Shown here one piece after another: positions 1-64,000 of a DNA stretch of 64,000 bases. The translations under genes and the position numbers were made by a program. Position 1 is the first letter of the stretch, and the number at the start of each line of letters is the position of its first letter. A model generated the notes under the pieces. The model had not been told where the DNA came from, did not search any database, and worked only from the letters and a program-made list of their open reading frames with translations. Origin of the DNA: Paraburkholderia youngii (GTDB taxonomy: Bacteria > Pseudomonadota > Gammaproteobacteria > Burkholderiales > Burkholderiaceae); contig NZ_JAALDK010000001.1 in the NCBI RefSeq assembly GCF_013366925.1, positions 3,155,165 through 3,219,164 of the forward strand, in the 5' to 3' direction.

Positions 1-343
1 TCGCAGACGCGGCAGTTTCCGTGCTCGCGATCATCGGCATCCTGCTGGCCCGTGCGTTCGGCTGGGCCTGGATGGACCCGCTCGCAGGCGTAATCGGCGC
101 CCTGGTAATTGCGAACTGGTCGTGGGGCCTGATGCGCGATACGGGAGGCATTCTGCTCGACATGAATCTGGATAAGCGCATGGCCGAAAACGTTCGTCAC
201 GTCATTGAAGACAACGGTGACGCCGTGCTTGACCTGCATGTCTGGCGCGTCGGCCCCGGGCACATGAGCGCGGTGGTATCGGTCGTCACCAATGAAATAC
301 AACGCAGCCCGAGCTTCTATCACGCGGCGCTCAAACGCTTTAA
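1..343 (+). pseudogene. CDF-family cation efflux protein, main part, interrupted by IS5-family element
   Basis: The reading frame is already open at base 3, so the 5' end lies outside the window. The visible part reads ADAAVSVLAIIGILLAR, then MDPLAGVIGALVIANWSW, the last membrane helices of cation diffusion facilitator (CDF) transporters. A cytoplasmic domain with DLHVWRVGPGH follows, as in DmeF/CzcD-like exporters of divalent metals. The frame then runs into an insertion sequence at 344 and stops after a few foreign residues. Removing the element plus one copy of the TAA target duplication joins this part in frame to the remnant at 1246-1300 and restores the usual C-terminal beta strand (GLSHVTVEVNP). 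The gene is therefore disrupted in this strain. Family assignment is firm; metal specificity cannot be read from the sequence. Confidence 0.88.
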
Positions 344-1245
344 GAGGCGTTAACAAAATGAGTTCTTCAGCTTTCGCCAGCAGATGATGCAGCAGGCAAT
401 TTTCATGAAGGCTTCATGGATGAATGCAAGACGTTCGAAGCGGATGCGCAGTCGTCGAAAGTTATGAAGCCACGAAATGGTGCGCTCGACCACCCAGCGT
501 GTTTTGCCCAGTCCGCTGCCGTGGGGCTCGCCGCGTCGGGCGATTTCAGTCGCGATGCCGGCTGCGTGTAGCGGACGGCGGTATTTGTCGTGATCGTAGC
601 CCCGATCGCCTTGAACAATGCGGGGCTTCGAAAGCGGCCGGCCACGCTTGCCAGCAATGGGTGGGATGGCGTCAACCAGTGGGTGAAGCTGGGTAACATC
701 GTTACGGTTGGCGCCCGTGAGAATTACCGCGAGCGGGATGCCCTGCGCTTCGGTGATGAGGTGGTGCTTTGAACCGGGTCGCGCGCGGTCCGTGGGATTC
801 GGTCCCGTTTTTGACCTGCGCCCACGGCGCGGATCGAGGAGGAATCGACGACGACACGCGACCAGTCAATCTGGTCAGCCGCGCGCAGCCTGGCGAGCAG
901 GACTTCATGCAGTCGGTCCCAGACGCCAGCAGCCTGCCAGTCCCGCAGACGGCGCCAGCAACTCATGCCGCTGCCGCAGCCCATCTCGCGTGGCAGCAGG
1001 TCCCAGCGCAGGCCTGTCTGAAGGATGAATAGGATGCCAGTGAGCAGCGCACGATCATCGAGCGGCCTGCGCCCAGGATAACGGCTTCGCCTTGGTTTGG
1101 GAGGGGGCAGTAACGGTTCAATGAGTGCCCAAAGTTCGTCGTCGAGTATGGGTTTAGCCATGTCCTTTTCGTCGTCGAAACAATGAAAAGGTTAACAGGA
1201 TTCATCGAGAGTAAACAGCCCCTTTGTTCATTTTGTTAAGGTTTC
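344..1245 (-). mobile_element. IS5-family insertion sequence (IS427/IS1031-like), complete
   Basis: The element is 902 bp with imperfect terminal inverted repeats: left GAGGCGTTAACAAAATGA, right end (complement) GAAACCTTAACAAAATGA, 15 of 18 matching. It is flanked by a TAA direct repeat at 341-343 and 1246-1248, the short A/T target duplication typical of this group. It carries one transposase in two overlapping frames on the minus strand. Intact ends, a perfect target duplication and an undamaged transposase point to a recent insertion into the CDF gene. Confidence 0.92.
350..1161 (-). CDS. IS5-family transposase, OrfA-OrfB by -1 frameshift
   Basis: OrfA (724-1161) starts MAKPILDDELWALIEPLLPP, the usual N-terminus of IS427-type transposases, and carries the first catalytic Asp in VVVDSS. 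OrfB has no start of its own and continues in the -1 frame to a stop at 350 inside the terminal repeat. It reads KTGPNPTDRARPGSKHHLI and contains GDRGYDHDKYRRPL (second Asp) and RWVVERTISWLHNFRRL (Glu). The frames join at a run of five A (CAAAAAC on the coding strand), a plausible slippage site. This matches the programmed -1 frameshift known for the group. The product would be a DDE transposase of about 270 residues. No inactivating damage is seen. Confidence 0.9.
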
Positions 1246-1300
1246 TAAGGGGCTGTCACACGTGACGGTAGAAGTGAATCCGACGCGTGCCGGCGCCTGA
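1246..1300 (+). pseudogene. 3' remnant of the IS-interrupted CDF efflux gene
   Basis: Right after the IS comes the second TAA copy, then codons giving GLSHVTVEVNPTRAGA and a TGA stop at 1298-1300. Joined to the left part (...AALKRF-K) this is the normal last beta strand of a CDF cytoplasmic domain, so the insertion removed nothing but split the gene. Confidence 0.9.
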
Positions 1301-1308
1301 GACAAGCG

Positions 1309-1513
1309 ATGGCAGTCAAATCACCGTGCGTCGAGGTATGCGCTTCCGACGGTAATACCGAGCTATGCATCGGTTGCTTTCTTTCGAACTCGAGAAGAAA
1401 TTCGGGATTGGAAGAAGCTGACGGACTACCGGCGGCGGCAGATCCCGAATGAGAAATTCCGGCGACAGGCGAAGGTGATACGGGGCGCACCGACGGCCCA
1501 AGCGGAATGCTGA
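1309..1513 (+). pseudogene. DUF1289 small cysteine-rich protein, frameshifted
   Basis: An ATG 8 bases after the CDF stop opens MAVKSPCVEVCASDGNTELCIGCF, the CxxxC...CxxC pattern of DUF1289 proteins. The frame is then lost. The next frame continues naturally with TREEIRDWKKLTDYRRRQ and ends AQAEC at a TGA at 1511-1513. The break coincides with a tandem duplication CTTT-CTTT at 1377-1384; removing one copy restores a single frame of about 66 codons. The short gap suggests co-transcription with the CDF gene. The four cysteines suggest metal binding, but the family has no settled function. Confidence 0.82.
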
Positions 1514-1754
1514 AGAGGTGGGTGTCTGGGCTTACACCACTTGAGTGTCCGTTCTGCAGCGCCTTGTGGTCCGTTCGCGGGGAACCGGTCAACGGCGGAG
1601 GTACGGCCGACCGCTTCAGGCAGTCGGCCATGAACGATCGGCCGTACTTTTCATGCTTGTACCATGAACCCCTTTACCCCGTAGCGTGTATTGCGCCTGC
1701 CGCGGCGCGAGTCGGTTCACAGCTGCACCGTGTCTGATGGCACCGCCGGATCCG
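1514..1754. other. Intergenic stretch without recognisable gene
   Basis: No frame in these roughly 240 bases resembles a known protein. Short GC-rich inverted stretches around CGGCCGACC and GATCGGCCGTAC are present, but no T-rich terminator follows. Nothing further can be supported. Confidence 0.5.
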
Positions 1755-2972
1755 TCACTGTTCCTCAAACGGCAATTTCCAGTCCGTGACTGCGTTCGTA
1801 TTGTCATCGACCGCGGCAAAGTGCACGTGCTCGTTCATCACCCGACCAAACGCGATGCCGAACGCACCGTCTGGCGCCGGATCAATCGGCAGTTGCGCAA
1901 CGAATTGCCCTTGCGGCGTGAACTCGACGAGTTCGCTCGGCTGTGCCGGATCGGGGTTGATCGCGTCGCCGTTTGAGGTGAAGAGATGGCCGTTCGGTCC
2001 TGACGCAAGACCGAGCGCTCCATGCAGGTGCTTGTTGTCCGCGTAGATCACCACGCCCTTGCCGCCGTCATGCTCTGAGGTGCCCGCGCCGAACACGGCG
2101 AAGATCGCATTGTCGACGATCGACGCGACGTAGAGCACATCGCGTAACGGATCGTACACGAGCCCGGCAGGCCCGATCTCCACTGCTGCCGGGTCGCCGC
2201 GGAACTGGTAGCCAGATGCGACCTGGATTGCCCTCACGAGATGCACGCCGCTGTCGTCGACCGTGACGTCGAGCCGCACAACGGTTCCGTTCAGCACGTT
2301 CGAGACGAACACTTTCGCGCGATCGCCCTGGTCGAACACCGTCATACCCCATGGTCCATCGATCTTCGCGGCGGTCGTCCACTGCGCGATCATGTTGCCG
2401 CTGCGGTTCACGATGATCAGCGAGCCGGGTTTTATCGTGTGGAACGTGCCGTCAGTAGTGGGGGTGTTACCGACCAGCACGAAGCCGCCGCGCAGCACAT
2501 TGAGCGCCATGGTGAGGCCAAGCCCGGGGGGGCCCTGGAAGAACGTCGTGGCCTGCTTCGCGCCCGGCACGATCTTGACGATGGTAGTGCCGGTGCCCTG
2601 CACGTTCTGCGCATTGTTGAAGTTAGACACCAGCAGGTCGCCCGGCGCGATGGTGCCGTAGGTGGGAAAACCGGCCGGCACGAAGGCGACGCCATACGGA
2701 TTGAGGTCACCATTGGCCGGCACGGTGGTCGATGTGACCGAGGGTGGCGGCAGCAATGGGACGGAATCTTCGGCGTACGCAAAGTTTGCTGCGCCGAGCG
2801 CGACGCCGATGCCGCACAGCGCGAGCAGCAGACGACGCCACGGGTAGCCGCGTGCGCTGCGCGCGGGACGGCCCGAACGGGCAGTACTTCGCGCGAGCAT
2901 GGGCTGCGTTGCTTGCGCGGGATTGGCAGGCGCCGCAAGACGCGGAGCCAGGCGTGTGATGACAGTTTTCAT
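1755..2972 (-). CDS. Secreted beta-propeller (NHL-type repeat) protein
   Basis: The product has 405 residues. I chose the ATG at 2972 because GGAGAG lies about 9 bases upstream; an in-frame upstream codon lacks such a site. An Arg-rich N-terminus is followed by a hydrophobic stretch (LLLALCGIGVALGAA) and a probable signal-peptidase site after FAYA. The mature part has repeated segments such as NPYGVAFVPAGF, GPWGMTVFDQGDRAKVFVSN and AGLVYDPLRDVLYVAS, the blade pattern of NHL/YncE-like propellers. No catalytic motif is visible. It stands alone. It resembles in style, but not in sequence, the propeller proteins at 53.4-54.4 and 55.0-57.1 kb. Export is well supported; the role is unknown. Confidence 0.78.
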   Translation of the reverse strand: MKTVITRLAPRLAAPANPAQATQPMLARSTARSGRPARSARGYPWRRLLLALCGIGVALGAANFAYAEDSVPLLPPPSVTSTTVPANGDLNPYGVAFVPAGFPTYGTIAPGDLLVSNFNNAQNVQGTGTTIVKIVPGAKQATTFFQGPPGLGLTMALNVLRGGFVLVGNTPTTDGTFHTIKPGSLIIVNRSGNMIAQWTTAAKIDGPWGMTVFDQGDRAKVFVSNVLNGTVVRLDVTVDDSGVHLVRAIQVASGYQFRGDPAAVEIGPAGLVYDPLRDVLYVASIVDNAIFAVFGAGTSEHDGGKGVVIYADNKHLHGALGLASGPNGHLFTSNGDAINPDPAQPSELVEFTPQGQFVAQLPIDPAPDGAFGIAFGRVMNEHVHFAAVDDNTNAVTDWKLPFEEQ

Positions 2973-3807
2973 GACTCGACTCTCCACGAAAGCTGCGTCA
3001 GCCTCCATCCACGCACGCGCGAACGCCCTGTGGGTGGTGCGCTGGCTGTCGCGAGCGATCCCGCCTGATGCGTTGCATTTGCGTCACGGCGAGCGCGCGA
3101 AGGCCCCTCACCGGCGGCGGGTGATGCATCAGGCGATACAGAGGCGGCGTTGTGGCAAGGTGCGCGGCAACACCGTTCTTGCCGGCACGACCGGTCCGGC
3201 AGTCACGGCGGCCCGGCCGCGAGACGGAGGGGACCGCACGTACGCACTAAACGGCTGCGCGCGGCAAATATTCCGGCGATAGCAGTCGAAATGCGCTTGC
3301 CGACTCCTCGGCTCAGCCGCCTTGCTCCTGACGACCTGGAAAGGACGAGGCAGCACCGCTTGACGCCGATGGCCCGCAGCGACGATTGGCAGCGGCGGGA
3401 ACGAGTATTCGCATTGCATTCGCGGTGCGCGAGTCGGCCTTCGTTCGAGCGTCTCTGGTCGTCAAAGGCAAACTGCGACCAGGTGCTGGCAGACGAGCAG
3501 GAGCGTAGCCAGCGACGATGCGCCAAACTTCAGGTCGCATTGCCGGCATGACGCACGCCATTTCCAGGCAGAAGATTAAGCAGGCCGTTCGGCGGAACAC
3601 TTAGGCTTTTATGCGCGTCACGCGATGTGTTCGCTTGCGAACACATCCAGATCGAATGCGTCCATGCTGTGATCCATTATCGGGCTAGCGATGTGAGACC
3701 ATGTGCTCTCCCACGCTGGCCACGCTGCCTGCGATAAAAAAGTCGACCGTAGGCGACGCGCATTTCATTGGGAATCCTTTGGGGGTTTCTACCATTAACT
3801 CGACCAT
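2973..3807. other. Long intergenic region with one strong palindrome
   Basis: About 830 bases hold no frame I can match to a protein family. Short open frames on both strands are Arg/Ser-rich and look like chance frames in high-GC DNA. A repeated GCCTGATGC / GCATCAGGC pair lies at 3063-3071 and 3125-3133, and a near-perfect 24-bp palindrome at 3624-3647. Confidence 0.5.
3624..3647. promoter_or_regulatory. 24-bp near-perfect palindrome, possible operator
   Basis: GATGTGTTCGC and its exact complement GCGAACACATC are separated by two T. A central gap of two favours a dimeric protein site over a terminator, and no T tract follows. It lies about 160 bases upstream of the acidic repeat-protein gene. 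The binding protein is unknown. Confidence 0.45.
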
Positions 3808-4269
3808 ATGAGGATTTCGATGACACTGAACGTGGACGGCACGGCTGGCGTGCCGGATGAGATCGTTACGACGCCGACCGATGAGTCAATCCAGGAGCCC
3901 AATGCGTCAGGGGACGTTGCGGATCTGGCGGTAGCTGAGTCAGCCGACGTTGCAGATGAGGCGGTAGCTGAGTCAGCCGACGTTGCAGATGAGGCGGTAG
4001 CTGAGTCGGGCGACGTCGCAGATGCGGCGGTAGCTGAGTCGGGCGACGTTGCGGATCTGGTGGAAGCTCAGTCAGGCGACGTTGCAGAAGTTGCGCAAGC
4101 CGGGTCAAGCGACGGTGCAGCTGTGGCGGAAGTTGAGTCAGGCGACGCCGTTGATGCGCAGGTAGCTGAAAGTGCGGGGGCGGATGCCGGCGCACCCGCT
4201 GATGAGAACCCAGCGGCCGATCCAGTAGATCCGGCCGTCGACCAAGACGGCGAAGTCAACGAGGATTGA
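3808..4269 (+). CDS. Acidic protein built from 11-residue repeats
   Basis: The product has 153 residues; an in-frame ATG at 3820, with AGGA just before it, may be the true start (149 residues). After about 34 residues come eight tandem copies of an 11-residue unit with consensus (G/A)DVAD(E/L)AVAES, then an Asp/Glu/Pro/Ala-rich tail ending NED. There is no signal peptide, membrane segment, Cys or aromatic residue in the repeats. An 11-residue period of alternating small hydrophobic and acidic residues is the periodicity of amphipathic 11/3 helices in LEA-like and apolipoprotein-like proteins. That parallel is structural only. A negative charge throughout and probable disorder are safe statements. 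No neighbour hints at a function. The opposite strand is also open across the repeats, which I treat as an artefact of repetition. Confidence 0.6.
   Translation: MRISMTLNVDGTAGVPDEIVTTPTDESIQEPNASGDVADLAVAESADVADEAVAESADVADEAVAESGDVADAAVAESGDVADLVEAQSGDVAEVAQAGSSDGAAVAEVESGDAVDAQVAESAGADAGAPADENPAADPVDPAVDQDGEVNED
3910..4173 (+). repeat. Eight tandem 33-bp repeats inside the acidic protein gene
   Basis: Each 33-bp unit encodes 11 residues. The second and third units are nearly identical at DNA level (GACGTTGCAGATGAGGCGG in both). Later units diverge (GDVADLVEAQS, GDVAEVAQAGS, SDGAAVAEVES, GDAVDAQVAES). The gradient from near-identical to diverged copies suggests growth by slippage from the 5' side. 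Confidence 0.85.
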
Positions 4270-4312
4270 CGATCGGCACTCCGGGCAATCCTTGTACCGC
4301 CCCGTTTCGCAC

Positions 4313-4343
4313 CCGGCACCGGGGAGTTGGTAACCGGTGCCGG
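4313..4343. terminator. Strong hairpin downstream of the acidic repeat gene
   Basis: CCGGCACCGG and CCGGTGCCGG form a perfect 10-bp stem with an 11-base loop, starting 44 bases after the stop codon. No T tract follows on either strand, so it is a weak intrinsic terminator at best, or an mRNA-stabilising structure. Confidence 0.4.
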
Positions 4344-4892
4344 AGCCACAGCCGGGGACATGTCGCGCCACGGACGGCGGCACGATCGGTGCGGGAGGCA
4401 TAAGACTGCAAGTGGCCATGAGGCGTCATTTGCTCGCACGGTCGCGCAGACGTTCAAACGTCGGATCGAGTCAGGAACCGGCCGTTGCTTTAGCAAGAGT
4501 CGGAAGGTTGCCTGTTGGAGCGATCGAACGAGCATGGGGTACAACATTACGCGCAAACGCCTATCGTCGCCGCGTTCGGTTAATTGCGGAAAAGTGTGAA
4601 TGCGCGCCATCGGGGTTCCCTGTGTTCGAGCGCTTCGCGGCAAGGTGACGGACGGCACCGTGCACTGCACGGGCCGAAAGGGGTGCCACAGATCTGTGAC
4701 GGGCCCGATCAGAACGCCTTCTGGCGGGGTGTTAGGTCAGAGGAATCCACTAGAGCGTGGATGAGCATGTTGTCGTGCATGCACCGATTTATCAGGCGTT
4801 GGAAGCTCCTCGCCAAACAAGGCTGGGGCTTTTCATCTAGACGGTTTGTTAGGGGTTTGACAAATCTTCTAGTAATAGCCAAACTGCCCAGC
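4344..4892. other. Intergenic region upstream of the DauR-like regulator
   Basis: No frame here resembles a known protein. A TTGACA hexamer at 4857-4862 lies shortly upstream of the regulator's start, but no well-placed -10 was found, so I do not call a promoter. Confidence 0.45.
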
Positions 4893-5549
4893 ATGCCAAA
4901 GAAAACGACTGGACCCAACATGCCGAAGAAAACTCCCGAACAGCAGCTACTGCTGGGGCAGATCAAACAGGTCGCCGAAGGGCTGGCCCTAACCTTCGCC
5001 CCCTTCACCGAGGTCGTGGTGCATGACCTTCTGGATCCGGAGCATGCGGTGCTCGCGATCCACAATAATCTGTCGGGTCGCGAGGTCGGACAACCTGCGA
5101 CCGAACTTGGTCTGGCGCGGATCATGGACCCTGCCTATGAGCAGATCATCGCCAACTATCCGAACCAGTTCTCGGATGGCCGACAGGTAAAAAGCACTTC
5201 CATCGGTATCAAGGACTCCAAGGGCGACTACATCGCCGCGCTGTGCATGAACGTCGACCTCACCCTGTTCCACGGGTTCCAGAACGCGCTGAGCAGGTTC
5301 ACGGCGGTCGAGGGCAGCACGCCGGCCAGGGAATCGCTGGACCCTGCTAACGCGGACCGAATTCGCGCCCGTATCGACGAGTTCGCCGCACGCCTGGCAT
5401 CGACACCACGCTCGCTCAGGCCGGAGGATCGTCGCTCGCTGCTGAAGGAACTCAAAGCGGGTGGCCTGCTTGAGGTCCGTCGCGCGATGGACACCATCGC
5501 CGCCCACCTGGGCGTGTCCCGCGCTACGGTATACAGCGATGCCAAGTGA
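4893..5549 (+). CDS. DauR/YheO-like transcriptional regulator (PAS-like plus HTH)
   Basis: The product has 218 residues from the ATG at 4893, or 209 from a second in-frame ATG at 4920; both begin MPKKT and neither has a clear ribosome site. The N-terminal half (GLALTFAPFTEVVVHDLLDPEH, AIHNNLSGREVGQPAT, KSTSIGIKDSKGDYIAALCMNVD) is the YheO-type PAS-like domain. The C-terminus (RRAMDTIAAHLGVSRATVYSDAK) is the helix-turn-helix seen in DauR. In Pseudomonas, DauR represses D-arginine catabolism genes, including dauB, an ornithine-cyclodeaminase-family enzyme. The next gene here is of that family and overlaps this one by 11 bases, so they are translationally coupled. Control of the adjacent amino-acid cluster is inferred from this arrangement. 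Confidence 0.85.
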   Translation: MPKKTTGPNMPKKTPEQQLLLGQIKQVAEGLALTFAPFTEVVVHDLLDPEHAVLAIHNNLSGREVGQPATELGLARIMDPAYEQIIANYPNQFSDGRQVKSTSIGIKDSKGDYIAALCMNVDLTLFHGFQNALSRFTAVEGSTPARESLDPANADRIRARIDEFAARLASTPRSLRPEDRRSLLKELKAGGLLEVRRAMDTIAAHLGVSRATVYSDAK

Positions 5550-6510
5550 CGCCACGCTCCTCCTCGTCGACAAGCACGTCGTCGAGCAACTGCTCGTACC
5601 GGACGATGTCATCGCCGCGGTGCGTGAGGCTTTCGAACTCCACGGACGGCAGGCGGGCCGCGTGTTTCCGGTGGTTCGAGAGAAGCTGAACACAGGCGGT
5701 ATCTTTGGCATCAAGTCCGGCGATGTCGGTAGCCAGGACCTGCTGGGGTTCAAGGCAGCCGGCTTCTGGCCGTCGAACCGGTCGATCGGTGGCGAAGCGC
5801 ATCAGGCCACGGTACTGCTATTCGATCCGGCCACCGGCCGGCCCCAGTGCGTGATCGACGGCAATGCCATCACCACAGCACGTACTGCTGCGGCCGGCGC
5901 CCTTGGTCTCTCTTTGCTCGCCCGTCAGGACAGCGCCGTGGCCACGGTCTTCGGCACCGGTATCCAGGCCAAGGCTCAACTCGCGTTTGCACTCAGAACG
6001 CTGCCTTCGCTGACGCACGTAAATTACGTCTCGTTGGATCGGGAACCGCAGGCAGACTTCGAATCTTTGTTTGCGGACCAATGCATGTTGAGATGCGCCG
6101 TGAATGCGGATGAGGCGGTCGCCCAAAGCGACCTCATTATCACCGCGACGACCGGTAGCGGCCCACTTTTCGATGAAACAGCCCTCCAGGCTGGGACGCA
6201 TTTGAACTGCGTCGGCGCGGACACCCGAGGCAAGCGCGAGCTCCCCGTGGGCGTCCTGGATCGAGCCCGGATCGTCGTCGATGACCTGGAGCAGGCCCGC
6301 GAGCTTGGAGAACTGCAATGGGCACCGCAGACGGCTTCCGTCGAGATGGGAGACCTGCTCACGGGCCATGCCCAATGGCGGCGCGACCCGACAGATATCA
6401 GCGTTTTCGACATGACCGGCCTGGCCTTGCAGGACTTGACCGTCGCTCGATTGATCCACCGCCGCGCCACTGACCTCGGCCTCGGAGTCACCGTGGCGTG
6501 GCCCTGGTGA
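5539..6510 (+). CDS. Ornithine cyclodeaminase / mu-crystallin family dehydrogenase
   Basis: The product has 323 residues. The ATG lies inside the regulator's last codons (ATGCCAAGTGA overlap). Family marks are the substrate-side FGIKSGDVGS, GFWPSNRSIGGEAHQATVLLF, the NAD(P) site VFGTGIQAKAQL, TTGSGPLFDETAL, HLNCVGADTRGKRELP and DMTGLALQD near the C-terminus. Members include ornithine cyclodeaminase, alanine dehydrogenase, L-arginine dehydrogenase DauB and SbnB, so the substrate cannot be fixed from sequence. The DauR-like gene upstream makes a DauB-like dehydrogenase reasonable; the PLP enzyme downstream recalls the SbnA/SbnB pairing. Cytoplasmic. The same family is represented again by a decayed fragment at 8.0-8.26 kb. 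Confidence 0.87.
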   Translation: MPSDATLLLVDKHVVEQLLVPDDVIAAVREAFELHGRQAGRVFPVVREKLNTGGIFGIKSGDVGSQDLLGFKAAGFWPSNRSIGGEAHQATVLLFDPATGRPQCVIDGNAITTARTAAAGALGLSLLARQDSAVATVFGTGIQAKAQLAFALRTLPSLTHVNYVSLDREPQADFESLFADQCMLRCAVNADEAVAQSDLIITATTGSGPLFDETALQAGTHLNCVGADTRGKRELPVGVLDRARIVVDDLEQARELGELQWAPQTASVEMGDLLTGHAQWRRDPTDISVFDMTGLALQDLTVARLIHRRATDLGLGVTVAWPW

Positions 6511-6790
6511 TCGCTGTCCTGGCCTGAACCCAGAATCCGGAGGATCCGCGATGATGACCCGCACCGTGCATGCTCCTCGCCTTCATCGCACGTCGCCGCG
6601 CGACCTCCCCGCACGTAGTCGATGGCGGCCTCAACCGATCAATTCCTGACGCTAAGGGCGCCTGGCGTTTGGCTCCCTAAGGGCCGCCTTTTCATCAACT
6701 AATGGCCTTCCCGCAACACCCCACAACGTCATGGCCATCGTCGTCTTGCTCTTGCAGCGATCCGGTATGCGCCAACCAGGAGTCAGAAAC

Positions 6791-7948
6791 TTGAAATCGC
6801 ACTATGTTGAGCCGCTCAGCGGCGCGACCTATCCTTTAGACACGCCTCGGTGGTGTTCGGACAACCGCAAACCGCTCTTGATCTCGCCGCTGGCTGGAAT
6901 TTCGCGAGATGACATCGACCGACACACTCGCTCCCAATGGCGCTATCGCGCATCGCTCGCCGTCGAGATCGTCTCCCCCATCTCCATGGGGGAAGGTTGC
7001 ACCCCCCTGATCCAGAAGACATGGGACGACTACCGGCCGCATTTCAAGCTGGAGTGGTTCAGCCCCACAAGCAGCTTCAAGGATCGCGGCACCACGGTGA
7101 TGCTTTCGATGTTACGGCAACAAGGTATCACGTCCGTTCTGGAGGACAGTTCAGGCAACGGCGGAGCGTCGGTGGCGGCTTATGGCGCTGCAGGCGCTAT
7201 GCGCGTGAAGATTCTGGCGCCCGCATACGCGTCGCCCGCGAAGATCGCCCAGATGCGAGCCTACGGGGCGGAGGTACAACTGGTCGACGGGCCTCGACAG
7301 GCGTGTGAGGATGAGGCGGTCCGGCAGTCCGCGAGCATCTTCTACGCCAGCCACAATTGGCAGCCATTTTTCCTCGAAGGGACCAAGTCGGTCGGCTACG
7401 AGATCTGGGAGGACCTCAACTTCCAGGCGCCGGATAACATCGTCATGCCTGCAGGCGCGGGCAGCAATGTACTTGGCTGTTATCTGGCGTTCTCGGAACT
7501 GATGCGCGCGGGTCAGGTTCACAAAATGCCCAAGCTCTTCGTTTGCCAGCCATTGAACTGTTCTCCCATCGATGCCAGCTTCCAGGCGGGCGTCACGACT
7601 CCCGTTCCGCGCGAGGTTCGAAAGACAGTCTCCGAGGGGACGGCCATCGCCCATCCTCTGCGGCTGGCGCAAGTGGTCAACGCTGTCAGAGAGACGGGCG
7701 GCACGACTGTGGCTGTGGAAGAAGAAGCAATCGTTGAAGCTCTCAGGCGGATTGCGCGATTAGGTCTTCTGCCTGAGCTGACTTCGGCGACTGCGGTTGC
7801 AGGATTTGATCGGCTTACACAGGTTGGGGCGATTCGGGCGCGAGAGGAGACGGTTGTCCTGTTGACAGGCACGGGTATCAAGAACGCCGGAGCCATCGCG
7901 GATATTTACTCGGTTGATGAGCGCACGGTGCCCGTATTCGGCGACTAA
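6791..7948 (+). CDS. PLP-dependent enzyme, threonine synthase-like
   Basis: The product has 385 residues using the TTG at 6791, which has AGGAG 8 bases upstream; an upstream in-frame start at 6731 lacks a site. The N-terminus (YVEPLSGATYPLDTPRWC) resembles the small N-terminal module of threonine synthases. SMGEGCTPLI, WFSPTSSFKDRG with the PLP lysine near residue 98, the phosphate loop region SSGNGGASVAAYGAAGAM and VVLLTGTGIKN fit fold-type II PLP enzymes. True threonine synthase is a housekeeping enzyme usually elsewhere, so a specialised beta-replacement or elimination role on an amino acid is more likely here. The gap of 280 bases after the dehydrogenase leaves operon membership open. Confidence 0.82.
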   Translation: MKSHYVEPLSGATYPLDTPRWCSDNRKPLLISPLAGISRDDIDRHTRSQWRYRASLAVEIVSPISMGEGCTPLIQKTWDDYRPHFKLEWFSPTSSFKDRGTTVMLSMLRQQGITSVLEDSSGNGGASVAAYGAAGAMRVKILAPAYASPAKIAQMRAYGAEVQLVDGPRQACEDEAVRQSASIFYASHNWQPFFLEGTKSVGYEIWEDLNFQAPDNIVMPAGAGSNVLGCYLAFSELMRAGQVHKMPKLFVCQPLNCSPIDASFQAGVTTPVPREVRKTVSEGTAIAHPLRLAQVVNAVRETGGTTVAVEEEAIVEALRRIARLGLLPELTSATAVAGFDRLTQVGAIRAREETVVLLTGTGIKNAGAIADIYSVDERTVPVFGD

Positions 7949-8000
7949 GGGCGGGATGTTGCACTGACGGCCCAAGGCACCGAGCGTCGCTCGACGCGGC

Positions 8001-8260
8001 AATGCGTTCGGCACCGACACGAAAGGCAAGCGCGAATTGCCGGAAGGCACCCTGCAAAAAGCGAAGCAATTCGTAGATGACAAACAGCAAAGTCGCCAGA
8101 TCGGCGAGGGTCAGTGGGGTGACATGAAAGACGAAATCGAAATCGGCTGTACCCCGGCGGGCGAAATCGCAAGATCACGCAGCCGAAAGACATCACCCTA
8201 TTTGATATGACAGGACTGGCATTGATATTCCAGCGAGAAAATTTCGAAACTCTTGTCTAA
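8001..8260 (+). pseudogene. C-terminal remnant of a second ornithine cyclodeaminase-family gene
   Basis: Reading from 8001 gives TDTKGKRELPEGTLQKAKQ, then VDDKQQSRQIGEGQWGDM, and after a frame change DITLFDMTGLALIFQREN ending at TAA 8258-8260. These align with GADTRGKRELPVGVLDRAR and DISVFDMTGLALQDL of the intact gene at 5.5-6.5 kb. The first two thirds of the gene are missing and at least one frameshift lies around 8160. The DNA differs clearly from the intact copy, so this was a separate paralogue, not a recent duplicate. Confidence 0.82.
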
Positions 8261-8273
8261 AGGCCCAACCCTA

Positions 8274-9203
8274 ATGAAAATCGGACTCCTCAATTGCGGC
8301 GGCACCATCACGGAAGACTATCAGGCTGACGGGACGATCAAGCGTCTATTGGCACACGATTTGATCGCATTGAGCGGTCAAGCAGACTGGATCGGACATG
8401 ACATCGATCCTGTCGATAGCTGCGATCTGACCTTCGCCTCACTTTGCCGGGCTCGTGATGTCATGCGGCAGGATCGGGAGAGGGAAGCTTTCGTGATGTG
8501 TTGCGGCACTGACGCAATGGAAGATGTCGCCTATGCCGCCGCTCTGCTTTTTGATCGTGACCGGCCTGTCGTTTTGACCGGTGCTGCGATCCCCGGTGGC
8601 AATGCCAATGCCGATGGTCCGCGAAATCTGGCAGATTCTGCAAATCTGGCACGGGTCATGCCGCAGGGCGCGAGCGCCCTCGTTGCCTTCGCGGGACGGA
8701 TTTTCGATCCGGTGTCGATCGTCAAGGTATGGCCGCAAGCCATTCAGCCCTTCGGACCGGAAACAGCGATCCGCGGCTCCATAGACGCCGATATCGTCAC
8801 GCTCGCAGGATCGGGAATCGTTGACGAGAGTTACGCGGAACTCGATGTATCCGATCTCGGCGCCCGAGTTGCGATCGTCATGGAGACCTTCGGCTTACTC
8901 GTTGGCTTCCCGGATCTCTCCAAACTCGACGGTATCGTCGTGGCAGGCAAGGGCGCAGGGGGCTTCTCCGCGCAATCAGAGAGACTGCTGAGCGAAGCCG
9001 CACGGCACCTCCCTGTCGTGCTATCGACACGCTGCGCCCATGGTTTCCGGGTCAATCCAGCCGTAACCAAATATGCCTATGATCACGCCCACAACCTCGG
9101 CCTGACCACGGCTGGGTATGACGGGCTCAACGCATCAAAGGCACGAATTCGGCTCATAGCCGAGCTTGGTCGTGCAAATCGCAGCGAGAAGGCTGGGCGC
9201 TGA
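8274..9203 (+). CDS. Asparaginase/glutaminase-family amidohydrolase
   Basis: The product has 309 residues from the ATG at 8274, just after the relic dehydrogenase. The first catalytic Thr lies in LLNCGGTITE at the N-terminus. The second motif reads CCGTDAMEDVAY, where classical enzymes have HGTDTMEET: Thr-Asp is kept, but His becomes Cys and the following Thr becomes Ala. VVLTGAAIPGGNANADGPRNL matches the usual third block (ADGP-NL), and the C-terminal domain GIVVAGKGAGGFS is typical. No signal peptide, so it should be cytoplasmic. The deviating second motif suggests a substrate other than plain asparagine. It fits an amino-acid catabolic island with the preceding enzymes and the LivK-type binding protein. 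Confidence 0.83.
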   Translation: MKIGLLNCGGTITEDYQADGTIKRLLAHDLIALSGQADWIGHDIDPVDSCDLTFASLCRARDVMRQDREREAFVMCCGTDAMEDVAYAAALLFDRDRPVVLTGAAIPGGNANADGPRNLADSANLARVMPQGASALVAFAGRIFDPVSIVKVWPQAIQPFGPETAIRGSIDADIVTLAGSGIVDESYAELDVSDLGARVAIVMETFGLLVGFPDLSKLDGIVVAGKGAGGFSAQSERLLSEAARHLPVVLSTRCAHGFRVNPAVTKYAYDHAHNLGLTTAGYDGLNASKARIRLIAELGRANRSEKAGR

Positions 9204-9448
9204 TCAGCGCCTCGTCCACTTGGGGCCTGTTTCAGCACCGTACTATTCGCGTAGGTGTAGACCGTCGAACCGGATGGGCGAGCAGTTGTCGTAGCGTATC
9301 GCCGCTTCGCTATCTTAGGCGTCGATCTACAGCAGCTACACGCCGCACATCCCAGTCAATCACGGTCGCGACGCGCCGCTTGCAGTGCCCTCGTGCTGAG
9401 CGCACAAGAGAAACGCCGCCGGTGACGGCGGCCATTCAAAGATTTCAG
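9204..9448. other. Intergenic stretch between asparaginase and LivK-like gene
   Basis: No coding frame is recognised. A small GCCGCC-GGTGAC-GGCGGC hairpin at about 9415-9432 may end transcription of the asparaginase gene, but no T run follows. Confidence 0.4.
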
Positions 9449-9481
9449 CAAAAATCCCCCCGGTGCGGTTCGGCGCGGGGG
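9449..9481 (-). terminator. Intrinsic terminator of the LivK-like gene
   Basis: On the minus strand a CCCCCGCGCCG...CACCGGGGG stem-loop is followed by GATTTTTGC, a GC stem plus T tract, 32 bases after the stop codon of the binding-protein gene. Confidence 0.75.
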
Positions 9482-9512
9482 CTTGGAGGCTCCCGCGTCA
9501 GCCCTGCTTCGA

Positions 9513-10658
9513 TTACATCTTCTCGACCTCGAGAAGGGTCCGCTTGCCTTTGACGTACTTGTAGAGCGAGATGGAGCTGTCCTTCAGGTCGCCGTGCTCG
9601 TCGAACCGGATATTGCCAATCAGGGTGTTGAGATTGGTCGAGGGCATGGCGGACAGGATACCGGCGCGCGTGACCGAGTTGGAGCGTTTCATGGCATCGA
9701 CGATCACGTAGACGGCGCTGTACGCAACCGGCGAGTAGACCACCGGATCGTGGCCGTACGCGGCCTTCAGTTCCTTGCCGAACGCGGCGCTGCCGTCCAT
9801 CGCGGACAGATCGCCGCCCGCGACCGAGCAGACCAGGTTATCGGCGGCGTTGCCGGCCAGCCTGGCCAGGTCGGTGGTGCAGACGCCGTCTCCCGCCAGG
9901 ATCCTGGCGGAGACTGCCAACTGCAAGGCCTGCTTGGCGAAGGGGCCGCCGGTGGCGTCCTCGCCGCCATACATGATGGCGTCGGGGCGTTCGGCTTTGA
10001 TCTTGGTCAGGATGGCCTTGAAGTCAGTGGCCTTGTCGTTGGTAGCGTCGCGCGATAGCACCTGGATGCCTTCGGCCTTGGCGGTCTTCTCGAACTGGTC
10101 CGCAAGGCCCTGGCCGTAGGCCGTGGCGTCGTCGACGATGGCGACCGTCTTGACCTTCTGGTTTCGGGCGTACTTGGCCAGGGCGGGGCCCTGCTGGGCG
10201 TCGGTGCCGATCACACGGAAGGCGGTCTTGTAGCCTTGCAGCGTGTACTGCGGGTTGGTAGAGCCCGGGGTGATCTGGGTGACGCCGTTGTCGCGGTAAA
10301 TTTTGGACGCGGGGATAGACACGCCGGAGTTCAGGTGGCCGATCACTGCCACGACGCCGTCGTCGACCAGCTTCTGCGCGACATTCGTACCTGTCCTGGG
10401 ATCGGCCTGGTCATCCAGCGAATCGACCTCGAGGACGACCTTCTGGCCACCGATGACCAGATTGCCCGCCTTGTTGATTTGCTGGACGGCAAGCTTGACG
10501 CCATCGGCCGCATCCTGGCCCATGTGGGCAATGTTGCCGGTCAGCGGGGCGGCGCTGCCGATCTTCACGGTCACGTCGGCGAGAGCAGCTTGACCACAGG
10601 CCATGGCGATGCAGGCGAGAGGCAGCGCGGCGCTGATGGGTTTGAGATGAAATTTCAT
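9513..10658 (-). CDS. Branched-chain amino acid-type ABC transporter periplasmic binding protein (LivK-like)
   Basis: The product has 381 residues. A signal peptide (MKFHLKPISAALPLACIAMA) ends near AALA before DVTVKIGSAAPLTGNIAHMG, the standard N-terminus of the Leu/Ile/Val-binding family. Further marks are VIGHLNSGVSIPASKIYRDN, QITPGSTNP and VAIVDDATAYGQGLADQFE. Periplasmic ligand capture for an ABC importer is expected. No LivH/M/G/F genes are adjacent, so it either uses permeases encoded elsewhere or serves as an orphan receptor. It converges on the asparaginase gene and has its own terminator. Ligand cannot be deduced; an amino acid or amide is likely from context. Confidence 0.92.
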   Translation of the reverse strand: MKFHLKPISAALPLACIAMACGQAALADVTVKIGSAAPLTGNIAHMGQDAADGVKLAVQQINKAGNLVIGGQKVVLEVDSLDDQADPRTGTNVAQKLVDDGVVAVIGHLNSGVSIPASKIYRDNGVTQITPGSTNPQYTLQGYKTAFRVIGTDAQQGPALAKYARNQKVKTVAIVDDATAYGQGLADQFEKTAKAEGIQVLSRDATNDKATDFKAILTKIKAERPDAIMYGGEDATGGPFAKQALQLAVSARILAGDGVCTTDLARLAGNAADNLVCSVAGGDLSAMDGSAAFGKELKAAYGHDPVVYSPVAYSAVYVIVDAMKRSNSVTRAGILSAMPSTNLNTLIGNIRFDEHGDLKDSSISLYKYVKGKRTLLEVEKM

Positions 10659-10872
10659 ATGCTTGAGCCTCTTGTTGAACTGGGTTGCTGTTGAAAAATG
10701 CGTACGGCGTCTCCTATCGAAGTAATCGACGTTCGCGATATTTTCGAATGTAAGTATTCGTCAGAGCCGCCTATCAACCGAGGAAGCGGGCACGTTCGTT
10801 TGCACTCCTTAGCGTGACCATTGGGCAAACTGGCGGTGGTCAGGGGCCCACCTGTTCCATAGGGGACCCCGT

Positions 10873-10894
10873 CTTTCTAGAAAGATTATCTAGA
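10873..10894. promoter_or_regulatory. Paired TCTAGA palindromes upstream of the LivK-like gene
   Basis: A perfect 12-bp palindrome CTTTCTAGAAAG (10873-10884) is followed by a second TCTAGA at 10889-10894, 13 bases centre to centre, in an AT-rich stretch. The pair lies about 215 bases upstream of the binding-protein start. A dimeric repressor site is possible; the protein is unknown. Confidence 0.35.
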
Positions 10895-11632
10895 ATTAAA
10901 TAAATTGTATTGTAGGGGTAAACACTTAGTGCGGGTCCGACTTCCGACCATGGGGTGAACTACTGATAGATGGAGGGGAGGCCGAGATTCGAAATCCGCC
11001 GCATCTCGGTCTAGGCAGTTGACTTGAACGTAACATCGCTCGCCGGATCGACTGGTGGCACGTGGCGCTGCCGATCCAGCAGATACGCACCGCTGTCGAC
11101 GCCTCGGGGCTGAATGCGATCGGGATTACGCGAAGTCTCGAAGACCTCCAAAGCAGCCACCCATTCCGTCAAGCACGAGCGGCCGATGGGTCGACTGCTG
11201 CCCGACGCGGCCGATCTATGGCCGACCATGCCCGCCGGTCTACGTCGGGCCGGGGTCGGCCATCAAGGGTCATTCGCCCCTCCCGTTGGACGGACGTTCA
11301 GACGTCGGTTCTGCAAACGCTAGCGGCCATTGGCCGCCGCAACGCGAGCATCTATCTTTTTGATCGACATTTTTTCGGTCAACCGTAAACGACAGGCCCC
11401 TTGCTCCTATCGCCCGGCCGCAATGTGGCGTCGGATTCTTGTCGAGGCGCACCATAGATCCCGCCCCGCAATAGTTGGCGCAAAAGACCTCGCCGGAAGG
11501 CGCGATAAACAGACATATCGGCATGCGTTCGCTGCGCCGACTGCTATTCTTCAGACGCAGGGGCTCCCGCGGTTCCGGTCGGCTCTGCGGGGTCATCGAC
11601 GCCATTCCGCACTCTCGCGGAAAGGGGGGTGT
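10895..11632. other. Intergenic region with dispersed repeat
   Basis: No frame here resembles a known protein except the 5' leader of the exoprotein gene. The stretch includes one copy of a 78-bp repeat (11186-11263) and a GCGGCCA-T-TGGCCGC palindrome near 11321-11341. Confidence 0.45.
11186..11263 (+). repeat. 78-bp direct repeat, left copy
   Basis: The block starting ATGGGTCGACTGCTGCCCGA and ending GGGGTCGGCCAT is identical to 17062-17139 in the same orientation. The two copies bracket the pair of convergent TPS exoprotein genes. A diverged relative of its first part (GGGCAGCAGTCGACCCAT-like) appears inverted near 53190, so it belongs to a wider family of dispersed intergenic repeats. Confidence 0.88.
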
Positions 11633-14038
11633 ATGTCGCGTCCAGAACTACCTCGGCCCGCGCGACGCGCGCTGCATCGTCGGCAGTCAAACGAACGCAT
11701 GTGGCTCGCCCTCGGCATTTTGCTCACCGGACTGTCCTTTGCACATGCCACGCTCGCGGCGGGCACATTGCCTCTAGGCGGCACTTATGTGGCCGGCGCC
11801 GGCACGATAGCAAGCCAGGGAAACGGCCTCATGGTCACGCAACCGGGTTCGACGCGCGGCGTGATTGACTGGAACAGTTTCTCGATCGGCAGGAACAACA
11901 GCGTGACGTTCGACAACGGCTCGGGCGCGACGCTGAACCGCGTGACGGGAGGCTCGCCGTCCGCGATCTTCGGCCGGCTCAGTGCAACGGGGAGCCTGTA
12001 TGTGATCAATCCGCAAGGCATCGTCGTGGGGCCATCTGGCGTCATCAGCACGGGTGGCCGCTTCGTCGCGTCAACGCTCGATGTCGGTAACTGTGCGTTC
12101 ATGCAGGGCAATGGTTCCCTCACGCTGTCGGGCACCACCGACGCAAGCGTGATCAACCTCGGCAGGATCAGCTCGAGCGGCAGCGATGTGTTCCTGATTG
12201 CGCGAGGCGCGGTCGTCAATGCGGGCACGATCAAGGCGCCAAACGGCACCGTCGAACTGGCCACCGGCGAACAGGTGCTGTTGCAGGACTCGACCAGCAG
12301 CAAACAGGTTTTCGTGCAGACGGGCAGCGGTGGCACAGTCGTCAACAGCGGACGTATCGCCGCCGCGCAGATCAGCCTGCAGGCCGCCGATGGCAACGTG
12401 TACGCGCTCGCCGGCGGGGGCACGCGCATCCGGGCGACGGGCACGGCGAACCGCGACGGCCACGTGTGGCTCGTCGCCGACGGCGGCCGTGTCGAGCAGT
12501 CGGGCGTGATCACGGCCCACAACGCGGACGGCAGCGGCGGGACCGTCGATACAGGCGCGGCGCAACTGGCATTCGGCGCCGGGGCCGCCGTCCGTGCCGG
12601 CAAATGGAATCTGTCGACGCCCGCGTTCACGATCGACCCGTCCGCTGCACGCGCACTGCGCCGCAGCCTGAATGCGGGCACCTCGGTCGATGTCACCACG
12701 ACAGGCGCGATGAACGCGACGGGCGACATCGACATTGCATCGAACCTGAGCTGGCAAGGCCCCGCTTCGCTGACGCTCGACGCGTACCGCAACGTGTCGG
12801 TCGCGAGCGGCACGACCATCGCGAACAATGGCACGGGCAATCTCCGCTTGCGCGCCGACGCAACCGGCATCGACAACGGCGGCGGCGTCGTGAACAACGG
12901 CACGCTCGACTGGTCGAACAGCACCGGTTCGCTGAGCGCTTTCTACGACATGAACGCCACCTACGTTGCCGGTACCCAGCTAAGCAACCCGGCATGGACG
13001 CCCGTCGCATTCAGCGGCCTCGTTACGCAGATCACCGCGTACAGGCTGGTGAACTCGCTGACCGATCTGACGGACGTCGCCAACGATCTCACGGGAAACT
13101 ACGCGCTCGGCACGAACATCGATGCGAGCGCGACGAGCAACAGCCCCTTCTTTTCGATTGGCAACGCCAACACGCCTTTCACGGGTCAATTCGACGGACA
13201 AGGCAATTCGATCACGTCGCTTACGCTTGCGCCGTTGGGCGGCATGTTCGGTGCAATCGGCGCCCAAGGTGTCGTGCGCAACATGAATATTTCTGGCACG
13301 GAGAGCGTTGCCATCGGATTCATCGGGCCAATTGGCATCCTGGCTGGCGCGAACAACGGAAGGGTAGTAGGAGTGAACACGTCCGGCACAGTGATCAGCA
13401 GCGGACCAGAGGCGGCTTCTTCGCCCGACTATTCGATAGCGGGTGGGCTGGTGGGCATCAACACGGGCTCGATCCTGCGTTCTTCGAGCAGCGCCGCTGT
13501 GACCGCGGGTTATGTGCTCGGCGGTCTGGTGGGTGCGAATACCGGCCTGATCAATCAGTCGTTTGCTACGGGGCCCGTCGTATCGCTGAGCTATATCAAC
13601 CAGGGGGGCGGCGGCCTTGTCGGTGATAACAGCGGCACGATCAACCAGTCTTACGCAACCGGTTCGACCACGCTTCGGGGCTACTGCAGAGGCGCATCCG
13701 GTACGCCATGCGGCGGCGCCGCACTCGTCGTCACGAACGAAGGAACGATCAGCCAGTCATTCGCAACCGGCCTCGTGACCCAGCCGTTCTACGAACCCAT
13801 CGGCATCGCGCGAACCAATACCGGCACGATCGGCAACGACGTGTACTGGAACATCGACACCACGGCCGCCACGATCGCCGTCAGGTACGGCACACCGATT
13901 CCCGCAGCGAACGGGCTGAGCACCGCTCAGATGAGCACGCCTACCTCGTTCGTGGGATATGACTTCAGCCCGACCGGGGTGTGGGCGATGCCTGCCGGCG
14001 CGACGCATCCGGTGTTGCGCTGGCAACTGGCGCAATGA
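11633..14038 (+). CDS. TPS-domain exoprotein with GLUG repeats (filamentous hemagglutinin-like)
   Basis: The product has 801 residues; ATG 11633 follows the purine-rich AAAGGGGGG. A signal peptide ends near ATLAAG. The first 250 residues form the two-partner-secretion domain: LPLGGTYVAGAGTIASQGNG, GVIDWNSFSIGRNNSVTFDN, ATLNRVTGGSPSAIFG and YVINPQGIVVGPSGVISTGG. These carry the conserved NPxG(I/V) motif and the Ile-Trp/Asp-Trp signature. The C-terminal third holds GLUG-type repeats (GGLVGINTGSI, GGLVGANTGLI, GGLVGDNSGTI). It should be exported through a TpsB outer-membrane pore, but none is encoded nearby. Adhesin function is the family norm. A paralogue lies convergent at 14.4-16.8 kb; overall order of motifs is the same in both. 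Confidence 0.88.
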   Translation: MSRPELPRPARRALHRRQSNERMWLALGILLTGLSFAHATLAAGTLPLGGTYVAGAGTIASQGNGLMVTQPGSTRGVIDWNSFSIGRNNSVTFDNGSGATLNRVTGGSPSAIFGRLSATGSLYVINPQGIVVGPSGVISTGGRFVASTLDVGNCAFMQGNGSLTLSGTTDASVINLGRISSSGSDVFLIARGAVVNAGTIKAPNGTVELATGEQVLLQDSTSSKQVFVQTGSGGTVVNSGRIAAAQISLQAADGNVYALAGGGTRIRATGTANRDGHVWLVADGGRVEQSGVITAHNADGSGGTVDTGAAQLAFGAGAAVRAGKWNLSTPAFTIDPSAARALRRSLNAGTSVDVTTTGAMNATGDIDIASNLSWQGPASLTLDAYRNVSVASGTTIANNGTGNLRLRADATGIDNGGGVVNNGTLDWSNSTGSLSAFYDMNATYVAGTQLSNPAWTPVAFSGLVTQITAYRLVNSLTDLTDVANDLTGNYALGTNIDASATSNSPFFSIGNANTPFTGQFDGQGNSITSLTLAPLGGMFGAIGAQGVVRNMNISGTESVAIGFIGPIGILAGANNGRVVGVNTSGTVISSGPEAASSPDYSIAGGLVGINTGSILRSSSSAAVTAGYVLGGLVGANTGLINQSFATGPVVSLSYINQGGGGLVGDNSGTINQSYATGSTTLRGYCRGASGTPCGGAALVVTNEGTISQSFATGLVTQPFYEPIGIARTNTGTIGNDVYWNIDTTAATIAVRYGTPIPAANGLSTAQMSTPTSFVGYDFSPTGVWAMPAGATHPVLRWQLAQ

Positions 14039-14358
14039 CACACGCGGAGTCAGTCAGTAGGGCTGTTAGCGAGCTTTCGACGCGGGATGATCTTGCCCAC
14101 GAATCTGCCACGGCACGCGTCCAAAAAGGCCTCGAACACACCAACGATTTCGCCTCACGAATGTCCGCTGTGCTCGGAGACGAACCGCTCAGGTCGCACC
14201 CGGGCGACTGGCTGAATCGGGTCGGCTGGCGCCGACCGCGTCGGCTGCCCGCTTTATCAATGACACCCGCTTGAGATACGGTTGCCAGTCCCCGAAGCGG
14301 AGTCGTGCGAAACTGCCACGGAAACTTACTCACGACCCTGGTCACCCATACCCGGATA
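14039..14358. other. Intergenic region between convergent exoprotein genes
   Basis: Frames open on both strands here but none is convincing: they are Arg/Ser-rich and without a ribosome site. No clear bidirectional terminator was found. Confidence 0.4.
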
Positions 14359-16761
14359 TCAACGTCCGGCCAACCAGCGCAGCGCCGGCCCGTTAGAGGA
14401 CATCACCCATGTACCGGTCGCGCTGAAATCCCAGGTCGGGCCGAAGCTCGCACGGTCGAGTAGCTGGGCATTAGTGAGTCCGCTCGCATCTGCCACCGGT
14501 GTTCCAGAGCCCACCCCCGTAGTCGCGCCGGAAGACTCGCTGTTCCAGAACACGTCCGGGGCGATGCTTCCGCTATTGATGCCAGCGATACCGCCAGTCG
14601 TCGCACCCGGATCAGGCATAAGCGTCGATTGGGAATAGGACTCGCGGATGACGCCCGCATTGCTGCCCACGATGCCGCCGACCACCGCGCCACCGTTCAC
14701 GCCACCCCCTACGATCTCCTCGGACATGGATTGGTTGATCCGGCCATTGTTCACACCGACGAGTCCACCGAGCGTGGCTTGCGCACCGCCCGTCACACTA
14801 CCCAACGCAATCGACTGGTCAATGCAACCGTCGTTCGTACCGGCAAGGCCACCCACGGTTCCAGCCCCGCTCACGCTCACGCCGGCGAATGACTGTTCCA
14901 CTCGGCCCCTATTTTCGCCGACGATCCCACCGGCCACGCTGCTTGTGTCACCCGTGGATTGCACGCTACCGAAGGCGCCAATCCGCACGATGAGCCCATA
15001 GTTGGTGCCCGCCAGCAAGCCGACCGGTCCTGCGGAGGAGGTCGCTGAGCTTTGTGAAAGATCAAGATTGCGCACGACGCCTGTCTTGCCGATCACGCCG
15101 AAAAGTCCGGTATCGGCGCTGCCGGAGATGTTCAGTCCCGAGATGCCGCCATGGCCCATACCGTCGAACTGGCCGGTGAACGGTGTGGCAGCGGTGCCGA
15201 TGCCGCCGAAATTCACCGGATTCAGGAAATCGATTGCCCGGTTGCCCATCGCATAGTTGCCGGCGAGGTTGTTGTTTACCGCACTGAGGTCTGCCAGGTA
15301 GTTAATGAGCTGATAGGCAGTGATCTGGGTCACCAGGCCACTAAACGGCGCGGCACGCCAGGACGGATTGCTGCGCAATGTACCGGGCGTGTAGCTGCCG
15401 TTCATGTCGTAGAGCGCCGTGACGATGCCCGTGCTTCGCGACCAGTTGATCGTGCCCAGGTTGGTCACGCTGCCGCCGTTGTCGAATCCCGACGAGTCGG
15501 CATTGAGAATCAGCGAGCCTGCGCCGTGATTGGCGACGGTCGCGTTCGGCGCAATGGTCAGCGAGTGCGCCGCGTCGAGCGTCAGCGAGGTGGCGCCGTG
15601 CCAGTGCACACTAGCCTCAATCGCGATGTCTCCCTTGCCGCTCGCCCCACGTTGACCGTCAGCGCCGTTCGCGTCCACGTTGATCGAGGCACCGTGGCTC
15701 AGGCTTGCGCTTAGCGTGCGAGCGGTAGGGGCGTCCGCGATGAAGTCCCCAGTTGTAATGTTCCAGGTTTTCGCCTGTACGTCCGCGCCGCCGACCTCGA
15801 CCTCTTTGCCCGACATATCGACCGCGCCGCCGCTGCCGTCCACATTGCGTGCGCTGATCTGCGCCCTGCGCGCATCCACGTTGCCAGTGTTGATCACCGA
15901 CGTCGCGGTCTCGGTGTTGGCGACCAGCCACACGTGGCCGGCGCGTGTCGCCGTGCCGGTGGCACGCAGCGCGCCCGAATGACCGGCGAGCGCGAAAATG
16001 TTGCCGTCGGCCGCCTGCAGATTGATGATCGCCGCCTGCACCGAGCCCGTGTTCATTATCGTGCCGCCGCTTCCCACATCCACGAAAACTTGCTGATACG
16101 TGCCGTCCAACAGACGGACCTGATGCCCCACGGCAAGTTCGGCATTGCCGTTTGGCGCATCGATCGTCCCTGCGTTCTTGACCTTGTTCGCCGATATGAG
16201 GAACACGTCCCCGCCCGACGAGATGAGCTTGCCGAGATTGATCACATTGGCCGTGGAACTGCCCGCGTACACCGACCCACCGATCGCGGGCGGATTCAAG
16301 AATGTGTCGTTGGGGATGTCGAGCGTCGAAGCGACGAAGCGGCCGCCCGTCGAGACCACGCCGTTTCGCCCGATTAAAACCCCATGCGGGTTGACAAGGT
16401 ACACACTGCCGGTGCCGCTCAACGTGCCGAGGATGGTGGAGAAGTCGTTACCCGTTACGCGGTTGAGTGTCGCGCCAGTGCCGTTGTTAATTGAAACCGT
16501 GGCGCGCCGTCCGATCGAGAAACTGTCCCATTCGATAATGCCCCGCGAGCCTGTTTGCGTGATGTTCAGGTTCGTGCCGTTCTGGGCAATGCTTCCTGAT
16601 CCGCCTACGAAGCGGCCGCCTTGCGGCAGCGGCCCTGCGGCGAAGGCGTGTTGTCCAGAGAGCAGTACTGTCAGTGCAGCGACAAACAGCGAGAGCTTTC
16701 GCGACGACCGACAGGTTCCAGATGCGCGTTGCAGACGCGCCAAACCAGCAGCAGGGCTCAT
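14359..16761 (-). CDS. TPS-domain exoprotein with GLUG repeats, paralogue
   Basis: The product has 800 residues; the ATG at 16761 is preceded by GGAGGACGT. The signal peptide ends near QHAFAAG. The TPS domain follows with LPQGGRFVGGSGSIAQNGTN, GIIEWDSFSIGRRATVSINN and YLVNPHGVLIGRNGVVSTGG. The tail has GLUG units (GGIVGENRGRV, GGLAGTNDGCI, GGLVGVNNGRI, GGIVGSNAGVI). It aligns along its length with the 11.6-14.0 kb gene (for example SGLVTQITAYQLINYLADL versus SGLVTQITAYRLVNSLTDL), so the pair arose by duplication and inversion. Expected at the cell surface via TpsB. The paralogues are well diverged, which argues against a very recent duplication. Confidence 0.88.
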   Translation of the reverse strand: MSPAAGLARLQRASGTCRSSRKLSLFVAALTVLLSGQHAFAAGPLPQGGRFVGGSGSIAQNGTNLNITQTGSRGIIEWDSFSIGRRATVSINNGTGATLNRVTGNDFSTILGTLSGTGSVYLVNPHGVLIGRNGVVSTGGRFVASTLDIPNDTFLNPPAIGGSVYAGSSTANVINLGKLISSGGDVFLISANKVKNAGTIDAPNGNAELAVGHQVRLLDGTYQQVFVDVGSGGTIMNTGSVQAAIINLQAADGNIFALAGHSGALRATGTATRAGHVWLVANTETATSVINTGNVDARRAQISARNVDGSGGAVDMSGKEVEVGGADVQAKTWNITTGDFIADAPTARTLSASLSHGASINVDANGADGQRGASGKGDIAIEASVHWHGATSLTLDAAHSLTIAPNATVANHGAGSLILNADSSGFDNGGSVTNLGTINWSRSTGIVTALYDMNGSYTPGTLRSNPSWRAAPFSGLVTQITAYQLINYLADLSAVNNNLAGNYAMGNRAIDFLNPVNFGGIGTAATPFTGQFDGMGHGGISGLNISGSADTGLFGVIGKTGVVRNLDLSQSSATSSAGPVGLLAGTNYGLIVRIGAFGSVQSTGDTSSVAGGIVGENRGRVEQSFAGVSVSGAGTVGGLAGTNDGCIDQSIALGSVTGGAQATLGGLVGVNNGRINQSMSEEIVGGGVNGGAVVGGIVGSNAGVIRESYSQSTLMPDPGATTGGIAGINSGSIAPDVFWNSESSGATTGVGSGTPVADASGLTNAQLLDRASFGPTWDFSATGTWVMSSNGPALRWLAGR

Positions 16762-17393
16762 ACGTCCTCCGTGTAACGGAGTACGATCGGCACGCGCCAG
16801 AAAGGGCGCGAACTGCGCGACCTATGTATGAAGATTAGCGCGAGACGTTTTCCAGATGCGCCTAAATCTACGCGTTTTGCGCCCTTCGTCACAATGTGTG
16901 TTGCTTCAGGATTACCGCCCGAGGGATAGGCCGACTTCGCGGCCTCGCGCACGCGGATGAAGGTGCGGCGCGCATTAAGAGGTCGAAGACTGGCGGTTAA
17001 TCGAATGGCCGTTCGGGCTGGGAAAGCTGCCTTCGCTTTCGCGTCAGGCCGAAGGACGGCTATGGGTCGACTGCTGCCCGACGCGGCCGATCTATGGCCG
17101 ACCATGCCCGCCGGTCTACGTCGGGCCGGGGTCGGCCATTTGGAGACGTTGCCGACCTTCGGGCCGTAGCCGCCCTAACGGCCGGTTCTCTTCCGGGAAG
17201 TCATTGACCGGGTGTTGCGCACCGCTGGGAGAGGCAGCGGTCTTCCTATGCTTGTCCTTGCATCACGAACGTTGCCGACGAACGACGTTTCCGTCTGGAG
17301 CCCGCAAACCGGTCAGTCTTGCGCTCGATAGAGCCCGTAACCGACCGGTGGCAGACACATTTTCGGCACGAGCTGCAGGGTCCGTCCGAAATG
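16762..17393. other. Intergenic region with second dispersed-repeat copy
   Basis: No gene is recognised in about 630 bases. It holds the right copy of the 78-bp repeat and GC-rich palindromic fragments such as GCCGCCCTAACGGCCGG near 17170. Confidence 0.45.
17062..17139 (+). repeat. 78-bp direct repeat, right copy
   Basis: Identical to 11186-11263, same orientation, 5.9 kb apart. Direct repeats flanking both exoprotein genes would allow deletion or amplification of the whole segment by homologous recombination. Confidence 0.88.
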
Positions 17394-18728
17394 CTAGTGC
17401 TGCAATGCTTCAGCCACTCCGGCGTCTTGCGTCGCTTTTGCAACCGGTGACGCATGGACGCTCGCACTAACCGGTTCGCTGTCCTTGCAGTGCTTATAGA
17501 TGTCACCGCCCTTCATGACCATCAGGATTCTGGTCGGGTCTTGCATGACTTTCAGGTTCTCCAGCGGATTGCCGTCAATGAGGAGGATGTCAGCGTAAAA
17601 TCCCGGCGCAATCTGGCCGATGCTGTCGGGTTGCATCATGATCTCGCCGCCAAGCTTGGTCGCCGCCAACAGGATTTCCTTGGGCGTCATTCCGATGTAC
17701 TTTTGGAAGTGCTCAAGGTCACGCGCATTCGTCCCGTGAGGCATCCACGCAAAGCCGTAGTCGCCGCCCGGCAGAATGCGGATTCCCCGCTTGTGCATCT
17801 TCTGCAACGTGTCAGCCGCAATTTCGAGTTCGCGCGCATAGCCCATCTTCGTCGCGACTTCCGTCGAAATTCCCCACTGTTCAGCGTGGTAAAGCGTACT
17901 CACGAGCCAGCCAATGCCTGGGGCGACAAAGTGCTTATCCTTGTTCGCCTCGAGCATGTCGAGCGCTTCCTCGTCCGCGAAGCTCGCGTGATAGACGAGT
18001 TCAATGCCGTGCCGCACGCACTGCTTCACAGATTCAGCGGAGCGCGCATGCGCGGCAACCCGCTTGCCCGCGCGTTTGGCCTCCGCGGTACACATCGCGA
18101 TTTCTTCTTCGGAAAACGGTGAGGCCTCTGCAGGAATGCCCGCGATATATTCGCCAGACAGGTTGAGTTTGAGATGGTCAACGCCGTATTTGAGGAACAT
18201 GCGTGTCGATTTGCGCATCTCTTCCGGCCCGCACACGACTTCGCCAAAGCTAAGCTCACGGAATGGGAGGTGCGAAAGAGTGTTGTCGCCCAGACCGCCC
18301 TGAACGGTAATTTCCTGGCTGCCTGCGAGATAGCGCGGGCCAGGAAATTCGCCGGCGTTGATTGCATTGCGCGTCACCACGTCGAGGCGCGGCTTCGCAG
18401 TTGCCGCACCGATGGCGGACGTCCAGCCCATCTCCAGATAGCGCTTCGCCACGCGGACGCACCACAGAATATGTTCTTCGGGCGGCATGAACTGGATCGC
18501 ACTGAGCGACGGCTGGTCATTCCACGAGAAGTGCGTGTGCGCTTCGGTCATGCCCGGCATGAGGAATTTGCCCTTGCCGTCGATGATCTGGAACCCCTCG
18601 CGCGATACCGATTCTTCCGCTTGGGAAACGCGCGTGATTCGATCATCTTCGACGAGTACCTCGCCCCGAAAAGGGTCGGTGCCGCTGCCGTCGAAGATGT
18701 TCACATTGGTGAAAAGGATCTTAGCCAT
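17394..18728 (-). CDS. Amidohydrolase (imidazolonepropionase/Xaa-Pro dipeptidase-like)
   Basis: The product has 444 residues; ATG 18728 follows GGAGGAGAC, clearly better than an upstream in-frame ATG. Amidohydrolase-superfamily features run in order: FLMPGMTEAHTHFSW (first metal His pair), DHLKLNLSGE with a candidate carbamylated Lys, VAAHARSAESVKQCVRHGIE, LVYHAS and ILPGGDYGFAW near the last metal Asp. IAPGFYADILLIDGNPLENL is the usual C-terminal strand. A binuclear metal hydrolase acting on a cyclic amide or peptide-like bond is expected; the substrate is unknown. It is the last of three genes in an operon, 26 bases after the alpha/beta hydrolase. No signal peptide is seen. Confidence 0.87.
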   Translation of the reverse strand: MAKILFTNVNIFDGSGTDPFRGEVLVEDDRITRVSQAEESVSREGFQIIDGKGKFLMPGMTEAHTHFSWNDQPSLSAIQFMPPEEHILWCVRVAKRYLEMGWTSAIGAATAKPRLDVVTRNAINAGEFPGPRYLAGSQEITVQGGLGDNTLSHLPFRELSFGEVVCGPEEMRKSTRMFLKYGVDHLKLNLSGEYIAGIPAEASPFSEEEIAMCTAEAKRAGKRVAAHARSAESVKQCVRHGIELVYHASFADEEALDMLEANKDKHFVAPGIGWLVSTLYHAEQWGISTEVATKMGYARELEIAADTLQKMHKRGIRILPGGDYGFAWMPHGTNARDLEHFQKYIGMTPKEILLAATKLGGEIMMQPDSIGQIAPGFYADILLIDGNPLENLKVMQDPTRILMVMKGGDIYKHCKDSEPVSASVHASPVAKATQDAGVAEALQH

Positions 18729-18754
18729 GTCTCCTCCATTTCTCCTGGAAGGTG

Positions 18755-19540
18755 TTAGTTCGCCGTCTTGTAGAAGCTTTGAAGTTCGGCCGTGCACTCG
18801 GCCGGCTTTTCAAAGGTAGTCCAGTGACCGCAGCCCGCCAGGACCGTCACCTTGCTGCCCGCGATACGCTCTCCCATGGCCTTGACTGCGGCCGGCTGGC
18901 CTACACCGTCCTCATCTCCCGTCACGAGCAGCGTCGGCACTTTGATGTTGTCGACGTTCGCTCCCTGCGCTCCGGCCAGCGCTTCGCAGCTCTGCGCATA
19001 TCCTTCCGGTGTTTGGCGCATTACGCTTTCGCGTACGAGCGCCACCGTCACCGGGCGCTGGGCCTTGGTCTCCACGCTCGTTGCACCCTTAACGATTGCG
19101 TCCGCCACTTCCTGCACGCCGACGATGCCCTTGTCCCGGCACAGTGCGGCGCGTGCCTTCATTCCGTTGCGACCGGCTTCTGGCGGTTCAATCAACGGAC
19201 CGAACAACGCCAGACTCTTCACCAGGTCCGGATGCTTCAGAGCAAGGTGTTGAGCGACGATGGTGCCCATCGAGTGCGCGACGATGTGCGCCCCGGACAC
19301 CTTGAGCTCGCCAAGAACAGCGGCAATTGTCTGAACGTACAGCTCAATGGACAGAGGCTCCGACGCGAGTTCCGAGCGCGAACTGCCGGGCAGGTCAAGG
19401 CGGATGACCTTCATGCCTTCGAACGCGGGCAACACAGGCGTCCAGTTATTCGAGGAACCTGCCAGACCGTGGATACACACCACCGGTTGACCATCACCAT
19501 CAATTTCCACAACCACGTTTTTGACCAAAGTCGTCGTCAT
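18755..19540 (-). CDS. Alpha/beta hydrolase
   Basis: The product has 261 residues with the classical triad: oxyanion region VVCIHGLAGSSNNW, nucleophile elbow AHSMG with Ser near residue 93, Asp in LLVTGDEDGVG and His in LAGCGHWTTFE near the C-terminus. The start overlaps the stop of the FAH-type gene by four bases (ATGA), so the two are translationally coupled. Similar enzymes open ring-cleavage products or act as esterases. With an amidohydrolase and an FAH-type enzyme in the same operon a small catabolic route is likely, but the substrate cannot be named. Confidence 0.87.
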   Translation of the reverse strand: MTTTLVKNVVVEIDGDGQPVVCIHGLAGSSNNWTPVLPAFEGMKVIRLDLPGSSRSELASEPLSIELYVQTIAAVLGELKVSGAHIVAHSMGTIVAQHLALKHPDLVKSLALFGPLIEPPEAGRNGMKARAALCRDKGIVGVQEVADAIVKGATSVETKAQRPVTVALVRESVMRQTPEGYAQSCEALAGAQGANVDNIKVPTLLVTGDEDGVGQPAAVKAMGERIAGSKVTVLAGCGHWTTFEKPAECTAELQSFYKTAN

Positions 19541-20418
19541 TCACCCACCTCGTTTTCAAGAACACCTACGTTTTCGATTTCGATACGAACCACATCGCCC
19601 TTTTGAAGAAATCTGGGCGGTGTGAACCCAATACCGACTCCTGCCGGAGTACCCGTCGCAATGACGTCACCCGGCTGCAATTCGATGCCAGCAGAAAGGG
19701 TCTCGATAAGCGTTGGAATGTCGAATATCAGTTGCGATGTATTCGAGTTCTGACGCAGTTCGCCGTTGACCCAGCACTTGACATCGATGTTTTGCCCATC
19801 GACTTCGTCTGCAGTGACCACGTACGGGCCCATCGGGCAGAAGCCGTCCAGCGACTTGCCGAGAAACCACTGACGATGGAGCTTTTGCAGGTCCCGCGCG
19901 GTAAAGTCGTTAATCACTGTGTAGCCGAACACATGGTCCATCGCGTTCGCTTTGGAGATGTTGCGGCCAGCCTTACCGATAACGACGCCAAGTTCGGCTT
20001 CATAGTCGAGTTGACTGGTAACGCTCGTGTGGCGAGGAATCTTTTCGCCAGGACCTATGATGGCCGACGCCGGCTTTGTGAAGAGCACAGGCGCTTCCGG
20101 CGCGTGCTCACCGTTTTGCGCGCTGCTATCGAAGCCCGAATTCTGAAATTCCGCGGCATGCTCGTGATAGTTTTTGCCCACGCAGAAGATGTTGCGGCGA
20201 GGCTGGTCTATCGGAGCCAGCACTTCAGCACCGCTCAAAGGAGTGCCGGACGTCTTGGGCTTCAGGTCAGCCTTTAGATCTGGATATTGTTGTACCAATT
20301 GGACCATGTCACCAGAGAAACCAGGCACCAGTGCATCTATGCTCCAGAATGTCTCCGCGTCCGAATCTACAAGGGCAACGACCTTTTGCCCAGCCACTCG
20401 TAAGTTTGCAAGCTTCAC
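19537..20418 (-). CDS. Fumarylacetoacetate hydrolase-family enzyme
   Basis: The product has 293 residues. Typical FAH-family blocks are IFCVGKNYHEHAAEF, LDYEAELGVVIGKAG with the metal Glu pair, YTVINDFTARDLQ with the metal Asp, GKSLDGFCPMGPYVV and GDVIATGTPAGVGIG. Members hydrolyse beta-diketones or decarboxylate and hydrate products of aromatic catabolism. It is the first gene of the minus-strand operon; AGGAG-like sequence precedes its start, and the palindromic operators lie within 100 bases upstream. Confidence 0.9.
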   Translation of the reverse strand: MKLANLRVAGQKVVALVDSDAETFWSIDALVPGFSGDMVQLVQQYPDLKADLKPKTSGTPLSGAEVLAPIDQPRRNIFCVGKNYHEHAAEFQNSGFDSSAQNGEHAPEAPVLFTKPASAIIGPGEKIPRHTSVTSQLDYEAELGVVIGKAGRNISKANAMDHVFGYTVINDFTARDLQKLHRQWFLGKSLDGFCPMGPYVVTADEVDGQNIDVKCWVNGELRQNSNTSQLIFDIPTLIETLSAGIELQPGDVIATGTPAGVGIGFTPPRFLQKGDVVRIEIENVGVLENEVGE

Positions 20419-20452
20419 TTCTCACTCCTTGTTGGTCCATTTGGTTGCGATG

Positions 20453-20537
20453 TGGTTCTACTGTAGAACCATATTGGCACATATGCAACTGGGGGTAAAC
20501 CAATGGTTTCACCAATTGGTACCGTTTCGCGTATAAT
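20453..20537. promoter_or_regulatory. Divergent control region with FadR/GntR-type palindromes and promoter
   Basis: A perfect palindrome TGGTTCTACTGTAGAACCA lies at 20453-20471, and ACCAATTGGT at 20511-20520 with a related ACCAATGGT just before it. GntR/FadR-type operators commonly have TGGT/ACCA arms. A consensus TATAAT at 20532-20537 serves the regulator gene; the second palindrome overlaps its -35 region, so repression of its own gene is likely. The first sits just upstream of the hydrolase operon. Confidence 0.68.
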
Positions 20538-20568
20538 TACTTCAACGGTGAGGAGGGAGAGCAAAAGA

Positions 20569-21285
20569 ATGAGCGACGTCGAAAGTCGTGGCAGCCCGGT
20601 TCGGGCGGCCGGCGCGAAGTCCTTGGCGGCGTATCTGGACGAAGAAATCGCGTCTGGTCGGCTGGGCGAGGGGGCGAAGTTGCCCGCGGAGCGTCTTTTG
20701 AGCGAGCAGTTTGGAGCGTCGAGAGGGGCCGTCCGGCGGGTGCTTCAGGATTTGAAAGAGCGCGGATTGATTTCCCAGGCCGTCGGAAGCGGCACGTTCG
20801 TGCGGCCTGGCGCTGCTAGCACATTCCCTGCGAGAATTCGCGAGCAGGCGGAACCGCGGCCAGAGGACCAGACGAGTCCTGCTGAACTGATGGAAGCGCG
20901 ACTGCTGATCGAGCCGCTGATGCCACGCCTCATCACGCGTAATGCGACGGGCGCAGATTTCGCGAAGATGATTGAATGCATCGAGCGCTCGGAGGCCGCG
21001 CAGACTATTGAGGAGTTCGAGCATTGGGATGGTCAGCTCCACCGAGTTTTCGCACTTGCAACGCATAACTCTTTTTTCCTAAAGATTCTGGAGTTGACTA
21101 ATCGCGTGCGCGAGCAAGGCGAATGGGGGCGGCTTAAAGCGCGCTCGCTGACTCCAGAACGTCGCAAGGAATATGAGGCCCAGCACCGTGAAATCGTCGA
21201 AGCCCTTAGAGACCGCGATACGGATGCAGCAGTGAAGGCGCTTACTGGGCATCTTGTTCAGATTCAGCACAACCTCTTTGGCTAG
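20569..21285 (+). CDS. FadR/GntR-family transcriptional regulator
   Basis: The product has 238 residues; ATG 20569 is preceded by AGGAGGGAGAG. The N-terminal winged helix reads LAAYLDEEIASGRLGEGAKL, PAERLLSEQFGASRGAVRRV and RGLISQAVGSGTFVRPG, which is the GntR signature. The C-terminal all-helical FCD domain contains LMEARLLIEPLMPRLI, HWDGQLHRVFALATHN and EHREIV-like QHREIVEALRDRD, with the Asp/His residues that often hold a metal near the effector pocket. It is divergent from the three-gene hydrolase operon with palindromes in between, so it most likely controls that operon and itself. Effector unknown; an organic acid from the pathway is a reasonable guess. Confidence 0.9.
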   Translation: MSDVESRGSPVRAAGAKSLAAYLDEEIASGRLGEGAKLPAERLLSEQFGASRGAVRRVLQDLKERGLISQAVGSGTFVRPGAASTFPARIREQAEPRPEDQTSPAELMEARLLIEPLMPRLITRNATGADFAKMIECIERSEAAQTIEEFEHWDGQLHRVFALATHNSFFLKILELTNRVREQGEWGRLKARSLTPERRKEYEAQHREIVEALRDRDTDAAVKALTGHLVQIQHNLFG

Positions 21286-21323
21286 AAAACCCGGCGCCAA
21301 TACATGCTCCGTCGGCACCGTAA

Positions 21324-21503
21324 CGATGGCGCACACAAGTCGTGAAAGGTCTGCGTGAGCACGTCCTGCCACTGCTGGTCGAGATGGCCGGCATCACGGG
21401 AGTCCATCTTTGCCTGGCCGATGAGGCTGTCAGCAAGCTAGAGAAAGCTGAAAAGCGGGCACGTTCGGAAGGCACCCAAGTGCCGACATGGATCGTGCTA
21501 GTA
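21324..21503 (+). pseudogene. Fragment of a hypothetical conserved protein
   Basis: Residues VVKGLREHVLPLLVEMAGIT, GVHLCLADEAVSKLEKAEKR and GTQVPTWIVLV have protein-like composition and good codon use, then quality is lost. I believe this is the middle of a gene seen in relatives (pattern GVHLC-ADEA-S...AEK-AR...VP-WI-L), but the family has no name I can give. No start or ribosome site is present. Confidence 0.4.
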
Positions 21504-22445
21504 AGGATGCCGCGCCGACCGCGTCCGTTTAGCGGCGGAAGCTTTCAATGCCGGACTCGCGGATTTGCCCGGCGTCGGCCCAGCAACGCCTACTTCGACG
21601 CTTTACCAACTTGAGTACACGCGTTGCAAGACGTCGTGGACCGCGGGATGACGCGTTGTTTTTACGTCTAGAAGCAACGGGCAGCGGCACTGCGGCATCA
21701 CCCCCAGTCCTCTGTGCCGCAGACAACCGCTGCGGTCGCACGTCGGTGCGAGGGGCGGCTTACCCTCCTATTGCCGACTTTGAGACAACGGCGATGCGAG
21801 CGTCGCCTATGGGTCGTAAGTACGCGTTCGCCGATGTAAGAGTCGCGGTTCTGGAGCCGGCTCGGGCGAACGGCCGGTCAGCACCGTGCAGCCGCCCGAT
21901 GAGGATCGGTAGCTGAGCGTCCACAATGGCCGATCAGTCGCCGGCCGGCTCAGTTCGGTAGCTGTGACCTGACGGTATCGCAGACGGTATCGATCTCCGA
22001 TGTCATCTGGAGATGTATGGCTCAGACGATCTTTCTTAAGCAGGTGGCGCTGATTGTCCGATGCGGCCCACCTAAGGCTGTTGAGTGCCGGGCGAGAATG
22101 CCGGTATCGCTGACGGTATCGGCGGGCGCTATGTGGACCCGGGGCAGGCCCAGCGTTGGGCTTGCGGCAGGTGGCTGTTAATTGAATGGGAATGCTCGAC
22201 TCCCGAGCGATACTGCACCAGACAATCAAGAGGAGTCGGTTGCAATTGATCTGGCGAGAAGAATGGGTAGGATCATGGGTAGAGGCCGATCCGTAACGGT
22301 GGGAGTCAAACTTGGCGGGGCATTGCAGTCGGCAGTGCGATGCTGCTGCCTTCCGCCATAAGAATATCGACTCGCAGCATAGAGCCCAGTCCTGCCAACG
22401 CCCACGCGCGTCGCCCTAACGGGTCAGACTATATCCGACAGGCAA
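21504..22445. other. Long intergenic region with short direct repeats
   Basis: About 940 bases show no convincing gene. GACGGTATCG occurs three times (near 21972, 21984 and 22110), twice as closely spaced pairs, and a degenerate TATGGGTCG element resembles the start of the 78-bp repeat. This looks like decayed intergenic repeat DNA. Confidence 0.45.
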
Positions 22446-23048
22446 TCACGGCCTCAGCCAGCCACGGCTGATCGGCCATGCGAGCAGCGCACGATAGAGC
22501 GTGACCGCCAGATCTGTCATCGCCGTGCCGCCCGTTTGCCACAGCCGCGCAATTGCCGCATAAGCGATGCACGCGACGGCCACTGCCCCGATCATGTCGA
22601 GCGGAAAATGCACGCCGAGAAACACGCGTGCCCACGCGACGATGATACCCGCAACGAGCGTCATGCCACCGAGCCAGCACATCCGCCCGAAGAGCAGCGG
22701 CAGCGCGATGCTGGCAAAGAGGGTGGCGTGATCGCTTGGGAACGACGAATCGGGCACATGCGCCAGGAACGTGTGGCCGAGCCCGATCATGAACGGGCGG
22801 GGGTGCTGCCAGACGAGACCGATCAACTGGTTGACGCCGAGCGCCAGCAGCGCGACGCAGCAGGCACGCAGGGCCAGCTCGCGCCGCTGGTGGTCCCCGG
22901 AAAGCCACATCATCACCAGCATGAGGGGCACTAACCAGATCAGATGATTTGCAGAGACGAGCGCCGTGCTGACCAGCCATCCCGGCGTTGCCGGCGTGCC
23001 GTTGATCATCAGGAAGAGCGCGTGGTTGAATGCTTCGATGGTATTCAT
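22446..23048 (-). CDS. PAP2-family phosphatase, probable undecaprenyl-diphosphatase (BcrC/YbjG type)
   Basis: The product has 200 residues and several membrane helices. The PAP2 signature is present: GLVWQHPRPF in the first motif, SSFPSDHATLF in the second, and RVFLGVHFPLD with the catalytic His in the third. The arrangement and length match BcrC/YbjG, which recycle undecaprenyl pyrophosphate in the inner membrane for peptidoglycan and O-antigen synthesis. The usual Lys of the first motif is not obvious. It lies downstream of a decayed response-regulator gene on the same strand. Confidence 0.85.
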   Translation of the reverse strand: MNTIEAFNHALFLMINGTPATPGWLVSTALVSANHLIWLVPLMLVMMWLSGDHQRRELALRACCVALLALGVNQLIGLVWQHPRPFMIGLGHTFLAHVPDSSFPSDHATLFASIALPLLFGRMCWLGGMTLVAGIIVAWARVFLGVHFPLDMIGAVAVACIAYAAIARLWQTGGTAMTDLAVTLYRALLAWPISRGWLRP

Positions 23049-23194
23049 TGCGTCGTTTTGTACTGAAGATGAAGAGTGCGTCAGCCGCCGTGCGTCTGCG
23101 GCTGCGGCGCTTGGCTACACATGACAAGCGGCACCGCAGCGAGCGCGCCATGCTCGCGAGATTGGACACGCCGAAAGCGGCCGTAGGGTAGTGC

Positions 23195-23274
23195 GGCGAA
23201 ACCTTCCCGGCGCAGGCCGAGTCTTAGTCCATTGCCGATCAGCGGATCGTCCCCTTGGCCAGCAGTATTCGCAT
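23195..23274 (-). pseudogene. N-terminal relic of a QseB/OmpR-type response regulator
   Basis: From an ATG at 23274 the minus strand reads MRILLA, then after a one-base frame change DDPLIGNGLRLGLRREGF. Together these match the start of QseB-like receivers (MRILLVEDDPLIG-GL--GLR--GF). Homology ends after about 27 residues and the rest of the gene is gone. A QseB-type box lies upstream, and the YgiW-like gene, a common neighbour of qseBC, lies divergently. Confidence 0.68.
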
Positions 23275-23336
23275 CCGTCGTCATCCTGTTCCCGCCGGTT
23301 CCGTGACGCGGCGTCGCAAGCTTACCGGCCGGAAGG

Positions 23337-23352
23337 TTAACACTGCATTAAG
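23337..23352. promoter_or_regulatory. QseB-like box (CTTAA-N6-GTTAA) upstream of ygiW-like gene
   Basis: On the minus strand CTTAA is followed after six bases by GTTAA, close to the direct repeat CTTAA-N6-CTTAA reported for QseB-type regulators. It lies 100 bases upstream of the YgiW-like gene and 63 upstream of the response-regulator relic. Confidence 0.5.
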
Positions 23353-23450
23353 GGGGACACCGCGCAGCGTCGCCTTCACTCTGGCTTCAGCCTCGGGTCC
23401 GTAGACTGCTTTCTGTCGCGACCACGATGTCGCCCGTACAAGGAGAACCA

Positions 23451-23798
23451 ATGAAGAAGCTCATTGTTGCCTGCCTGATCGCCACGTCCACCGCAGAGGC
23501 TCACGCGGTATGCACAGGCCCTGGTGTCGAAGCGACGGCCACGACGGTCCAACAGCTTCGCGACGCAGGCAGGGAAGACCAACGCATCGCACTGCGCGGC
23601 CATATCGTGAAATCCATCGGCGAAAAGTACCAGTTCGCCGACAGCACGGGAGAGCTGCCGGTCAAGATCGACCACAAACACTGGCCGGCCGAAGAGCCGG
23701 TGAATCAGACGGGCACCATCGAGCTGGCCGGCAAGTACGACAAGGAAATCGTCGGCGCATCAAAGGCCAAGGTCTACGACATCAAGGTGGTGCAGTAA
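23451..23798 (+). CDS. ygiW: YgiW/YdeI-family periplasmic OB-fold (BOF) protein
   Basis: The product has 115 residues; ATG 23451 is preceded by AGGAG. A short signal peptide (MKKLIVACLIATSTAEAHA) precedes a compact OB-fold domain: TTVQQLRDAGREDQRIALRG, HIVKSIGEKYQFADSTGELP and VKIDHKHWPAEEPVNQTGTI. Family members (YgiW, YdeI, VisP) are periplasmic stress proteins often linked to the QseBC two-component system. The stop overlaps the next start (TAATG), so it is coupled to a methyltransferase gene. Its usual regulator gene is only a relic next door, so control may now come from a distant homologue. Confidence 0.85.
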   Translation: MKKLIVACLIATSTAEAHAVCTGPGVEATATTVQQLRDAGREDQRIALRGHIVKSIGEKYQFADSTGELPVKIDHKHWPAEEPVNQTGTIELAGKYDKEIVGASKAKVYDIKVVQ

Positions 23799-24370
23799 TG
23801 GTTGCCGGCCCCCTGCACACGTCCCGGCTGTTTGCACGGGAATGGGCGACGGCGCCCTGGTCGGTCGGCGCGATCTGCCCGAGCTCACGGCGACTCGCCG
23901 CGCGCCTCGCGCGGGAGGTGCCGGCGGGCAACGGTGTGGTCATCGAACTCGGTGGCGGTACCGGCGCGGTCACGCACGCGTTGCTCGAAAGCGGCGTGCC
24001 AACCGACCGGCTGATCGTCGTAGAGCGCTCCCCTACCTTCGTGCAGCATCTGCGCGGGCGATTCCCGGATGTGCCGGTCATGCACGCCGACGCTGCCCGC
24101 CTGGCCTGGTGCCTGCCACTGGACCTGCGCGTCGACGCGATCGTGTCGTGCCTTCCCTTGCGCTCATTGCCTCATCGCGAGGTGGATGAGATTGTCGACC
24201 AGTGGCGGCAGGTCCTGCGTCCTGGTGGTGTCGTGATTCTGTTCACCTACGATATCCGGCCGGATCGAAACGTCGTGAATGCCGGTGGGATGGGCGACTT
24301 TGTGATGCTGTCGAGCCGGATCATCTGGGCTAACCTGCCGCCGGCCCGTGTCGTGACGATGCAACTATGA
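23798..24370 (+). CDS. SAM-dependent methyltransferase, PmtA-like
   Basis: The product has 190 residues. The start ATG shares a base with the previous stop. SAM-binding motif I reads VVIELGGGTGAVTHAL, followed by LIVVERSPTFVQHLR (motif II acidic residue), ADAARL and DAIVSCLPLRSLP (motif IV). The N-terminus FAREWATAPWSVGAICPSSR is typical of phospholipid N-methyltransferase PmtA and relatives. Phosphatidylethanolamine methylation is possible but not proven, as the family also includes rRNA-methylase-like members. Coupled to the YgiW-like gene, it may belong to an envelope-stress unit. Confidence 0.78.
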   Translation: MVAGPLHTSRLFAREWATAPWSVGAICPSSRRLAARLAREVPAGNGVVIELGGGTGAVTHALLESGVPTDRLIVVERSPTFVQHLRGRFPDVPVMHADAARLAWCLPLDLRVDAIVSCLPLRSLPHREVDEIVDQWRQVLRPGGVVILFTYDIRPDRNVVNAGGMGDFVMLSSRIIWANLPPARVVTMQL

Positions 24371-24416
24371 GCGGCACAACACGCGGCGGGAGCACCTCGC
24401 ATCTGCATTGCCAGGA

Positions 24417-26366
24417 CTACCCTTCTTCCGCTTCCCGCACGACGAGCGGCGGTAGCGGGCAGCCGAGCGTATCGCAGATGGCGCGGAGCAGCTCCGCTTC
24501 GCGGACGGTGACCTGCTGGTTTGCCAGGATGCAGGCCGCGCAGGCGGCGACGATCCGGCGCTTGATGGCTGGGACCGATTGATTGAGCGTTTGCAGGGCC
24601 GCGTCGAATCCGGCGAGGGAGCATTCTTCGCGAGGCCGCAAGCGGTAGGCGTGCTCGCCGCCGATGTAACCGCGCATGCCCGCATCGAAAGCCCGCGCGG
24701 CCTGGTCGGTTTCCGGTTGGCCTTCCCAGGCCAGTAGCGCCAATACCGTTGCCACCGGGTGCGCGAGGCTCTGCACGGAACTGCGCCCTGCACGCGCCGG
24801 ACGCTGCGGGAGGAATTGGGCGTCGAGATGGCGATGCAGTACACAGCGAAGCGTGTACTCGAACAAGCTCAGCCGCTGGTCGGCGATCATTAGCATCTCG
24901 ACCTGTGCGCGGAATGAATGATGCTGCCGCGGCGACATCTGCCGCAGTGCTGGCAGGCTCAGGTCCAGAAGGGGCAGCCGATGCGTGTCCGGCAAAGCCT
25001 GGACAGGGGCGATCAGCCGCAGGGTTTCGACAAAGTCCTGAGGCTCAGCGCCGGCTTTCAGCCGGGTCAGCTGGAGTTCCCGCAGGTCCGACCCCGGGTC
25101 CATGAGGAGGGCGTAGACCAGGGCGCGAGCACTGAACGGCTCCTGGGCGGCGACCCGGAGCACGTCTGGCATACCGTCGTGTAACCCCTGCGCATAGCTA
25201 ATCAGTTCCGGATCGATGTGGCCGACCCGGGATGCTGTTTCGTCGGCGAGCCCCAGGACCGGCACCGGCACCTGCGGAAGCCCTGGTAACGTAGGAGCCC
25301 CGCCGAACGGCGGGGCATGGCTGGGCCGGGGGCCTTCAGGTTCTTCCCGATCGACACCTACCGGCCGCACCTCCGGGAACCGGCCGTCGAACTGGGGATT
25401 GAGCCGGCGGATGCGCTCGACGAGGGGCGGGTGGGTAGCTAGCATTCCGGCGAGTCCCTCGCCAGCGAAGGCGTTGGCGAAAAACATGTGACCGGCCTCT
25501 GCGGCTTGGGGGTTGCCGATGCGTGAGCCCTCAGCCAGCCCTCCGATCTTCTTGAGCGCCCCGCCGATTCCGTCGGGGTTGCGCGTGAACTGGACGGCAC
25601 TGGCGTCGGCCAGGTACTCGCGCTGCCGCGACACCGCCGCCATGATCAGCCGACCGAAGAACGCTCCCACGAGGCCCAGCACAAACACGCCCAGGCCCAG
25701 CAGCACCATGCCGCCCTGGGCATTCTGCCTTCCCGACGAGCGTCCTCTGGAAGTGAACATGAGGCCGCGGCCGATGATGGACAACACCATGATCCCGAAG
25801 ATCAGGCCGATTAGCCGGATGTTGAGTCGCATGTCGCCGTTGAGGATGTGGCTGAACTCGTGGGCCACCACGCCCTGGAGCTCGTCGCGGGTCAGGTAGT
25901 CGAGGCAGCCCTGCGAGACGGCGACCACGGCGTCTCCCGGAGCGTAGCCGGCCGCGAAGGCATTGATCCCGGGCTCATCCAGAACATAAACGGGGGGTAC
26001 CGGCACTCCCGCAGCGAGGGCTATCTCCTCGACGACGTTGAGCAGCCGTTTCTGCCGCGGGTCGGTGGTCGTGCCGGGCACCTCCACACCGCCCAACATC
26101 AGGGCGACGGCCTGGCCGCCGGAAGCGAGCTGGCTCACCTTGAATGCGCTGGCACCGCCGACCACAAGGCCCACCCCCAGCGCCGCGAACAGGAGCATCT
26201 CCGGCTGCCACCAGGACACCGGCGCGTGGGCGTCATACGTGCTGAGCGCCACTAGCAGCCCGTAGACCAGGGCGATCAGTATCAGGATCGCCAGGACGAA
26301 ATAGACCACCAGCTGAAAGGTCTTGCGTCGGGCCGAATCCTGCTGCTGAAAGAAATTGGTGGTCAC
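24417..26366 (-). CDS. M48-family membrane metallopeptidase with long C-terminal extension
   Basis: The product has 649 residues. Two helices near residues 18-42 and 56-76 anchor the protein. The zinc motif HEFSH is at 169-173 and the third ligand Glu250 lies in QREYLADASA, with two more helices around 183-199 and 219-245. This is the HtpX/Ste24-like arrangement. About 350 extra residues follow (SYAQGLHDGMPDVLRVAAQE onward) with helical repeats and no clear domain, so it is not plain HtpX, which has about 290. A LemA gene lies 51 bases upstream on the same strand, a pairing common in bacteria. Membrane-protein quality control is likely. Confidence 0.88.
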   Translation of the reverse strand: MTTNFFQQQDSARRKTFQLVVYFVLAILILIALVYGLLVALSTYDAHAPVSWWQPEMLLFAALGVGLVVGGASAFKVSQLASGGQAVALMLGGVEVPGTTTDPRQKRLLNVVEEIALAAGVPVPPVYVLDEPGINAFAAGYAPGDAVVAVSQGCLDYLTRDELQGVVAHEFSHILNGDMRLNIRLIGLIFGIMVLSIIGRGLMFTSRGRSSGRQNAQGGMVLLGLGVFVLGLVGAFFGRLIMAAVSRQREYLADASAVQFTRNPDGIGGALKKIGGLAEGSRIGNPQAAEAGHMFFANAFAGEGLAGMLATHPPLVERIRRLNPQFDGRFPEVRPVGVDREEPEGPRPSHAPPFGGAPTLPGLPQVPVPVLGLADETASRVGHIDPELISYAQGLHDGMPDVLRVAAQEPFSARALVYALLMDPGSDLRELQLTRLKAGAEPQDFVETLRLIAPVQALPDTHRLPLLDLSLPALRQMSPRQHHSFRAQVEMLMIADQRLSLFEYTLRCVLHRHLDAQFLPQRPARAGRSSVQSLAHPVATVLALLAWEGQPETDQAARAFDAGMRGYIGGEHAYRLRPREECSLAGFDAALQTLNQSVPAIKRRIVAACAACILANQQVTVREAELLRAICDTLGCPLPPLVVREAEEG

Positions 26367-26417
26367 GGTCAGAGCGGCTTGGGGAGCATGAGACGCATAG
26401 AGCGATGCGGTCCCGGC

Positions 26418-27017
26418 TTACCGGAACGACACCTTGGGCGCTGCGCGCTCGGTCTCCGCGGTTTCCAATAGCGTCGCCTGCCTGAAGCCGAACATGCCGG
26501 CCACCGTAACCGCCGGGAACACCTCCCGCCGGATGTTGTACTCGGTGGCGGCATCGTTGAACGCTTGCCGGGCGAAGCCGACCTTGTTCTCGGTCGAAGT
26601 CAGCTCTTCCTGCAAGGCGAGCATGTTCTGGTTGGCCTTGAGGTCCGGGTATGCCTCGGAGAGGGCAAAGAGCCGGCCCAGGATGCCGCCCAGCTGAGCC
26701 TCGGCCTGGTTGAACCCCTTAATGGCCGCCGGGTCGCTGGGGTTGGCGGCGACTTTCTGCTCGGCAGCCATCGCGCTGTTGCGGGCCTTGATGACGGCGT
26801 CGAGCGTCTCCCTCTCGTGGCCCATATAGCCCTTGACCGCTTCGACCAGGTTCGGAATCAGGTCATAGCGCCGCTTGAGCTGCACATCGATCTGCGCGAA
26901 GGCGTTCTCGAAGCGCTTCCGGGCAACCACCAGCCCGTTGTAGATGCCCATTAGCCAGAGCGCAAGCAACAGCCCGATGCCCAGGAGCACGAGCAGGGTG
27001 ACGATGACGGGACTCAT
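26418..27017 (-). CDS. lemA: LemA family protein
   Basis: The product has 199 residues with one N-terminal membrane helix (VIVTLLVLLGIGLLLALWL). The hallmark sequence runs NGLVVARKRFENAFAQIDVQ, LKRRYDLIPNLVEAVKGYM, HERETLDAVIKARN and TEYNIRREVFPAVTVAGMFG. A mostly helical periplasmic or extracytoplasmic bundle is expected. The function is unsettled. The M48 peptidase gene follows directly, suggesting a joint role in membrane-protein turnover. Confidence 0.93.
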   Translation of the reverse strand: MSPVIVTLLVLLGIGLLLALWLMGIYNGLVVARKRFENAFAQIDVQLKRRYDLIPNLVEAVKGYMGHERETLDAVIKARNSAMAAEQKVAANPSDPAAIKGFNQAEAQLGGILGRLFALSEAYPDLKANQNMLALQEELTSTENKVGFARQAFNDAATEYNIRREVFPAVTVAGMFGFRQATLLETAETERAAPKVSFR

Positions 27018-27313
27018 TGGCCGTGACCTCCGACGAGAGCACTGCTGGTTTGGACCACCGCATGTCTATGAAAACAGGATAAACGAAATGGCGTTCAATT
27101 CAATCTAGTCGGGATGCCGATACAAGTAAAACGGCGGAGATTCATGCGCTGCCGCTCGCCGCCAATCCAGTTGCGGCGAGGCCAGAACAGCATCGCCGGT
27201 TGAGTCGGTGCATGTATTCAGTCGTCCCGCCGATCCGCCGGGAGATTATGGTTAGTTATCGTCGATCTGGCTAACTGGTCACGAACTCGACCTGACGATA
27301 TGTGCTTTCCGGG
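27018..27313. other. Intergenic region, nothing recognised
   Basis: About 300 bases between the LemA start and the DUF1796 gene's stop. No gene, clear terminator or repeat is visible. Confidence 0.5.
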
Positions 27314-28060
27314 TCAAACTGTCAAGGTGCGCGTCGATGCCTCATGACCCGCGCGAAGAACAATGCGGTTGCGCTCGAACATCTCCGCCCAACCTTTGGG
27401 CGACACCATATAGTCGCTGCAATCGCCATACTCGACGATCGAGTCGCTGAAGATTTCGGAGCCGCGATACGAAAAAGCCTCGAAACCTGGCTTGTTCGTC
27501 GCGAACAAATCGAACTGCGTGCGCGGCAGAAGCGCCGAGAGCACACGGTGAATCTCGATGCATTGATCGGGTTGAATGTCGCCGTAATCGCCATTCAAAT
27601 ACACCGGATCGTTGCCGCATCTGTTTCGAACGAACAACACCTTTTTGCCGTCCAGTTCGTTGACGAAGCGATCAATTCTCCGGGCATATTTCTTCCGCAA
27701 ATCCGGAAGCTGCTTTTCGACGTCGTCCACAATCACGCGACCTTCTTCATCTCTCGCGAAATCGTGGTGATACATGAGATTGAACCGCGTATCGACGACG
27801 GTGCCTCGATCCGCAGGAATAGCCAGATGCGACGGCTCGAAAAGGCCGCTGAATCGCGCACCGAGAACGTCGAGCAGAGCTTGGAAGGGCGTCATCCACC
27901 AATCGAACGGATAAGCCGTTCGCGTCTCGAAGTGATGGCGGATATTCCAGGTCACTTCGCAATTCGAGCCAATGCTTATGACCCGATCGTATGATCGGAC
28001 GCGCGGATTCTTTCGGTTAAAGACGGCGAATTTCTCGAGGAACTTTAGCTTGGCTTGCAT
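27314..28060 (-). CDS. DUF1796-family putative papain-like cysteine peptidase
   Basis: The product has 248 residues. The family signature reads VISIGSNCEVTWNIRHHFET, then RTAYPFDWWMTPFQALLD, with the candidate nucleophile Cys in SNCE. FNLMYHHDF and KVLFVRNRCGN follow. The DUF1796 family is predicted to have a papain-like fold; its biology is unknown, but members often sit in polysaccharide or glycosyltransferase loci, as here. A CRP-type box lies 67 bases upstream of the start, so it probably belongs to the same regulon as the surface genes that follow. Confidence 0.8.
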   Translation of the reverse strand: MQAKLKFLEKFAVFNRKNPRVRSYDRVISIGSNCEVTWNIRHHFETRTAYPFDWWMTPFQALLDVLGARFSGLFEPSHLAIPADRGTVVDTRFNLMYHHDFARDEEGRVIVDDVEKQLPDLRKKYARRIDRFVNELDGKKVLFVRNRCGNDPVYLNGDYGDIQPDQCIEIHRVLSALLPRTQFDLFATNKPGFEAFSYRGSEIFSDSIVEYGDCSDYMVSPKGWAEMFERNRIVLRAGHEASTRTLTV

Positions 28061-28126
28061 GAAAGTTTCGGCGGCAATGCATATCGCACCGGAACTTTAA
28101 GTAAAGCAAACCAACGGGGCTGAGTG

Positions 28127-28142
28127 TGTGATGGGCGTCACA
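28127..28142. promoter_or_regulatory. CRP-type site TGTGATGGGCGTCACA
   Basis: A full match to TGTGA-N6-TCACA, 67 bases upstream of the DUF1796 gene and downstream of the Crp-family gene. One of five or six such sites in the window that precede surface-programme genes. Confidence 0.78.
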
Positions 28143-28215
28143 ACTCGTGACGCATGGAGTGGAATGCTTAATCGGTACAGCGTCGCTCCTGCCAGGGCCT
28201 ATCTCGAACAACCGG

Positions 28216-28995
28216 TCAGGAGGGGCGCGCTTGCCCGACCGTAGCGCCTTCGCCCATCGCTTTCGCACGCAGTTGCAACTCAGCCTCGCCCCTCGCAAGC
28301 TTGGCCAGCATTTCCGCATTGCGAACGATCAGGCGTCGATAGTCACGTTCGATCACCTCTCCGTCGATAAGAGAACGGATCGCGCGCGATACTGTTTCGC
28401 GGCTCACGTTGGCCATGATCGCAATGGCCTGCTGGTTGGGTAGATTCTCGATTGTCAACAGGCCGCCTGCACTCGTTTTCATGGAAGCCTCGAGCACTGA
28501 ATAGACCCTGGCGTAAGCGCGCGTCAGACCGAGCATCGACCGGTAATTCGAAGCCTGGCGAATCGTGCGGCACAGCCGTTGCAACAGCGCCTCCACCACT
28601 GCGGGATTACGGTAAAACAGTGTTTGGGCCTGATGCTTCGGCAAAAAGCCGACCACTGATTCCGTGATCGCAATGATCGAAGCCGAGCGAGGACCGCCGT
28701 CGATAATCGACAGCTCGCCAAAATAGTCACCCGGCTCGACGAAATCGAGTCCCACCTCGCGGCCGTCTTCCGACAGTGCGATCACCTGCAGGCGGCCGGA
28801 CATCAACATGAGTAGCGATGAACCGGCGTCGCCCTTATGAACGACGAATTCCCGCTTCGAGAAGCGGCGATAGCGAATGTGGCGGCTGGTCTCTTCGATG
28901 ACTTCGTTCGCAACGTTGCGTAGCAGCTTTTGTTGTTTCAAGAGATCAATGGCCTTTAATGGGCCGTCACTGATCCTTTCTTCTTCGGTCGACAT
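28216..28995 (-). CDS. Crp/Fnr-family regulator with cAMP-type pocket
   Basis: The product has 259 residues from the ATG at 28995 (GAGAGAG upstream). The cyclic-nucleotide pocket reads FGELSIIDGGPRSASI with Arg103-Ser104-Ala105, the Arg-Ser pair that binds cAMP phosphate in CRP. No Cys cluster for Fe-S is present, which argues against an Fnr type. The recognition helix SRETVSR (198-204) keeps the Arg-Glu...Arg pattern with which CRP reads GTGA. Sites of exactly that type lie at its own promoter (29060-29075) and in front of neighbouring surface genes. It is divergent from an operon containing an adenylate cyclase. I infer a cAMP-responsive activator of this locus with possible autoregulation. 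Confidence 0.9.
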   Translation of the reverse strand: MSTEEERISDGPLKAIDLLKQQKLLRNVANEVIEETSRHIRYRRFSKREFVVHKGDAGSSLLMLMSGRLQVIALSEDGREVGLDFVEPGDYFGELSIIDGGPRSASIIAITESVVGFLPKHQAQTLFYRNPAVVEALLQRLCRTIRQASNYRSMLGLTRAYARVYSVLEASMKTSAGGLLTIENLPNQQAIAIMANVSRETVSRAIRSLIDGEVIERDYRRLIVRNAEMLAKLARGEAELQLRAKAMGEGATVGQARPS

Positions 28996-29059
28996 CTCTC
29001 TCAATTGTAATTTGCTGACTCGGGCACGCAGGACGATATGCGTATCGAGCGCTGGCATC

Positions 29060-29075
29060 TGTGACGGCCGTCACA
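29060..29075. promoter_or_regulatory. CRP-type site TGTGACGGCCGTCACA in divergent promoter region
   Basis: A perfect palindrome midway between the Crp-family gene (65 bases from its start) and the FecR-cyclase operon (77 bases from its start). The identical 16-mer recurs at 42109-42124. Confidence 0.85.
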
Positions 29076-29152
29076 TCCTAATTACAAAATTTCGCTAATC
29101 ATTACCGGATTATTCGATCGCAGTGCCGTGAGGATCTCGGGGAAAAGATCAG

Positions 29153-30511
29153 ATGCAGGAACGCATACTTCGAGGGGGTCGTTCGGCCGCATTGCAGTTC
29201 GTTGTTTGCACGGCGTTTCTTGTGCACCATGACGCGCATGCGGAGTCCGCGACGATTGGCAATGCAGTCCTCGTGATTGGACAGGCGTGTGCACAACGCG
29301 CGCAAACGTTTTGCACCCCGCTTGCCAAAGGCGCCTCCATTGAGCAGGGCGACACCGTCGAGACGGGCAAAGATGGCTATGTGTACATCACCACGGTCGA
29401 TCACGGCTTTATCAGTGTGCGACCCAATTCATCGCTGACGTTCGAACGCTACGAATACAACCCGGCCGATCCACGCAAGACGGTCATCAAGCTGTCGCTG
29501 ACGAGGGGCATGGTGCGCGAGATATCGGGTACGGGTGCTCAGGCCGCGCGCGACCACTATCGGATGAACACTCCGGTCGCCGCGCTCGGCGTGCGCGGCA
29601 CCGATTTCACCGTGTTCACCGACGAAAACGTGACGCGCGCAGACGTGCTTAGCGGCGGCATCGTGATGACGCCGTTGGGCGCCGGCTGCTCGGCGACGGG
29701 CGTGGGTCCTTGCGAGGGCTCGGCTGCGGCACAGCTATTTGCTGGCAAACCGAACGAATGGCTGCAGGTGTATCGCGGCAGCGCTCGCCCTGTCGTAATC
29801 GACTCTGGACCGTCGCGGGTGATGTCCGAGCAGGCAGCGGCCGAGTTGAAGAGCGAGGAAAACAGCGCTCGCGCGGCGACCGCCCAGGCACCGGTCAGTC
29901 CGGGCGTTGCGCCTGCGGAGTTAAGCTTCCCGCTGACGACACCTCCCCCCGCCGATCCGCCGACGCCGGCAGCACCAGCGGTACCCGTCATCGACCCAGC
30001 GCCGGAGGCGCAGATCTTCTGGGGACGCTATAAGTCGCTGGGTTCGTACGGCGCGGACACGACGTTGACGGCGCTGGTGCAGCAAGGCAGCGAACAGGTT
30101 AGCCTGACGGGGACGGGGCCTTTCGCGATGACCCGCGCGCCGCAGACGGAGATGGTGATGCCCACCTCCGGCAACTTCAAGTTCGGGCTTCAGGCGGCGC
30201 AAGCGTTCGTGGTCAATGCAACGACGGGCGCGGCGACAGAGGCGAAGATCAGCAATCCGCTACTGTCGATCGATTTCGGCACGCGTGCTTTTCAGACGAG
30301 CATGAAGCTCAGCGCAAACGGCGCGAGCTATGAGATTTCGGGAAGCGGCAGCGTGACTCCGGACGGCAAGCTCGTCAGCGAATTCGGCGTTTCGCGGGCG
30401 CTCGTCAGAGGCGTGCTCGCCGGCAAGAATGCCACGCAGGCGGGCTATCTGTTCACGCAGTCTCTCGGCGGGAGCAATGCGGCCTATGGAGCGACCCAGT
30501 GGTCCCGGTAG
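29153..30511 (+). CDS. FecR-domain periplasmic protein
   Basis: The product has 452 residues. A signal peptide precedes AESATIG. The FecR domain follows, with VLVIGQACAQRAQ, GDTVETGKDGYVYITTVDHG, FISVRPNSSLTFERYEYNP and MNTPVAALGVRGTDFTVF, which is the canonical FecR ending. A Pro/Ala-rich linker near residue 265-285 leads to a beta-rich C-terminal half with no known family. Unlike sigma-regulatory FecR it lacks an N-terminal membrane anchor, so it should be periplasmic. It overlaps the cyclase gene by 13 bases. FecR plus CHASE2-cyclase plus TPR/OMP is a recurrent trio, and the FecR protein may feed a periplasmic signal to the CHASE2 domain. Confidence 0.85.
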   Translation: MQERILRGGRSAALQFVVCTAFLVHHDAHAESATIGNAVLVIGQACAQRAQTFCTPLAKGASIEQGDTVETGKDGYVYITTVDHGFISVRPNSSLTFERYEYNPADPRKTVIKLSLTRGMVREISGTGAQAARDHYRMNTPVAALGVRGTDFTVFTDENVTRADVLSGGIVMTPLGAGCSATGVGPCEGSAAAQLFAGKPNEWLQVYRGSARPVVIDSGPSRVMSEQAAAELKSEENSARAATAQAPVSPGVAPAELSFPLTTPPPADPPTPAAPAVPVIDPAPEAQIFWGRYKSLGSYGADTTLTALVQQGSEQVSLTGTGPFAMTRAPQTEMVMPTSGNFKFGLQAAQAFVVNATTGAATEAKISNPLLSIDFGTRAFQTSMKLSANGASYEISGSGSVTPDGKLVSEFGVSRALVRGVLAGKNATQAGYLFTQSLGGSNAAYGATQWSR

Positions 30512-32364
30512 CAGGCCTTGGCACGCTGGACCAAATTCGCCTCACGATATTCGCCCTGATTTCACTGCTAGGCTGCTTGCTGGCGACCGGAGCATGGTCG
30601 CCTGAACCATATAGCCGGCTCGGCTATGCGCTCGACGACTGGCAGCAGAAGCAATTGATCACCGCCGCACCGGACCCGCGCATCGCTCTCGTCGACATCG
30701 ACGAGCGCTCTCTCGATGCGATCGGGCCGTGGCCATGGCCACGCGCCGTGATGGCGCGACTCGCGCAGACGCTGTTCACGCGTTATCACGCGAAAGCGGT
30801 CGGCCTCGACATCATGTTTCCCGAAGCAGGACCGGACGACGGCGATCGCGCACTGCTCGACATCGCGCATCAGTATCCGCTCGTGTTCGCGCAGGCATTC
30901 GCGCTCTCGGAGGGAGCGGGGGCGCCTCATGCCGGGCATGTCGGCGGCGCGCTGCCGACAGGCACGCACGTTGCCCATGCGCCGGTGGCGTCGGGTTTCG
31001 TCGGCAATTTCTTTAGTGATCCACAGGTCTGCGTCGGGCATGTGACACCGCACGCCAGTGTGGACGGGGTGGTCCGTTCCGTCGCCCCGGTGATCCAGTA
31101 CGCAAACGCCGTCTATCCGATGCTCGCATGGCAGTTGATCCATTGCCGCAATGCAAGCACCTTGCCGCTCGCATCGCTCGCCAGCCTGCCGATTGACTCT
31201 CAAGGCCTGATGCATGTGCCGTTCCGGCATTCGCTTCAGTCGCTCGACGTGGTATCCGCTTTCGACGTGCTCACGCAAAGGGTGCCATCTTCCCTGCTGG
31301 CGCACCGTTATGTGCTGGTCGGCTCGTCGGCGCTCGGGCTCACGGATCACGTCGCATCGCCGATCGAACCATGGTTGCCGGCGGTCATCGTGCATGCCGA
31401 ACTGCTTGGCGAACTGCTCGATCTGGGCTCGCACGACGATACGCAAGCGCAGGCGGCATGGCTACCGATCGTCTGGGCGGCGTGCTCGATCGTGATCTTC
31501 GCGGTGCTGTTCCGCCAGCAACGCGCGACGATTGCGCTGGTGTTGATCGTCGTGACGACGTCATTGTGGCTGGGCCTGCTGGCTTCGACACGCAGTGTGC
31601 CCACGCAACTGGCCGCACTGCCGTTGATTCCCGCGGCGGTGTTCCTGCTGATGCAGGCGCCCGTCGAGTGGATTTATTCGCAGGCGGCGATGCGCTCGTT
31701 CGAGCGCCGCTTCAGCCACTATTTGCCGCCGACGGTGCTGCGCGAAATCATCCGCGAGCGGGGACTCGCGACCTTCAAGCCGGAGCGTCGGCAGATATCT
31801 GTGTTGTTCGTCGATATCGAAGGCTACACGCGGCTCGCCGAGCAGATGCCACCCGAGCATCTGCTCGCGATGACGGAAGTCGTGCTGACGCGTCTGACCG
31901 GCTGCGTGCACGACACGGAAGGAACGCTGGATAAATACATGGGCGACGCACTGATGGCATTCTGGGGCGCTCCGCTCGCGCAGCCCGACCATGCGGATCG
32001 CGCTCTCGATTGTGCGAGCGCGATGCTGCGCGAGTTGGCGGCGCTCAATCATAGTGGGCTGCCTGTGTTCGACGGTAGGACGATTCGCGTTCGCATCGGC
32101 GTGAATAGCGGACCCGCGGTGGTCGGTGAAATCGGCTCCAGCTCGCGTAAGTCCTACACCGCGATTGGCGATACGGTCAACGTGGCGTCGCGGCTCCAGG
32201 AGTATGCGAAGACGCTCGAAGCCACTTTGCTGATTGGCCACGAAACTGCGCGGCAGAGCGAACGTCATCGCCTGAAGACCTGCTCTCAGGTGGCACTGCG
32301 CGGGCGCGACACTGCAGAATGGCTTTATACGATGCACGAAGGCGATACCCATGCGATTCATTGA
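30499..32364 (+). CDS. CHASE2-domain class III adenylate cyclase
   Basis: The product has 621 residues starting at GTG 30499. An N-terminal helix (FALISLLGCLLATGAW) is followed by a periplasmic CHASE2 domain (about 35-320: RIALVDIDERSLDAIGPWPW, VGLDIMFPEA). Three helices lie near 325-400, then a class III cyclase domain from about 430. Metal Asp439 (FVDIEGYT) and Asp483 (LDKYMGD) are present. The base-selecting pair is Lys479 and Asp558 (AIGDTVN), the adenylate-type combination, and Asn561 and Arg565 complete the active site. cAMP synthesis controlled by a periplasmic input is therefore expected. The Crp-family gene next door is the obvious receiver. Its stop overlaps the barrel gene by 14 bases. 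Confidence 0.92.
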   Translation: MVPVAGLGTLDQIRLTIFALISLLGCLLATGAWSPEPYSRLGYALDDWQQKQLITAAPDPRIALVDIDERSLDAIGPWPWPRAVMARLAQTLFTRYHAKAVGLDIMFPEAGPDDGDRALLDIAHQYPLVFAQAFALSEGAGAPHAGHVGGALPTGTHVAHAPVASGFVGNFFSDPQVCVGHVTPHASVDGVVRSVAPVIQYANAVYPMLAWQLIHCRNASTLPLASLASLPIDSQGLMHVPFRHSLQSLDVVSAFDVLTQRVPSSLLAHRYVLVGSSALGLTDHVASPIEPWLPAVIVHAELLGELLDLGSHDDTQAQAAWLPIVWAACSIVIFAVLFRQQRATIALVLIVVTTSLWLGLLASTRSVPTQLAALPLIPAAVFLLMQAPVEWIYSQAAMRSFERRFSHYLPPTVLREIIRERGLATFKPERRQISVLFVDIEGYTRLAEQMPPEHLLAMTEVVLTRLTGCVHDTEGTLDKYMGDALMAFWGAPLAQPDHADRALDCASAMLRELAALNHSGLPVFDGRTIRVRIGVNSGPAVVGEIGSSSRKSYTAIGDTVNVASRLQEYAKTLEATLLIGHETARQSERHRLKTCSQVALRGRDTAEWLYTMHEGDTHAIH

Positions 32365-33667
32365 GCGGCGCATTCACGCGCTGCCGTCGCGTGGTTCATG
32401 GCGCGCAATCGTCGGACTGGCGCTGCGTGCGCTCGGCATCGTAGTGATGAGCGCACTGGTATCTCACGCAATGGCGCAGACCCCGGAAAGTCTCTTCGAT
32501 CAGACCATCGATGAAGATCTGCAAGCGCAGGCCGAGGTTGCGATCAGTGACGGAGATCGCCAGCGCGCGCTATTGCTGCTGAATGAAGTGGTACGGCGTG
32601 ACCCCCGCCAGGCAGGCGCGCTACTCGATGCGGCGATTCTGTATTGCCAGTTGGGAGAGCGCACGCGCTCGCAAGAAACGCTCGCGCGGATCGAAGCAAA
32701 ATACGACGTGCCACCCGCCATCGAGGAGTTGATCGTCTTCTATCGCGCGAGCGCGTGCACGCCGAGTGGCCCGCGGCCGCAGTTGATGGTGAGCTTTGGA
32801 GCGGGCGTCACGTCGAACGCGAATTATGGACCGTCGAATCCCGTCGTGAATTTCGCGCCCAGTGCGCCATTCGGTTCACGGACCCTCGAACCCGAAAGCC
32901 TTGCGCACGGTGACCAGTACATTGAATCGGCGGTGCAGGGCGAGTTGCCGATTTCGTCCGTGCCAGGTCTGGCACTGCTCGCTGGACTAACCAATCGTCA
33001 GTACCGCAGTCAGCACAGCTTCGACCAGCGCTCCGCCACGATCGGTCTTGCCGACAGGACCAGTGTGATGCATGGCGAGCTTTATAACCAGCTCACCGCA
33101 GACATGCTGTGGCTCGGCACGCGCGTCTATCAGCGCGATATCGGCTGGCACGCGAATTTTTGGCTGCCGCCGTCGGCATGGCGGCCGATGCTCGCGCGCG
33201 GCGGCCTCGATTTGACGGTGCTGGATTCCGCGTATCCCGGCAACTCGCTCTATGACTCGGTGTATGTCGAAGTGCGTGCGGCGGTCCAGGCTCGCATCGG
33301 CGAGCGCACCTCGGTGCAACTATTCGTCGGTCCAGCATGGGACAAGCCGTTGAACGGACGCCCCGGCGGATCGCAGCACGGTTATTCAGCGTGGCTGTCG
33401 GCCGATTACGACATGGCCCTTCATGGCCAACTCGAAGCAGTCTTGCAGCAGCGAACGCTGATCGACGCGGATGCGTATGACCCAGTATTCTTCGGCACGC
33501 TGGGCCGGCACCAGACCATACGCGCGGCATCGCTGCGCTACACGTATCCAATGGTGCGCGGCTGGTCGGTGTATGCCCAGGCATCGGCAGGGCGGGTCTC
33601 CAATTCGATATCGCTCTTTGCGTACTCCGTGTACAGCGGCTCGCTCGGTCTGTCGTGGAAGTACTAA
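32351..33667 (+). CDS. TPR-containing outer-membrane beta-barrel protein
   Basis: The product has 438 residues. A signal sequence ends near SHAMAQ. A short TPR-like region (AEVAISDGDRQRALLLLNEV, VRRDPRQAGALLDAAILYCQ) covers about residues 60-135. The rest is a series of amphipathic strands with many aromatic residues (MVSFGAGVTSNANYGPS, LRYTYPMVRGWSVYAQASAG) ending SLGLSWKY, an aromatic C-terminus of the kind recognised by the Bam machinery. The layout resembles Slam/DUF560-type barrels with an N-terminal TPR. Third gene of the FecR-cyclase operon. It may sense or export something linked to the surface layer; that is inference. Confidence 0.75.
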   Translation: MRFIERRIHALPSRGSWRAIVGLALRALGIVVMSALVSHAMAQTPESLFDQTIDEDLQAQAEVAISDGDRQRALLLLNEVVRRDPRQAGALLDAAILYCQLGERTRSQETLARIEAKYDVPPAIEELIVFYRASACTPSGPRPQLMVSFGAGVTSNANYGPSNPVVNFAPSAPFGSRTLEPESLAHGDQYIESAVQGELPISSVPGLALLAGLTNRQYRSQHSFDQRSATIGLADRTSVMHGELYNQLTADMLWLGTRVYQRDIGWHANFWLPPSAWRPMLARGGLDLTVLDSAYPGNSLYDSVYVEVRAAVQARIGERTSVQLFVGPAWDKPLNGRPGGSQHGYSAWLSADYDMALHGQLEAVLQQRTLIDADAYDPVFFGTLGRHQTIRAASLRYTYPMVRGWSVYAQASAGRVSNSISLFAYSVYSGSLGLSWKY

Positions 33668-33668
33668 C

Positions 33669-33691
33669 GCGACAAGCGCCGCGCTAGTCGC
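33669..33691 (+). terminator. Hairpin after the FecR-cyclase-barrel operon
   Basis: GCGAC-A-AGCGC-C-GCGCT-A-GTCGC folds into a stem with one internal A/A mismatch, two bases past the stop codon. Only a short TAAAAT follows, so termination strength is uncertain. Confidence 0.45.
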
Positions 33692-33725
33692 TAAAATAGA
33701 TCTACTTCACCGCCAGGTTCGCGCA

Positions 33726-33956
33726 ATGAAAAGTCCGATCATAATTTCTGAGTCGAATACCGCAACTAGCCAGGACCAATCCGTGTGTCTGGAATGGCAA
33801 GGGTTCCAGCATCAGTCGTATGACTCGGTCGACAATCTGCTGCGCGAGTTCACGCATGCCGCATCGACCCATGCAACGAACGAGGCCGCCGCAGTCGAGG
33901 TCACGGTGGTGGGCCAATTCGATGGCTTGCTGCCGCTGAGTCACTACCTGTTGTAG
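33726..33956 (+). CDS. Small hypothetical protein
   Basis: The product has 76 residues from ATG 33726, starting MKSPIIISESNTATSQDQSV. It is cytoplasmic in character, with one Cys, one Trp, and a mixed helix and strand pattern (NLLREFTHAAS, AAVEVTVVGQFDGLLPLS). No family is recognised and no ribosome site is obvious. Codon use is ordinary and the gene ends at a hairpin shared with the converging glycan operon, which supports it being real. It may be the last, loosely spaced member of the cyclase operon. Confidence 0.5.
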   Translation: MKSPIIISESNTATSQDQSVCLEWQGFQHQSYDSVDNLLREFTHAASTHATNEAAAVEVTVVGQFDGLLPLSHYLL

Positions 33957-33985
33957 GGCGTACCGCTGGCCGCGGATACGCCTTT
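33957..33985. terminator. Bidirectional hairpin between small gene and glycan operon
   Basis: GGCGTA-CCGC...GCGG-A-TACGCC makes a stem with one bulged A, followed by TTTCCC on the plus strand, exactly in the gap between two converging units. Confidence 0.5.
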
Positions 33986-33996
33986 CCCATACCCCT

Positions 33997-36417
33997 CTAC
34001 GCCAGCACCTGCGCGAGCGACTTCGAGTAGGTCGCGGCGATCGCGGTCCAATCTCCCTCTGCTTCAACACGGCGGCGCGCATTGCGCGTCATCGCATCAC
34101 GCTCCGCCTGCGTCAGTTGCAACATCGCTTCAATGCCATCGGCGAAGTCGTTGGCTTCTGCGCACAGGTATTCATGGCCGGCGCGATAGCCGAGGCCGCG
34201 CGCCCCAAATTCGGTACTCACCACCGGCAGACCCACAGCAGCGTATTCGAGCAATTTCAGGTTGGTCCCTGAGCCGGAAACTACCGGGTTCAGGCCCAGG
34301 TCGCTGATTTCAAGCCACGTGGCCTTTTCTGCATCGCTGACCACATCCACGAGACCGACGTTGGACGGCAGCTCCCAGGTCTGGACTGAGTGGCATACCG
34401 AACCCAGCAATACGAAGTGGACCGAAGGCAAGCGCGTGGCTGCTTCGACGATCAAGCGCGCGGCATCGATGTTCGGGCCGTGCGCGCTGCCCATGAAGAG
34501 GGCCAGCGGATGCGCGACACGCAGCGCCGCGCGGCGGCGCTCTGTCTGCGCCCCTGCACGCAGCGGCGTCGCCGCGACGTCGATGCCGTTGGGAACGACG
34601 ATCATCTTCGCGGCATCGCCTGCCGTCCCGTAGAGCTCGCCCATGCGTTCGCGATCCCGCTCCGAGCACGCGGTGACGAGCGCCGCGTCGAGTACGGCAC
34701 GGCGCTCCAGCGCAAGGACCTGATCGACGGCCCAGCGATGTGGGCCGTAAATGTCGGCCTTCAGATCGGCTTCGACATTGTGCGCTTCGTAGACGAAGGG
34801 TTTGGACGTGACTTCGCGCAATGCGGGCATTGCGTACGGATGAGAGCACACGATCAGGTCGGCGCGTCGCGCGAGTGCGTCGATCGCCTCTAGCCATTCG
34901 GGGGCCGTGGTTGGATGCATGGCGGCCGCGATATCTTCAGCGGAAGCGCCCAGCGAGCGTTCGAGCTGATACTCGGCTTCAGTGAATTCCTGAGACTTCG
35001 GCACCAGTTCCTCGGTAAAGCCATCCGCGAGATTGCGCGTACCTCGCATACCCACAGGTGCCAGATTGACGAACTGCACGTCGAAGTGTTCGGCGACCCG
35101 TTTGTACAGCCCATGCAGGCGCAGCTTGCCGCCACTGATCACCGGGGTGATCGGATAGGTATTGAGCACGCCAAGCACCGGCTTCGTCCGCCTGGTGACG
35201 ATCGCTGGGGCGGCGACTATTGCGTCGGTTGCCTGACCGTCGGAAGCCACTTGTCGGCCGGCCGCGAGCAGCGCATCGCACAGCGTGGTCCAACTCAGAT
35301 ACTCAACGCTCTTGCGCCCGGCCAATCCCATATTCCGCGCTTCGGTGAGATCGCCGCAAACCCGCCGCAACGCGCCGGCGAGCACAGCCGCATCCGGTTC
35401 GACGACCAGTCCCGAGCGCTGATGCTCGATCAGTTCGAGCGGACCGCCCGAATCGGTAGTGGTGATGACCGGCTTCGAGGCCAGCATCGCTTCGAGCGTG
35501 ATAAGCCCATAGTCTTCATCACGCGGCACGAACGGCACGCAGACTGCGCGCGCATACTCCTGCGCGAGCTGAACATCGGTGATGCGTCCGAGAAAATGAA
35601 TGCCGCGATGACCCGCGGCGGCCGCGCGCAAGCGCGCTTCATCGGGGCCGCTGCCGGCAATATGCAGTGGCACCTCCACCTTGCTCTGCCGGTAAGCCTC
35701 GATGATCAGATCGATACGCTTGGCCGGGTCCAGACGGCTGGCGCTGAAGATGGCTTCCTGCGGGCCTGGCGCGAGCCCCTTTAGACCGGTCGGATGATGA
35801 TGGACCGCGACTTTCACGCCGGCGGGGAAATAGCCCTCGCGCGCCGCGACCACCTGCGAAATCGCGGCATAGTGAACGATCTTGTCAGGCCGCATTGCGA
35901 TCGCGTCGAGCAGGCGTATCACCGCGCGCGTGACGGGCCCTGGAAACGCCCAGCAAGCCGCTTGCGGCGCGCGCTGCCACGCTGCGTCGAGCGCGTCGAG
36001 CAGTTCGTCGAGTTCGAGGTTCGCCGCATCGCGCTTGACGAGCGCGTCGACGATACGCGCCGGCATGCCGAGCGCGACCAGTGGGTCGGGTTCGAACTGC
36101 GTCGGCATAGCCGATGGGTAGCAGTCGTACAGGCCGCGCAGCGTGTGCTGGAGATAGACGACGTGATTGCGATGTCGAATCGCCCAAGCGGGGTACTTGG
36201 TGCTGATCACCATGTCGAAGTGATCGAGATCCAGTCGCAAGAACTGCCGATAGCTGGCCAGCAGTTCGCCCATGTTGCCTTCGCGGGTTGGCAGTTTCAT
36301 CAGTTCCGCCACGATTCCCGGCCGTGCGTTCAGCGCGTCGAGCAGGCCCCACCACAGGTTCTCAGCGCCGCCGATCACAAAGGGGACCGGGCTCGGCGCG
36401 ACAATCGCAATTCTCAT
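33997..36417 (-). CDS. Fused tandem glycosyltransferase (two GT4-type domains)
   Basis: The product has 806 residues and is a fusion of two GT-B enzymes. The first (about 1-395) has IVAPSPVPFVIGGAENLWWG, VAVHHHPTGLKG, FSASRLDPAKRIDLIIEAYR and DEDYGLITLEAMLASKPVIT with the GT4 E-x7-E. The second (about 415-806) starts VLGVLNTYPITPVISGGKLR and has MIVVPNGIDVAAT, FMGSAHGPNIDAARLIVEAA and PVVSGSGTNLKLLEYAAVGL, with the variant acceptor loop of another GT4 subgroup. It is the last gene of the glycan operon, 11 bases after the preceding glycosyltransferase. Two domains suggest it adds two sugars in succession. Cytoplasmic or membrane-associated; sugars unknown. Confidence 0.88.
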   Translation of the reverse strand: MRIAIVAPSPVPFVIGGAENLWWGLLDALNARPGIVAELMKLPTREGNMGELLASYRQFLRLDLDHFDMVISTKYPAWAIRHRNHVVYLQHTLRGLYDCYPSAMPTQFEPDPLVALGMPARIVDALVKRDAANLELDELLDALDAAWQRAPQAACWAFPGPVTRAVIRLLDAIAMRPDKIVHYAAISQVVAAREGYFPAGVKVAVHHHPTGLKGLAPGPQEAIFSASRLDPAKRIDLIIEAYRQSKVEVPLHIAGSGPDEARLRAAAAGHRGIHFLGRITDVQLAQEYARAVCVPFVPRDEDYGLITLEAMLASKPVITTTDSGGPLELIEHQRSGLVVEPDAAVLAGALRRVCGDLTEARNMGLAGRKSVEYLSWTTLCDALLAAGRQVASDGQATDAIVAAPAIVTRRTKPVLGVLNTYPITPVISGGKLRLHGLYKRVAEHFDVQFVNLAPVGMRGTRNLADGFTEELVPKSQEFTEAEYQLERSLGASAEDIAAAMHPTTAPEWLEAIDALARRADLIVCSHPYAMPALREVTSKPFVYEAHNVEADLKADIYGPHRWAVDQVLALERRAVLDAALVTACSERDRERMGELYGTAGDAAKMIVVPNGIDVAATPLRAGAQTERRRAALRVAHPLALFMGSAHGPNIDAARLIVEAATRLPSVHFVLLGSVCHSVQTWELPSNVGLVDVVSDAEKATWLEISDLGLNPVVSGSGTNLKLLEYAAVGLPVVSTEFGARGLGYRAGHEYLCAEANDFADGIEAMLQLTQAERDAMTRNARRRVEAEGDWTAIAATYSKSLAQVLA

Positions 36418-36428
36418 GGGAGATCAGG

Positions 36429-37460
36429 TTAGAGAGGTTGGGTAAGCTGCTCGATCACACCGCGCCACGAGATGTTCGCCGCCCGGTAGGCTTCGAGGCC
36501 GCGCACGCCGGCGTCGGCAGCCTTGCGCGGATGTTGCGCGAGCCAGTCGAGGCGCTGGGCGAGCGCCTTGGCGTCGGGTGGCTCGATCCAGCCAGTTTCG
36601 CCGTCACGAACGAACTCCAGCGGTCCGCCGGAGTCGGTGCAGGTAATCACGGGTTTCGACGACAGCATTGCTTCGAGTGTGATGTATCCGTAGTCTTCAT
36701 CGAAAGCCGGAAACACCACGGCCAGCGCGCGTGCGTAAAAGGCGCGCTTTTCTGCCTCGGTCACATGTCCGATCAGCGCGACGCGGCTACCCACGTCATG
36801 TTGTTCGATGAGCCGGGCAAGCACCTCGCGCTGACCGCCGTCGCCTGCCAGCAGGATCTTCAGCGGCGAGTGCATATGACGCGCCGCTTCGATCAGCAAC
36901 GATTGCCGCTTCAGCGTTTCCAGGCGACTCGGGAAAAATACATACGGCAAAGCCTGTTCGCAGCGGAACGACTCCGCGTCTGCGGGCGGATGATAGAGCG
37001 GCGTCGCTTCGATCCGGTTGAAGTCGCGCAAGCGTTCAGCGACACGCCGCGAATTCGCGAACACCAGGTTCGCGCTCGAGAGCGCGGCGTTGTCGAACGC
37101 GATCACCTGAGCGCGCAGCTGCTTGAGTTCAGCGGTTGCCTGCGCGGCATCGTACAGTTCATAAATCGCGCGATGCTGGTGCATGACCCATACCCGGTGA
37201 TTCGGGTGGCTGATTCCATAGCCCGGAAATTGCAGGCTGATCACCTGATCGATCGTGACGCCGTTCGGACGGATGAAGTCGAGCGACTGCGCATGTTCCA
37301 TCGCTCGCGCGATGTCCTTTTCCGGCGAAAAGCGAAACGGCAGACGCAGCAGCTCCACCTCATGTCCCGCCCGTTGCAACTCACGGACTACGCCGGCAAT
37401 GTGATACGAAGCGCCACCGTGCATGAATGGCACCATGTTCGCCGTCACGAGAATCTTCAC
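36429..37460 (-). CDS. GT4-family glycosyltransferase
   Basis: The product has 343 residues, starting at GTG 37460 (MKILVTANMVPFMHGGASYH), overlapping the methyltransferase stop by four bases (GTGA). GT-B features are the N-terminal GGASYHIAGVVREL, FFPSRLETLKRQSLLIEAAR and FPAFDEDYGYITLEAMLSSK with the GT4 E-x7-E. It closely resembles the first half of the next gene (both have DEDYG-ITLEAML-SKPVIT-TDSGGPLE). Its role would be adding a sugar to the glycan exported by Wzm/Wzt. Confidence 0.9.
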   Translation of the reverse strand: MKILVTANMVPFMHGGASYHIAGVVRELQRAGHEVELLRLPFRFSPEKDIARAMEHAQSLDFIRPNGVTIDQVISLQFPGYGISHPNHRVWVMHQHRAIYELYDAAQATAELKQLRAQVIAFDNAALSSANLVFANSRRVAERLRDFNRIEATPLYHPPADAESFRCEQALPYVFFPSRLETLKRQSLLIEAARHMHSPLKILLAGDGGQREVLARLIEQHDVGSRVALIGHVTEAEKRAFYARALAVVFPAFDEDYGYITLEAMLSSKPVITCTDSGGPLEFVRDGETGWIEPPDAKALAQRLDWLAQHPRKAADAGVRGLEAYRAANISWRGVIEQLTQPL

Positions 37461-38761
37461 GCCGGCGCTCCTGCCGCGGTCCGTTTGCGTCCGTGCACCG
37501 CGAAGTCCTGCGGACCGCAGAGATGGCCGTTGACGCGCTCGGTCAGCGGATCGTTGCCCGGCACCTTCGCTTCTTCCGGGTATGGGCTGCTGCGAATGAT
37601 GTCGATCGCTTCGAAGTGGTGATACTTCAGCAGGAACGTAATCGCACTCGGCGTTATCGGGTTGCGGTGCGTGAAGTCGTGATAAAACGTGTGACTGCCA
37701 ACCAGTATGTTCTCCGGGTTCGGCGTTTCGAACAGGACCGAACCGCCTTCCACCAGCACCCGGTAGCTTTCCTGCACGAGCGCGAACAGATAGTCGAATG
37801 GCAGATGCTCGATGATATGAAAACCGGTGACCGCGGCGACCGAGCCTGTCGGCAAACTGCGCAGATACTTCAGTGCGTCCGTATGGCGGGCGTCGAAGCC
37901 TTGCGCGACGCAGGCTTTGACCATGACCGGGCTGACGTCGATACCGATTGCGTCGTGGCCTCGCTCGCGCACATACGAGAGCCATTCCCCCCGGCCGCAG
38001 CCAATATCCACGATCTGATGCGTGAGTCTGCCCGCGCGCGGAACATTCGTTGCGAGCCAGTCGTCGTAGATCGCCAGCTTCGCGCGCACGTTCTCACGCG
38101 TGCCGCGATTGGCATCTTCGAATGCAAGGTAATAGGCGTCGATTATTTCCGGCGCCACTGCGAGGCCTTTGCGAAACTGTACCTGCAGATCGTCCACGCG
38201 TCGTGATAGTTCTTCGGACCGCGCGGCCTGGCGCATCACGGCACCGACAGTATTTTCGAAGCGGCTCCGCCACGCGACCAGTGAACGGGAGAGCAGGCGC
38301 CGCGCATAGACGCCGTCGGCATATCGTCCGACTCGTGACGCCAGCGCGCTGAGTCCCGCATGGCGCAGCACCCGCTGCGCGAGCGTCACGCCAATGCCGA
38401 GGCGAAGCCCCGGCACCTGCACGCCAGTGCGCCGCCCTTCTTCCGACATGCGCAGCTTCGCCAGCAGCACGAGCCGGCTGGCGCCGTTCTTCAGTTGACC
38501 GACGTAATTGGCCCGGCCCGCTGGATCGGACTCGCGGCGTAACACGAGCCGATAGGCGCCATCGACGAAAACCTCGTCCTCGGCAAGCATCAGCTGTTCG
38601 ATCGATGCGGGAGCGCAAAGGCCGGCGACATCCAGTCCGGCTCCGGCGGGCGATACGGCATGCCCAAGCGTAGCCGTTGCAGTTGTGTCGCTCGGGCCGG
38701 CATGGGCAGCTGCTTCCGCCTTGACACGCGCAATCAGATCTTGAAGTACTGCGTTGGTCAT
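37457..38761 (-). CDS. SAM-dependent methyltransferase with N-terminal DUF4214 segment
   Basis: The product has 434 residues; ATG 38761 overlaps the Wzt stop (ATGA). Residues about 55-115 (VDGAYRLVLRRESDPAGRAN, YVGQLKNGASRLVLLAKLRM) match the DUF4214 pattern of a Y-x2-L-x-R...D-P-G...Y-W-like repeat. A helical linker follows, then a class I methyltransferase domain with QIVDIGCGRGEWLSYVRERG, DAIGIDVSPVMV and VTGFHIIEHLPFDYLFALV. This enzyme type is found in Wzm/Wzt loci where a methyl cap ends O-antigen chains. DUF4214 also opens the putative surface protein at 48 kb. Chain-terminating methylation is an inference. Confidence 0.85.
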   Translation of the reverse strand: MTNAVLQDLIARVKAEAAAHAGPSDTTATATLGHAVSPAGAGLDVAGLCAPASIEQLMLAEDEVFVDGAYRLVLRRESDPAGRANYVGQLKNGASRLVLLAKLRMSEEGRRTGVQVPGLRLGIGVTLAQRVLRHAGLSALASRVGRYADGVYARRLLSRSLVAWRSRFENTVGAVMRQAARSEELSRRVDDLQVQFRKGLAVAPEIIDAYYLAFEDANRGTRENVRAKLAIYDDWLATNVPRAGRLTHQIVDIGCGRGEWLSYVRERGHDAIGIDVSPVMVKACVAQGFDARHTDALKYLRSLPTGSVAAVTGFHIIEHLPFDYLFALVQESYRVLVEGGSVLFETPNPENILVGSHTFYHDFTHRNPITPSAITFLLKYHHFEAIDIIRSSPYPEEAKVPGNDPLTERVNGHLCGPQDFAVHGRKRTAAGAPA

Positions 38762-40011
38762 GATTCTCGTAACGTGGGTTGTTCCAATTCCCGTACAGGG
38801 GATTGAGCAAATTGCGCCGGCACGTAGCACAGTCCGGAGAAGGGCGCATGCTGAAAGCCGGCGATTTCGAAAGTCGCGGCGGCATCCCACCAGTGCTGGC
38901 AATCGTGCACGTGGGTGTCGTCAGAATGCAGGGCGACCGTGACCGTATATTTGCCAGGCGCGAAATTCAGCGGCAGCGAAAAGCGACAGCAAACGCTATT
39001 GCCGGCGGAGAAGTGCGCCTGCTTGCGCAACAACGCGGTATTGGTGCCGAACACGTCCTGGCCAAAGCGGTCGCGAATCAGAATGCCGACTGATAGCTGG
39101 GCGTCCTGGTCCGACTCGCATTCGAGGTCGATCGTCACTTCTTCACCGGACGCAAATCGCATGGCCGGCCCGAAGCGACCTGACAGCACCACGTTGCGCA
39201 CGCGGGTGCGCAACGCACCGTATGATTTCGGCGTCGACTGGTTGGCTTGCGGCGCGTCGCTATCGATGCCCGCAATCAGCCGGTAATAGATCTGCGCGGC
39301 TTCTTCCGGCAAGCCGTCGTGGACGACTTCGCCGCCCGAAAGCAGGATGGCTCGATCGCATAGCAGCTTCACGGAATTGATGTCGTGCGACACATACAGG
39401 ATCGAGCCACCAGCGTCGCGAAACTCGCGAATGCGCTTCAGACACTTCTGTTGAAAGCGCGCGTCGCCGACCGCGAGCGCTTCGTCGACGATGAAGCACA
39501 CCGGGTCCGCATGAATGGCCACCGAGAAGCCGAGCCGCATGATCATCCCGGACGAATAGGTACGCAGCGGCGCGTCGATGAACTCAGCCAGTTCGGAAAA
39601 GGCGACGATCGCGTCGAAACGTTGTTCGATCTCTTCGCTCGTCATGCCGATCAGCCGCGCATTCACCGCGATGTTCTCGCGACCCGACAGCTTGCCGTCG
39701 AAACCGGTGCCGAGTTCGAGCAGACCCGCAATTCGCCCCCGCCGCAAGATCGACCCGGCATCGGGCAACAGCACCCCACTGACGAGCTTGAGCAAGGTCG
39801 ATTTGCCCGCGCCGTTCTGGCCGAGCACGCCGATCGCCTCGCCCTGTCCCAGTGAGAACGAAACGTCCCGCAGTGCGGCATGCACGCGATGCCGCGGCTT
39901 GCGGGAAAAGCTTTCTATCAGGCGGTCAGCGGTGCGGTTGTAGATCTTGAAGCGCTTCGAGAGCCGTTCGATCTCAAGAACTGGTGGACCGTTCTGCGCG
40001 TGTGTCGTCAC
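38758..40011 (-). CDS. wzt: Wzt-type ABC exporter ATPase with C-terminal carbohydrate-binding domain
   Basis: The product has 417 residues. The ATPase half (1-250) has VLGQNGAGKSTLLKLVSGVL (Walker A), YSSGMIMRLGFSVAIHADPV (the divergent signature of polysaccharide exporters) and FIVDEALAVGD (Walker B). The second half (about 265-400, beta-rich: GEEVTIDLECESDQDAQLSV, NFAPGKYTVTVALHSDDTHV) matches the Wzt C-terminal domain that recognises the capped end of the glycan. Overlaps by four bases with both neighbours. It powers export of an undecaprenyl-linked polysaccharide with Wzm. Confidence 0.93.
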   Translation of the reverse strand: MTTHAQNGPPVLEIERLSKRFKIYNRTADRLIESFSRKPRHRVHAALRDVSFSLGQGEAIGVLGQNGAGKSTLLKLVSGVLLPDAGSILRRGRIAGLLELGTGFDGKLSGRENIAVNARLIGMTSEEIEQRFDAIVAFSELAEFIDAPLRTYSSGMIMRLGFSVAIHADPVCFIVDEALAVGDARFQQKCLKRIREFRDAGGSILYVSHDINSVKLLCDRAILLSGGEVVHDGLPEEAAQIYYRLIAGIDSDAPQANQSTPKSYGALRTRVRNVVLSGRFGPAMRFASGEEVTIDLECESDQDAQLSVGILIRDRFGQDVFGTNTALLRKQAHFSAGNSVCCRFSLPLNFAPGKYTVTVALHSDDTHVHDCQHWWDAAATFEIAGFQHAPFSGLCYVPAQFAQSPVRELEQPTLRES

Positions 40012-40790
40012 AACGTATCCCTCAGTTCAGATTGCAGACGGGTCAATAGCAGGCGCCCCGCGAGCAGGCTGAGCACCGCAGCGCCGAACAGTGCGAGCAG
40101 TTCCTTCGGCTGCGGGTATTGATGCCATACGATGATCGCGTGCACCGAGTCGATGGCCCAGAAGATCGGACTGAAGTGCAACCCCTTCGCGGCCCACGGT
40201 GGCAGGATCGAAGCGAGGTAGACGACCGGCGTGAGCCAGAAGCCGAATTGCAGCACCACGTTCAGCACGTTCTTGACGTCGGGAATGAACACGTCGAGTG
40301 TACCGAGGACGATGCCAATGCCATACGCGAACGCGCTCAGAAGCAGCGCAACGACCGGCAGCATCAGCCATTGCATCCCAATTGGATGACCGATGACCAG
40401 CAGGAACATCGCGAAGAACGCCATCGTGATCGCATATACCGCCCACTCGGCGAGCACGATATGCAAGGGCATCAGCCACAGATCGACGCTTATCTTGCGG
40501 ATCAGATGCGCGTTCGAGCTATAGACGGGGGTGAGCCGGTTCAGCAGGTTCGCGAACAGGTTCCACGTGAGCAGGCCGCCGATCAGATAGACGGTGTACA
40601 GATAGGGATCGGCATCCGCGCCGATGCGCGTGCGCATGAATTGGGAAAACACCGTGCTGAACAGCACCACGAAGGTCAGCGGCTGAATCAGCAGCCAGGC
40701 GGCGCCCAGCGTATTTTCCCGATGCCGGTCGATGAGATCCTGACGCGACAGCAGGAGGACATGCGCGAGGCTTGTTCTTAATGTATGCAT
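40008..40790 (-). CDS. wzm: Wzm-type ABC exporter permease
   Basis: The product has 260 residues from ATG 40790; upstream in-frame starts would extend it into the preceding gene and are unlikely. Six membrane helices are visible, with SLAHVLLLSRQDLIDRHREN and TLGAAWLLIQPLTFVVLFST at the N-terminus, a conserved mark of ABC-2 O-antigen permeases. NVVLQFGFWLTPVVYLASIL follows near the C-terminus. Paired with Wzt it forms the inner-membrane glycan exporter. Confidence 0.92.
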   Translation of the reverse strand: MHTLRTSLAHVLLLSRQDLIDRHRENTLGAAWLLIQPLTFVVLFSTVFSQFMRTRIGADADPYLYTVYLIGGLLTWNLFANLLNRLTPVYSSNAHLIRKISVDLWLMPLHIVLAEWAVYAITMAFFAMFLLVIGHPIGMQWLMLPVVALLLSAFAYGIGIVLGTLDVFIPDVKNVLNVVLQFGFWLTPVVYLASILPPWAAKGLHFSPIFWAIDSVHAIIVWHQYPQPKELLALFGAAVLSLLAGRLLLTRLQSELRDTL

Positions 40791-40836
40791 GAAACGGATT
40801 CGAGGTGGATCGCGGCGCTCGTCGGAACCGGCTTCG

Positions 40837-42123
40837 TCAGGCGAGAACCTGCCGGTAGACGGCGAGCGTTTCCTCGGCAGTGCGCTGCCAACTGAAGGAT
40901 TGCGCACGGGCGATGCCGGCCGTGATCAACCGCTCACGCAACGCGCGATCGTCGATCAGCACCTGCATCGCTTCGGTAAATCCTTCGACATCGGTCGGCT
41001 CGCGCATGATGCCGGCATCACCTGCCACTTCCCGAAGCGCGTCGGCGGTCGAGCACAATACCGGCACGCCAGCCGCCATGCCTTCGATGATGGGTAACCC
41101 GAACCCTTCATAGACGGATACATAGACGATCGCGAGCGCGCCCGCGGTCAGCAGCGGAATGTCGTCGTCTGACACATAGCCGAGCTTGCGCACGGAGCCT
41201 TCACGCAGACCCGGTTCAAGTGCGCGGTGCAACGTGTCCGTCAGCCATCCTTCGATGCCGATCAGCACGAGCGGGAACTGGCGCCGGACCTCGGCCGGCA
41301 GGCGCGCATGCGCGGCCAGCGCGGTTTGCAGATTCTTGCGTGGCTCCAGCGTGCCCACGGCCGCGAAGTACTGGCCATGTGCGAGACCGTGGCGGCCCAG
41401 TACTTTACTGGTCGCTTCGGAGGAGTATGGCTGGAAACGCGTCGACACGCCGTTATACACGACCTTGATCTTCTCGGGCGCGACTGAAAAGCAGGCCTGT
41501 AATTCTTGCCGAACGAACTCCGATACCACGATGACCCGATCCGCGCGTTCGAGCGCGCGCGGAAAGTTCGCCCGCAATAGCGCGAGACGTTGGGCAGGGT
41601 GGTACTCCGGATAACGCACCCACGAGACATCGTGAGCGGTGATCACTGTCGGCCCGCGAAAGCGGAACGGAATGAAGTTCGGATCGTGATAGACCTGCGG
41701 AGCACGCCGCCGCCGGATGCCCGAATCGAAACGATACTGCTCGACGTGTGGCATGAAACGGTATGCGGAGGGCAAATACTTGCGCGCAAAACGTTTGGCG
41801 CCGGCTGCCGCGATGGTGCGCCACGACTTCGTTGCTCGTGCATCTCCCGCGGCGGGCGCTGTCGTGCCGTTCTCATGCGACGAAGACCAGTGCGTGCCGT
41901 AAAAGAACCGCACGCTATGTCCCCGATGGACGAATTCGCGAGCCAGATTTGACGCGTACTGGCCAATACCCGTAAGCGGCGTGAGTAAAGCGCGCCCACC
42001 CATTGCGATGTCGAGCTGAGCGTCGGAATAGTTGTTGTCGAGCAAGGTACTGTCTGCAATAAGGATTCTGGGAGCAGCGCAAGTATCGGGTTTGTTTTCG
42101 CGAATAGATGTGACGGCCGTCAC
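40837..42123 (-). CDS. GT4-family glycosyltransferase (mannosyltransferase-like)
   Basis: The product has up to 428 residues. GT-B enzyme: GGRALLTPLTGIGQYASNLA at the N-terminal Gly-rich loop, VITAHDVSWVRYPEYHPAQR, VIVVSEFVRQELQACF, FAAVGTLEPRKNLQTALAAH and VYVSVYEGFGLPIIEGMAAG with the GT4 E-x7-E. First gene of the glycan operon. The longest frame begins at a GTG (42123) that lies within the CRP-type box 42109-42124 and has no ribosome site. The true start is thus uncertain, and translation may begin further in, since homology starts only near PRILIADSTLL. Confidence 0.88.
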   Translation of the reverse strand: MTAVTSIRENKPDTCAAPRILIADSTLLDNNYSDAQLDIAMGGRALLTPLTGIGQYASNLAREFVHRGHSVRFFYGTHWSSSHENGTTAPAAGDARATKSWRTIAAAGAKRFARKYLPSAYRFMPHVEQYRFDSGIRRRRAPQVYHDPNFIPFRFRGPTVITAHDVSWVRYPEYHPAQRLALLRANFPRALERADRVIVVSEFVRQELQACFSVAPEKIKVVYNGVSTRFQPYSSEATSKVLGRHGLAHGQYFAAVGTLEPRKNLQTALAAHARLPAEVRRQFPLVLIGIEGWLTDTLHRALEPGLREGSVRKLGYVSDDDIPLLTAGALAIVYVSVYEGFGLPIIEGMAAGVPVLCSTADALREVAGDAGIMREPTDVEGFTEAMQVLIDDRALRERLITAGIARAQSFSWQRTAEETLAVYRQVLA

Positions 42124-42124
42124 A
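42109..42124. promoter_or_regulatory. CRP-type site TGTGACGGCCGTCACA between glycan operon and T1SS
   Basis: A perfect palindrome identical to 29060-29075. It lies 127 bases upstream of the type I secretion ATPase and at the very 5' end of the divergent glycan operon, so one site could control both. Confidence 0.85.
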
Positions 42125-42251
42125 TTTCACGCGCAATTGATCGAGCAGAATGAGCGCCTTCAGAACGGACCGATGCACGGGGTGTCGGCCAAAGAATGAC
42201 CACACTAGAAGTGAATCGAGAGGCGTTGCGAGACCGGCGTAACGAGCAAAG

Positions 42252-44090
42252 ATGACCAGTAAAGTCAGAGTGCCGTCGAATGAAATCATTCAGGCGTTGT
42301 TAGGCTACCGCCGCGTGTTTCGCACGCTAGGCGCATTTAGCATGCTCATCAATCTGTTGATGCTCGTGCCGTCCATTTACATGCTGCAGGTATATGACCG
42401 CGTGCTGCCAAGCCGCAATGGCGTCACGTTGGCGATGCTGACGCTGATGATGCTCGGCATGTACGGGTTCTCGAGCGTGCTCGAATATGTGCGCAGCTTT
42501 ATCGTGATCCGCATCGGCGGCAAGTTGGACATGCACCTGAACAGCCGCGTATATACCGCTGCGTTTGAAACGAATCTCAAACAGCAGGGCGTCAATGCGG
42601 GGCAGTCTCTCAATGACCTGACCACGATCCGGCAGTTCGTTACCGGCAATGCGCTGTTCGCATTCTTTGATGCGCCGTGGTTCCCGATTTATCTGGCGGT
42701 TATCTTCATCTTCAATGTCTGGCTCGGCGTGTTTGCATTGGCGGGCTCGGCGATCCTGATAGCACTGGCAATCGCCAACGAACGTGTTTCACGTCGTCCG
42801 CTGTCGGAGGCGACCAGTTTGTCGATTCGCTCCACCGCACTCGCCACCGCGAATCTGCGCAATGCCGAGGTCATCGAGGCGATGGGCATGCTGCCCAACC
42901 TGATGGCGCGCTGGTCAGTCCTGAATGCGGGCTTTCTATCGCGCCAGGCTGAAGCGAGCGAGAAAGCGGCGCTGGTCGGCAATGTCACGAAGTTCTTCAG
43001 GCTCTCATTGCAGTCCCTCGTACTGGGGATCGGCGCGCTGCTCGCGATCGACGGCAAGATTTCTCCGGGCATGATGATCGCGGGTTCGATCCTGATGGGC
43101 CGTGTGTTGGGTCCGCTGGAAATGGTGATTTCGGTCTGGCGTCAGTGGAGCGGCGCTCGCAGTGCGTATGACCGCCTCGTTGAACTGCTCAAGAACAATC
43201 CGGTGCGCCGTATCGGCATGACGCTGCCGCCGCCGACCGGACGGCTGACGCTCGAAGGCGTGAGCGCAGCGCCGCCGGGGATGCGGGTGCCGGTGGTGCA
43301 GGGCCTGTCATTCACGATCGATGCCGGCGATGTGGTCGGCGTGATCGGACCCAGCGCGTCCGGGAAGTCGACGCTTGCACGGCTGATGGTCGGCGTGTGG
43401 CCTGCCGCGGTCGGCACCGTGCGGTTGGACGGCGCGGACATCTATCAGTGGGACAAGGATCAGCTCGGACCGCACATCGGCTACCTGCCGCAAGACATCG
43501 AACTGTTCGGCGGATCGATCGCGGAAAACATTGCACGCTTTGGGCAGATCGAATCGGAGAAGGTCATCGAGGCGGCGAAGCTCGCCGGGGTTCACGAGAT
43601 GATTCTGCGTCTGCCGCAAGGCTATGACACGTTGGTTGGCGATCGCGGCGCCGGGCTCTCCGGTGGGCAGAAGCAGCGCATTGGTCTGGCGCGTGCGCTG
43701 TATGGCAATCCGTCGTTCATCGTGCTGGACGAACCGAATTCGAACCTCGACGAGACCGGCGAGGCGGCGCTCAAGCTGGCGATCGAGCGCTTGCACGCAG
43801 CCGGCAAGACCGTCGTGCTGATTACGCATCGGACAAGCATCATTGCCGCTACGACCAAGCTGCTGCTGCTCGTCGAAGGCCAGCTCAGGATGTACGGGCC
43901 CACCGCGCATGTGCTGGCGGCGTTGCAGAATGCGCCCGCGAATACGGCGGCTGCGCAATCGGCTGCTGCAAAAACGACCGCGACGGCTCAATCCGCCGCT
44001 ACGGCTCAACCTGCCGCCTCAAACCCGGCTTCGTCCAACCCTCATCAGCCATCCGACGCTCAAACAGCGGATGCGGATGCCACAGTCTGA
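42252..44090 (+). CDS. Type I secretion system ABC transporter (permease-ATPase)
   Basis: The product has 612 residues. The membrane domain (about 20-310) has the PrtD/RsaD-like start [20 protein letters not shown] and [19 protein letters not shown]. The ATPase has [20 protein letters not shown] (Walker A), [26 protein letters not shown] (signature) and [13 protein letters not shown] (Walker B). It has no N-terminal C39 peptidase domain, so it exports unprocessed substrates. A low-complexity Ala/Gln/Pro tail of about 50 residues ends the protein. It is followed at 14 bases by the HlyD-type adaptor and then TolC, a complete exporter. Confidence 0.93.
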
Positions 44091-44104
44091 CCCGCAGATT
44101 TTCC

Positions 44105-45469
44105 ATGGTTAATTCCACAAGCAAGAAAGCGGCGGCGCCTGCCATCGAGGTGCTCGGCACCGGATTGCCGCCGGTCGTCAATGTCGATGAATCGCGCTAC
44201 GTCAAGATTGGCTGGACCGTCGTACTGGTCGGCGTCGTAGGCTCGTTGCTGTGGGCCGCATTCGCGCCCCTCAGCAAGGGCACAGAGGTTCAGGGAACGG
44301 TGGTGGTGGCCGGCAATCGCAAGACCATCCAGCACCCGACCGGTGGCATCATTCGCGAAATCCTCGTTCAGGATGGCGATCAGGTGAAGGCCGGGCAAGT
44401 GCTCATCAGGATGAACGACGTGCAGACGCGCTCGCAGAACGCGACCATCCGCTCGCAGTACCTGACCGAGCTCGCCACCAAGGCGCGCCTCGTCGCGGAG
44501 GCGACCAATGCGAAGACCATCGCCTTCCCGCGTGAGTTGACGGACGGTGTCGCCGCACACGATCAGGAGGCCGAGGCCGACGTGCAGCTGCAGGAGCAAC
44601 TGCTGAGCGCGCGCCGGCTGGCACTGAAGGCGTCGATTGGCGCGCTGCAGGAGAGCATCGCCGGATACCAGGCGCAGCTGGCTGGCGAAAACGACGCGCA
44701 TGCTCAACGGCTGCTCGAGCACCAGGCGCTGCAGGACCAGTTGACCGGCGTTCGTGAGCTGGCGATCGAAGGATATGTGCCGCGCAGCAAGCTGAAGGAC
44801 CTGCAACGTCAGGAAGCCGTGCTGAACGGCGAGATCGCGCGCCAGGCGGGCACCGCCGGGGAATTGGCGAGCCAGTCGGCCGAGGCGCGTCTGCGTATCG
44901 CACAAGCGCAGGAAGACTATATGAAAGAGGTGCGCACGCAGTTGAGCGACGTGCAGCGTGACACCGAGGCATTGCGTAGCCGGCTGGACGAAAGCGAATT
45001 CAACCTTGCCAACAGCGAGGTCCGTTCCCCGGTTGACGGCACCGTCGTCGGGATGAGCGTCTTCACCGAAGGCGGCACGATCGGCCCCGGCGCGAAGCTG
45101 ATGGATGTGGTGCCGACTGGCGAACCGCTGGAAGCGGAAGGGCACCTCGAGGTGAACCTGGTCGACAAGGTTCGCACGGAAATGCCGGTCGACATGATGT
45201 TCACCGCGTTCAACCAGAACACCACCCCGAGAGTGCCCGGCACGCTGACGTTCGTGTCCGCCGACCGCCTCGTGGACGAACACACCGGCGCCCCGTACTA
45301 CAGGGTGCGCGCCAAAGTGACCGAGCAGGGCATGAAACAGTTGCGCAAGCTGGATATCAAGCCGGGCATGCCGGTCGAGATATTCATCAATGCAGGTCAG
45401 CGTTCGATGCTGAGCTATCTGCTCAAGCCGATCTTCGATCGCGCACACACTGCATTCACGGAGGACTGA
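44105..45469 (+). CDS. HlyD-family type I secretion periplasmic adaptor
   Basis: The product has 454 residues. One N-terminal helix (VVLVGVVGSLLWAAFAPL) is followed by a barrel-sandwich hybrid half (GTVVVAGNRKTIQHPTGGII, REILVQDGDQVKAGQVLIRM) and long coiled-coil hairpins (about 100-280). The second lipoyl half is NLANSEVRSPVDGTVVGMSV, and the C-terminal beta-barrel has MPVEIFINAGQRSMLSYLLK, typical of PrtE/HlyD. It links the inner-membrane ABC protein with TolC. Same operon, gaps of 14 and 1 bases. Confidence 0.94.
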   Translation: MVNSTSKKAAAPAIEVLGTGLPPVVNVDESRYVKIGWTVVLVGVVGSLLWAAFAPLSKGTEVQGTVVVAGNRKTIQHPTGGIIREILVQDGDQVKAGQVLIRMNDVQTRSQNATIRSQYLTELATKARLVAEATNAKTIAFPRELTDGVAAHDQEAEADVQLQEQLLSARRLALKASIGALQESIAGYQAQLAGENDAHAQRLLEHQALQDQLTGVRELAIEGYVPRSKLKDLQRQEAVLNGEIARQAGTAGELASQSAEARLRIAQAQEDYMKEVRTQLSDVQRDTEALRSRLDESEFNLANSEVRSPVDGTVVGMSVFTEGGTIGPGAKLMDVVPTGEPLEAEGHLEVNLVDKVRTEMPVDMMFTAFNQNTTPRVPGTLTFVSADRLVDEHTGAPYYRVRAKVTEQGMKQLRKLDIKPGMPVEIFINAGQRSMLSYLLKPIFDRAHTAFTED

Positions 45470-45470
45470 A

Positions 45471-46937
45471 GTGCAGCGCGTTTTTTCACTTCGGTCGTCC
45501 AACGCCGGTTCTACCGGCACGGCGCAGGCCGTTCCACGCCTGCGCACGTTGTTGCTGGCGATGTCGGTTGGTGCCGCAATGATCGCGCCGCGTCCAGCGC
45601 TTGCGCTCGGCCTCGTCGATGCGTACGAAGCCGCGCTCAGCCATGACCCGATTCTCGCGGGCGCGGCGAAGCAGAAGGAAGCCGATGATGCGAATGTCGG
45701 GATTGGTCGCTCGTATTTGTTGCCCAACGTTTCGGCGAATTACGCGCGATACCGCGACGTAACCGGTACGACGTACCTAGGTACGCAGTACGGGGATGTT
45801 TCCACACATCAGGTCTACGGTGCCTATTCCCAGGGCGTTTCGCTGCGTCAGCCACTGATCAACTTCGAAGGCATTGCGCGCTATCGCTACGGCAAGGCAA
45901 TCGCGCTCGCCGGGGACGCGACGTTCGACGATAGCCGGCAGGATTTGCTAGTGCGCGTGTTAACTGCCTATACGGATACGGTCTTCGCGGAAGATCAGTT
46001 GTCGCTCGCGCTCGCGCAGAAAAACGCGTTCGATGAACAGTACGCCGGCAATCAGGCGATGTTCAAGAACGGCGAGGGCACCCGCACGGATATCCTCGAA
46101 ACGAAATCGAAGGCCGCGCTGGCAGCGGCCGATGTCGCCGACGCCCGTGATAGCCTGGATAACGCTGCGCATGCGCTCGAAGCGCTGACCGGTTTGCCGG
46201 CGTCGCTCGATGTCGCGGGTCTGGACCGTCTGAAGGACGACTTTCAACCGGTGCTGCCCGAGCCGCTCAGTTTCGATCATTGGCACGATATTGCGTTGGA
46301 AAACAACGCGCAGTTGATCGCTGGTCGACACTCAGTTGAAGCGGCGCAGCAAAAGATGAAGATCGTACAGGCGGGCTTTTATCCGCACGTGGATCTGGTG
46401 GCGAGCGTTGGTCAGAATCAGTCGACCCAGACCAATGCGATCGGTACTCGCTATCTGACCAAATCGGTCGGTGTTGAAGTCACGATACCGCTGTATTCCG
46501 GTGGACTCGTGCGCGCGTCGACCCAACAGGAGCAGGCTAATTACGAACGTGCGCAATTCGAATTGCAAGACAAGACCGACAAGGTGTTGCTCGACCTGCG
46601 CAAACAGTACAACCAGTGCGTGAGCAGCATGACGCGCATCGACTCCCTCAAAAGCGCCGTCGAATCCGCGATGCTGCAGATCGTGGCGACCCGCAAAAGC
46701 GTTCAGGCGGGCGTGCGCACAAATGCCGACGTATTGACGGCTACACAGCAGCTGTATTCGGCCAGACGTGATCTGGCTCGCGCGCGTTATCAGTTCCTGC
46801 TGGCAGATCTGCAACTCAAACACGCTGCCGGGATATTGACCGAGCAGGATCTGGTGGAGATCGCGCAGTCGTTCGTTCCACCTGCCCAGGCGGCGCCGCT
46901 CGCCAATGCGGTGGTGCCGACAGCGCGGGTTCATTGA
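45471..46937 (+). CDS. TolC-family outer-membrane channel of the T1SS
   Basis: The product has 488 residues starting at GTG 45471, one base after the adaptor stop. A signal peptide ends near PALALG. TolC architecture is shown by GLVDAYEAALSHDPILAGAA at the N-terminus, NVGIGRSYLLPNVSANYARY, the duplicated half VEAAQQKMKIVQAGFYPHVD and VEVTIPLYSGGLVRASTQQE. Helical repeats and NADVLTATQQLYSARRDLAR near the C-terminus complete it. Forms the trimeric exit duct for the type I exporter; a hairpin terminator follows. Confidence 0.93.
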   Translation: MQRVFSLRSSNAGSTGTAQAVPRLRTLLLAMSVGAAMIAPRPALALGLVDAYEAALSHDPILAGAAKQKEADDANVGIGRSYLLPNVSANYARYRDVTGTTYLGTQYGDVSTHQVYGAYSQGVSLRQPLINFEGIARYRYGKAIALAGDATFDDSRQDLLVRVLTAYTDTVFAEDQLSLALAQKNAFDEQYAGNQAMFKNGEGTRTDILETKSKAALAAADVADARDSLDNAAHALEALTGLPASLDVAGLDRLKDDFQPVLPEPLSFDHWHDIALENNAQLIAGRHSVEAAQQKMKIVQAGFYPHVDLVASVGQNQSTQTNAIGTRYLTKSVGVEVTIPLYSGGLVRASTQQEQANYERAQFELQDKTDKVLLDLRKQYNQCVSSMTRIDSLKSAVESAMLQIVATRKSVQAGVRTNADVLTATQQLYSARRDLARARYQFLLADLQLKHAAGILTEQDLVEIAQSFVPPAQAAPLANAVVPTARVH

Positions 46938-46950
46938 TCGATACCGTGCG

Positions 46951-46976
46951 CCACGCCCGATCACGTGTGGGCGTGG
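46951..46976 (+). terminator. Hairpin terminator after the T1SS operon
   Basis: CCACGCCC and GGGCGTGG form a perfect 8-bp stem with a 10-base loop, 13 bases after the TolC stop. A T run appears only about 25 bases later, so it may act with help of Rho. Confidence 0.55.
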
Positions 46977-47018
46977 CATTGGCGTGGCGGTTCTCTTTAC
47001 CTATTTTTACTTAAGGAT

Positions 47019-47034
47019 TGTGCTGGCACGCACA
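47019..47034. promoter_or_regulatory. CRP-like variant site TGTGCTGGCACGCACA
   Basis: Perfectly symmetric arms GATTGTGC and GCACAATC (47016-47037) with six bases between. Each half differs from the CRP consensus at one position. It lies 93 bases upstream of the small gene at 47128. It could instead be a second terminator hairpin for the T1SS operon. Confidence 0.5.
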
Positions 47035-47127
47035 ATCTTGTTTGGGCATCTGCACTAAATTAGGTGGCATCGTGGTCCGGCAGCATTTCCAATTGCCGAG
47101 TGCCGCGCAATCTCACCGAAACAGATC

Positions 47128-47520
47128 ATGAAGCCCGATTCAATCACAAAGCGAAAGGCCGCAAGCGGCAAAAGACTCGGTCTGCGACGCTGGATCGTGG
47201 ACTGGACCATCGAGCCGGCTGCGGCCTCAGGCCATATCAGCCTGTCGTTATACGTGGCGGGCGAGTCAGACGACAACGTTGGCTCGTCGACCACCCGGCA
47301 TTTCCTGCTCCGACAGGATCGGTTGAGCGAATTGATCGATGCGCTGAACGGGACGCTGCAGCATTCAAATGCCAGCCGCCTGCTCGAAGAACAGGCGCGC
47401 GCAGCGGATCCTGCCGCGGGTCATGACGCGGACACTGCCGGGGAGTTTGCAGAAAGGGATCAGCCTGATTTGACGTCGAACCACTTCTCACTCGGCGCTT
47501 ATGGCCTCGTGGGTAATTGA
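47128..47520 (+). CDS. Small hypothetical protein linked to the surface locus
   Basis: The product has 130 residues. A basic start (MKPDSITKRKAASGKRLGLR) precedes a compact domain, RRWIVDWTIEPAAASGHISL, SLYVAGES and RHFLLRQDRLSELIDALNGT, then an acidic tail. No family is recognised. The pattern RW-(V/I)D...strand...R-F-L...(L/M)I--L-G resembles the truncated gene at 59945-60228, and both have a CRP-type box upstream. Placed between the exporter and its putative cargo, it may be an accessory such as a chaperone or regulator; that is a guess. No signal peptide. The ribosome site is weak. Confidence 0.55.
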   Translation: MKPDSITKRKAASGKRLGLRRWIVDWTIEPAAASGHISLSLYVAGESDDNVGSSTTRHFLLRQDRLSELIDALNGTLQHSNASRLLEEQARAADPAAGHDADTAGEFAERDQPDLTSNHFSLGAYGLVGN

Positions 47521-47961
47521 CGGCAACGGGATGCGATTTCTTTAGGGTCATGCTTGGTTTTAACGTTTGCGTGTCGCATCCCGCAGTGTTGGGCGTTCCT
47601 TCCGTTTGGCAAGGTCGGTTCTAGCCGGAGAGGGGAAACAAGCGCTCATGCGTTACCGCGCCCAGCGCTCGTATTCTTTGCAAGGCTTCTTTAAAAGCTC
47701 TTTCCCGCATCAAATGCCTCTTTCTCAGGTCTGAGTTGCGCAGAAAAAAAGCAACTCTATCGCCGAGTCTCCAACTATTTGCGCTTTTGTGCGCGCCATC
47801 ACAATTCGCGAACAACCCGACGTTGAAAATCCCCCTGCGTTGTAGCTTTGTGGAAAACCGTCGGGTGATTCAAGTCCAATGAATCTGACGCGTCGACTCC
47901 CTAACGGCTCATGACGTATCACACATGTGTTGATATTCGTACTCTATCGGAGAAGAATCAA
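47521..47961. other. Leader region of the surface-protein gene
   Basis: About 440 bases without a gene. They hold a CRP-like site (47788-47803) and the palindrome ACACATGTGT at 47921-47930 inside a TATC...GATA frame, 31 bases before the start codon. A long untranslated leader would fit a highly expressed surface protein. Confidence 0.5.
47788..47803. promoter_or_regulatory. CRP-type site TGTGCGCGCCATCACA
   Basis: Nine of ten consensus positions of TGTGA-N6-TCACA, 158 bases upstream of the surface-protein start. Same spacing as the other boxes of the locus. Confidence 0.6.
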
Positions 47962-50900
47962 ATGGCTGCAGCACAATATTACGAAGAAGTACAACAGGCG
48001 TATCTGGCTTATTATGGCCGCCCGGCTGACCCCGCAGGTCAAGAATACTGGGCAATGCGGTTGGACAACGCCGGGGGCAACCTGAGCTCGATCATCAACG
48101 AGTTCGGTACGTCGACTGAATCGACCGCCCTGTACGGTGGCTCGAACCTGGCAGCGCAAATCACCGCGATCTATCAGACGCTGTTCGGCCGTGCTCCTGA
48201 CGCCGAAGGTCTGAACTTCTATCAACACGGCATTAACACCGGCGAATTCACGCTGGCTTCGGTCGCACTGAACATCTACTACGGCGCGACGGGCACCGAC
48301 AAAGCTCAACTGGATGCAAAGCAGGCTTACGCTGACGCATTCACGAATGCTCTGTCGGCATCGGTGTCGGCGCAAATCGCCTACTCGGGCAAGACCGCTT
48401 CGGACAATGCTCGCGCAGCCGTTGCAGCCGTGACCGATACGGCTTCGGAAGGCACTGCAGTCGGGAACCTGGAGTCGACGCTGGCGAACATCAATGCGGG
48501 CGCTGTTGGACAGACGGTTACGCTCACTACGGGTGCGGATAACTTCACGCTGACCGGCAGCAACAATGTCGTCAATGGCGTCCTGAACGACGCCTCTGTG
48601 ACGGGCAACGCCGCCGCGACGCTCACGCCGCTGGACAAAATCTCCGGCACCGGCACGGGTAACGTCCTTAATCTCGTTGATTTGCAAGCGGGCGGCACGG
48701 CCTTGGCGACGGGTATCTCGGTTTCGGGCGTGCAAACGGTCAACGTCACCGCTAGCGGCGCGTCCGGCGCGGATAACTTCTCGAACTTCACTGGTCTGAC
48801 CCAGTTGAACGTGACGGAAGCTGGTGGTGCTGCGGGCACTACTGCCGCTGCTACGACGGCTGTGACGCTCACTGACAGCGCTGCTGCCGCGTCGACAATC
48901 AACGTTCAGGGCGGTTCGAACGTTGCTGTCACGGCTAATGGCGTGACGGCTGCCGGCACCATCAACGTCGGTACGACGACGCAAGCGGCCGGTACCGTTT
49001 CCGTCACCGAAAATATGCTGGCCACCCAAACGGGCCTCCACACGGCTGACGCTATCAACGTGACGGGCGGTACGTCGGTCACGGTCACGGCCAACCTGAA
49101 TGAAAAGGCTGGCGCGGGCAACACGGTCACGGGTGGTGTTATTTCCGTCACGGGCGGGTCGGCCACGACGACCGTCACGGTCAATCAAACGGCTGCCGCA
49201 ACGGCTGCTAACGCACAGCTGGCAGTCGCCGGCGTGTCGCAGACGGTCGGCGCGACTCCGGCCGCGCCCGGCGTGCAGGCAGTCACTGCCACCACGCAGA
49301 CGCCCGCAGAGCTTGCTTCCGCCGCCGTTGCAGGTGTGGTAGACGGTCAGGTTATCGTCCAGGACGCAAACTACGGCACGCAGCTCGCCAACACCATCAC
49401 ATCGGTGTCGCTGGCAAACTTCGGCAACAACTCGCAAATCAACGACAACGCTCTGACGTCTCTGTCGCTGACGGGTGGCACTGGCACGCTGACGCTGACC
49501 AATGGTGCGACCACGCCGACCAACACGACGCTCGCCCTGTCGTTGGACGGCGTTGGCACGAGCGCAGCAGGTGTGACCTTCGCTGACGCAAATGGTGAAG
49601 TTAAGACGCTGAATGTGACGACGGCTACGGCAGACTCGTACCTCACCGTTACGGATGCCCATCTGCAGAGCCTTAACATCTCCGGCACGAACACGCTGCA
49701 TCTGAGCACCGTTCCGGCCACGGTCACGACGATTGCAGTGTCGGGTGCGGCAGGCTTCAACGATGGCGGCACGCTGGCCGCTGACGCCGCGCTGACGTCG
49801 TTCACCACGACGTCGAGCGGCAAGATTGTGGCTACGCTGGACGATACGAAGCAATCGTTCGTTGGTTCGACCGGTCAGGACGTCATCACGATTTCGGCGG
49901 ACGCTACGAAGGCCATCACCGGTGGTTCGGCGACGAACAACGAGGTCATCTTCAACAAGGCCGCGACGACGTTCAATGCTACCGCTGCAGACCTGACCAA
50001 CACGAACGTGACGGGCTTCAGCGTTTTCGGTCTGGGTGCAAACTCGTCGGGGACGTGGGACCTGAGCAAATTCAACTCGGGCTTCAACGCCATCGACGTG
50101 ACGGCCGGCAACACCGCAGCTAACGTTGCCAATACCATCGTCAACGCTGCGACCGGTACGTCGCTCAGCATTGACGGTTCGGGTACTGACACGGGCTCGG
50201 TGTCCTTGTCGTATGTTGACACCACCGGCGCGACTGACACGACCAACCTGACGATTGGTTCTGCGACGGCTGCCGGCCTCAGCATCGCTAGCGTGACCCT
50301 CGCTGACGCAAACGGAGTCGGTGTCAATACCGTCAACGTGACGACCTTGGGTACGGACATCAATAACGCGGGCGGCGCAACGGATACCATCGGAGCGCTC
50401 AACGACAACGGGCTGTCTGTCCTGAATGTGAGCGGAACCGCAGGTCTGTCGATTACCGCGCTCGACGAAACAGCGCATCAGGCAACGGCGTTCACCATCA
50501 ACTCGACCGAGTCGGGCCAGAACGGCACGACGATTGGCACCCTGACTGACATCAACCTGGGCAACCTGACCTTCACGGGTACGGCTAATGCCGATGTCGG
50601 TCAACTCGTTGTCGCGGGTGGCTCGGTGACGAACCTCACCATCACGAACTCGGGCACGGGCATGGCTACGGTGGGTGACGGCACCGCCTTCACTGATGCC
50701 GCACTGACCAAGTTGACGCTGAACGGTAATGTGAATCTGACAACTGGCGTGTTGGCAGCAACGAGCGGCGTCACCATTGCTGGTTCGACGGACAACGCTC
50801 ACGTCACGCTTAACCTGGCGGGGGCCACGACCGGTACCGACTCCATCAGCCTGGGCAACGCCAACAACAGCATTATCGATACGAGCATTGGCGGCACGGT

Positions 50901-51396
50901 CAACGTTACCGTCGGAACTGGCTTCAATCTCATCAAGCTCGGTGACTTCGGTGCTGCTGGCACGACGACCACGGGTACCTACAATGTGACCCTGGGTGCC
51001 CACACGGATACGGCAAGCCTCTACGACAGCATCTTCGTCGCGGATACGGGCTCGGCGTCAGTTGTTGCCACCCCGACGACGGTGATTACCGGTGCAGTGA
51101 AGGGCGACGTCATTACCACGACTGACGCCAACGCACTCACGGTCACGACGCTGACGGCTAACCAACTGTCGAGCCTCGCGAATGCGGCAAATCTGGCTAC
51201 CGCAATCAGCCAGGCTTCGGCGATGACCGTTGGCGCTCATGGTGTCGATTCGTTCGTGTACGGTGGCAACACGTATGTGGTTGAAAACGTTGCTGCTGGT
51301 ACTGCCGCTGCGACCAGCACGGTTCTCGAACTTGCTGGTGTGCATACCATCTCGAGCACGGGCAACGCGGCAGGTGCGTTCCACGTCGCAAGCTAA
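47962..51396 (+). CDS. Large beta-strand-repeat surface protein with DUF4214, putative T1SS cargo (S-layer-like)
   Basis: The product has 1144 residues. ATG 47962 follows CGGAGAAG; no signal peptide is present. Residues 1-130 carry two DUF4214-type repeats (YLAYYGRPADPAGQEYW and YQTLFGRAPDAEGLNFY), as in many type I secreted surface proteins. The rest is Ala/Thr/Asn/Gly-rich without Cys, with repeating strands (LTTGADNFTLTGSNN, TVNVTASGASGADNF, LNVTTATADSYLTV), resembling RsaA-like S-layer proteins and RTX-related adhesins. The classic GGxGxDxUx repeats are scarce. The C-terminus AGVHTISSTGNAAGAFHVAS could be the secretion signal. The exporter genes lie 1 kb upstream. The opposite strand is open for about 1000 codons, a by-product of composition. 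S-layer identity is inferred. Confidence 0.8.
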   Translation: MAAAQYYEEVQQAYLAYYGRPADPAGQEYWAMRLDNAGGNLSSIINEFGTSTESTALYGGSNLAAQITAIYQTLFGRAPDAEGLNFYQHGINTGEFTLASVALNIYYGATGTDKAQLDAKQAYADAFTNALSASVSAQIAYSGKTASDNARAAVAAVTDTASEGTAVGNLESTLANINAGAVGQTVTLTTGADNFTLTGSNNVVNGVLNDASVTGNAAATLTPLDKISGTGTGNVLNLVDLQAGGTALATGISVSGVQTVNVTASGASGADNFSNFTGLTQLNVTEAGGAAGTTAAATTAVTLTDSAAAASTINVQGGSNVAVTANGVTAAGTINVGTTTQAAGTVSVTENMLATQTGLHTADAINVTGGTSVTVTANLNEKAGAGNTVTGGVISVTGGSATTTVTVNQTAAATAANAQLAVAGVSQTVGATPAAPGVQAVTATTQTPAELASAAVAGVVDGQVIVQDANYGTQLANTITSVSLANFGNNSQINDNALTSLSLTGGTGTLTLTNGATTPTNTTLALSLDGVGTSAAGVTFADANGEVKTLNVTTATADSYLTVTDAHLQSLNISGTNTLHLSTVPATVTTIAVSGAAGFNDGGTLAADAALTSFTTTSSGKIVATLDDTKQSFVGSTGQDVITISADATKAITGGSATNNEVIFNKAATTFNATAADLTNTNVTGFSVFGLGANSSGTWDLSKFNSGFNAIDVTAGNTAANVANTIVNAATGTSLSIDGSGTDTGSVSLSYVDTTGATDTTNLTIGSATAAGLSIASVTLADANGVGVNTVNVTTLGTDINNAGGATDTIGALNDNGLSVLNVSGTAGLSITALDETAHQATAFTINSTESGQNGTTIGTLTDINLGNLTFTGTANADVGQLVVAGGSVTNLTITNSGTGMATVGDGTAFTDAALTKLTLNGNVNLTTGVLAATSGVTIAGSTDNAHVTLNLAGATTGTDSISLGNANNSIIDTSIGGTVNVTVGTGFNLIKLGDFGAAGTTTTGTYNVTLGAHTDTASLYDSIFVADTGSASVVATPTTVITGAVKGDVITTTDANALTVTTLTANQLSSLANAANLATAISQASAMTVGAHGVDSFVYGGNTYVVENVAAGTAAATSTVLELAGVHTISSTGNAAGAFHVAS

Positions 51397-51432
51397 TAGG
51401 CCTTTGTAGTAGTAAGCATAGCCTTAGCGTTG

Positions 51433-51471
51433 AAACCCCGCCTTCTCACGAGAGGAGCGGGGTTTTTATTT
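51433..51471 (+). terminator. Strong intrinsic terminator of the surface-protein gene
   Basis: AAACCCCGC and GCGGGGTTT pair around a 19-base loop that can pair further (CTTCTC/GAGAGG-like), followed by TTTATTTTC. It starts 36 bases after the stop. Confidence 0.88.
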
Positions 51472-51834
51472 TCTTGGATAAGTAGGTGAAGTTTTCCGGC
51501 CATGTCCACCGAGCCGTGCTTCGCCTGTGCTGACGGATAAAGGTCCGATCCGGCGCTGCGCGAGATGGAAATCTCGATCAATAGGAACTGGATCTAACCA
51601 GCTAAACAGGAGCGGCAAAGGTGCGGCACTCCAACGGGGCAAGTAAAGTCACGGTTAAGAGCGGTCCATGGGTAAAACTCTGGACCGGATCGGACAGACG
51701 ATGTCAGATCGTTCGGCTCAGTTCGGCCAGGAAGCGTCACTCGCTCGCCGCCGCGCAGCGACTGGAGATTGCCCCACATCGGACCCTGCCCCGCGACGGC
51801 TGAGGCTGGATACGATTTGGCATCACAGCGGTAA
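51472..51834. other. Intergenic region, nothing recognised
   Basis: About 360 bases of mixed composition. No frame resembles a known protein; stretches such as GGATCGGACAGACGATG look like decayed dispersed repeat DNA. Confidence 0.45.
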
Positions 51835-53043
51835 CTAAAGGAATCCCCTCATGCCCGGCACTTTAAGCACGACTCCAGCAATCAAATAGCACGCAACGCA
51901 ACTCAAAGCGCCGGTCACGCCAAACTTGACCAAGGGATTGGCATGCACGCTGCTCCATGAGAGTGCGATCGCCACCAAAATCGGGGGATGCAAGATGTAT
52001 ATAGTGTAGGCTCGTCTCGACAGGCGACGCATCAAGCGGCCTAGCCGTGAGAAATTCCGCTGAAAAAAGCGGAGCAAGAAGAGGATGATGCCCCATGCGA
52101 CAAACGGTTCCCAAAGCGCATACACGATGTGCATCGTGTCGTGTTGCGATTTCGGCGATGCTCCTGAGAGATAGTAGGCGAGCGGCAAAATCGGCAACGT
52201 CACGAGGCTGACAAGCGACCAGAACTTCACCTGTCGGGCTGGGAGGAATTCCAGCCGCCGCCCTCTTGCAGCCGCAAATCCGGCAGCGAATAGCACGACG
52301 TAGCTCGCGAAATACCCGAGCTGAAGGCCCCACACATTGACGCCGACCGGCCACCTGATCCTCAGGATGAATGCCGCCGCGCCAGTCAATAGTGCGCCGA
52401 CGCCAAGCGTCAAGTTTGTCGGGAACGAGACCTCGCGAACACGAAGTGGATCACCTACGTAGCGGAGGAGGGCCACGCCGACGGCGAGCAACAAGGTGAA
52501 AATCAGCAACGCCTGAGCAAACCACATTGGACCGGAGTCGAATGTTCCTCTCGATACGAGCGTCCTGAGCGTCGCTCCAAAAAGAAGTCCCTTGCTGGTT
52601 TGCGCCAATGCAATGGTAATGGGACCAAGCACCACCCCGTAGAACAACAATGGCAAGCCCAACCTGAAAAAGCGGTCAAAAAGGAATTGAGGCAGTCCTT
52701 TTCTGGCCAGAGACGATCGTGAGTAATAGCCCGCGAGAAGGAAGAACAGGCCCATGAAGAAAGCCTGGTTGACGGTGCAGAACAACACAAGGCAGATGGT
52801 TGCGACGTCCCGGCTCGGCGAGACCTCGTGGTAATACCAACCGCCAATCGCCCCGTAGGTAATAGCGCAGTGATGAAACACCACCAGTAATGTCGTAAAT
52901 GCACGTAGCGCATCCAGGCCGACATTTCTGTCGGTCTGAATGAAGTTCGCCGGGGAAACCTCGCTCCCCGAAGCCAGATCGTTGGCCGCTATGGACACGT
53001 TTCGTATCGGTGATTTTGCTGGTACGCCAGAGAAGGTGGTCAA
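51835..53043 (-). CDS. Acyltransferase-3 family membrane protein
   Basis: The product has up to 402 residues; a shorter start cannot be excluded because homology begins near DRNVGLDALRAFTTLLVVFHHC. Ten or so membrane helices and the family blocks RNVGLDALRAFTTLLVVFHH (with the His thought to act in acyl transfer), FMGLFFLLAGYYSRSSL, GPMWFAQALLIFTLLLA and AYTIYILHPPILVAIALSW define it. Members O-acylate surface sugars or osmoregulated glucans (OpgC/OafA types). Close to a glycan locus, modification of the exported polysaccharide is possible, but it is a separate unit. Confidence 0.88.
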   Translation of the reverse strand: MTTFSGVPAKSPIRNVSIAANDLASGSEVSPANFIQTDRNVGLDALRAFTTLLVVFHHCAITYGAIGGWYYHEVSPSRDVATICLVLFCTVNQAFFMGLFFLLAGYYSRSSLARKGLPQFLFDRFFRLGLPLLFYGVVLGPITIALAQTSKGLLFGATLRTLVSRGTFDSGPMWFAQALLIFTLLLAVGVALLRYVGDPLRVREVSFPTNLTLGVGALLTGAAAFILRIRWPVGVNVWGLQLGYFASYVVLFAAGFAAARGRRLEFLPARQVKFWSLVSLVTLPILPLAYYLSGASPKSQHDTMHIVYALWEPFVAWGIILFLLRFFQRNFSRLGRLMRRLSRRAYTIYILHPPILVAIALSWSSVHANPLVKFGVTGALSCVACYLIAGVVLKVPGMRGFL

Positions 53044-53105
53044 TCTACTCCGAAAATATTACAGAGTTCCAACCAGCAATGGCTGACCTCGAACTTCCGA
53101 TGCCA

Positions 53106-53236
53106 ATGTCCGTAAGCTGAAGAAGCACCTCCGACATTCACGTCAGGGGAGCGAGCGTCTGCGCAGGGTCGACTGCGGTCGACTAGGCGGGGCAGCAGTC
53201 GGGCCATCTACGGACATTCGCACCCAAGCGCAGACG
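53106..53236. repeat. Nested inverted-repeat element
   Basis: ATGTCCGTA (53106-53114) pairs with TACGGACAT (53209-53217), and CGTCTGCGC (53156-53164) with GCGCAGACG (53228-53236). GTCGACTGCGGTCGAC lies between them. The central GGGCAGCAGTCGGGCCAT is a diverged, inverted relative of the 78-bp repeat at 11186 and 17062. Confidence 0.5.
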
Positions 53237-53322
53237 GCCACTTAAACGTCCGATCCATTACGGCGGATTCAACCGGTGGATGCAACACACTGAAAGCTGC
53301 TCAGGCAGTGGGAGTGTTGCAG

Positions 53323-53388
53323 ATGAAACAGCGACGCCGGATCTATTACAGCGAGACGCAGAAAGCGCTGATCTGGGACCGCCATGCG
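53323..53388 (+). pseudogene. IS30-family transposase N-terminal fragment
   Basis: Reads MKQRRRIYYSETQKALIWDR, the typical N-terminus of IS30 transposases of Burkholderiaceae, then ends abruptly against the stop region of the converging propeller gene. No inverted repeats were found. Confidence 0.75.
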
Positions 53389-53389
53389 G

Positions 53390-54403
53390 CTATCGGCAGC
53401 GGCCGGAGGACTGGACCGCGATCCCTCCCTGGTCGGCTGGACCGGGGGTGGAATCCTCGATGACTTGAGACGGCGCCACATTGCCGGTCGCTCCCGGCGC
53501 GAACACGAGAATGCGCCTGTTCGGCTCGGCAACAAAGAGTCGCCCGTCGGAGGAGACGCTGATCTTGTTGGCGCCCGGAAAGCCAGGCCCAGTGATTCCC
53601 GTGGCTGGACCGCTGATCGTCCGCACCGGCGGCACATTGCCGCTCGCCCCGGCGGCGAAAACGCTCACCTGGATCTGCGTGTGGTCTGTGGTCGTGTTGT
53701 AGACGAATAATTCGTTCGTACGAGGATCGACAGCGATCGTCAGGTTGTTGGATGCTGCCCCACCTTCCCCACCCGCCAGCAGCCCGGTGTTGCTACCAGT
53801 GAGGCTGCGCAGAAGCGCCGGGGAGGTGAGACTCCGGGCCGTGCCAAGCGTGTCGATGATCGCCGCTCCCCGGTCGTCATAACCCGCAAGCAGCAGATTG
53901 TCCTCGTTATCGACGGCAAGGCTCACGTACACCCGGAGATTTGGAGTTGGATCAGAAATGACAATCGGCTGGAGCAGCAACCCAGTGCTGTTGACGGGAG
54001 CGACAAAGAGCGGGCCAGCCCCGGCGCGAATGCTCAAGATGAAGTCGTTGAGGTGGGAATCCACCGCGATGCTCACCAGATCATTCCCCGGCAACGTGAA
54101 CGAGCGACTGGGCGCCGCATTGTCCTCGGCCTTCGGCGGAAAGATGGCGACGGTGCCGTTGGTGAGAAACTGCGCGACGTGAAAGAAGTCGTTCTTGCTG
54201 AAGGCGATCGCCCGAGCGGTGCCGAAGGTGGTGCGCGGCCCTTCCAGCACCTGGCAGGGCTTGGTCGCTCCGTTGGCGCGCAAGGAGTAACCGCGAATCT
54301 GATCATTCAGACCGATGAAGACGGCGTCGTCGGGGCAGGCGGCTTGCGCCAGCCGGACCCCGAACAGCGCACTGAAGATGGCGACATATAGCGCGAGTTT
54401 CAT
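53390..54403 (-). CDS. Secreted beta-propeller protein
   Basis: The product has 337 residues from ATG 54403 (GAGGGG upstream). A signal peptide (MKLALYVAIFSALFGVRLAQ) ends at QAA. Repeats then follow in which a strand and a Val-Phe-(A/P)-P-(G/K)-A segment recur (VAIFPPKAEDNAAPSRSFTL, VFAAGASGNVPPVRTISGPA, VFAPGATGNVAPSQVIEDST), the NHL-like blade of a family common in soil bacteria. The last blade seems cut: the protein stops soon after DSTPGPADQGGIAVQSSGRC, next to an IS30 fragment, so it may be C-terminally truncated. Periplasmic or extracellular; role unknown. Confidence 0.75.
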   Translation of the reverse strand: MKLALYVAIFSALFGVRLAQAACPDDAVFIGLNDQIRGYSLRANGATKPCQVLEGPRTTFGTARAIAFSKNDFFHVAQFLTNGTVAIFPPKAEDNAAPSRSFTLPGNDLVSIAVDSHLNDFILSIRAGAGPLFVAPVNSTGLLLQPIVISDPTPNLRVYVSLAVDNEDNLLLAGYDDRGAAIIDTLGTARSLTSPALLRSLTGSNTGLLAGGEGGAASNNLTIAVDPRTNELFVYNTTTDHTQIQVSVFAAGASGNVPPVRTISGPATGITGPGFPGANKISVSSDGRLFVAEPNRRILVFAPGATGNVAPSQVIEDSTPGPADQGGIAVQSSGRCR

Positions 54404-54733
54404 GATAGGCCCCCTCAGCAAGTTCCTCGGCTGGGTTTACGGAGGAGCGTTTCGTACTCCTTGAGCATAGACCAGCTCAGCGGGAGCCGAAAAATAAAGT
54501 TCCGCGAATTGGAACCGGTAGTTCTGGCGGGCGATGCGACGGAATGCCCATCGATATCGAACGGTAATCCAGGCGCATTCGGGCGTCTTGACTAACAGAC
54601 TGCTGAAATACAGCCGCGCAGGAACGGCTTACCACCATCTGCGCGGCTGACGGCGCAATCTTTTCGCAGGTGAAATTTCAACGTGAATCCAGCGACGTGA
54701 GGCCAGTTTTGAGAGAAATGCGATTGGCCCCGC
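54404..54733. other. Intergenic region, nothing recognised
   Basis: Upstream region of the propeller gene. A GCCGCGCAGG / TGCGCGGC pair near 54611-54650 may be part of an IS end. No gene recognised. Confidence 0.4.
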
Positions 54734-54951
54734 GAGGACTTGCATGTGGGACGCAAGCGCGTGGCGCGCCTGATGCGCCTTCCCTGTCTGCGCGGCGTAA
54801 GGCGGCGCTGGCCCGCACCACGCAGCAGCACCCGGGTGCGCGGCGCGCGTCCGATCCGGTGTGCCGGCAATTCAGCGCCGAAGCGCCCAACGTACGGTGG
54901 ATGGCGGACGCCACCTATGTCCTGACTGGCGCAGGATTGCTTACGAAATAA
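54734..54951 (+). pseudogene. IS3-family transposase (OrfB) fragment, frameshifted
   Basis: One frame reads DLHVGRKRVARLMRLPCLRG, the HTH-like start of IS3 OrfB. A second frame continues PVCRQFSAEAPNVRWMADAT and YVLTGAG, the region before the first catalytic Asp (usual form W-ADATY). Both ends are missing, so this is debris. Confidence 0.78.
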
Positions 54952-55026
54952 GTTTAATCAAACGCGAAAATGTATGCGTTCAGCGAACCGCTAAACAACG
55001 TCCCCTAAAAGAAGGGAGCACTCGTC

Positions 55027-57075
55027 ATGAAAAACGCGAAGCTTAACCCTAACAACGAAGGATCCGGCGCAATTTCGGCAAGGCGTTTTTCGTTCCTATC
55101 CTATCTGTTCGCCGCCGTCTTTTTAGGTGCCTGGATGTCCGTCGCGTCCGGGCAGTCGGTCGGACAGCCTTTGGCTCCAGTCACCGACACAGGACCTGCC
55201 GCGACGGCATCACCGATCAATACGTTGGCGGCCACGTCCGTGAACGTGTTGACCTATCATGGCGACACGAATCGTACTGGTTGGAATTCGAACGAGACGA
55301 CCCTTACCCCTTCCAACGTCAGAGCCGGTTCGTTCGGCGTCTTGCATGCAATCAAGCTCGGCGACCCAGTGAACGACTGGGTCGACGCGCAGCCATTGGT
55401 TGTTTCCGCGTTGAACGTCCACGGGACAACACAGGATGTCGTATACGTCGCTACCGAAGCCAACAACATTTACGCCTACTCGGCTTCCACGGGCACGCTG
55501 CTCCTCCAACGGAACCTCGGGACTCCGGTACCGCGATCGAGGCTTCCCGGCGGCTGTGACAACAACGGCCCGACCGTGGGAATCAACTCCACGCCGGTGA
55601 TCGATCCGGGCACCCAAACGCTATATGTGGTCTCGTTCAAGCTGGTAAGCGGCACGCCGAGCTATTGGCTCCACGCTCTTGACATCACCACCTTGGCTGA
55701 CAAAGCGGGTTCTCCGACCTCGGTCTCGGCTTCGCGTACCCTGACGGACGGCACGACCTACAATTTCGCCGCAGGGTTCAGCCGGCAGCGTCCCGGTCTC
55801 CTTTTGGCGAACGGAAACATCTACGCCGGTTTCGGCAGCTTCTGCGACATACGCGCCGACCAGTCGCGCGGCTGGGTGTTGGGATGGAAGGCGAACACGC
55901 TGTCACCGCTTCCTGCGAATGGGTCGAATGTTGCGAATCAGTTGATGAACAAGCTGTCGACTTCCCCCAACACGTTTTTCCTGTCGTCCGTCTGGATGTC
56001 CGGGTATGGCATTGCCGCGGGTCCGTCGGGGGAGCTGTACTTCATCACTGGAAACTCAGACCCATCCGGTACGACCTACGCTCCTCCAAACAATATCCAG
56101 GAAAGCGTGGTGAGGCTCTCTGCCGACCTGACCACCTTGCAGGACTATTTCACCCCTTCAGGTACTAATGGCGTCGCATCGCTAGATGCCGCGGACGACG
56201 ATTTCGGTTCCGGTGGCGCCATGGTTATACCGGCCATCTCCGGAGAATCGGTTGGTACGGTCGTTGCCGGAGGAAAGCGCGGCCATCTATACCTCATCGA
56301 CCGGAGCTCGATGGGTCACAACGACTCGGGCAGAGCGCTTTCCATCGGCGGTTTCGGTTCCTGCTGGTGCGGTCCATCGTATTTTATGGGATCGGACGGC
56401 GTCCGCCGCGTTGTCGGCAGCGGCGGCAGAAGCATAAGTGTATGGAAGGTTCCGGCAAACCCGCCGAAGCTGCAATGGGAAAAAACGTTTGCTAGCATCG
56501 CATCCGGCCAGGATGGTGGCTTTTTTACGACGATTTCATCGAACGGCACATCAGCCGGGTCCGCGATCATCTGGGCCGTCGGTCGCCCCACCAGCACTGC
56601 TGCACCAGCCAACGTGACGCTATACGCCTTCGACGCTTCAGCTTCAGGTGGCACAACACCGATCTTCTCGTCCGTCGCCGGCTCCTGGCCTGGCCCCAAC
56701 TCCAACGCCAACATCGTGCCGACTGTCGCCAACGGCAAGGTCTTTGTCGCCAGCTTCGCGGCCCTGAACATCTTCGCTCCGGGCGGGACGCGCGCTCCCG
56801 TCGTAGTCCAGCCCCCGCCTGCTCCGCCAGCATCTCTGCCCAGCCAAATCTACGGAATCGTCGCTTCGGTAGGCACGTTGCAAATCACCATCCAACCTCA
56901 GACCGGAGCCCCTGTGCTCGTTGACACTTCGGCTGCCGAGCAGGCTCACCTGAGCGTACCGCTCGTGGTCGGAAAGGCCGTCCACGTCTTCGGCCCATTC
57001 AGCAGTGGAGCGTGGCACGCGGAAAGAATTCTTCGTGCTAAGGACGACCCTGAATCTTGGGTGCCCACGAACTGA
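55027..57075 (+). CDS. Secreted PQQ-like/beta-propeller protein
   Basis: The product has 682 residues; the ATG follows GAAGGGAG a few bases upstream. A signal sequence (SFLSYLFAAVFLGAWMSVAS) ends near ASGQ. About 560 residues of propeller blades follow (VLTYHGDTNRTGWNSNETTL, DVVYVATEANNIYAYSASTG, SGELYFITGNSDPSG, VGTVVAGGKRGHLYLIDRSS), with the YVATE-NN-YA pattern of PQQ-like repeats. A Pro-rich linker (VVVQPPPAPPAS) leads to a small OB-like C-terminal domain (IYGIVASVGTLQITIQPQTG). It lacks the Trp-docking and metal-binding residues of true quinoprotein dehydrogenases as far as I can see. Exported; binding or scaffold role probable, substrate unknown. Confidence 0.72.
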   Translation: MKNAKLNPNNEGSGAISARRFSFLSYLFAAVFLGAWMSVASGQSVGQPLAPVTDTGPAATASPINTLAATSVNVLTYHGDTNRTGWNSNETTLTPSNVRAGSFGVLHAIKLGDPVNDWVDAQPLVVSALNVHGTTQDVVYVATEANNIYAYSASTGTLLLQRNLGTPVPRSRLPGGCDNNGPTVGINSTPVIDPGTQTLYVVSFKLVSGTPSYWLHALDITTLADKAGSPTSVSASRTLTDGTTYNFAAGFSRQRPGLLLANGNIYAGFGSFCDIRADQSRGWVLGWKANTLSPLPANGSNVANQLMNKLSTSPNTFFLSSVWMSGYGIAAGPSGELYFITGNSDPSGTTYAPPNNIQESVVRLSADLTTLQDYFTPSGTNGVASLDAADDDFGSGGAMVIPAISGESVGTVVAGGKRGHLYLIDRSSMGHNDSGRALSIGGFGSCWCGPSYFMGSDGVRRVVGSGGRSISVWKVPANPPKLQWEKTFASIASGQDGGFFTTISSNGTSAGSAIIWAVGRPTSTAAPANVTLYAFDASASGGTTPIFSSVAGSWPGPNSNANIVPTVANGKVFVASFAALNIFAPGGTRAPVVVQPPPAPPASLPSQIYGIVASVGTLQITIQPQTGAPVLVDTSAAEQAHLSVPLVVGKAVHVFGPFSSGAWHAERILRAKDDPESWVPTN

Positions 57076-57101
57076 CGCCTTTGCCGATTCCAGTTTGTGC
57101 C

Positions 57102-57144
57102 GAAACCGATTGGCGCTAATGGAAGAACTGCAGCAATCGGTTTC
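57102..57144. terminator. Hairpin downstream of the PQQ-like gene
   Basis: GAAACCGATTG and CAATCGGTTTC form a perfect 11-bp stem around a 21-base loop, 27 bases after the stop. No T tract, so terminator function is uncertain. Confidence 0.4.
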
Positions 57145-57287
57145 AATCTGAACGGGGCAAGGAAGACAGACATTGCCGAAAAGGCTGATAGGTCATACAT
57201 GAAATAACTGAGGGGAGGTTGCCAAAACTTTGCTTGTGCCCACGATGAAGAAGACCGCAAACGCCACGAATGGCCCTTGCTGCTGGC

Positions 57288-57480
57288 GTTGCCAAAGTGC
57301 TGCAGCGGTTGCACTATCCGCTGGACGTGATGTTGTTGTGCGTGCGGCGGTATGTGGCCTATTCGCTTAAGTCATCGGCATCTTGAGGAGATGATGGCTG
57401 AGCGCGCCACTGGCGTGGATCGTTCAACAGTGCATTGATGGTCCATCAAGTTGGTGCTTTGTTAACGCACGCCCACCTGG
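57288..57480 (+). pseudogene. IS6-family transposase N-terminal fragment
   Basis: Reads VAKVLQRLHYPLDVMLLCVR and RYVAYSLK; after a frame change SHRHLEEMMAERATGVDRST and VH, then a stop. The layout (Y-LDV-L-CVR-Y--Y-LS-RHLEEMM-ERG--VD-STV-RW) is the IS6/IS26 N-terminus. Most of the gene, including the catalytic core, is absent. Confidence 0.75.
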
Positions 57481-57607
57481 CTGGCCGGTAAACGTGGGCA
57501 TCGAGTTTGCGTGATGCCGGCTGCTGTCGAGACCGGGCACGAAATTTCGCCGGGCCGCCGGCGCAACGTTGTTCCGACCGCTGTTTCAATCGAAGGAGAA
57601 AGCACGT

Positions 57608-57682
57608 ATGCAATGGACGACTCCGAGCTACACCGACGTACGCCTCGGTTTTGAAATCGTAATGTATGTCGCTACGCGTTAA
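57608..57682 (+). CDS. pqqA: PqqA precursor peptide, orphan
   Basis: A 24-codon gene, ATG 57608 preceded by AAGGAG. The peptide starts [16 protein letters not shown] and keeps Glu16 and Tyr20, the residues that PqqE cross-links to make pyrroloquinoline quinone, at the correct spacing (E-I-V-M-Y), ending ATR. PqqA peptides usually have 22-24 residues with this MQW-TP---D-R-GFE--MY pattern. No pqqB, C, D or E follows. It is wedged between an IS6 fragment and a membrane-protein gene, so it is either a stray extra copy served by a pqq operon elsewhere or a leftover of a rearranged operon. Confidence 0.88.
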
Positions 57683-57967
57683 GCCCGCAACCTGGCCGCA
57701 CGCCGCGGCCCCCTTGCGGTTTCGGTTTGTGCTTGACCTCTGCTTCGAAAAGACATTTCGCAAGCACAAGTCCATCGAAATGCCCACCCCGACCGTCGAC
57801 AATCTGAAGGAGCATCTTGTACGATCCGTCCTTCCTGATCGCAGTGGTGAGTAGCGCGCTCGGTCGATTTATCAGAAGTGGGTCGGGGCCTCGCGCCCAA
57901 CGTCGATTTTCATGAACCGACAAAGCCACACCCTCGACCCCTAATAACACCTATAAGACCTAGTCCC
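57683..57967. other. Intergenic region between pqqA and membrane protein gene
   Basis: Nothing certain. A GC-rich CGCGGCCCCCTTGCGG stretch follows pqqA. A TTG-initiated 32-codon frame at 57817-57915 with AAGGAG upstream is noted but not called. Confidence 0.4.
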
Positions 57968-59320
57968 ATGACCTTAGCGAGTTCACCCAGACTGCACCAA
58001 AAATCCTGCTGTTCGCCGCTGCTTCCGTTCGACTGTCTCGCCGCAGCGATCCTCGGCACGCTGTTATGGTCGGTATTGTCGAACAAACAGTTCTCCGCCG
58101 ATGGCGCATCATTTTTCATCGAAATCCTGCGTTCACGCGATGTGAACCATATCGCATGGTCGCGGCAGTTTTCGTACGAGCTGGGTCAATGGCCGCTAGT
58201 GCTGGTCCTGCACTGGGGCTTGTCGAATGCCGCACTGCTCCGCTTCATTTTCGGGCTCGGCTATGTGCTGCCTTTCATAGCCGCCTACCTGATTGTGCGC
58301 GTGCAGGTGACAAAAGGCGCAGTCCCCGCGCTGCTACCAGGTTATCTTTTCGGCATGCTGTCGATTGCGCTGCCGAGCGACTTTCTGTTGGTCGGCGAAA
58401 GTCAGTTCCTATTGCCGCTTGCGTGGCCGATGCTCGCATACTTACTGCAGCCTGGCCGATTTTCTTCGGCCGCATGGCTGTTACCGATTGCGCTATCTGT
58501 GCTTCTCACGCGCATGTACGAAACCCAAGCCGTCACACTTGCGCTCTTCGGTTTGATCCTGGCACTTCGTTCACGTGCGCAATTGACTGCTCTCGCACGG
58601 CAGCGACGTTATCTGGTGCTGGGCCTTATTTGTCTCTGTATTGCACTATGGGTGCTCGGTGCTGCAATTGCAGCGTATTGGATTATTTATCCGCGTGATC
58701 CGGCCAACCGGGGCGCGTTTCTACATGGGCTCGCTCATACGGCGCAAAACGCGGTATTTGACGTGAGTATGCTTGCAGCGCTGTGCTTTTTTATCGGACT
58801 GCGAGTACCCAAAACACGTGGGGTGCTGGTCGTGGTGCTGCTTGCGATCAGTTATCTATGCTGGCATGAACGGTTCGATTTCTTCAATGCGCAGATCAGC
58901 TTCGACTCGCGCGTGCTGACCCTGCTTTGGTTGCCGCCGCTCATTGCTCTCAGTGTATGGAGGTTCGAAGCGTGCGCCGTGACGTTCGGCGTTGCGCTGT
59001 GGTTTGCCGTGGTGTCTGTTGCACCATTGGCCGTCGATCTGGCCAGCACGAATGTGTGGCGCGACTATGCAAGCCAGGTCACGAACTGGGCAGCCAGGAG
59101 AGACGACGGACTGGTGCCGGCCAGCGTGCATCGACTGGACCGGCACCCGGCCAGTTGGAACTGGACATTTCCATCATTGAGCATCGCGCTTGGTGCTCCA
59201 CACGTCGGTTCGGTGCTTGAAAACGCGCTCGGCGTTGCATGGCAGCCCTTCAACCCAGCCACGGAATTGCCGCTTGCTTCGTTTGCTGGTTATCGCGGCA
59301 CGCTGGCACGCCAACCGTAA
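57968..59320 (+). CDS. Multipass membrane protein, possible GT-C-like, unknown function
   Basis: The product has 450 residues with about ten to twelve hydrophobic helices (LAAAILGTLLWSVLSN, LVLVLHWGLSNAALLRFIFG, LLPGYLFGMLSIALPSDFLL, LVLGLICLCIALWVLGAAIA). A loop after the first helix carries ADGASFFIEILRSRD with an acidic residue where GT-C enzymes keep a catalytic Asp. The C-terminal soluble part (about 375-450) is short. No named family is recognised. The gene is monocistronic in appearance, just upstream of tRNA genes. A lipid-linked sugar transferase or polysaccharide-related membrane protein is one option. Confidence 0.65.
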   Translation: MTLASSPRLHQKSCCSPLLPFDCLAAAILGTLLWSVLSNKQFSADGASFFIEILRSRDVNHIAWSRQFSYELGQWPLVLVLHWGLSNAALLRFIFGLGYVLPFIAAYLIVRVQVTKGAVPALLPGYLFGMLSIALPSDFLLVGESQFLLPLAWPMLAYLLQPGRFSSAAWLLPIALSVLLTRMYETQAVTLALFGLILALRSRAQLTALARQRRYLVLGLICLCIALWVLGAAIAAYWIIYPRDPANRGAFLHGLAHTAQNAVFDVSMLAALCFFIGLRVPKTRGVLVVVLLAISYLCWHERFDFFNAQISFDSRVLTLLWLPPLIALSVWRFEACAVTFGVALWFAVVSVAPLAVDLASTNVWRDYASQVTNWAARRDDGLVPASVHRLDRHPASWNWTFPSLSIALGAPHVGSVLENALGVAWQPFNPATELPLASFAGYRGTLARQP

Positions 59321-59470
59321 CAACGATAGAGGCTGCTGCCGGAACGCAGCAGCTCGGCTGTCTCGTGTTGGGCGAATACCACGAGTCGAACTTCTCGCTC
59401 AGAAAGATCATGTCACTGCTCCGTTTGCATAACCGATGTTGTACAATCCGGTCCGCTTCACAAAGCCTGA

Positions 59471-59546
59471 TCCCCGATAGCTCAGTCGGTAGAGCGCCGG
59501 ACTGTTAATCCGTAGGTCCCTGGTTCGAGCCCAGGTCGGGGAGCCA
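59471..59546 (+). tRNA. tRNA-Asn (GTT)
   Basis: 76 nt with encoded CCA. Acceptor TCCCCGA pairs with TCGGGGA, discriminator G. Anticodon loop CTGTTAA gives GTT. TPsiC arm GGTTCGAGCCC is present. Confidence 0.96.
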
Positions 59547-59549
59547 AAT

Positions 59550-59625
59550 GCGGGAGTAGCTCAGTTGGTAGAGCGCAACCTTGCCAAGGTTGAGGTCGCG
59601 AGTTCGAGCCTCGTCTCCCGCTCCA
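59550..59625 (+). tRNA. tRNA-Gly (GCC)
   Basis: 76 nt with encoded CCA, three bases after tRNA-Asn. Acceptor GCGGGAG pairs with CTCCCGC. Anticodon loop TTGCCAA gives GCC; AGTTCGAGCCT is the T arm. Confidence 0.96.
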
Positions 59626-59644
59626 GCGTTACGTCATCTAGACG

Positions 59645-59719
<75 letters not shown>

Positions 59720-59732
59720 TCAAACGTTCGCA

Positions 59733-59756
59733 CCGGCAATCAATCTGCCGGCTTCT
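59733..59756 (+). terminator. Hairpin after the tRNA cluster
   Basis: CCGGCA and TGCCGG form a 6-bp stem with a 7-base loop, followed by CTTCTTCG, 14 bases after tRNA-Thr. Confidence 0.5.
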
Positions 59757-59878
59757 TCGCGATCAATCCCCACGCTCGCCTGTAGATGATCAGTCAGTCA
59801 CATCGCTTGAGCGGCCGAGTTTTTTCACACATCGACGTCCATCGAAAGTCATCCCGCTTGGCCAATGATGACCTGTTT

Positions 59879-59894
59879 GTGATTGCGATCACAG
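59879..59894. promoter_or_regulatory. CRP-type site TGTGATTGCGATCACA
   Basis: A full TGTGA-N6-TCACA match, 50 bases upstream of the truncated small gene at 59945, the same type of box as in the 28-48 kb surface locus. Confidence 0.75.
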
Positions 59895-59944
59895 CTTCTC
59901 TCGAACACCGGCGTATATTCTGCGCACTGACAGAAGCCCTTGGT

Positions 59945-60228
59945 ATGCAACAGGTAAAGAACGGGACGTCACACGACGAAGACGCGCGAGATATGACGCT
60001 CGCAACGGTACAGCGATGGCGCATCGATTCGACGAGCCTGAACGTGACCGTCCATCTCGACGCGGACAGGTTTCCGGCGAGCCCTGTCGCACCCAATCAG
60101 CGTGGCTTCGTACTGGATGCGGAGCAGGCACGTCAGATGATCCGTGACCTGAGTGGGGCGGTGCTGGCACTGGAACTTCAGCGACACGTTGAACAGGCAG
60201 TCGATCTCCCTGATCCTCTCCTGGGCGC
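59945..60228 (+). pseudogene. Small hypothetical gene truncated by IS21-family element
   Basis: From ATG 59945 (MQQVKNGTSHDEDARDMTLA) about 95 host residues are read before the frame enters the IS21 end at 60229. The domain VQRWRIDSTSLNVTVHLDAD, then RGFVLDAEQARQMIRDLSGA shares a pattern with the 130-residue protein at 47128 (RW--D...R-F-L...I--L-G). Family unnamed. The CRP-type box 50 bases upstream links it to the same control. The natural C-terminus is lost; bases after the IS do not clearly continue it. Confidence 0.6.
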
Positions 60229-60380
60229 CGACAATTATCTTGTCCGGTCGATTGACGATTGTGTTGGCCGGTGGTGCGGAGTCGGAGGCGGCGTAGCCGC
60301 CGGAGACGACGCACCACCGGCGGCGCCGGGATGATGGGGTCATAGGATGGCTGATCGCGTTCAAGAAGAAGCGAACAGCC

Positions 60381-61880
60381 ATGTCCGGAACCCGAATCAC
60401 GGACCAGCAGGTCCGCCTCTATATGAGCAAGCGCAAACATCACACTCAGGAAGTCGCTGCTGCCAAATCGGGCATGAGTTCGCGCACGGCACGGCGAATC
60501 GAACGCGATGGCCGGTTACCGTCGCAGAAGCCGCATCGCGATTGGCGCACTCGCCCCGATCCATTTGCCGAGGTCTGGGAGAGTGAAGTGCTGCCTCTGC
60601 TGCGCAGCGCCCCCGGGCTGAGGGCTATCACGCTGCTGGGCAAACTGCAGGAGACGCATCCGGGCGAGTTTCCTGACAGCATGCGGCGTACGCTGGAGCG
60701 ACGCGTTAGCCAGTGGCGTGCCCTTGAGGGACCAGGCAAGGAAGTCTTCTTTCCCCAGGAGCATCTGCCTGGCGCACAGGGGCTTTCGGACTTCACCGAT
60801 ATGGGCGGCCTCGGCATCACGATCACCGGCGTGCCGTTCGCCCACCGGCTGTACCACTTTGTGCTCGCGTTCTCGCACTGGGAATACGCCTGTGTCGTCG
60901 ATGGGGGCGAGAGCTTTGAAGCGCTCTCCCAAGGCTTGCAGAATGCGTTGTGGCAGGCCGGCGGATGCCCACGGGAACACCGCACCGACAGTCTGTCGGC
61001 GGCGTTCAGGAATCTGCAGGAACAGGACGACTTCACGGTCCGCTATACCGCGCTGCTCGAGCATTACGGCATGGTCGGCACGCGCAACAACCGCGGGCAG
61101 GGCCACGAGAACGGCAGCGTGGAGTCATCGCATCGTCACCTGAAGGAGGCAATCGATCAGGCGTTGATGCTGCGCGGTCATCGCGACTTTGCCGAGCGTG
61201 CTGCCTATGACGGGTTCGTTCGCGAAGTCGTCATGCGCCGCAACCGGCGCAATGCTGCTGGATTCAACGTTGAGCGCGAGCATCTGCACGATCTGCCCGA
61301 GCGTCGCACGACCGACTTCGTCGAGGAAGAAGCGCGCGTTACCCGCTGTGGCACCTTTACCGTGCGCGGAATCCTCTACAGCGCACCATCGCGCCTGATC
61401 GGCCACCGCCTGCGGGTACGGCTCTATAACGACCGACTCGACTGCTATCTGTCCGGCGCACTGGTGCACAGCACCCAGCGAGGCTCGCGTGTGCCCTACG
61501 GCCGCGGCCGCGCCCTCGATTACCGACACTTCATCGATGCACTCAAACGTAAGCCGCAGGCCTTCAGGGGCCTGGCGTTTCGCGACGACCTGTTTCCGCG
61601 CGAAGCGTATCGCCGCACCTGGGAGCAGCTTGAGGCAAGACTGGCACAACGCGAAGCCTGCAAGCTCATGGTCGGGCTACTCGAACTGGCCGCGCATCAC
61701 GGCGTCGAGGCAATCCTGGCCGAACGGCTCGATGCGCTGCTCGCTGCCGGCAAGTTACCCGAGCTGGAGCAGTTGCGTCACGAATTTGCACCGCGTCAGC
61801 CCCAGTGTCCCGAAGTGGTGGTTGAGACGCCATCGGCGGCACTCTACGACACGCTGCTCGATGACGAGGTGCCGGTATGA
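60381..61880 (+). CDS. istA: IS21-family transposase IstA
   Basis: The product has 499 residues. An N-terminal HTH (QEVAAAKSGMSSRTARRIER) precedes the DDE core with LSDFTDMGGLGITITGVPFA (first Asp), REHRTDSLSAAF (second Asp) and NRGQGHENGSVESSHRHLKE (Glu). The C-terminal Mu-like domain contains FTVRGILYSAPSRLIGHRLR. Length is normal for the family and the frame is intact. The stop overlaps the istB start by four bases (ATGA). Confidence 0.93.
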   Translation: MSGTRITDQQVRLYMSKRKHHTQEVAAAKSGMSSRTARRIERDGRLPSQKPHRDWRTRPDPFAEVWESEVLPLLRSAPGLRAITLLGKLQETHPGEFPDSMRRTLERRVSQWRALEGPGKEVFFPQEHLPGAQGLSDFTDMGGLGITITGVPFAHRLYHFVLAFSHWEYACVVDGGESFEALSQGLQNALWQAGGCPREHRTDSLSAAFRNLQEQDDFTVRYTALLEHYGMVGTRNNRGQGHENGSVESSHRHLKEAIDQALMLRGHRDFAERAAYDGFVREVVMRRNRRNAAGFNVEREHLHDLPERRTTDFVEEEARVTRCGTFTVRGILYSAPSRLIGHRLRVRLYNDRLDCYLSGALVHSTQRGSRVPYGRGRALDYRHFIDALKRKPQAFRGLAFRDDLFPREAYRRTWEQLEARLAQREACKLMVGLLELAAHHGVEAILAERLDALLAAGKLPELEQLRHEFAPRQPQCPEVVVETPSAALYDTLLDDEVPV

Positions 61881-62697
61881 ACACCGCTGCTACTTACGAT
61901 GCCGCCCGTCTGGGGTTGATGCTCAATGAGCTGCGGCTGCCGACCATCGGCCGGCTGTGGCCTGAATTTGCCCAGCGTTCCGACAAGGAAGGCTGGCACG
62001 CCACGCGGCTGCTGGTGCACTGCTCGAACACGAACTCGCCGAGCGCGTGAAACGGCGCATTGAGCGGCACCGCATCGAATCGCATCTGGATCCGACCAAG
62101 ACGCTCGATACCTTCAACTTCAGCATGGTGCCGATGGTCTCGAAGGCGCACGTCATGGCGCTGGCCAGCGGCGATTCGTGGCTGGAGAAAGGGGCCACGA
62201 TCCTGTTATTCGGGCCGCCCGGCGGCGGCAAGACACATCTCGGTTCCGCCATCGGCCACGCTCTGATCGACGCCGGTTACCGGGTGCTGTTCACGCGCAC
62301 CAGCGAATTCGTGCAGAAGCTACAGGTTGCACGCCAGAGCCTGCAGTTGCCGTCGATGCTCGCGAAGTTCGATCATTTCGATCTGATCATCCTCGACGAC
62401 CTCTCATACGTCCGTAAGGATCAGGCCGAAACCAGCGTGCTGTTCGAGCTGATCGCTGAAAGATATGAGCGGCGCAGCCTTCTGATCACAGCCAACCAGC
62501 CGTTCTCCGGCTGGAATGACGTCTTCCCCGACCCGGCCATGACCGTGGCCGCCATCGATCGCCTGGTTCATCACTCGACGATCTTCGAACTGAACGTCGA
62601 AAGCTACCGGCGTCGGAACGCCACCGACAACAAGGCAGCACGGCGGCGTCAATTACCGGATCCCGAGCCACAAGGAGCGACAACTATGACCTCTTGA
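61877..62697 (+). pseudogene. istB: IS21-family ATPase IstB, frameshifted
   Basis: The start at 61877 reads MNTAATYDAARLGLMLNELR and LPTIGRLWPEFAQRSDKEGW, then fails after about 57 codons. The correct sequence ALLEHELAERVKRRIERHR resumes one frame earlier, near 62013; one missing base around CTGCTGGTGCACTG explains it. The rest is complete: LLFGPPGGGKTHLGSAIGHA (Walker A), LIILDDLSYVRKD (Walker B) and SLLITANQPFSGW. IstB is the helper ATPase needed for IS21 transposition, so the copy is probably inactive unless the break is a sequencing error or a rare internal start works. Confidence 0.85.
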
Positions 62698-62739
62698 ACA
62701 GCGACGATTACCCCCGCTGACCGGACAAGATAATTGTCG

Positions 62740-62891
62740 TTCGGCCGGACTTCATGCTTGACGCTCTACACTCTCCAAAGCGACGAGACGCCACGCCGAG
62801 CACGCCGCGGCCGCCGCGCCACCGACAAGGCGCAATTTGCTTTGCAGTGACTCAAAAACCGGTAGGAATCTCTGCGCGACCCTGAGTCGCT
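62740..62891. other. Flank between IS21 element and Crp/Fnr gene
   Basis: 150 bases with no recognisable gene; possibly the lost 3' end of the gene cut by the IS, but the frame cannot be confirmed. Confidence 0.35.
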
Positions 62892-63560
62892 TCAACTTGG
62901 CGCCCGGCCGATTGCGAGGTGGTGCAACGCGACACGATCCCGAATGCGGATCGCCTTGCCTTCCCGTTCGACAATCCCACGTTTGTCGAGCGACGTGATC
63001 ACACGCGACACCGTCTCGCGGCTCACACCCGCCATGGCCGCAATCGTGACCTGACTGGGCAGTTCGACAAGCGGTGAATCGAAAGCCTGACTCTGGTTGA
63101 TGGCCGCCTCGATCACGGCGGTCACACGCGCATCCGCACGCGGCTGGCTTCGCGAGCTGCGCGCCACGAGTAGGGTTTTGGCGCGACTCGCGATCAGGTT
63201 ATTCAGCGAGCGCGCCACGTCCGGGTCGCTGAGAAGCCGGCGGGCGTGCGCCCGGTCGAGCAGACCGACGGTACTGCGCTTCGTAGCAATGATATTGCCC
63301 AAGGTCGGCGCGCAGTTGAGGATCGAAATCTCGCCCGTACACTCGTCGGGATTGACAACGTAGAACGGGAGCTCGACACCATCCTCGGAGTATGTCGACA
63401 CACGGAGCTGTCCTTCTACGAGGAAGATGAGCGGCGACTCTGTGGCCCCCTGATAGCAAATGTGATCGCCTTCGTTGACGTGTACAACCTTGGTGAGCCT
63501 GGTCGTGTTGCCGACTATTTCGCTTCGTGCCTCGCGAAGCAGAACTTGTTTTCTCAACAT
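62892..63560 (-). CDS. Crp/Fnr-family regulator without cAMP-type pocket residues
   Basis: The product has 222 residues. The cyclic-nucleotide-like domain has HVNEGDHICYQGATESPLIF, LVEGQLRVSTYSEDGVELPF and GEISILNCAPTLGNIIAT. At the pocket position where CRP has Arg-Ser, this protein has Pro-Thr-Leu, so cAMP binding is doubtful. The HTH reads TIAAMAGVSRETVSRVITSL, the same SRETVSR recognition helix as the regulator at 28.2 kb, so both may see similar DNA. No Cys cluster for Fe-S. Effector unknown. It converges on the IS21-truncated gene that carries a CRP-type box. Confidence 0.85.
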   Translation of the reverse strand: MLRKQVLLREARSEIVGNTTRLTKVVHVNEGDHICYQGATESPLIFLVEGQLRVSTYSEDGVELPFYVVNPDECTGEISILNCAPTLGNIIATKRSTVGLLDRAHARRLLSDPDVARSLNNLIASRAKTLLVARSSRSQPRADARVTAVIEAAINQSQAFDSPLVELPSQVTIAAMAGVSRETVSRVITSLDKRGIVEREGKAIRIRDRVALHHLAIGRAPS

Positions 63561-63706
63561 TATTTGAATTACGTATGTTGGCCTACTGAGATAGAGCAGA
63601 TAACTCGGCGCGGAGGATACCGGTAACTAGATGTAACGTAAAGTAAAAGGAAGTAATGAGGGCTCTGGGTAAGGCGCATATGAAAAAATTGCTTGGTGTT
63701 TTTCTG

Positions 63707-63727
63707 AGCGGCGCTGCGCCGCTTTTA
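63707..63727 (+). terminator. Small hairpin with T run
   Basis: AGCGGCG-CTG-CGCCGCT followed by TTTTA. It lies in the gap between the Crp/Fnr gene and the partial gene at the end; it would act on plus-strand transcripts, of which none is assigned. Confidence 0.35.
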
Positions 63728-63802
63728 TGCGTACCGCATGAACCCGTGAGGAGCTTCCTTTAAAAACGTGTCCAGACGGACACCATTAGCGAGATTGGCA
63801 GG

Positions 63803-64000
63803 TCAATGCAGTTCGCTTCCCAGCATCAGCCGCCGGGCGATGTCGGCCGTCTGCAGCATTCCACGTTCAGTCGGTGAATGGGCCGCGAGATAGCGGACGA
63901 CTGCAATGAGAATGTGCCGTCCTTCGGCAGTATTGCCCCATGTAGCAAACTGCCGAACGCCTGCCTCCAGCATCTGATACGCATGAAAGCCGGCATCTTC
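63803..64000 (-). CDS. 3' end of an unidentified gene
   Basis: The minus strand is open from the window edge to TGA at 63803-63805. It encodes 65 visible residues (EDAGFHAYQMLEAGVRQFAT, ILIAVVRYLAAHSPTERGML, QTADIARRLMLGSELH). Composition is protein-like: helical, with a conserved-looking RYLAAHSPTER block. I do not recognise the family with certainty. The 5' part lies beyond the window. Confidence 0.6.
   Translation of the reverse strand, partial: EDAGFHAYQMLEAGVRQFATWGNTAEGRHILIAVVRYLAAHSPTERGMLQTADIARRLMLGSELH

Follow-up and report, generated by a model that had tools for sequence, protein, structure and literature searches.

In a 64,000-nucleotide stretch of Paraburkholderia youngii DNA, referred to here as the window, genes for a Crp-family protein and a CHASE2 cyclase lie beside genes for exporting a glycan, for a type I secretion system and for a surface protein, which raises the question of whether a single cyclic-nucleotide circuit controls them all. 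The preferred reading, which sequence comparison makes about 74% probable, is that the locus is a dedicated regulon activated by its own Crp, in which an RsaA-type S-layer is built on its own O-glycan, with feedback on crp. The features concerned are the following (boxes carry no strand).

27314..28060, minus strand: DUF1796 protein gene (PF08795, E=9e-13), putative papain-like fold, probable regulon member
28127..28142: predicted exact Crp box; TTTACT 21 bp off at 28105-28100, DUF1796 side
28216..28995, minus strand: crp, predicted Crp-family activator with cAMP-type pocket (cNMP_binding, HTH_Crp_2)
29060..29075: predicted exact Crp box, crp/fecR intergenic; TATCGT at 29038-29033 (crp side) and AATCAT at 29097-29102 (fecR side), 21 bp each
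29153..30511, plus strand: FecR-domain protein (PF04773, E=1.7e-10), presumed periplasmic from a signal-peptide-like N-terminus (by eye)
30499..32364, plus strand: predicted CHASE2 class III nucleotidyl cyclase (D439, D483, K479, T554, N561, R565)
32351..33667, plus strand: protein modelled as TPR plus 14-strand outer-membrane beta-barrel (TPR_19; Foldseek)
33997..36417, minus strand: two-domain GT4 glycosyltransferase, glycan operon (Pfam)
36429..37460, minus strand: GT4 glycosyltransferase (ORF 36429-37985 probably overextended)
37457..38761, minus strand: fusion of DUF4214 and methyltransferase domains that may modify the glycan chain end (PF13489, E=3e-14; PF13946, E=1e-7)
38758..40011, minus strand: Wzt, ABC transporter ATPase with Wzt_C (PF14524, E=2.5e-27)
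40008..40907, minus strand: Wzm, ABC-2 permease (PF01061, E=1.3e-16; start probably internal)
40837..42045, minus strand: GT4 glycosyltransferase, first glycan-operon gene (in-frame starts TTG 42045, ATG 42003)
42109..42124: predicted exact Crp box common to glycan operon and prtD; GATACT at 42087-42082 and CAGAAT at 42146-42151, 21 bp each
42252..44090, plus strand: PrtD-type T1SS ABC transporter (TIGR01842, 774 bits, cutoff 510)
44105..45469, plus strand: HlyD-type T1SS adaptor (TIGR01843, 376 bits, cutoff 209)
45471..46937, plus strand: TolC-type T1SS outer-membrane channel (TIGR01844, 307 bits, cutoff 225)
47019..47034: two-mismatch symmetric box TGTGC-N6-GCACA; TAAATT 21 bp downstream, 47056-47061
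47128..47520, plus strand: small conserved protein adjoining the T1SS (BssS-like below cutoff, E=0.0067)
47788..47803: one-mismatch box TGTGCGCGCCATCACA; GAAAAT 21 bp downstream, 47825-47830
47962..51396, plus strand: cargo, predicted RsaA-family S-layer protein with N-terminal DUF4214 (listed ORF start 47911)

Coat, export machinery and candidate sensor

Profile searches recovered the domain make-up given in the earlier note, namely Crp, FecR, CHASE2 with a class III cyclase, PrtD/HlyD/TolC, Wzm/Wzt and a DUF4214 protein. The guess that the cargo is S-layer-like is likewise borne out, because the cargo is, on profile comparison with RsaA chains (E=6.8e-87; E=2e-17 with the single sequence) and in Foldseek (best E=5.7e-24, all six matches at E<=0.001 being RsaA), related to RsaA, the S-layer protein of Caulobacter, with TM scores of 0.45-0.48 by query length and 0.53-0.67 by target length. 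The Pfam family RsaA_NTD, present at the N-terminus of C. crescentus RsaA, is missing from the window cargo, in which DUF4214 is the sole Pfam domain; it is present in the protein P0191, which is 41% identical to the cargo over 78% of the query. As in C. crescentus, so far as the accessible parts of the sources go (PMC11055950, PMC10765051, PMC11026435), the RsaA relative adjoins a PrtD/HlyD/TolC-type T1SS; RsaA is anchored there on the O-antigen, and here a Wzm/Wzt glycan operon adjoins. This operon holds a predicted set for ABC-transporter-dependent O-polysaccharide export, consisting of Wzm (PF01061) and a Wzt with Wzt_C (PF14524), and it includes the DUF4214-methyltransferase gene, which is added here to the genes named earlier and which by eye is present in 4/4 orthologous operons inspected. 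A homologue (31-39%) of the small protein at 47128-47520 adjoins a T1SS in four relatives. NpdA S-layers of Paracidovorax and other Beta- and Gammaproteobacteria also provide a Burkholderiales S-layer with a linked secretion cluster, but that cluster is of type II, and regulation is unmentioned in the accessible text (PMC10765051).

The products of the fecR, cyclase and barrel genes may together form a sensor. The barrel protein is encoded together with the CHASE2 cyclase, and its model (pLDDT 85.4) matches the OmpG, CymA and BcsC barrels in Foldseek. In an alignment with chain 1wc0 of a solved bacterial adenylate cyclase, the six cyclase residues listed above correspond to the predicted class III adenylate set, presumably two metal-binding Asp, a Lys/Thr or Lys/Asp pair for the base, an Asn and an Arg. 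Of the Lys479/Asp558 pair named previously, K479 stands, whereas the column that we assume to specify the base in 1wc0 is occupied by T554, not D558. These residues and the domain order suggest that the cyclase makes cAMP, that Crp binds it and that the input comes through CHASE2 and FecR.

A similar arrangement is the CyaD1/CyaD2/CyaK-Clr-NsrA system of Sinorhizobium meliloti, which, in the accessible parts of the sources, combines a CHASE2 adenylate cyclase, a Crp-family activator and an outer-membrane beta-barrel in signal reception, and in which Clr-dependent genes include a FecR-domain gene and polysaccharide genes, as here (PMC13001267, PMC5498481, PMC10127613). The same parts give a TGTTN8AACA-like Clr box, in contrast to TGTGA here, and some 28 cyclases in the genome, and mention no S-layer, T1SS or Wzm/Wzt module (PMC13001267, PMC5498481, PMC10127613); in P. 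youngii, sensor, regulator and targets are in one cluster. The barrel may be NsrA-like, to judge from its co-encoding with a CHASE2 cyclase and from its model. The BiofilmReg operon of Burkholderia contaminans, another member of the Burkholderiales, likewise pairs a periplasmic FecR-domain protein with a CHASE2 sensor, but CHASE2 there belongs to a histidine kinase accompanied by a response regulator, without a cyclase, and crp is unmentioned in the accessible text (PMC5192318).

Boxes and their spacing to -10-like hexamers

The exact pattern TGTGA-N6-TCACA has 5 copies in the 9.49-Mb genome, against 0 for a reversed-pattern control; 4/5 are inside the window and three lie within 14 kb at the locus. 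All five boxes named in the earlier note are present, those at 28127, 29060 and 42109 being exact and those at 47788 and 47019 having one and two mismatches, respectively. Boxes 29060 and 42109 are letter-identical, and the box at 47788 has an identical copy in Burkholderia guangdongensis (locus L029). The fourth exact box of the window, at 59878 and absent from the earlier note, is within an ORF and has no -10-like hexamer 21 bp off. With up to one mismatch, 69 matches were found genome-wide against 51 in the control, and with up to two the window holds no excess (20 matches against 20.4 expected); it is therefore the exact boxes and where they lie that carry the signal. A composite box/-10 pattern has 11 matches in the genome, 6 of them at the locus, and 0 in the control.

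Within the window, crp and the cargo gene are each faced by a box that has a hexamer at 21 bp, as are the operons for FecR and the cyclase, for the glycan and for type I secretion. Homologue starts make 28995 the probable Crp start in place of 29058, so that box 29060 sits 64 bp ahead of the start codon; GTG 42123 of the first glycosyltransferase gene is inside box 42109. A 16-bp box 21 bp from a -10 hexamer, the mark of class II CRP promoters, is thus found here, though not conserved on the fecR side, and this fixed distance predicts activation. In the E. coli promoters of this class, according to the accessible text of PMC12360894, the box similarly overlaps the -35 region and its centre falls near -41.5. 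The differences from E. coli are that the box core here tends to YGGCCR, as seen across the 80 loci described below, that the regulon is local and that this Crp is not an E. coli-type orthologue.

Across 80 loci selected by Crp similarity alone, which are related to one another so that the counts are not independent, 38 exact boxes were found, against a mean of 0.97 and a maximum of 5 for 29 scrambled half-sites. All 38 have a half-site spacing of 6, and no other spacing from 0 to 15 gives more than 3. Intergenic DNA, taken to include the first 90 nt of ORFs in the box count, holds 33/38 boxes and makes up 12% of the loci, and the unselected positions 6 and 11 are Y and R in 38/38. The boxes are genuine, and their occurrence departs strongly from chance. 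Exact boxes lie upstream of crp in 13/79 cases (25/79 with up to one mismatch), of fecR in 10/46, of prtD in 6/15 and of DUF4214 genes in 3/12 (9/12 with up to one mismatch). None was found upstream of the cyclase (0/50), HlyD (0/15) or TolC (0/16) genes, nor upstream of Wzt (0/41), Wzm (0/36), GT806 (0/12) or GT518 (0/10), with GT428 at 1/21, the Wzt, Wzm and GT genes counted being mostly internal to operons. A -10-like NANNNT stands at exactly +21 in 29/76 directions, against a mean of 5.8% at other offsets, and is missing in both directions from 11/38 boxes, including those of loci L033-L035. FecR, CHASE2-cyclase, PrtD, Wzt and DUF4214 are all missing from 10/80 loci, some loci being short.

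Comparison of upstream regions finds the same promoters boxed in relatives. Among seven close relatives including the window, the crp-side hexamer is kept in 7/7 and the one at +21 on the fecR side, counted as kept with 4 of 6 matches, in 3/7; LEh10, P. unamae, P. tagetis and C. udeis show 0-2 matches there, which casts doubt on feedback to the sensor operon beyond the P. youngii strain. At the 42109 box, hexamers are kept on the glycan-operon side in 5/5 and on the prtD side in 5/5 genomes; the case for control of the glycan operon comes from these five Paraburkholderia genomes, which share the GT/prtD intergenic region. The hexamer is kept at 8/11 DUF4214 genes of close relatives including the window, and most cargo genes of relatives have the geometry of box 47788. 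In four relatives, boxes are also found on other contigs, at genes for the cargo or for DUF1796. At the LEh10 orthologue of DUF1796, on another contig, both the box and its TTTACT hexamer are retained; within the limits of the search, two DUF1796 copies in P. franconis lack their own box. In LEh10, P. franconis and P. unamae, exact boxes are found at S-layer-type genes situated 75 kb or more from a contig end.

Reader, ligand and sign of control

The boxes are probably read by the Crp encoded beside them. Alignment with E. coli CRP (NC_000913) upholds both the Arg-Ser pocket and the SRETVSR helix reported earlier: the equivalents of Glu72, Arg82, Ser83 and Ser128, which we take to be the cAMP pocket residues, are retained, as are those of R180, E181 and R185, presumably the readers of TGTGA. 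With 66.2 bits against a cutoff of 266 for the E. coli-type CRP equivalog NF008732, the protein is not an E. coli-type CRP orthologue.

It is unlikely that another resident Crp/Fnr-type protein reads the boxes while the neighbouring Crp serves some other function. This Crp is found in 5/144 genus genomes, and TGTGAYN4RTCACA, a form chosen post hoc after the 80-locus count, peaks in those five (4-13 per genome, against 0-3 in the 139 non-carriers); loci fetched by this Crp alone are box-rich, the upstream region of crp itself is boxed at the frequencies given above, and the R-S pocket occurs in 0/10 other genome proteins above the HTH_Crp_2 cutoff. On the other side, the element TGTGACCYRGGTCACA, found beside the PEPCK gene and with a hexamer 21 bp off, recurs among the matches listed in many genus genomes without this Crp, so some other protein probably reads a similar site, and the RETVSR helix is shared by CRP2 (62892-63560) and the protein at C2:100736. 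With the plain N6 pattern, module-free genome G004 has 4 sites, equal to module-bearing G160, and composite-pattern counts overlap (5 in G160, up to 7 in module-free genomes).

A real regulon with a ligand other than cAMP, such as cGMP, is about equally improbable. The equivalent of E. coli Thr127, in the C-helix, is Ala in this Crp, in a column that varies across the family, and this makes the nucleotide choice less certain; the four retained pocket residues and the K479/T554 pair, which agrees with the 1wc0 residues and whose role is assumed, both favour cAMP. Less likely still is that the boxes are mainly repressor sites at which cAMP turns the coat off, as the 21-bp spacing is that of class II activation and the -10 hexamers lie clear of the boxes, although CRP-dependent repression is reported at one E. 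coli promoter in the accessible text of PMC12360894. An anti-phage Pycsar-type system of a cyclase and a cyclic-nucleotide-binding effector is scarcely credible, since the PADLOC matches (the cyclase domain with PycC models, E=1.7e-25 at best, and the cNMP domain with models of TIR effectors) look like shared domains in a CHASE2 cyclase and a Crp with a DNA-binding HTH in place of any TIR or membrane effector.

Regulon model and its meaning

In the model of a dedicated Crp-activated regulon, the outer-membrane TPR-barrel and the periplasmic FecR protein would relay a signal to the CHASE2 cyclase, which would produce cAMP. Crp with cAMP, its probable ligand, would then act as a class II activator at boxes of the form TGTGA-Y-N4-R-TCACA, whose centres would lie about 41.5 bp ahead of the transcription start. 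It would activate its own gene, giving positive feedback, and would also turn on the S-layer gene, the operon for type I secretion and that for the glycosyltransferases, Wzm, Wzt and the methyltransferase; in the P. youngii strain, the fecR-cyclase-barrel operon and the DUF1796 gene are probably targets too. The earlier idea of one regulon for glycan export, T1SS and surface protein is strengthened by the same-promoter boxes in relatives, the 21-bp geometry, the boxed cargo copies elsewhere and the greater number of boxes in Crp-carrying genomes. That of a strictly self-contained module has to be given up, because some targets sit elsewhere in relatives.

Because boxes are in an activating position at both crp and the sensor-cyclase operon, two nested positive loops would operate in the P. 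youngii strain. The circuit might even be bistable, individual cells of one clone being either fully coated with S-layer and O-glycan or naked and flipped by the trans-envelope barrel/FecR/CHASE2 sensor, perhaps reading surface state; this is a tentative suggestion that the poor conservation of the fecR-side hexamer makes rather doubtful.

RsaA-type S-layers can amount to 10-31% of cell protein, as stated in the accessible text of PMC11026435, so the timing and mode of switching matter; the same text on C. crescentus RsaA makes no mention of cAMP, promoter or transcription. Within the literature searched, control by Crp and CHASE2 is the new part relative to known RsaA-type S-layers, and no earlier case was found of what the model, if true, would represent, an RsaA-type S-layer made on demand under a cAMP switch of its own. 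The Crp circuit is local and patchily carried (5/144 genus genomes), not global. The inputs of CHASE2 were called unknown in 2016 in the accessible text of PMC5192318, and the locus supplies a promoter list, a predicted inducer (cAMP) and a candidate sensor set of CHASE2, FecR and outer-membrane barrel. One type of box with a testable geometry apparently wires together the coat protein, its export machine, the glycan that anchors it, the sensor and the regulator.

Exact boxes in the window and the genome

The window corresponds to C1:3155165-3219164 of a 9.49-Mb genome in four contigs, and the predicted Crp boxes (TGTGA-N6-TCACA) lie where the earlier note placed them, with exact copies at 28127, 29060 and 42109, a copy with one mismatch at 47788 and a copy with two at 47019. 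Exact copies are concentrated here, four of the five in the genome falling inside the window, and the reversed control gives none. Looser matching yields 69 boxes genome-wide at up to one mismatch vs 51 in the control and, at up to two mismatches, no enrichment in the window (20 found vs 20.4 expected). Because the window is at chance with two mismatches, the signal resides in the exact boxes and their placement, and weak boxes were counted only together with their position.

Two exact copies were not taken as regulon sites. The box at 59878 lies within an ORF and lacks a hexamer at +21, and the fifth genome copy, at C1:6331712, was set aside since it belongs to an element found repeatedly in genus genomes that lack this Crp. 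The element reads TGTGACCYRGGTCACA, has its hexamer at a distance of 21 bp and occupies C1:6331712-6331727 (position 3713 of fetched locus L109), between genes identified by eye as those for PEPCK and a D-2-hydroxyacid dehydrogenase. The class II search also turned up another composite element that recurs in genus genomes, TGTGATAACCCGCACA...TAGACT, for example at C1:5080488 of this genome. Near the module, an IS21-family transposase gene comes after three tRNA genes, for Asn, Gly and Thr (59471-59719 and 60381-61880), which may mark the edge of an island.

Conservation of the box and promoter geometry

The named genomes with the closest Crp matches in a similarity search are Paraburkholderia. 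When the best 80 of 240 loci from named genomes were chosen by Crp protein similarity only, 38 exact boxes were found across 33 loci (80 loci, 1,357,597 bp), whereas 29 scrambled half-sites averaged 0.97 and never exceeded 5, and among spacings of 0-15 only a spacing of 6 yields such a count. Thirty-three of the 38 lie outside ORF calls (a category that includes the first 90 nt of each called ORF), in DNA that makes up 12% of the loci. Position 6 is a pyrimidine and position 11 a purine in every box (38/38), neither being required by the search. The form TGTGAYN4RTCACA, picked after this result, occurs 5, 11, 7, 4 and 13 times in the five of 144 genus genomes that carry a Crp orthologue (E ≤ 1e-70) and 0-3 times (mean 0.78) in the 139 that do not; with the plain N6 form, one module-free genome reaches four boxes, as many as the module-bearing genome G160.

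Within 350 bp upstream, an exact box precedes 13 of 79 crp genes (scrambled-box mean 0.03), 10 of 46 fecR genes (0.03), 6 of 15 prtD genes (0.00) and 3 of 12 DUF4214 genes (0.00), and at up to one mismatch the corresponding numbers are 25/79, 24/46, 6/15 and 9/12; these counts are not independent, because the species are related. No exact box was found in the same region of the 80 loci upstream of the genes for the cyclase (0/50), HlyD (0/15), TolC (0/16), Wzt (0/41), Wzm (0/36), GT806 (0/12) and GT518 (0/10), and one was found for GT428 (1/21) and one for the barrel protein (1/21), the latter at a locus where the barrel gene is divergent from fecR. These gene classes are mostly operon-internal. 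DUF1796 genes were not found within the 80 loci. Where the Crp is more distant, in five loci from Aquabacterium and Burkholderiales bacteria (L094 4705, L095 4643, L099 4541, L100 4557 and L103 4541), an exact box lies 174-180 bp upstream of ORFs of 1,092-1,508 aa; the three of these ORFs that were scanned (L094, L095, L099) have no Pfam match.

The main invariant blocks in an alignment of crp upstream regions (eight rows, two from the same LEh10 locus) are the box, a TATC-T element and the start codon, and in the prtD/glycosyltransferase intergenic region of five genomes the box is conserved together with flanking elements on both sides. No promoter emerged from simple sigma-70 scanning of the two intergenic regions, and an offset scan took its place. 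In the window, a TATAAT-like hexamer starts exactly 21 bp from the box on the side of crp (TATCGT), fecR (AATCAT), the glycan operon (GATACT), prtD (CAGAAT), the S-layer gene (GAAAAT) and the DUF1796 gene (TTTACT), and the weak box at 47019 is followed by TAAATT at 21 bp. Among close genomes (the window, LEh10, P. unamae, P. tagetis, P. franconis, C. udeis and B. guangdongensis, where the region is present), a +21 hexamer matching TATAAT at no fewer than four of six positions is kept at crp (7/7), the glycan operon (5/5), prtD (5/5), DUF1796 genes (2/2) and DUF4214 genes (8/11), and on the fecR side in only 3/7. In LEh10 and P. franconis the stretch that separates prtD from the glycan operon contains a pair of boxes, each 21 bp from its own hexamer.

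This comparison used 85 hand-picked box/direction pairs. A repeat covered every one of the 38 boxes in the 80 loci, each read both ways: the +21 hexamer has A as its second and T as its sixth base in 29 of 76 directions, representing 27 of the 38 boxes, and 11 boxes lie outside this geometry; the same A/T pattern averages 5.8% at the remaining offsets between 5 and 49 (maximum 16%) and 3.6% with scrambled boxes. A composite box/-10 pattern has 11 matches in the genome, six of them at this locus, and none in the control. Across the genus it has 5-17 matches in genomes with Crp and a mean of 2.3 (maximum 7) in those without, so that the ranges overlap. A box centre at -41.5 is that of class II CRP activation (PMC12360894). 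If transcription starts 7 bp past the -10 hexamer, a box of 16 bp at this distance of 21 bp would have its centre at -41.5, and the predicted arrangement is class II.

Boxed genes also occur outside the cluster. In LEh10, the DUF1796 orthologue (contig C276) and a second DUF4214 protein gene (C256) lie on contigs other than that of the cluster and are both boxed. Exact or near boxes also precede DUF4214 genes on three other contigs of P. unamae (C7, C13, C20), one such gene on another contig of P. tagetis (C109), and two in P. franconis, one on another contig (C2) and one on the cluster contig. Because the relatives are draft assemblies, a separate contig need not mean a distant gene; the boxed DUF4214 genes at LEh10 C256, P. 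franconis C2 and P. unamae C13 lie 75 kb or more from any contig end, the last without a matching +21 hexamer. Two P. franconis copies of DUF1796 are themselves without a box; each follows a boxed DUF4214 gene that is transcribed in the same direction. An acyltransferase gene identified by Pfam in LEh10 is boxed, and so are several genes identified by eye, which resemble acyltransferase genes in P. franconis and P. unamae and, in the latter, also a GT2 gene; the window acyltransferase gene (51835-53043) has no box immediately upstream, even at up to three mismatches. In P. unamae, an exact box (L134 6406) also lies about 240 bp upstream of a gene read by eye as encoding a collagen-repeat-like surface protein.

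Cargo, glycan operon and putative sensor proteins

The cargo is a relative of RsaA, which bears out its description as S-layer-like in the earlier note. Among solved structures, a profile of 32 cargo homologues matched RsaA chains and nothing else (E=6.8e-87), the single sequence matched RsaA chains at 2e-17, and all six Foldseek matches of the cargo model (pLDDT 83.5, pTM 0.65) at E ≤ 0.001 were RsaA, including the O-antigen-bound 6z7p, with moderate TM-scores. The N-terminal helical part of the cargo is DUF4214, and the same domain occurs in the glycan operon:

37457-38761, minus strand, methyltransferase-DUF4214 fusion (seen by eye in 4/4 orthologous operons read)

This frame replaces a rejected one at 38094-38885. 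The S-layer protein (47962-51396, plus strand) carries at its N-terminus a domain that this methyltransferase also has, DUF4214, and the two copies might read the same glycan; this stays an idea, as comparing them directly gave no significant similarity (E=0.93).

The cyclase has a CHASE2 domain, K479, and the metal and transition-state residues. The proposed adenylate-type Lys479/Asp558 pair holds for Lys479 and fails for Asp558, since the base-specifying position aligns to T554. The third gene of the cyclase operon encodes a TPR protein whose model includes a 14-strand barrel. Its assignment to SlipAM (Slam) was rejected (1/9 members, E=0.0021). A Pycsar anti-phage system was also rejected as a reading of the locus.

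Crp keeps E72, R82, S83 and S128 of the E. coli protein together with R180, E181 and R185, and T127 is replaced by Ala. The ten other proteins above the Crp-HTH cutoff, found among 150 of 257 genome candidates scored, all lack the Arg-Ser pocket, and four of the ten show no Crp architecture. CRP2 (62892-63560, minus strand) is a Crp-family protein with the same RETVSR helix and without the Arg-Ser cAMP pocket; in P. tagetis and P. unamae, homologues of it (64-66%) are encoded close to the S-layer gene. Distances correlate with those of Crp for FecR (r=0.86, 44 loci), the cyclase (0.81, 49), PrtD (0.62, 15) and Wzt (0.56, 40), which carries little weight because it is confounded by species descent.

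A probable cAMP/Crp regulon for surface protein and glycan

Among the matches listed for CHASE2, FecR, S-layer, T1SS and Crp topics in the open-licence literature, titles and abstract openings describe no such module; the nearest system found there, as far as these excerpts go, is CyaD/CyaK-NsrA-Clr of S. meliloti. The sites, their geometry and the gene make-up can be read directly from the DNA. Crp would bind the boxes, with cAMP as its probable ligand, activation as the probable direction of its effect, and a signal presumably received by the sensor operon. The locus is best read as a regulon for S-layer and O-glycan that cAMP and Crp activate, with crp itself under feedback and probably, in this strain, the sensor operon as well.
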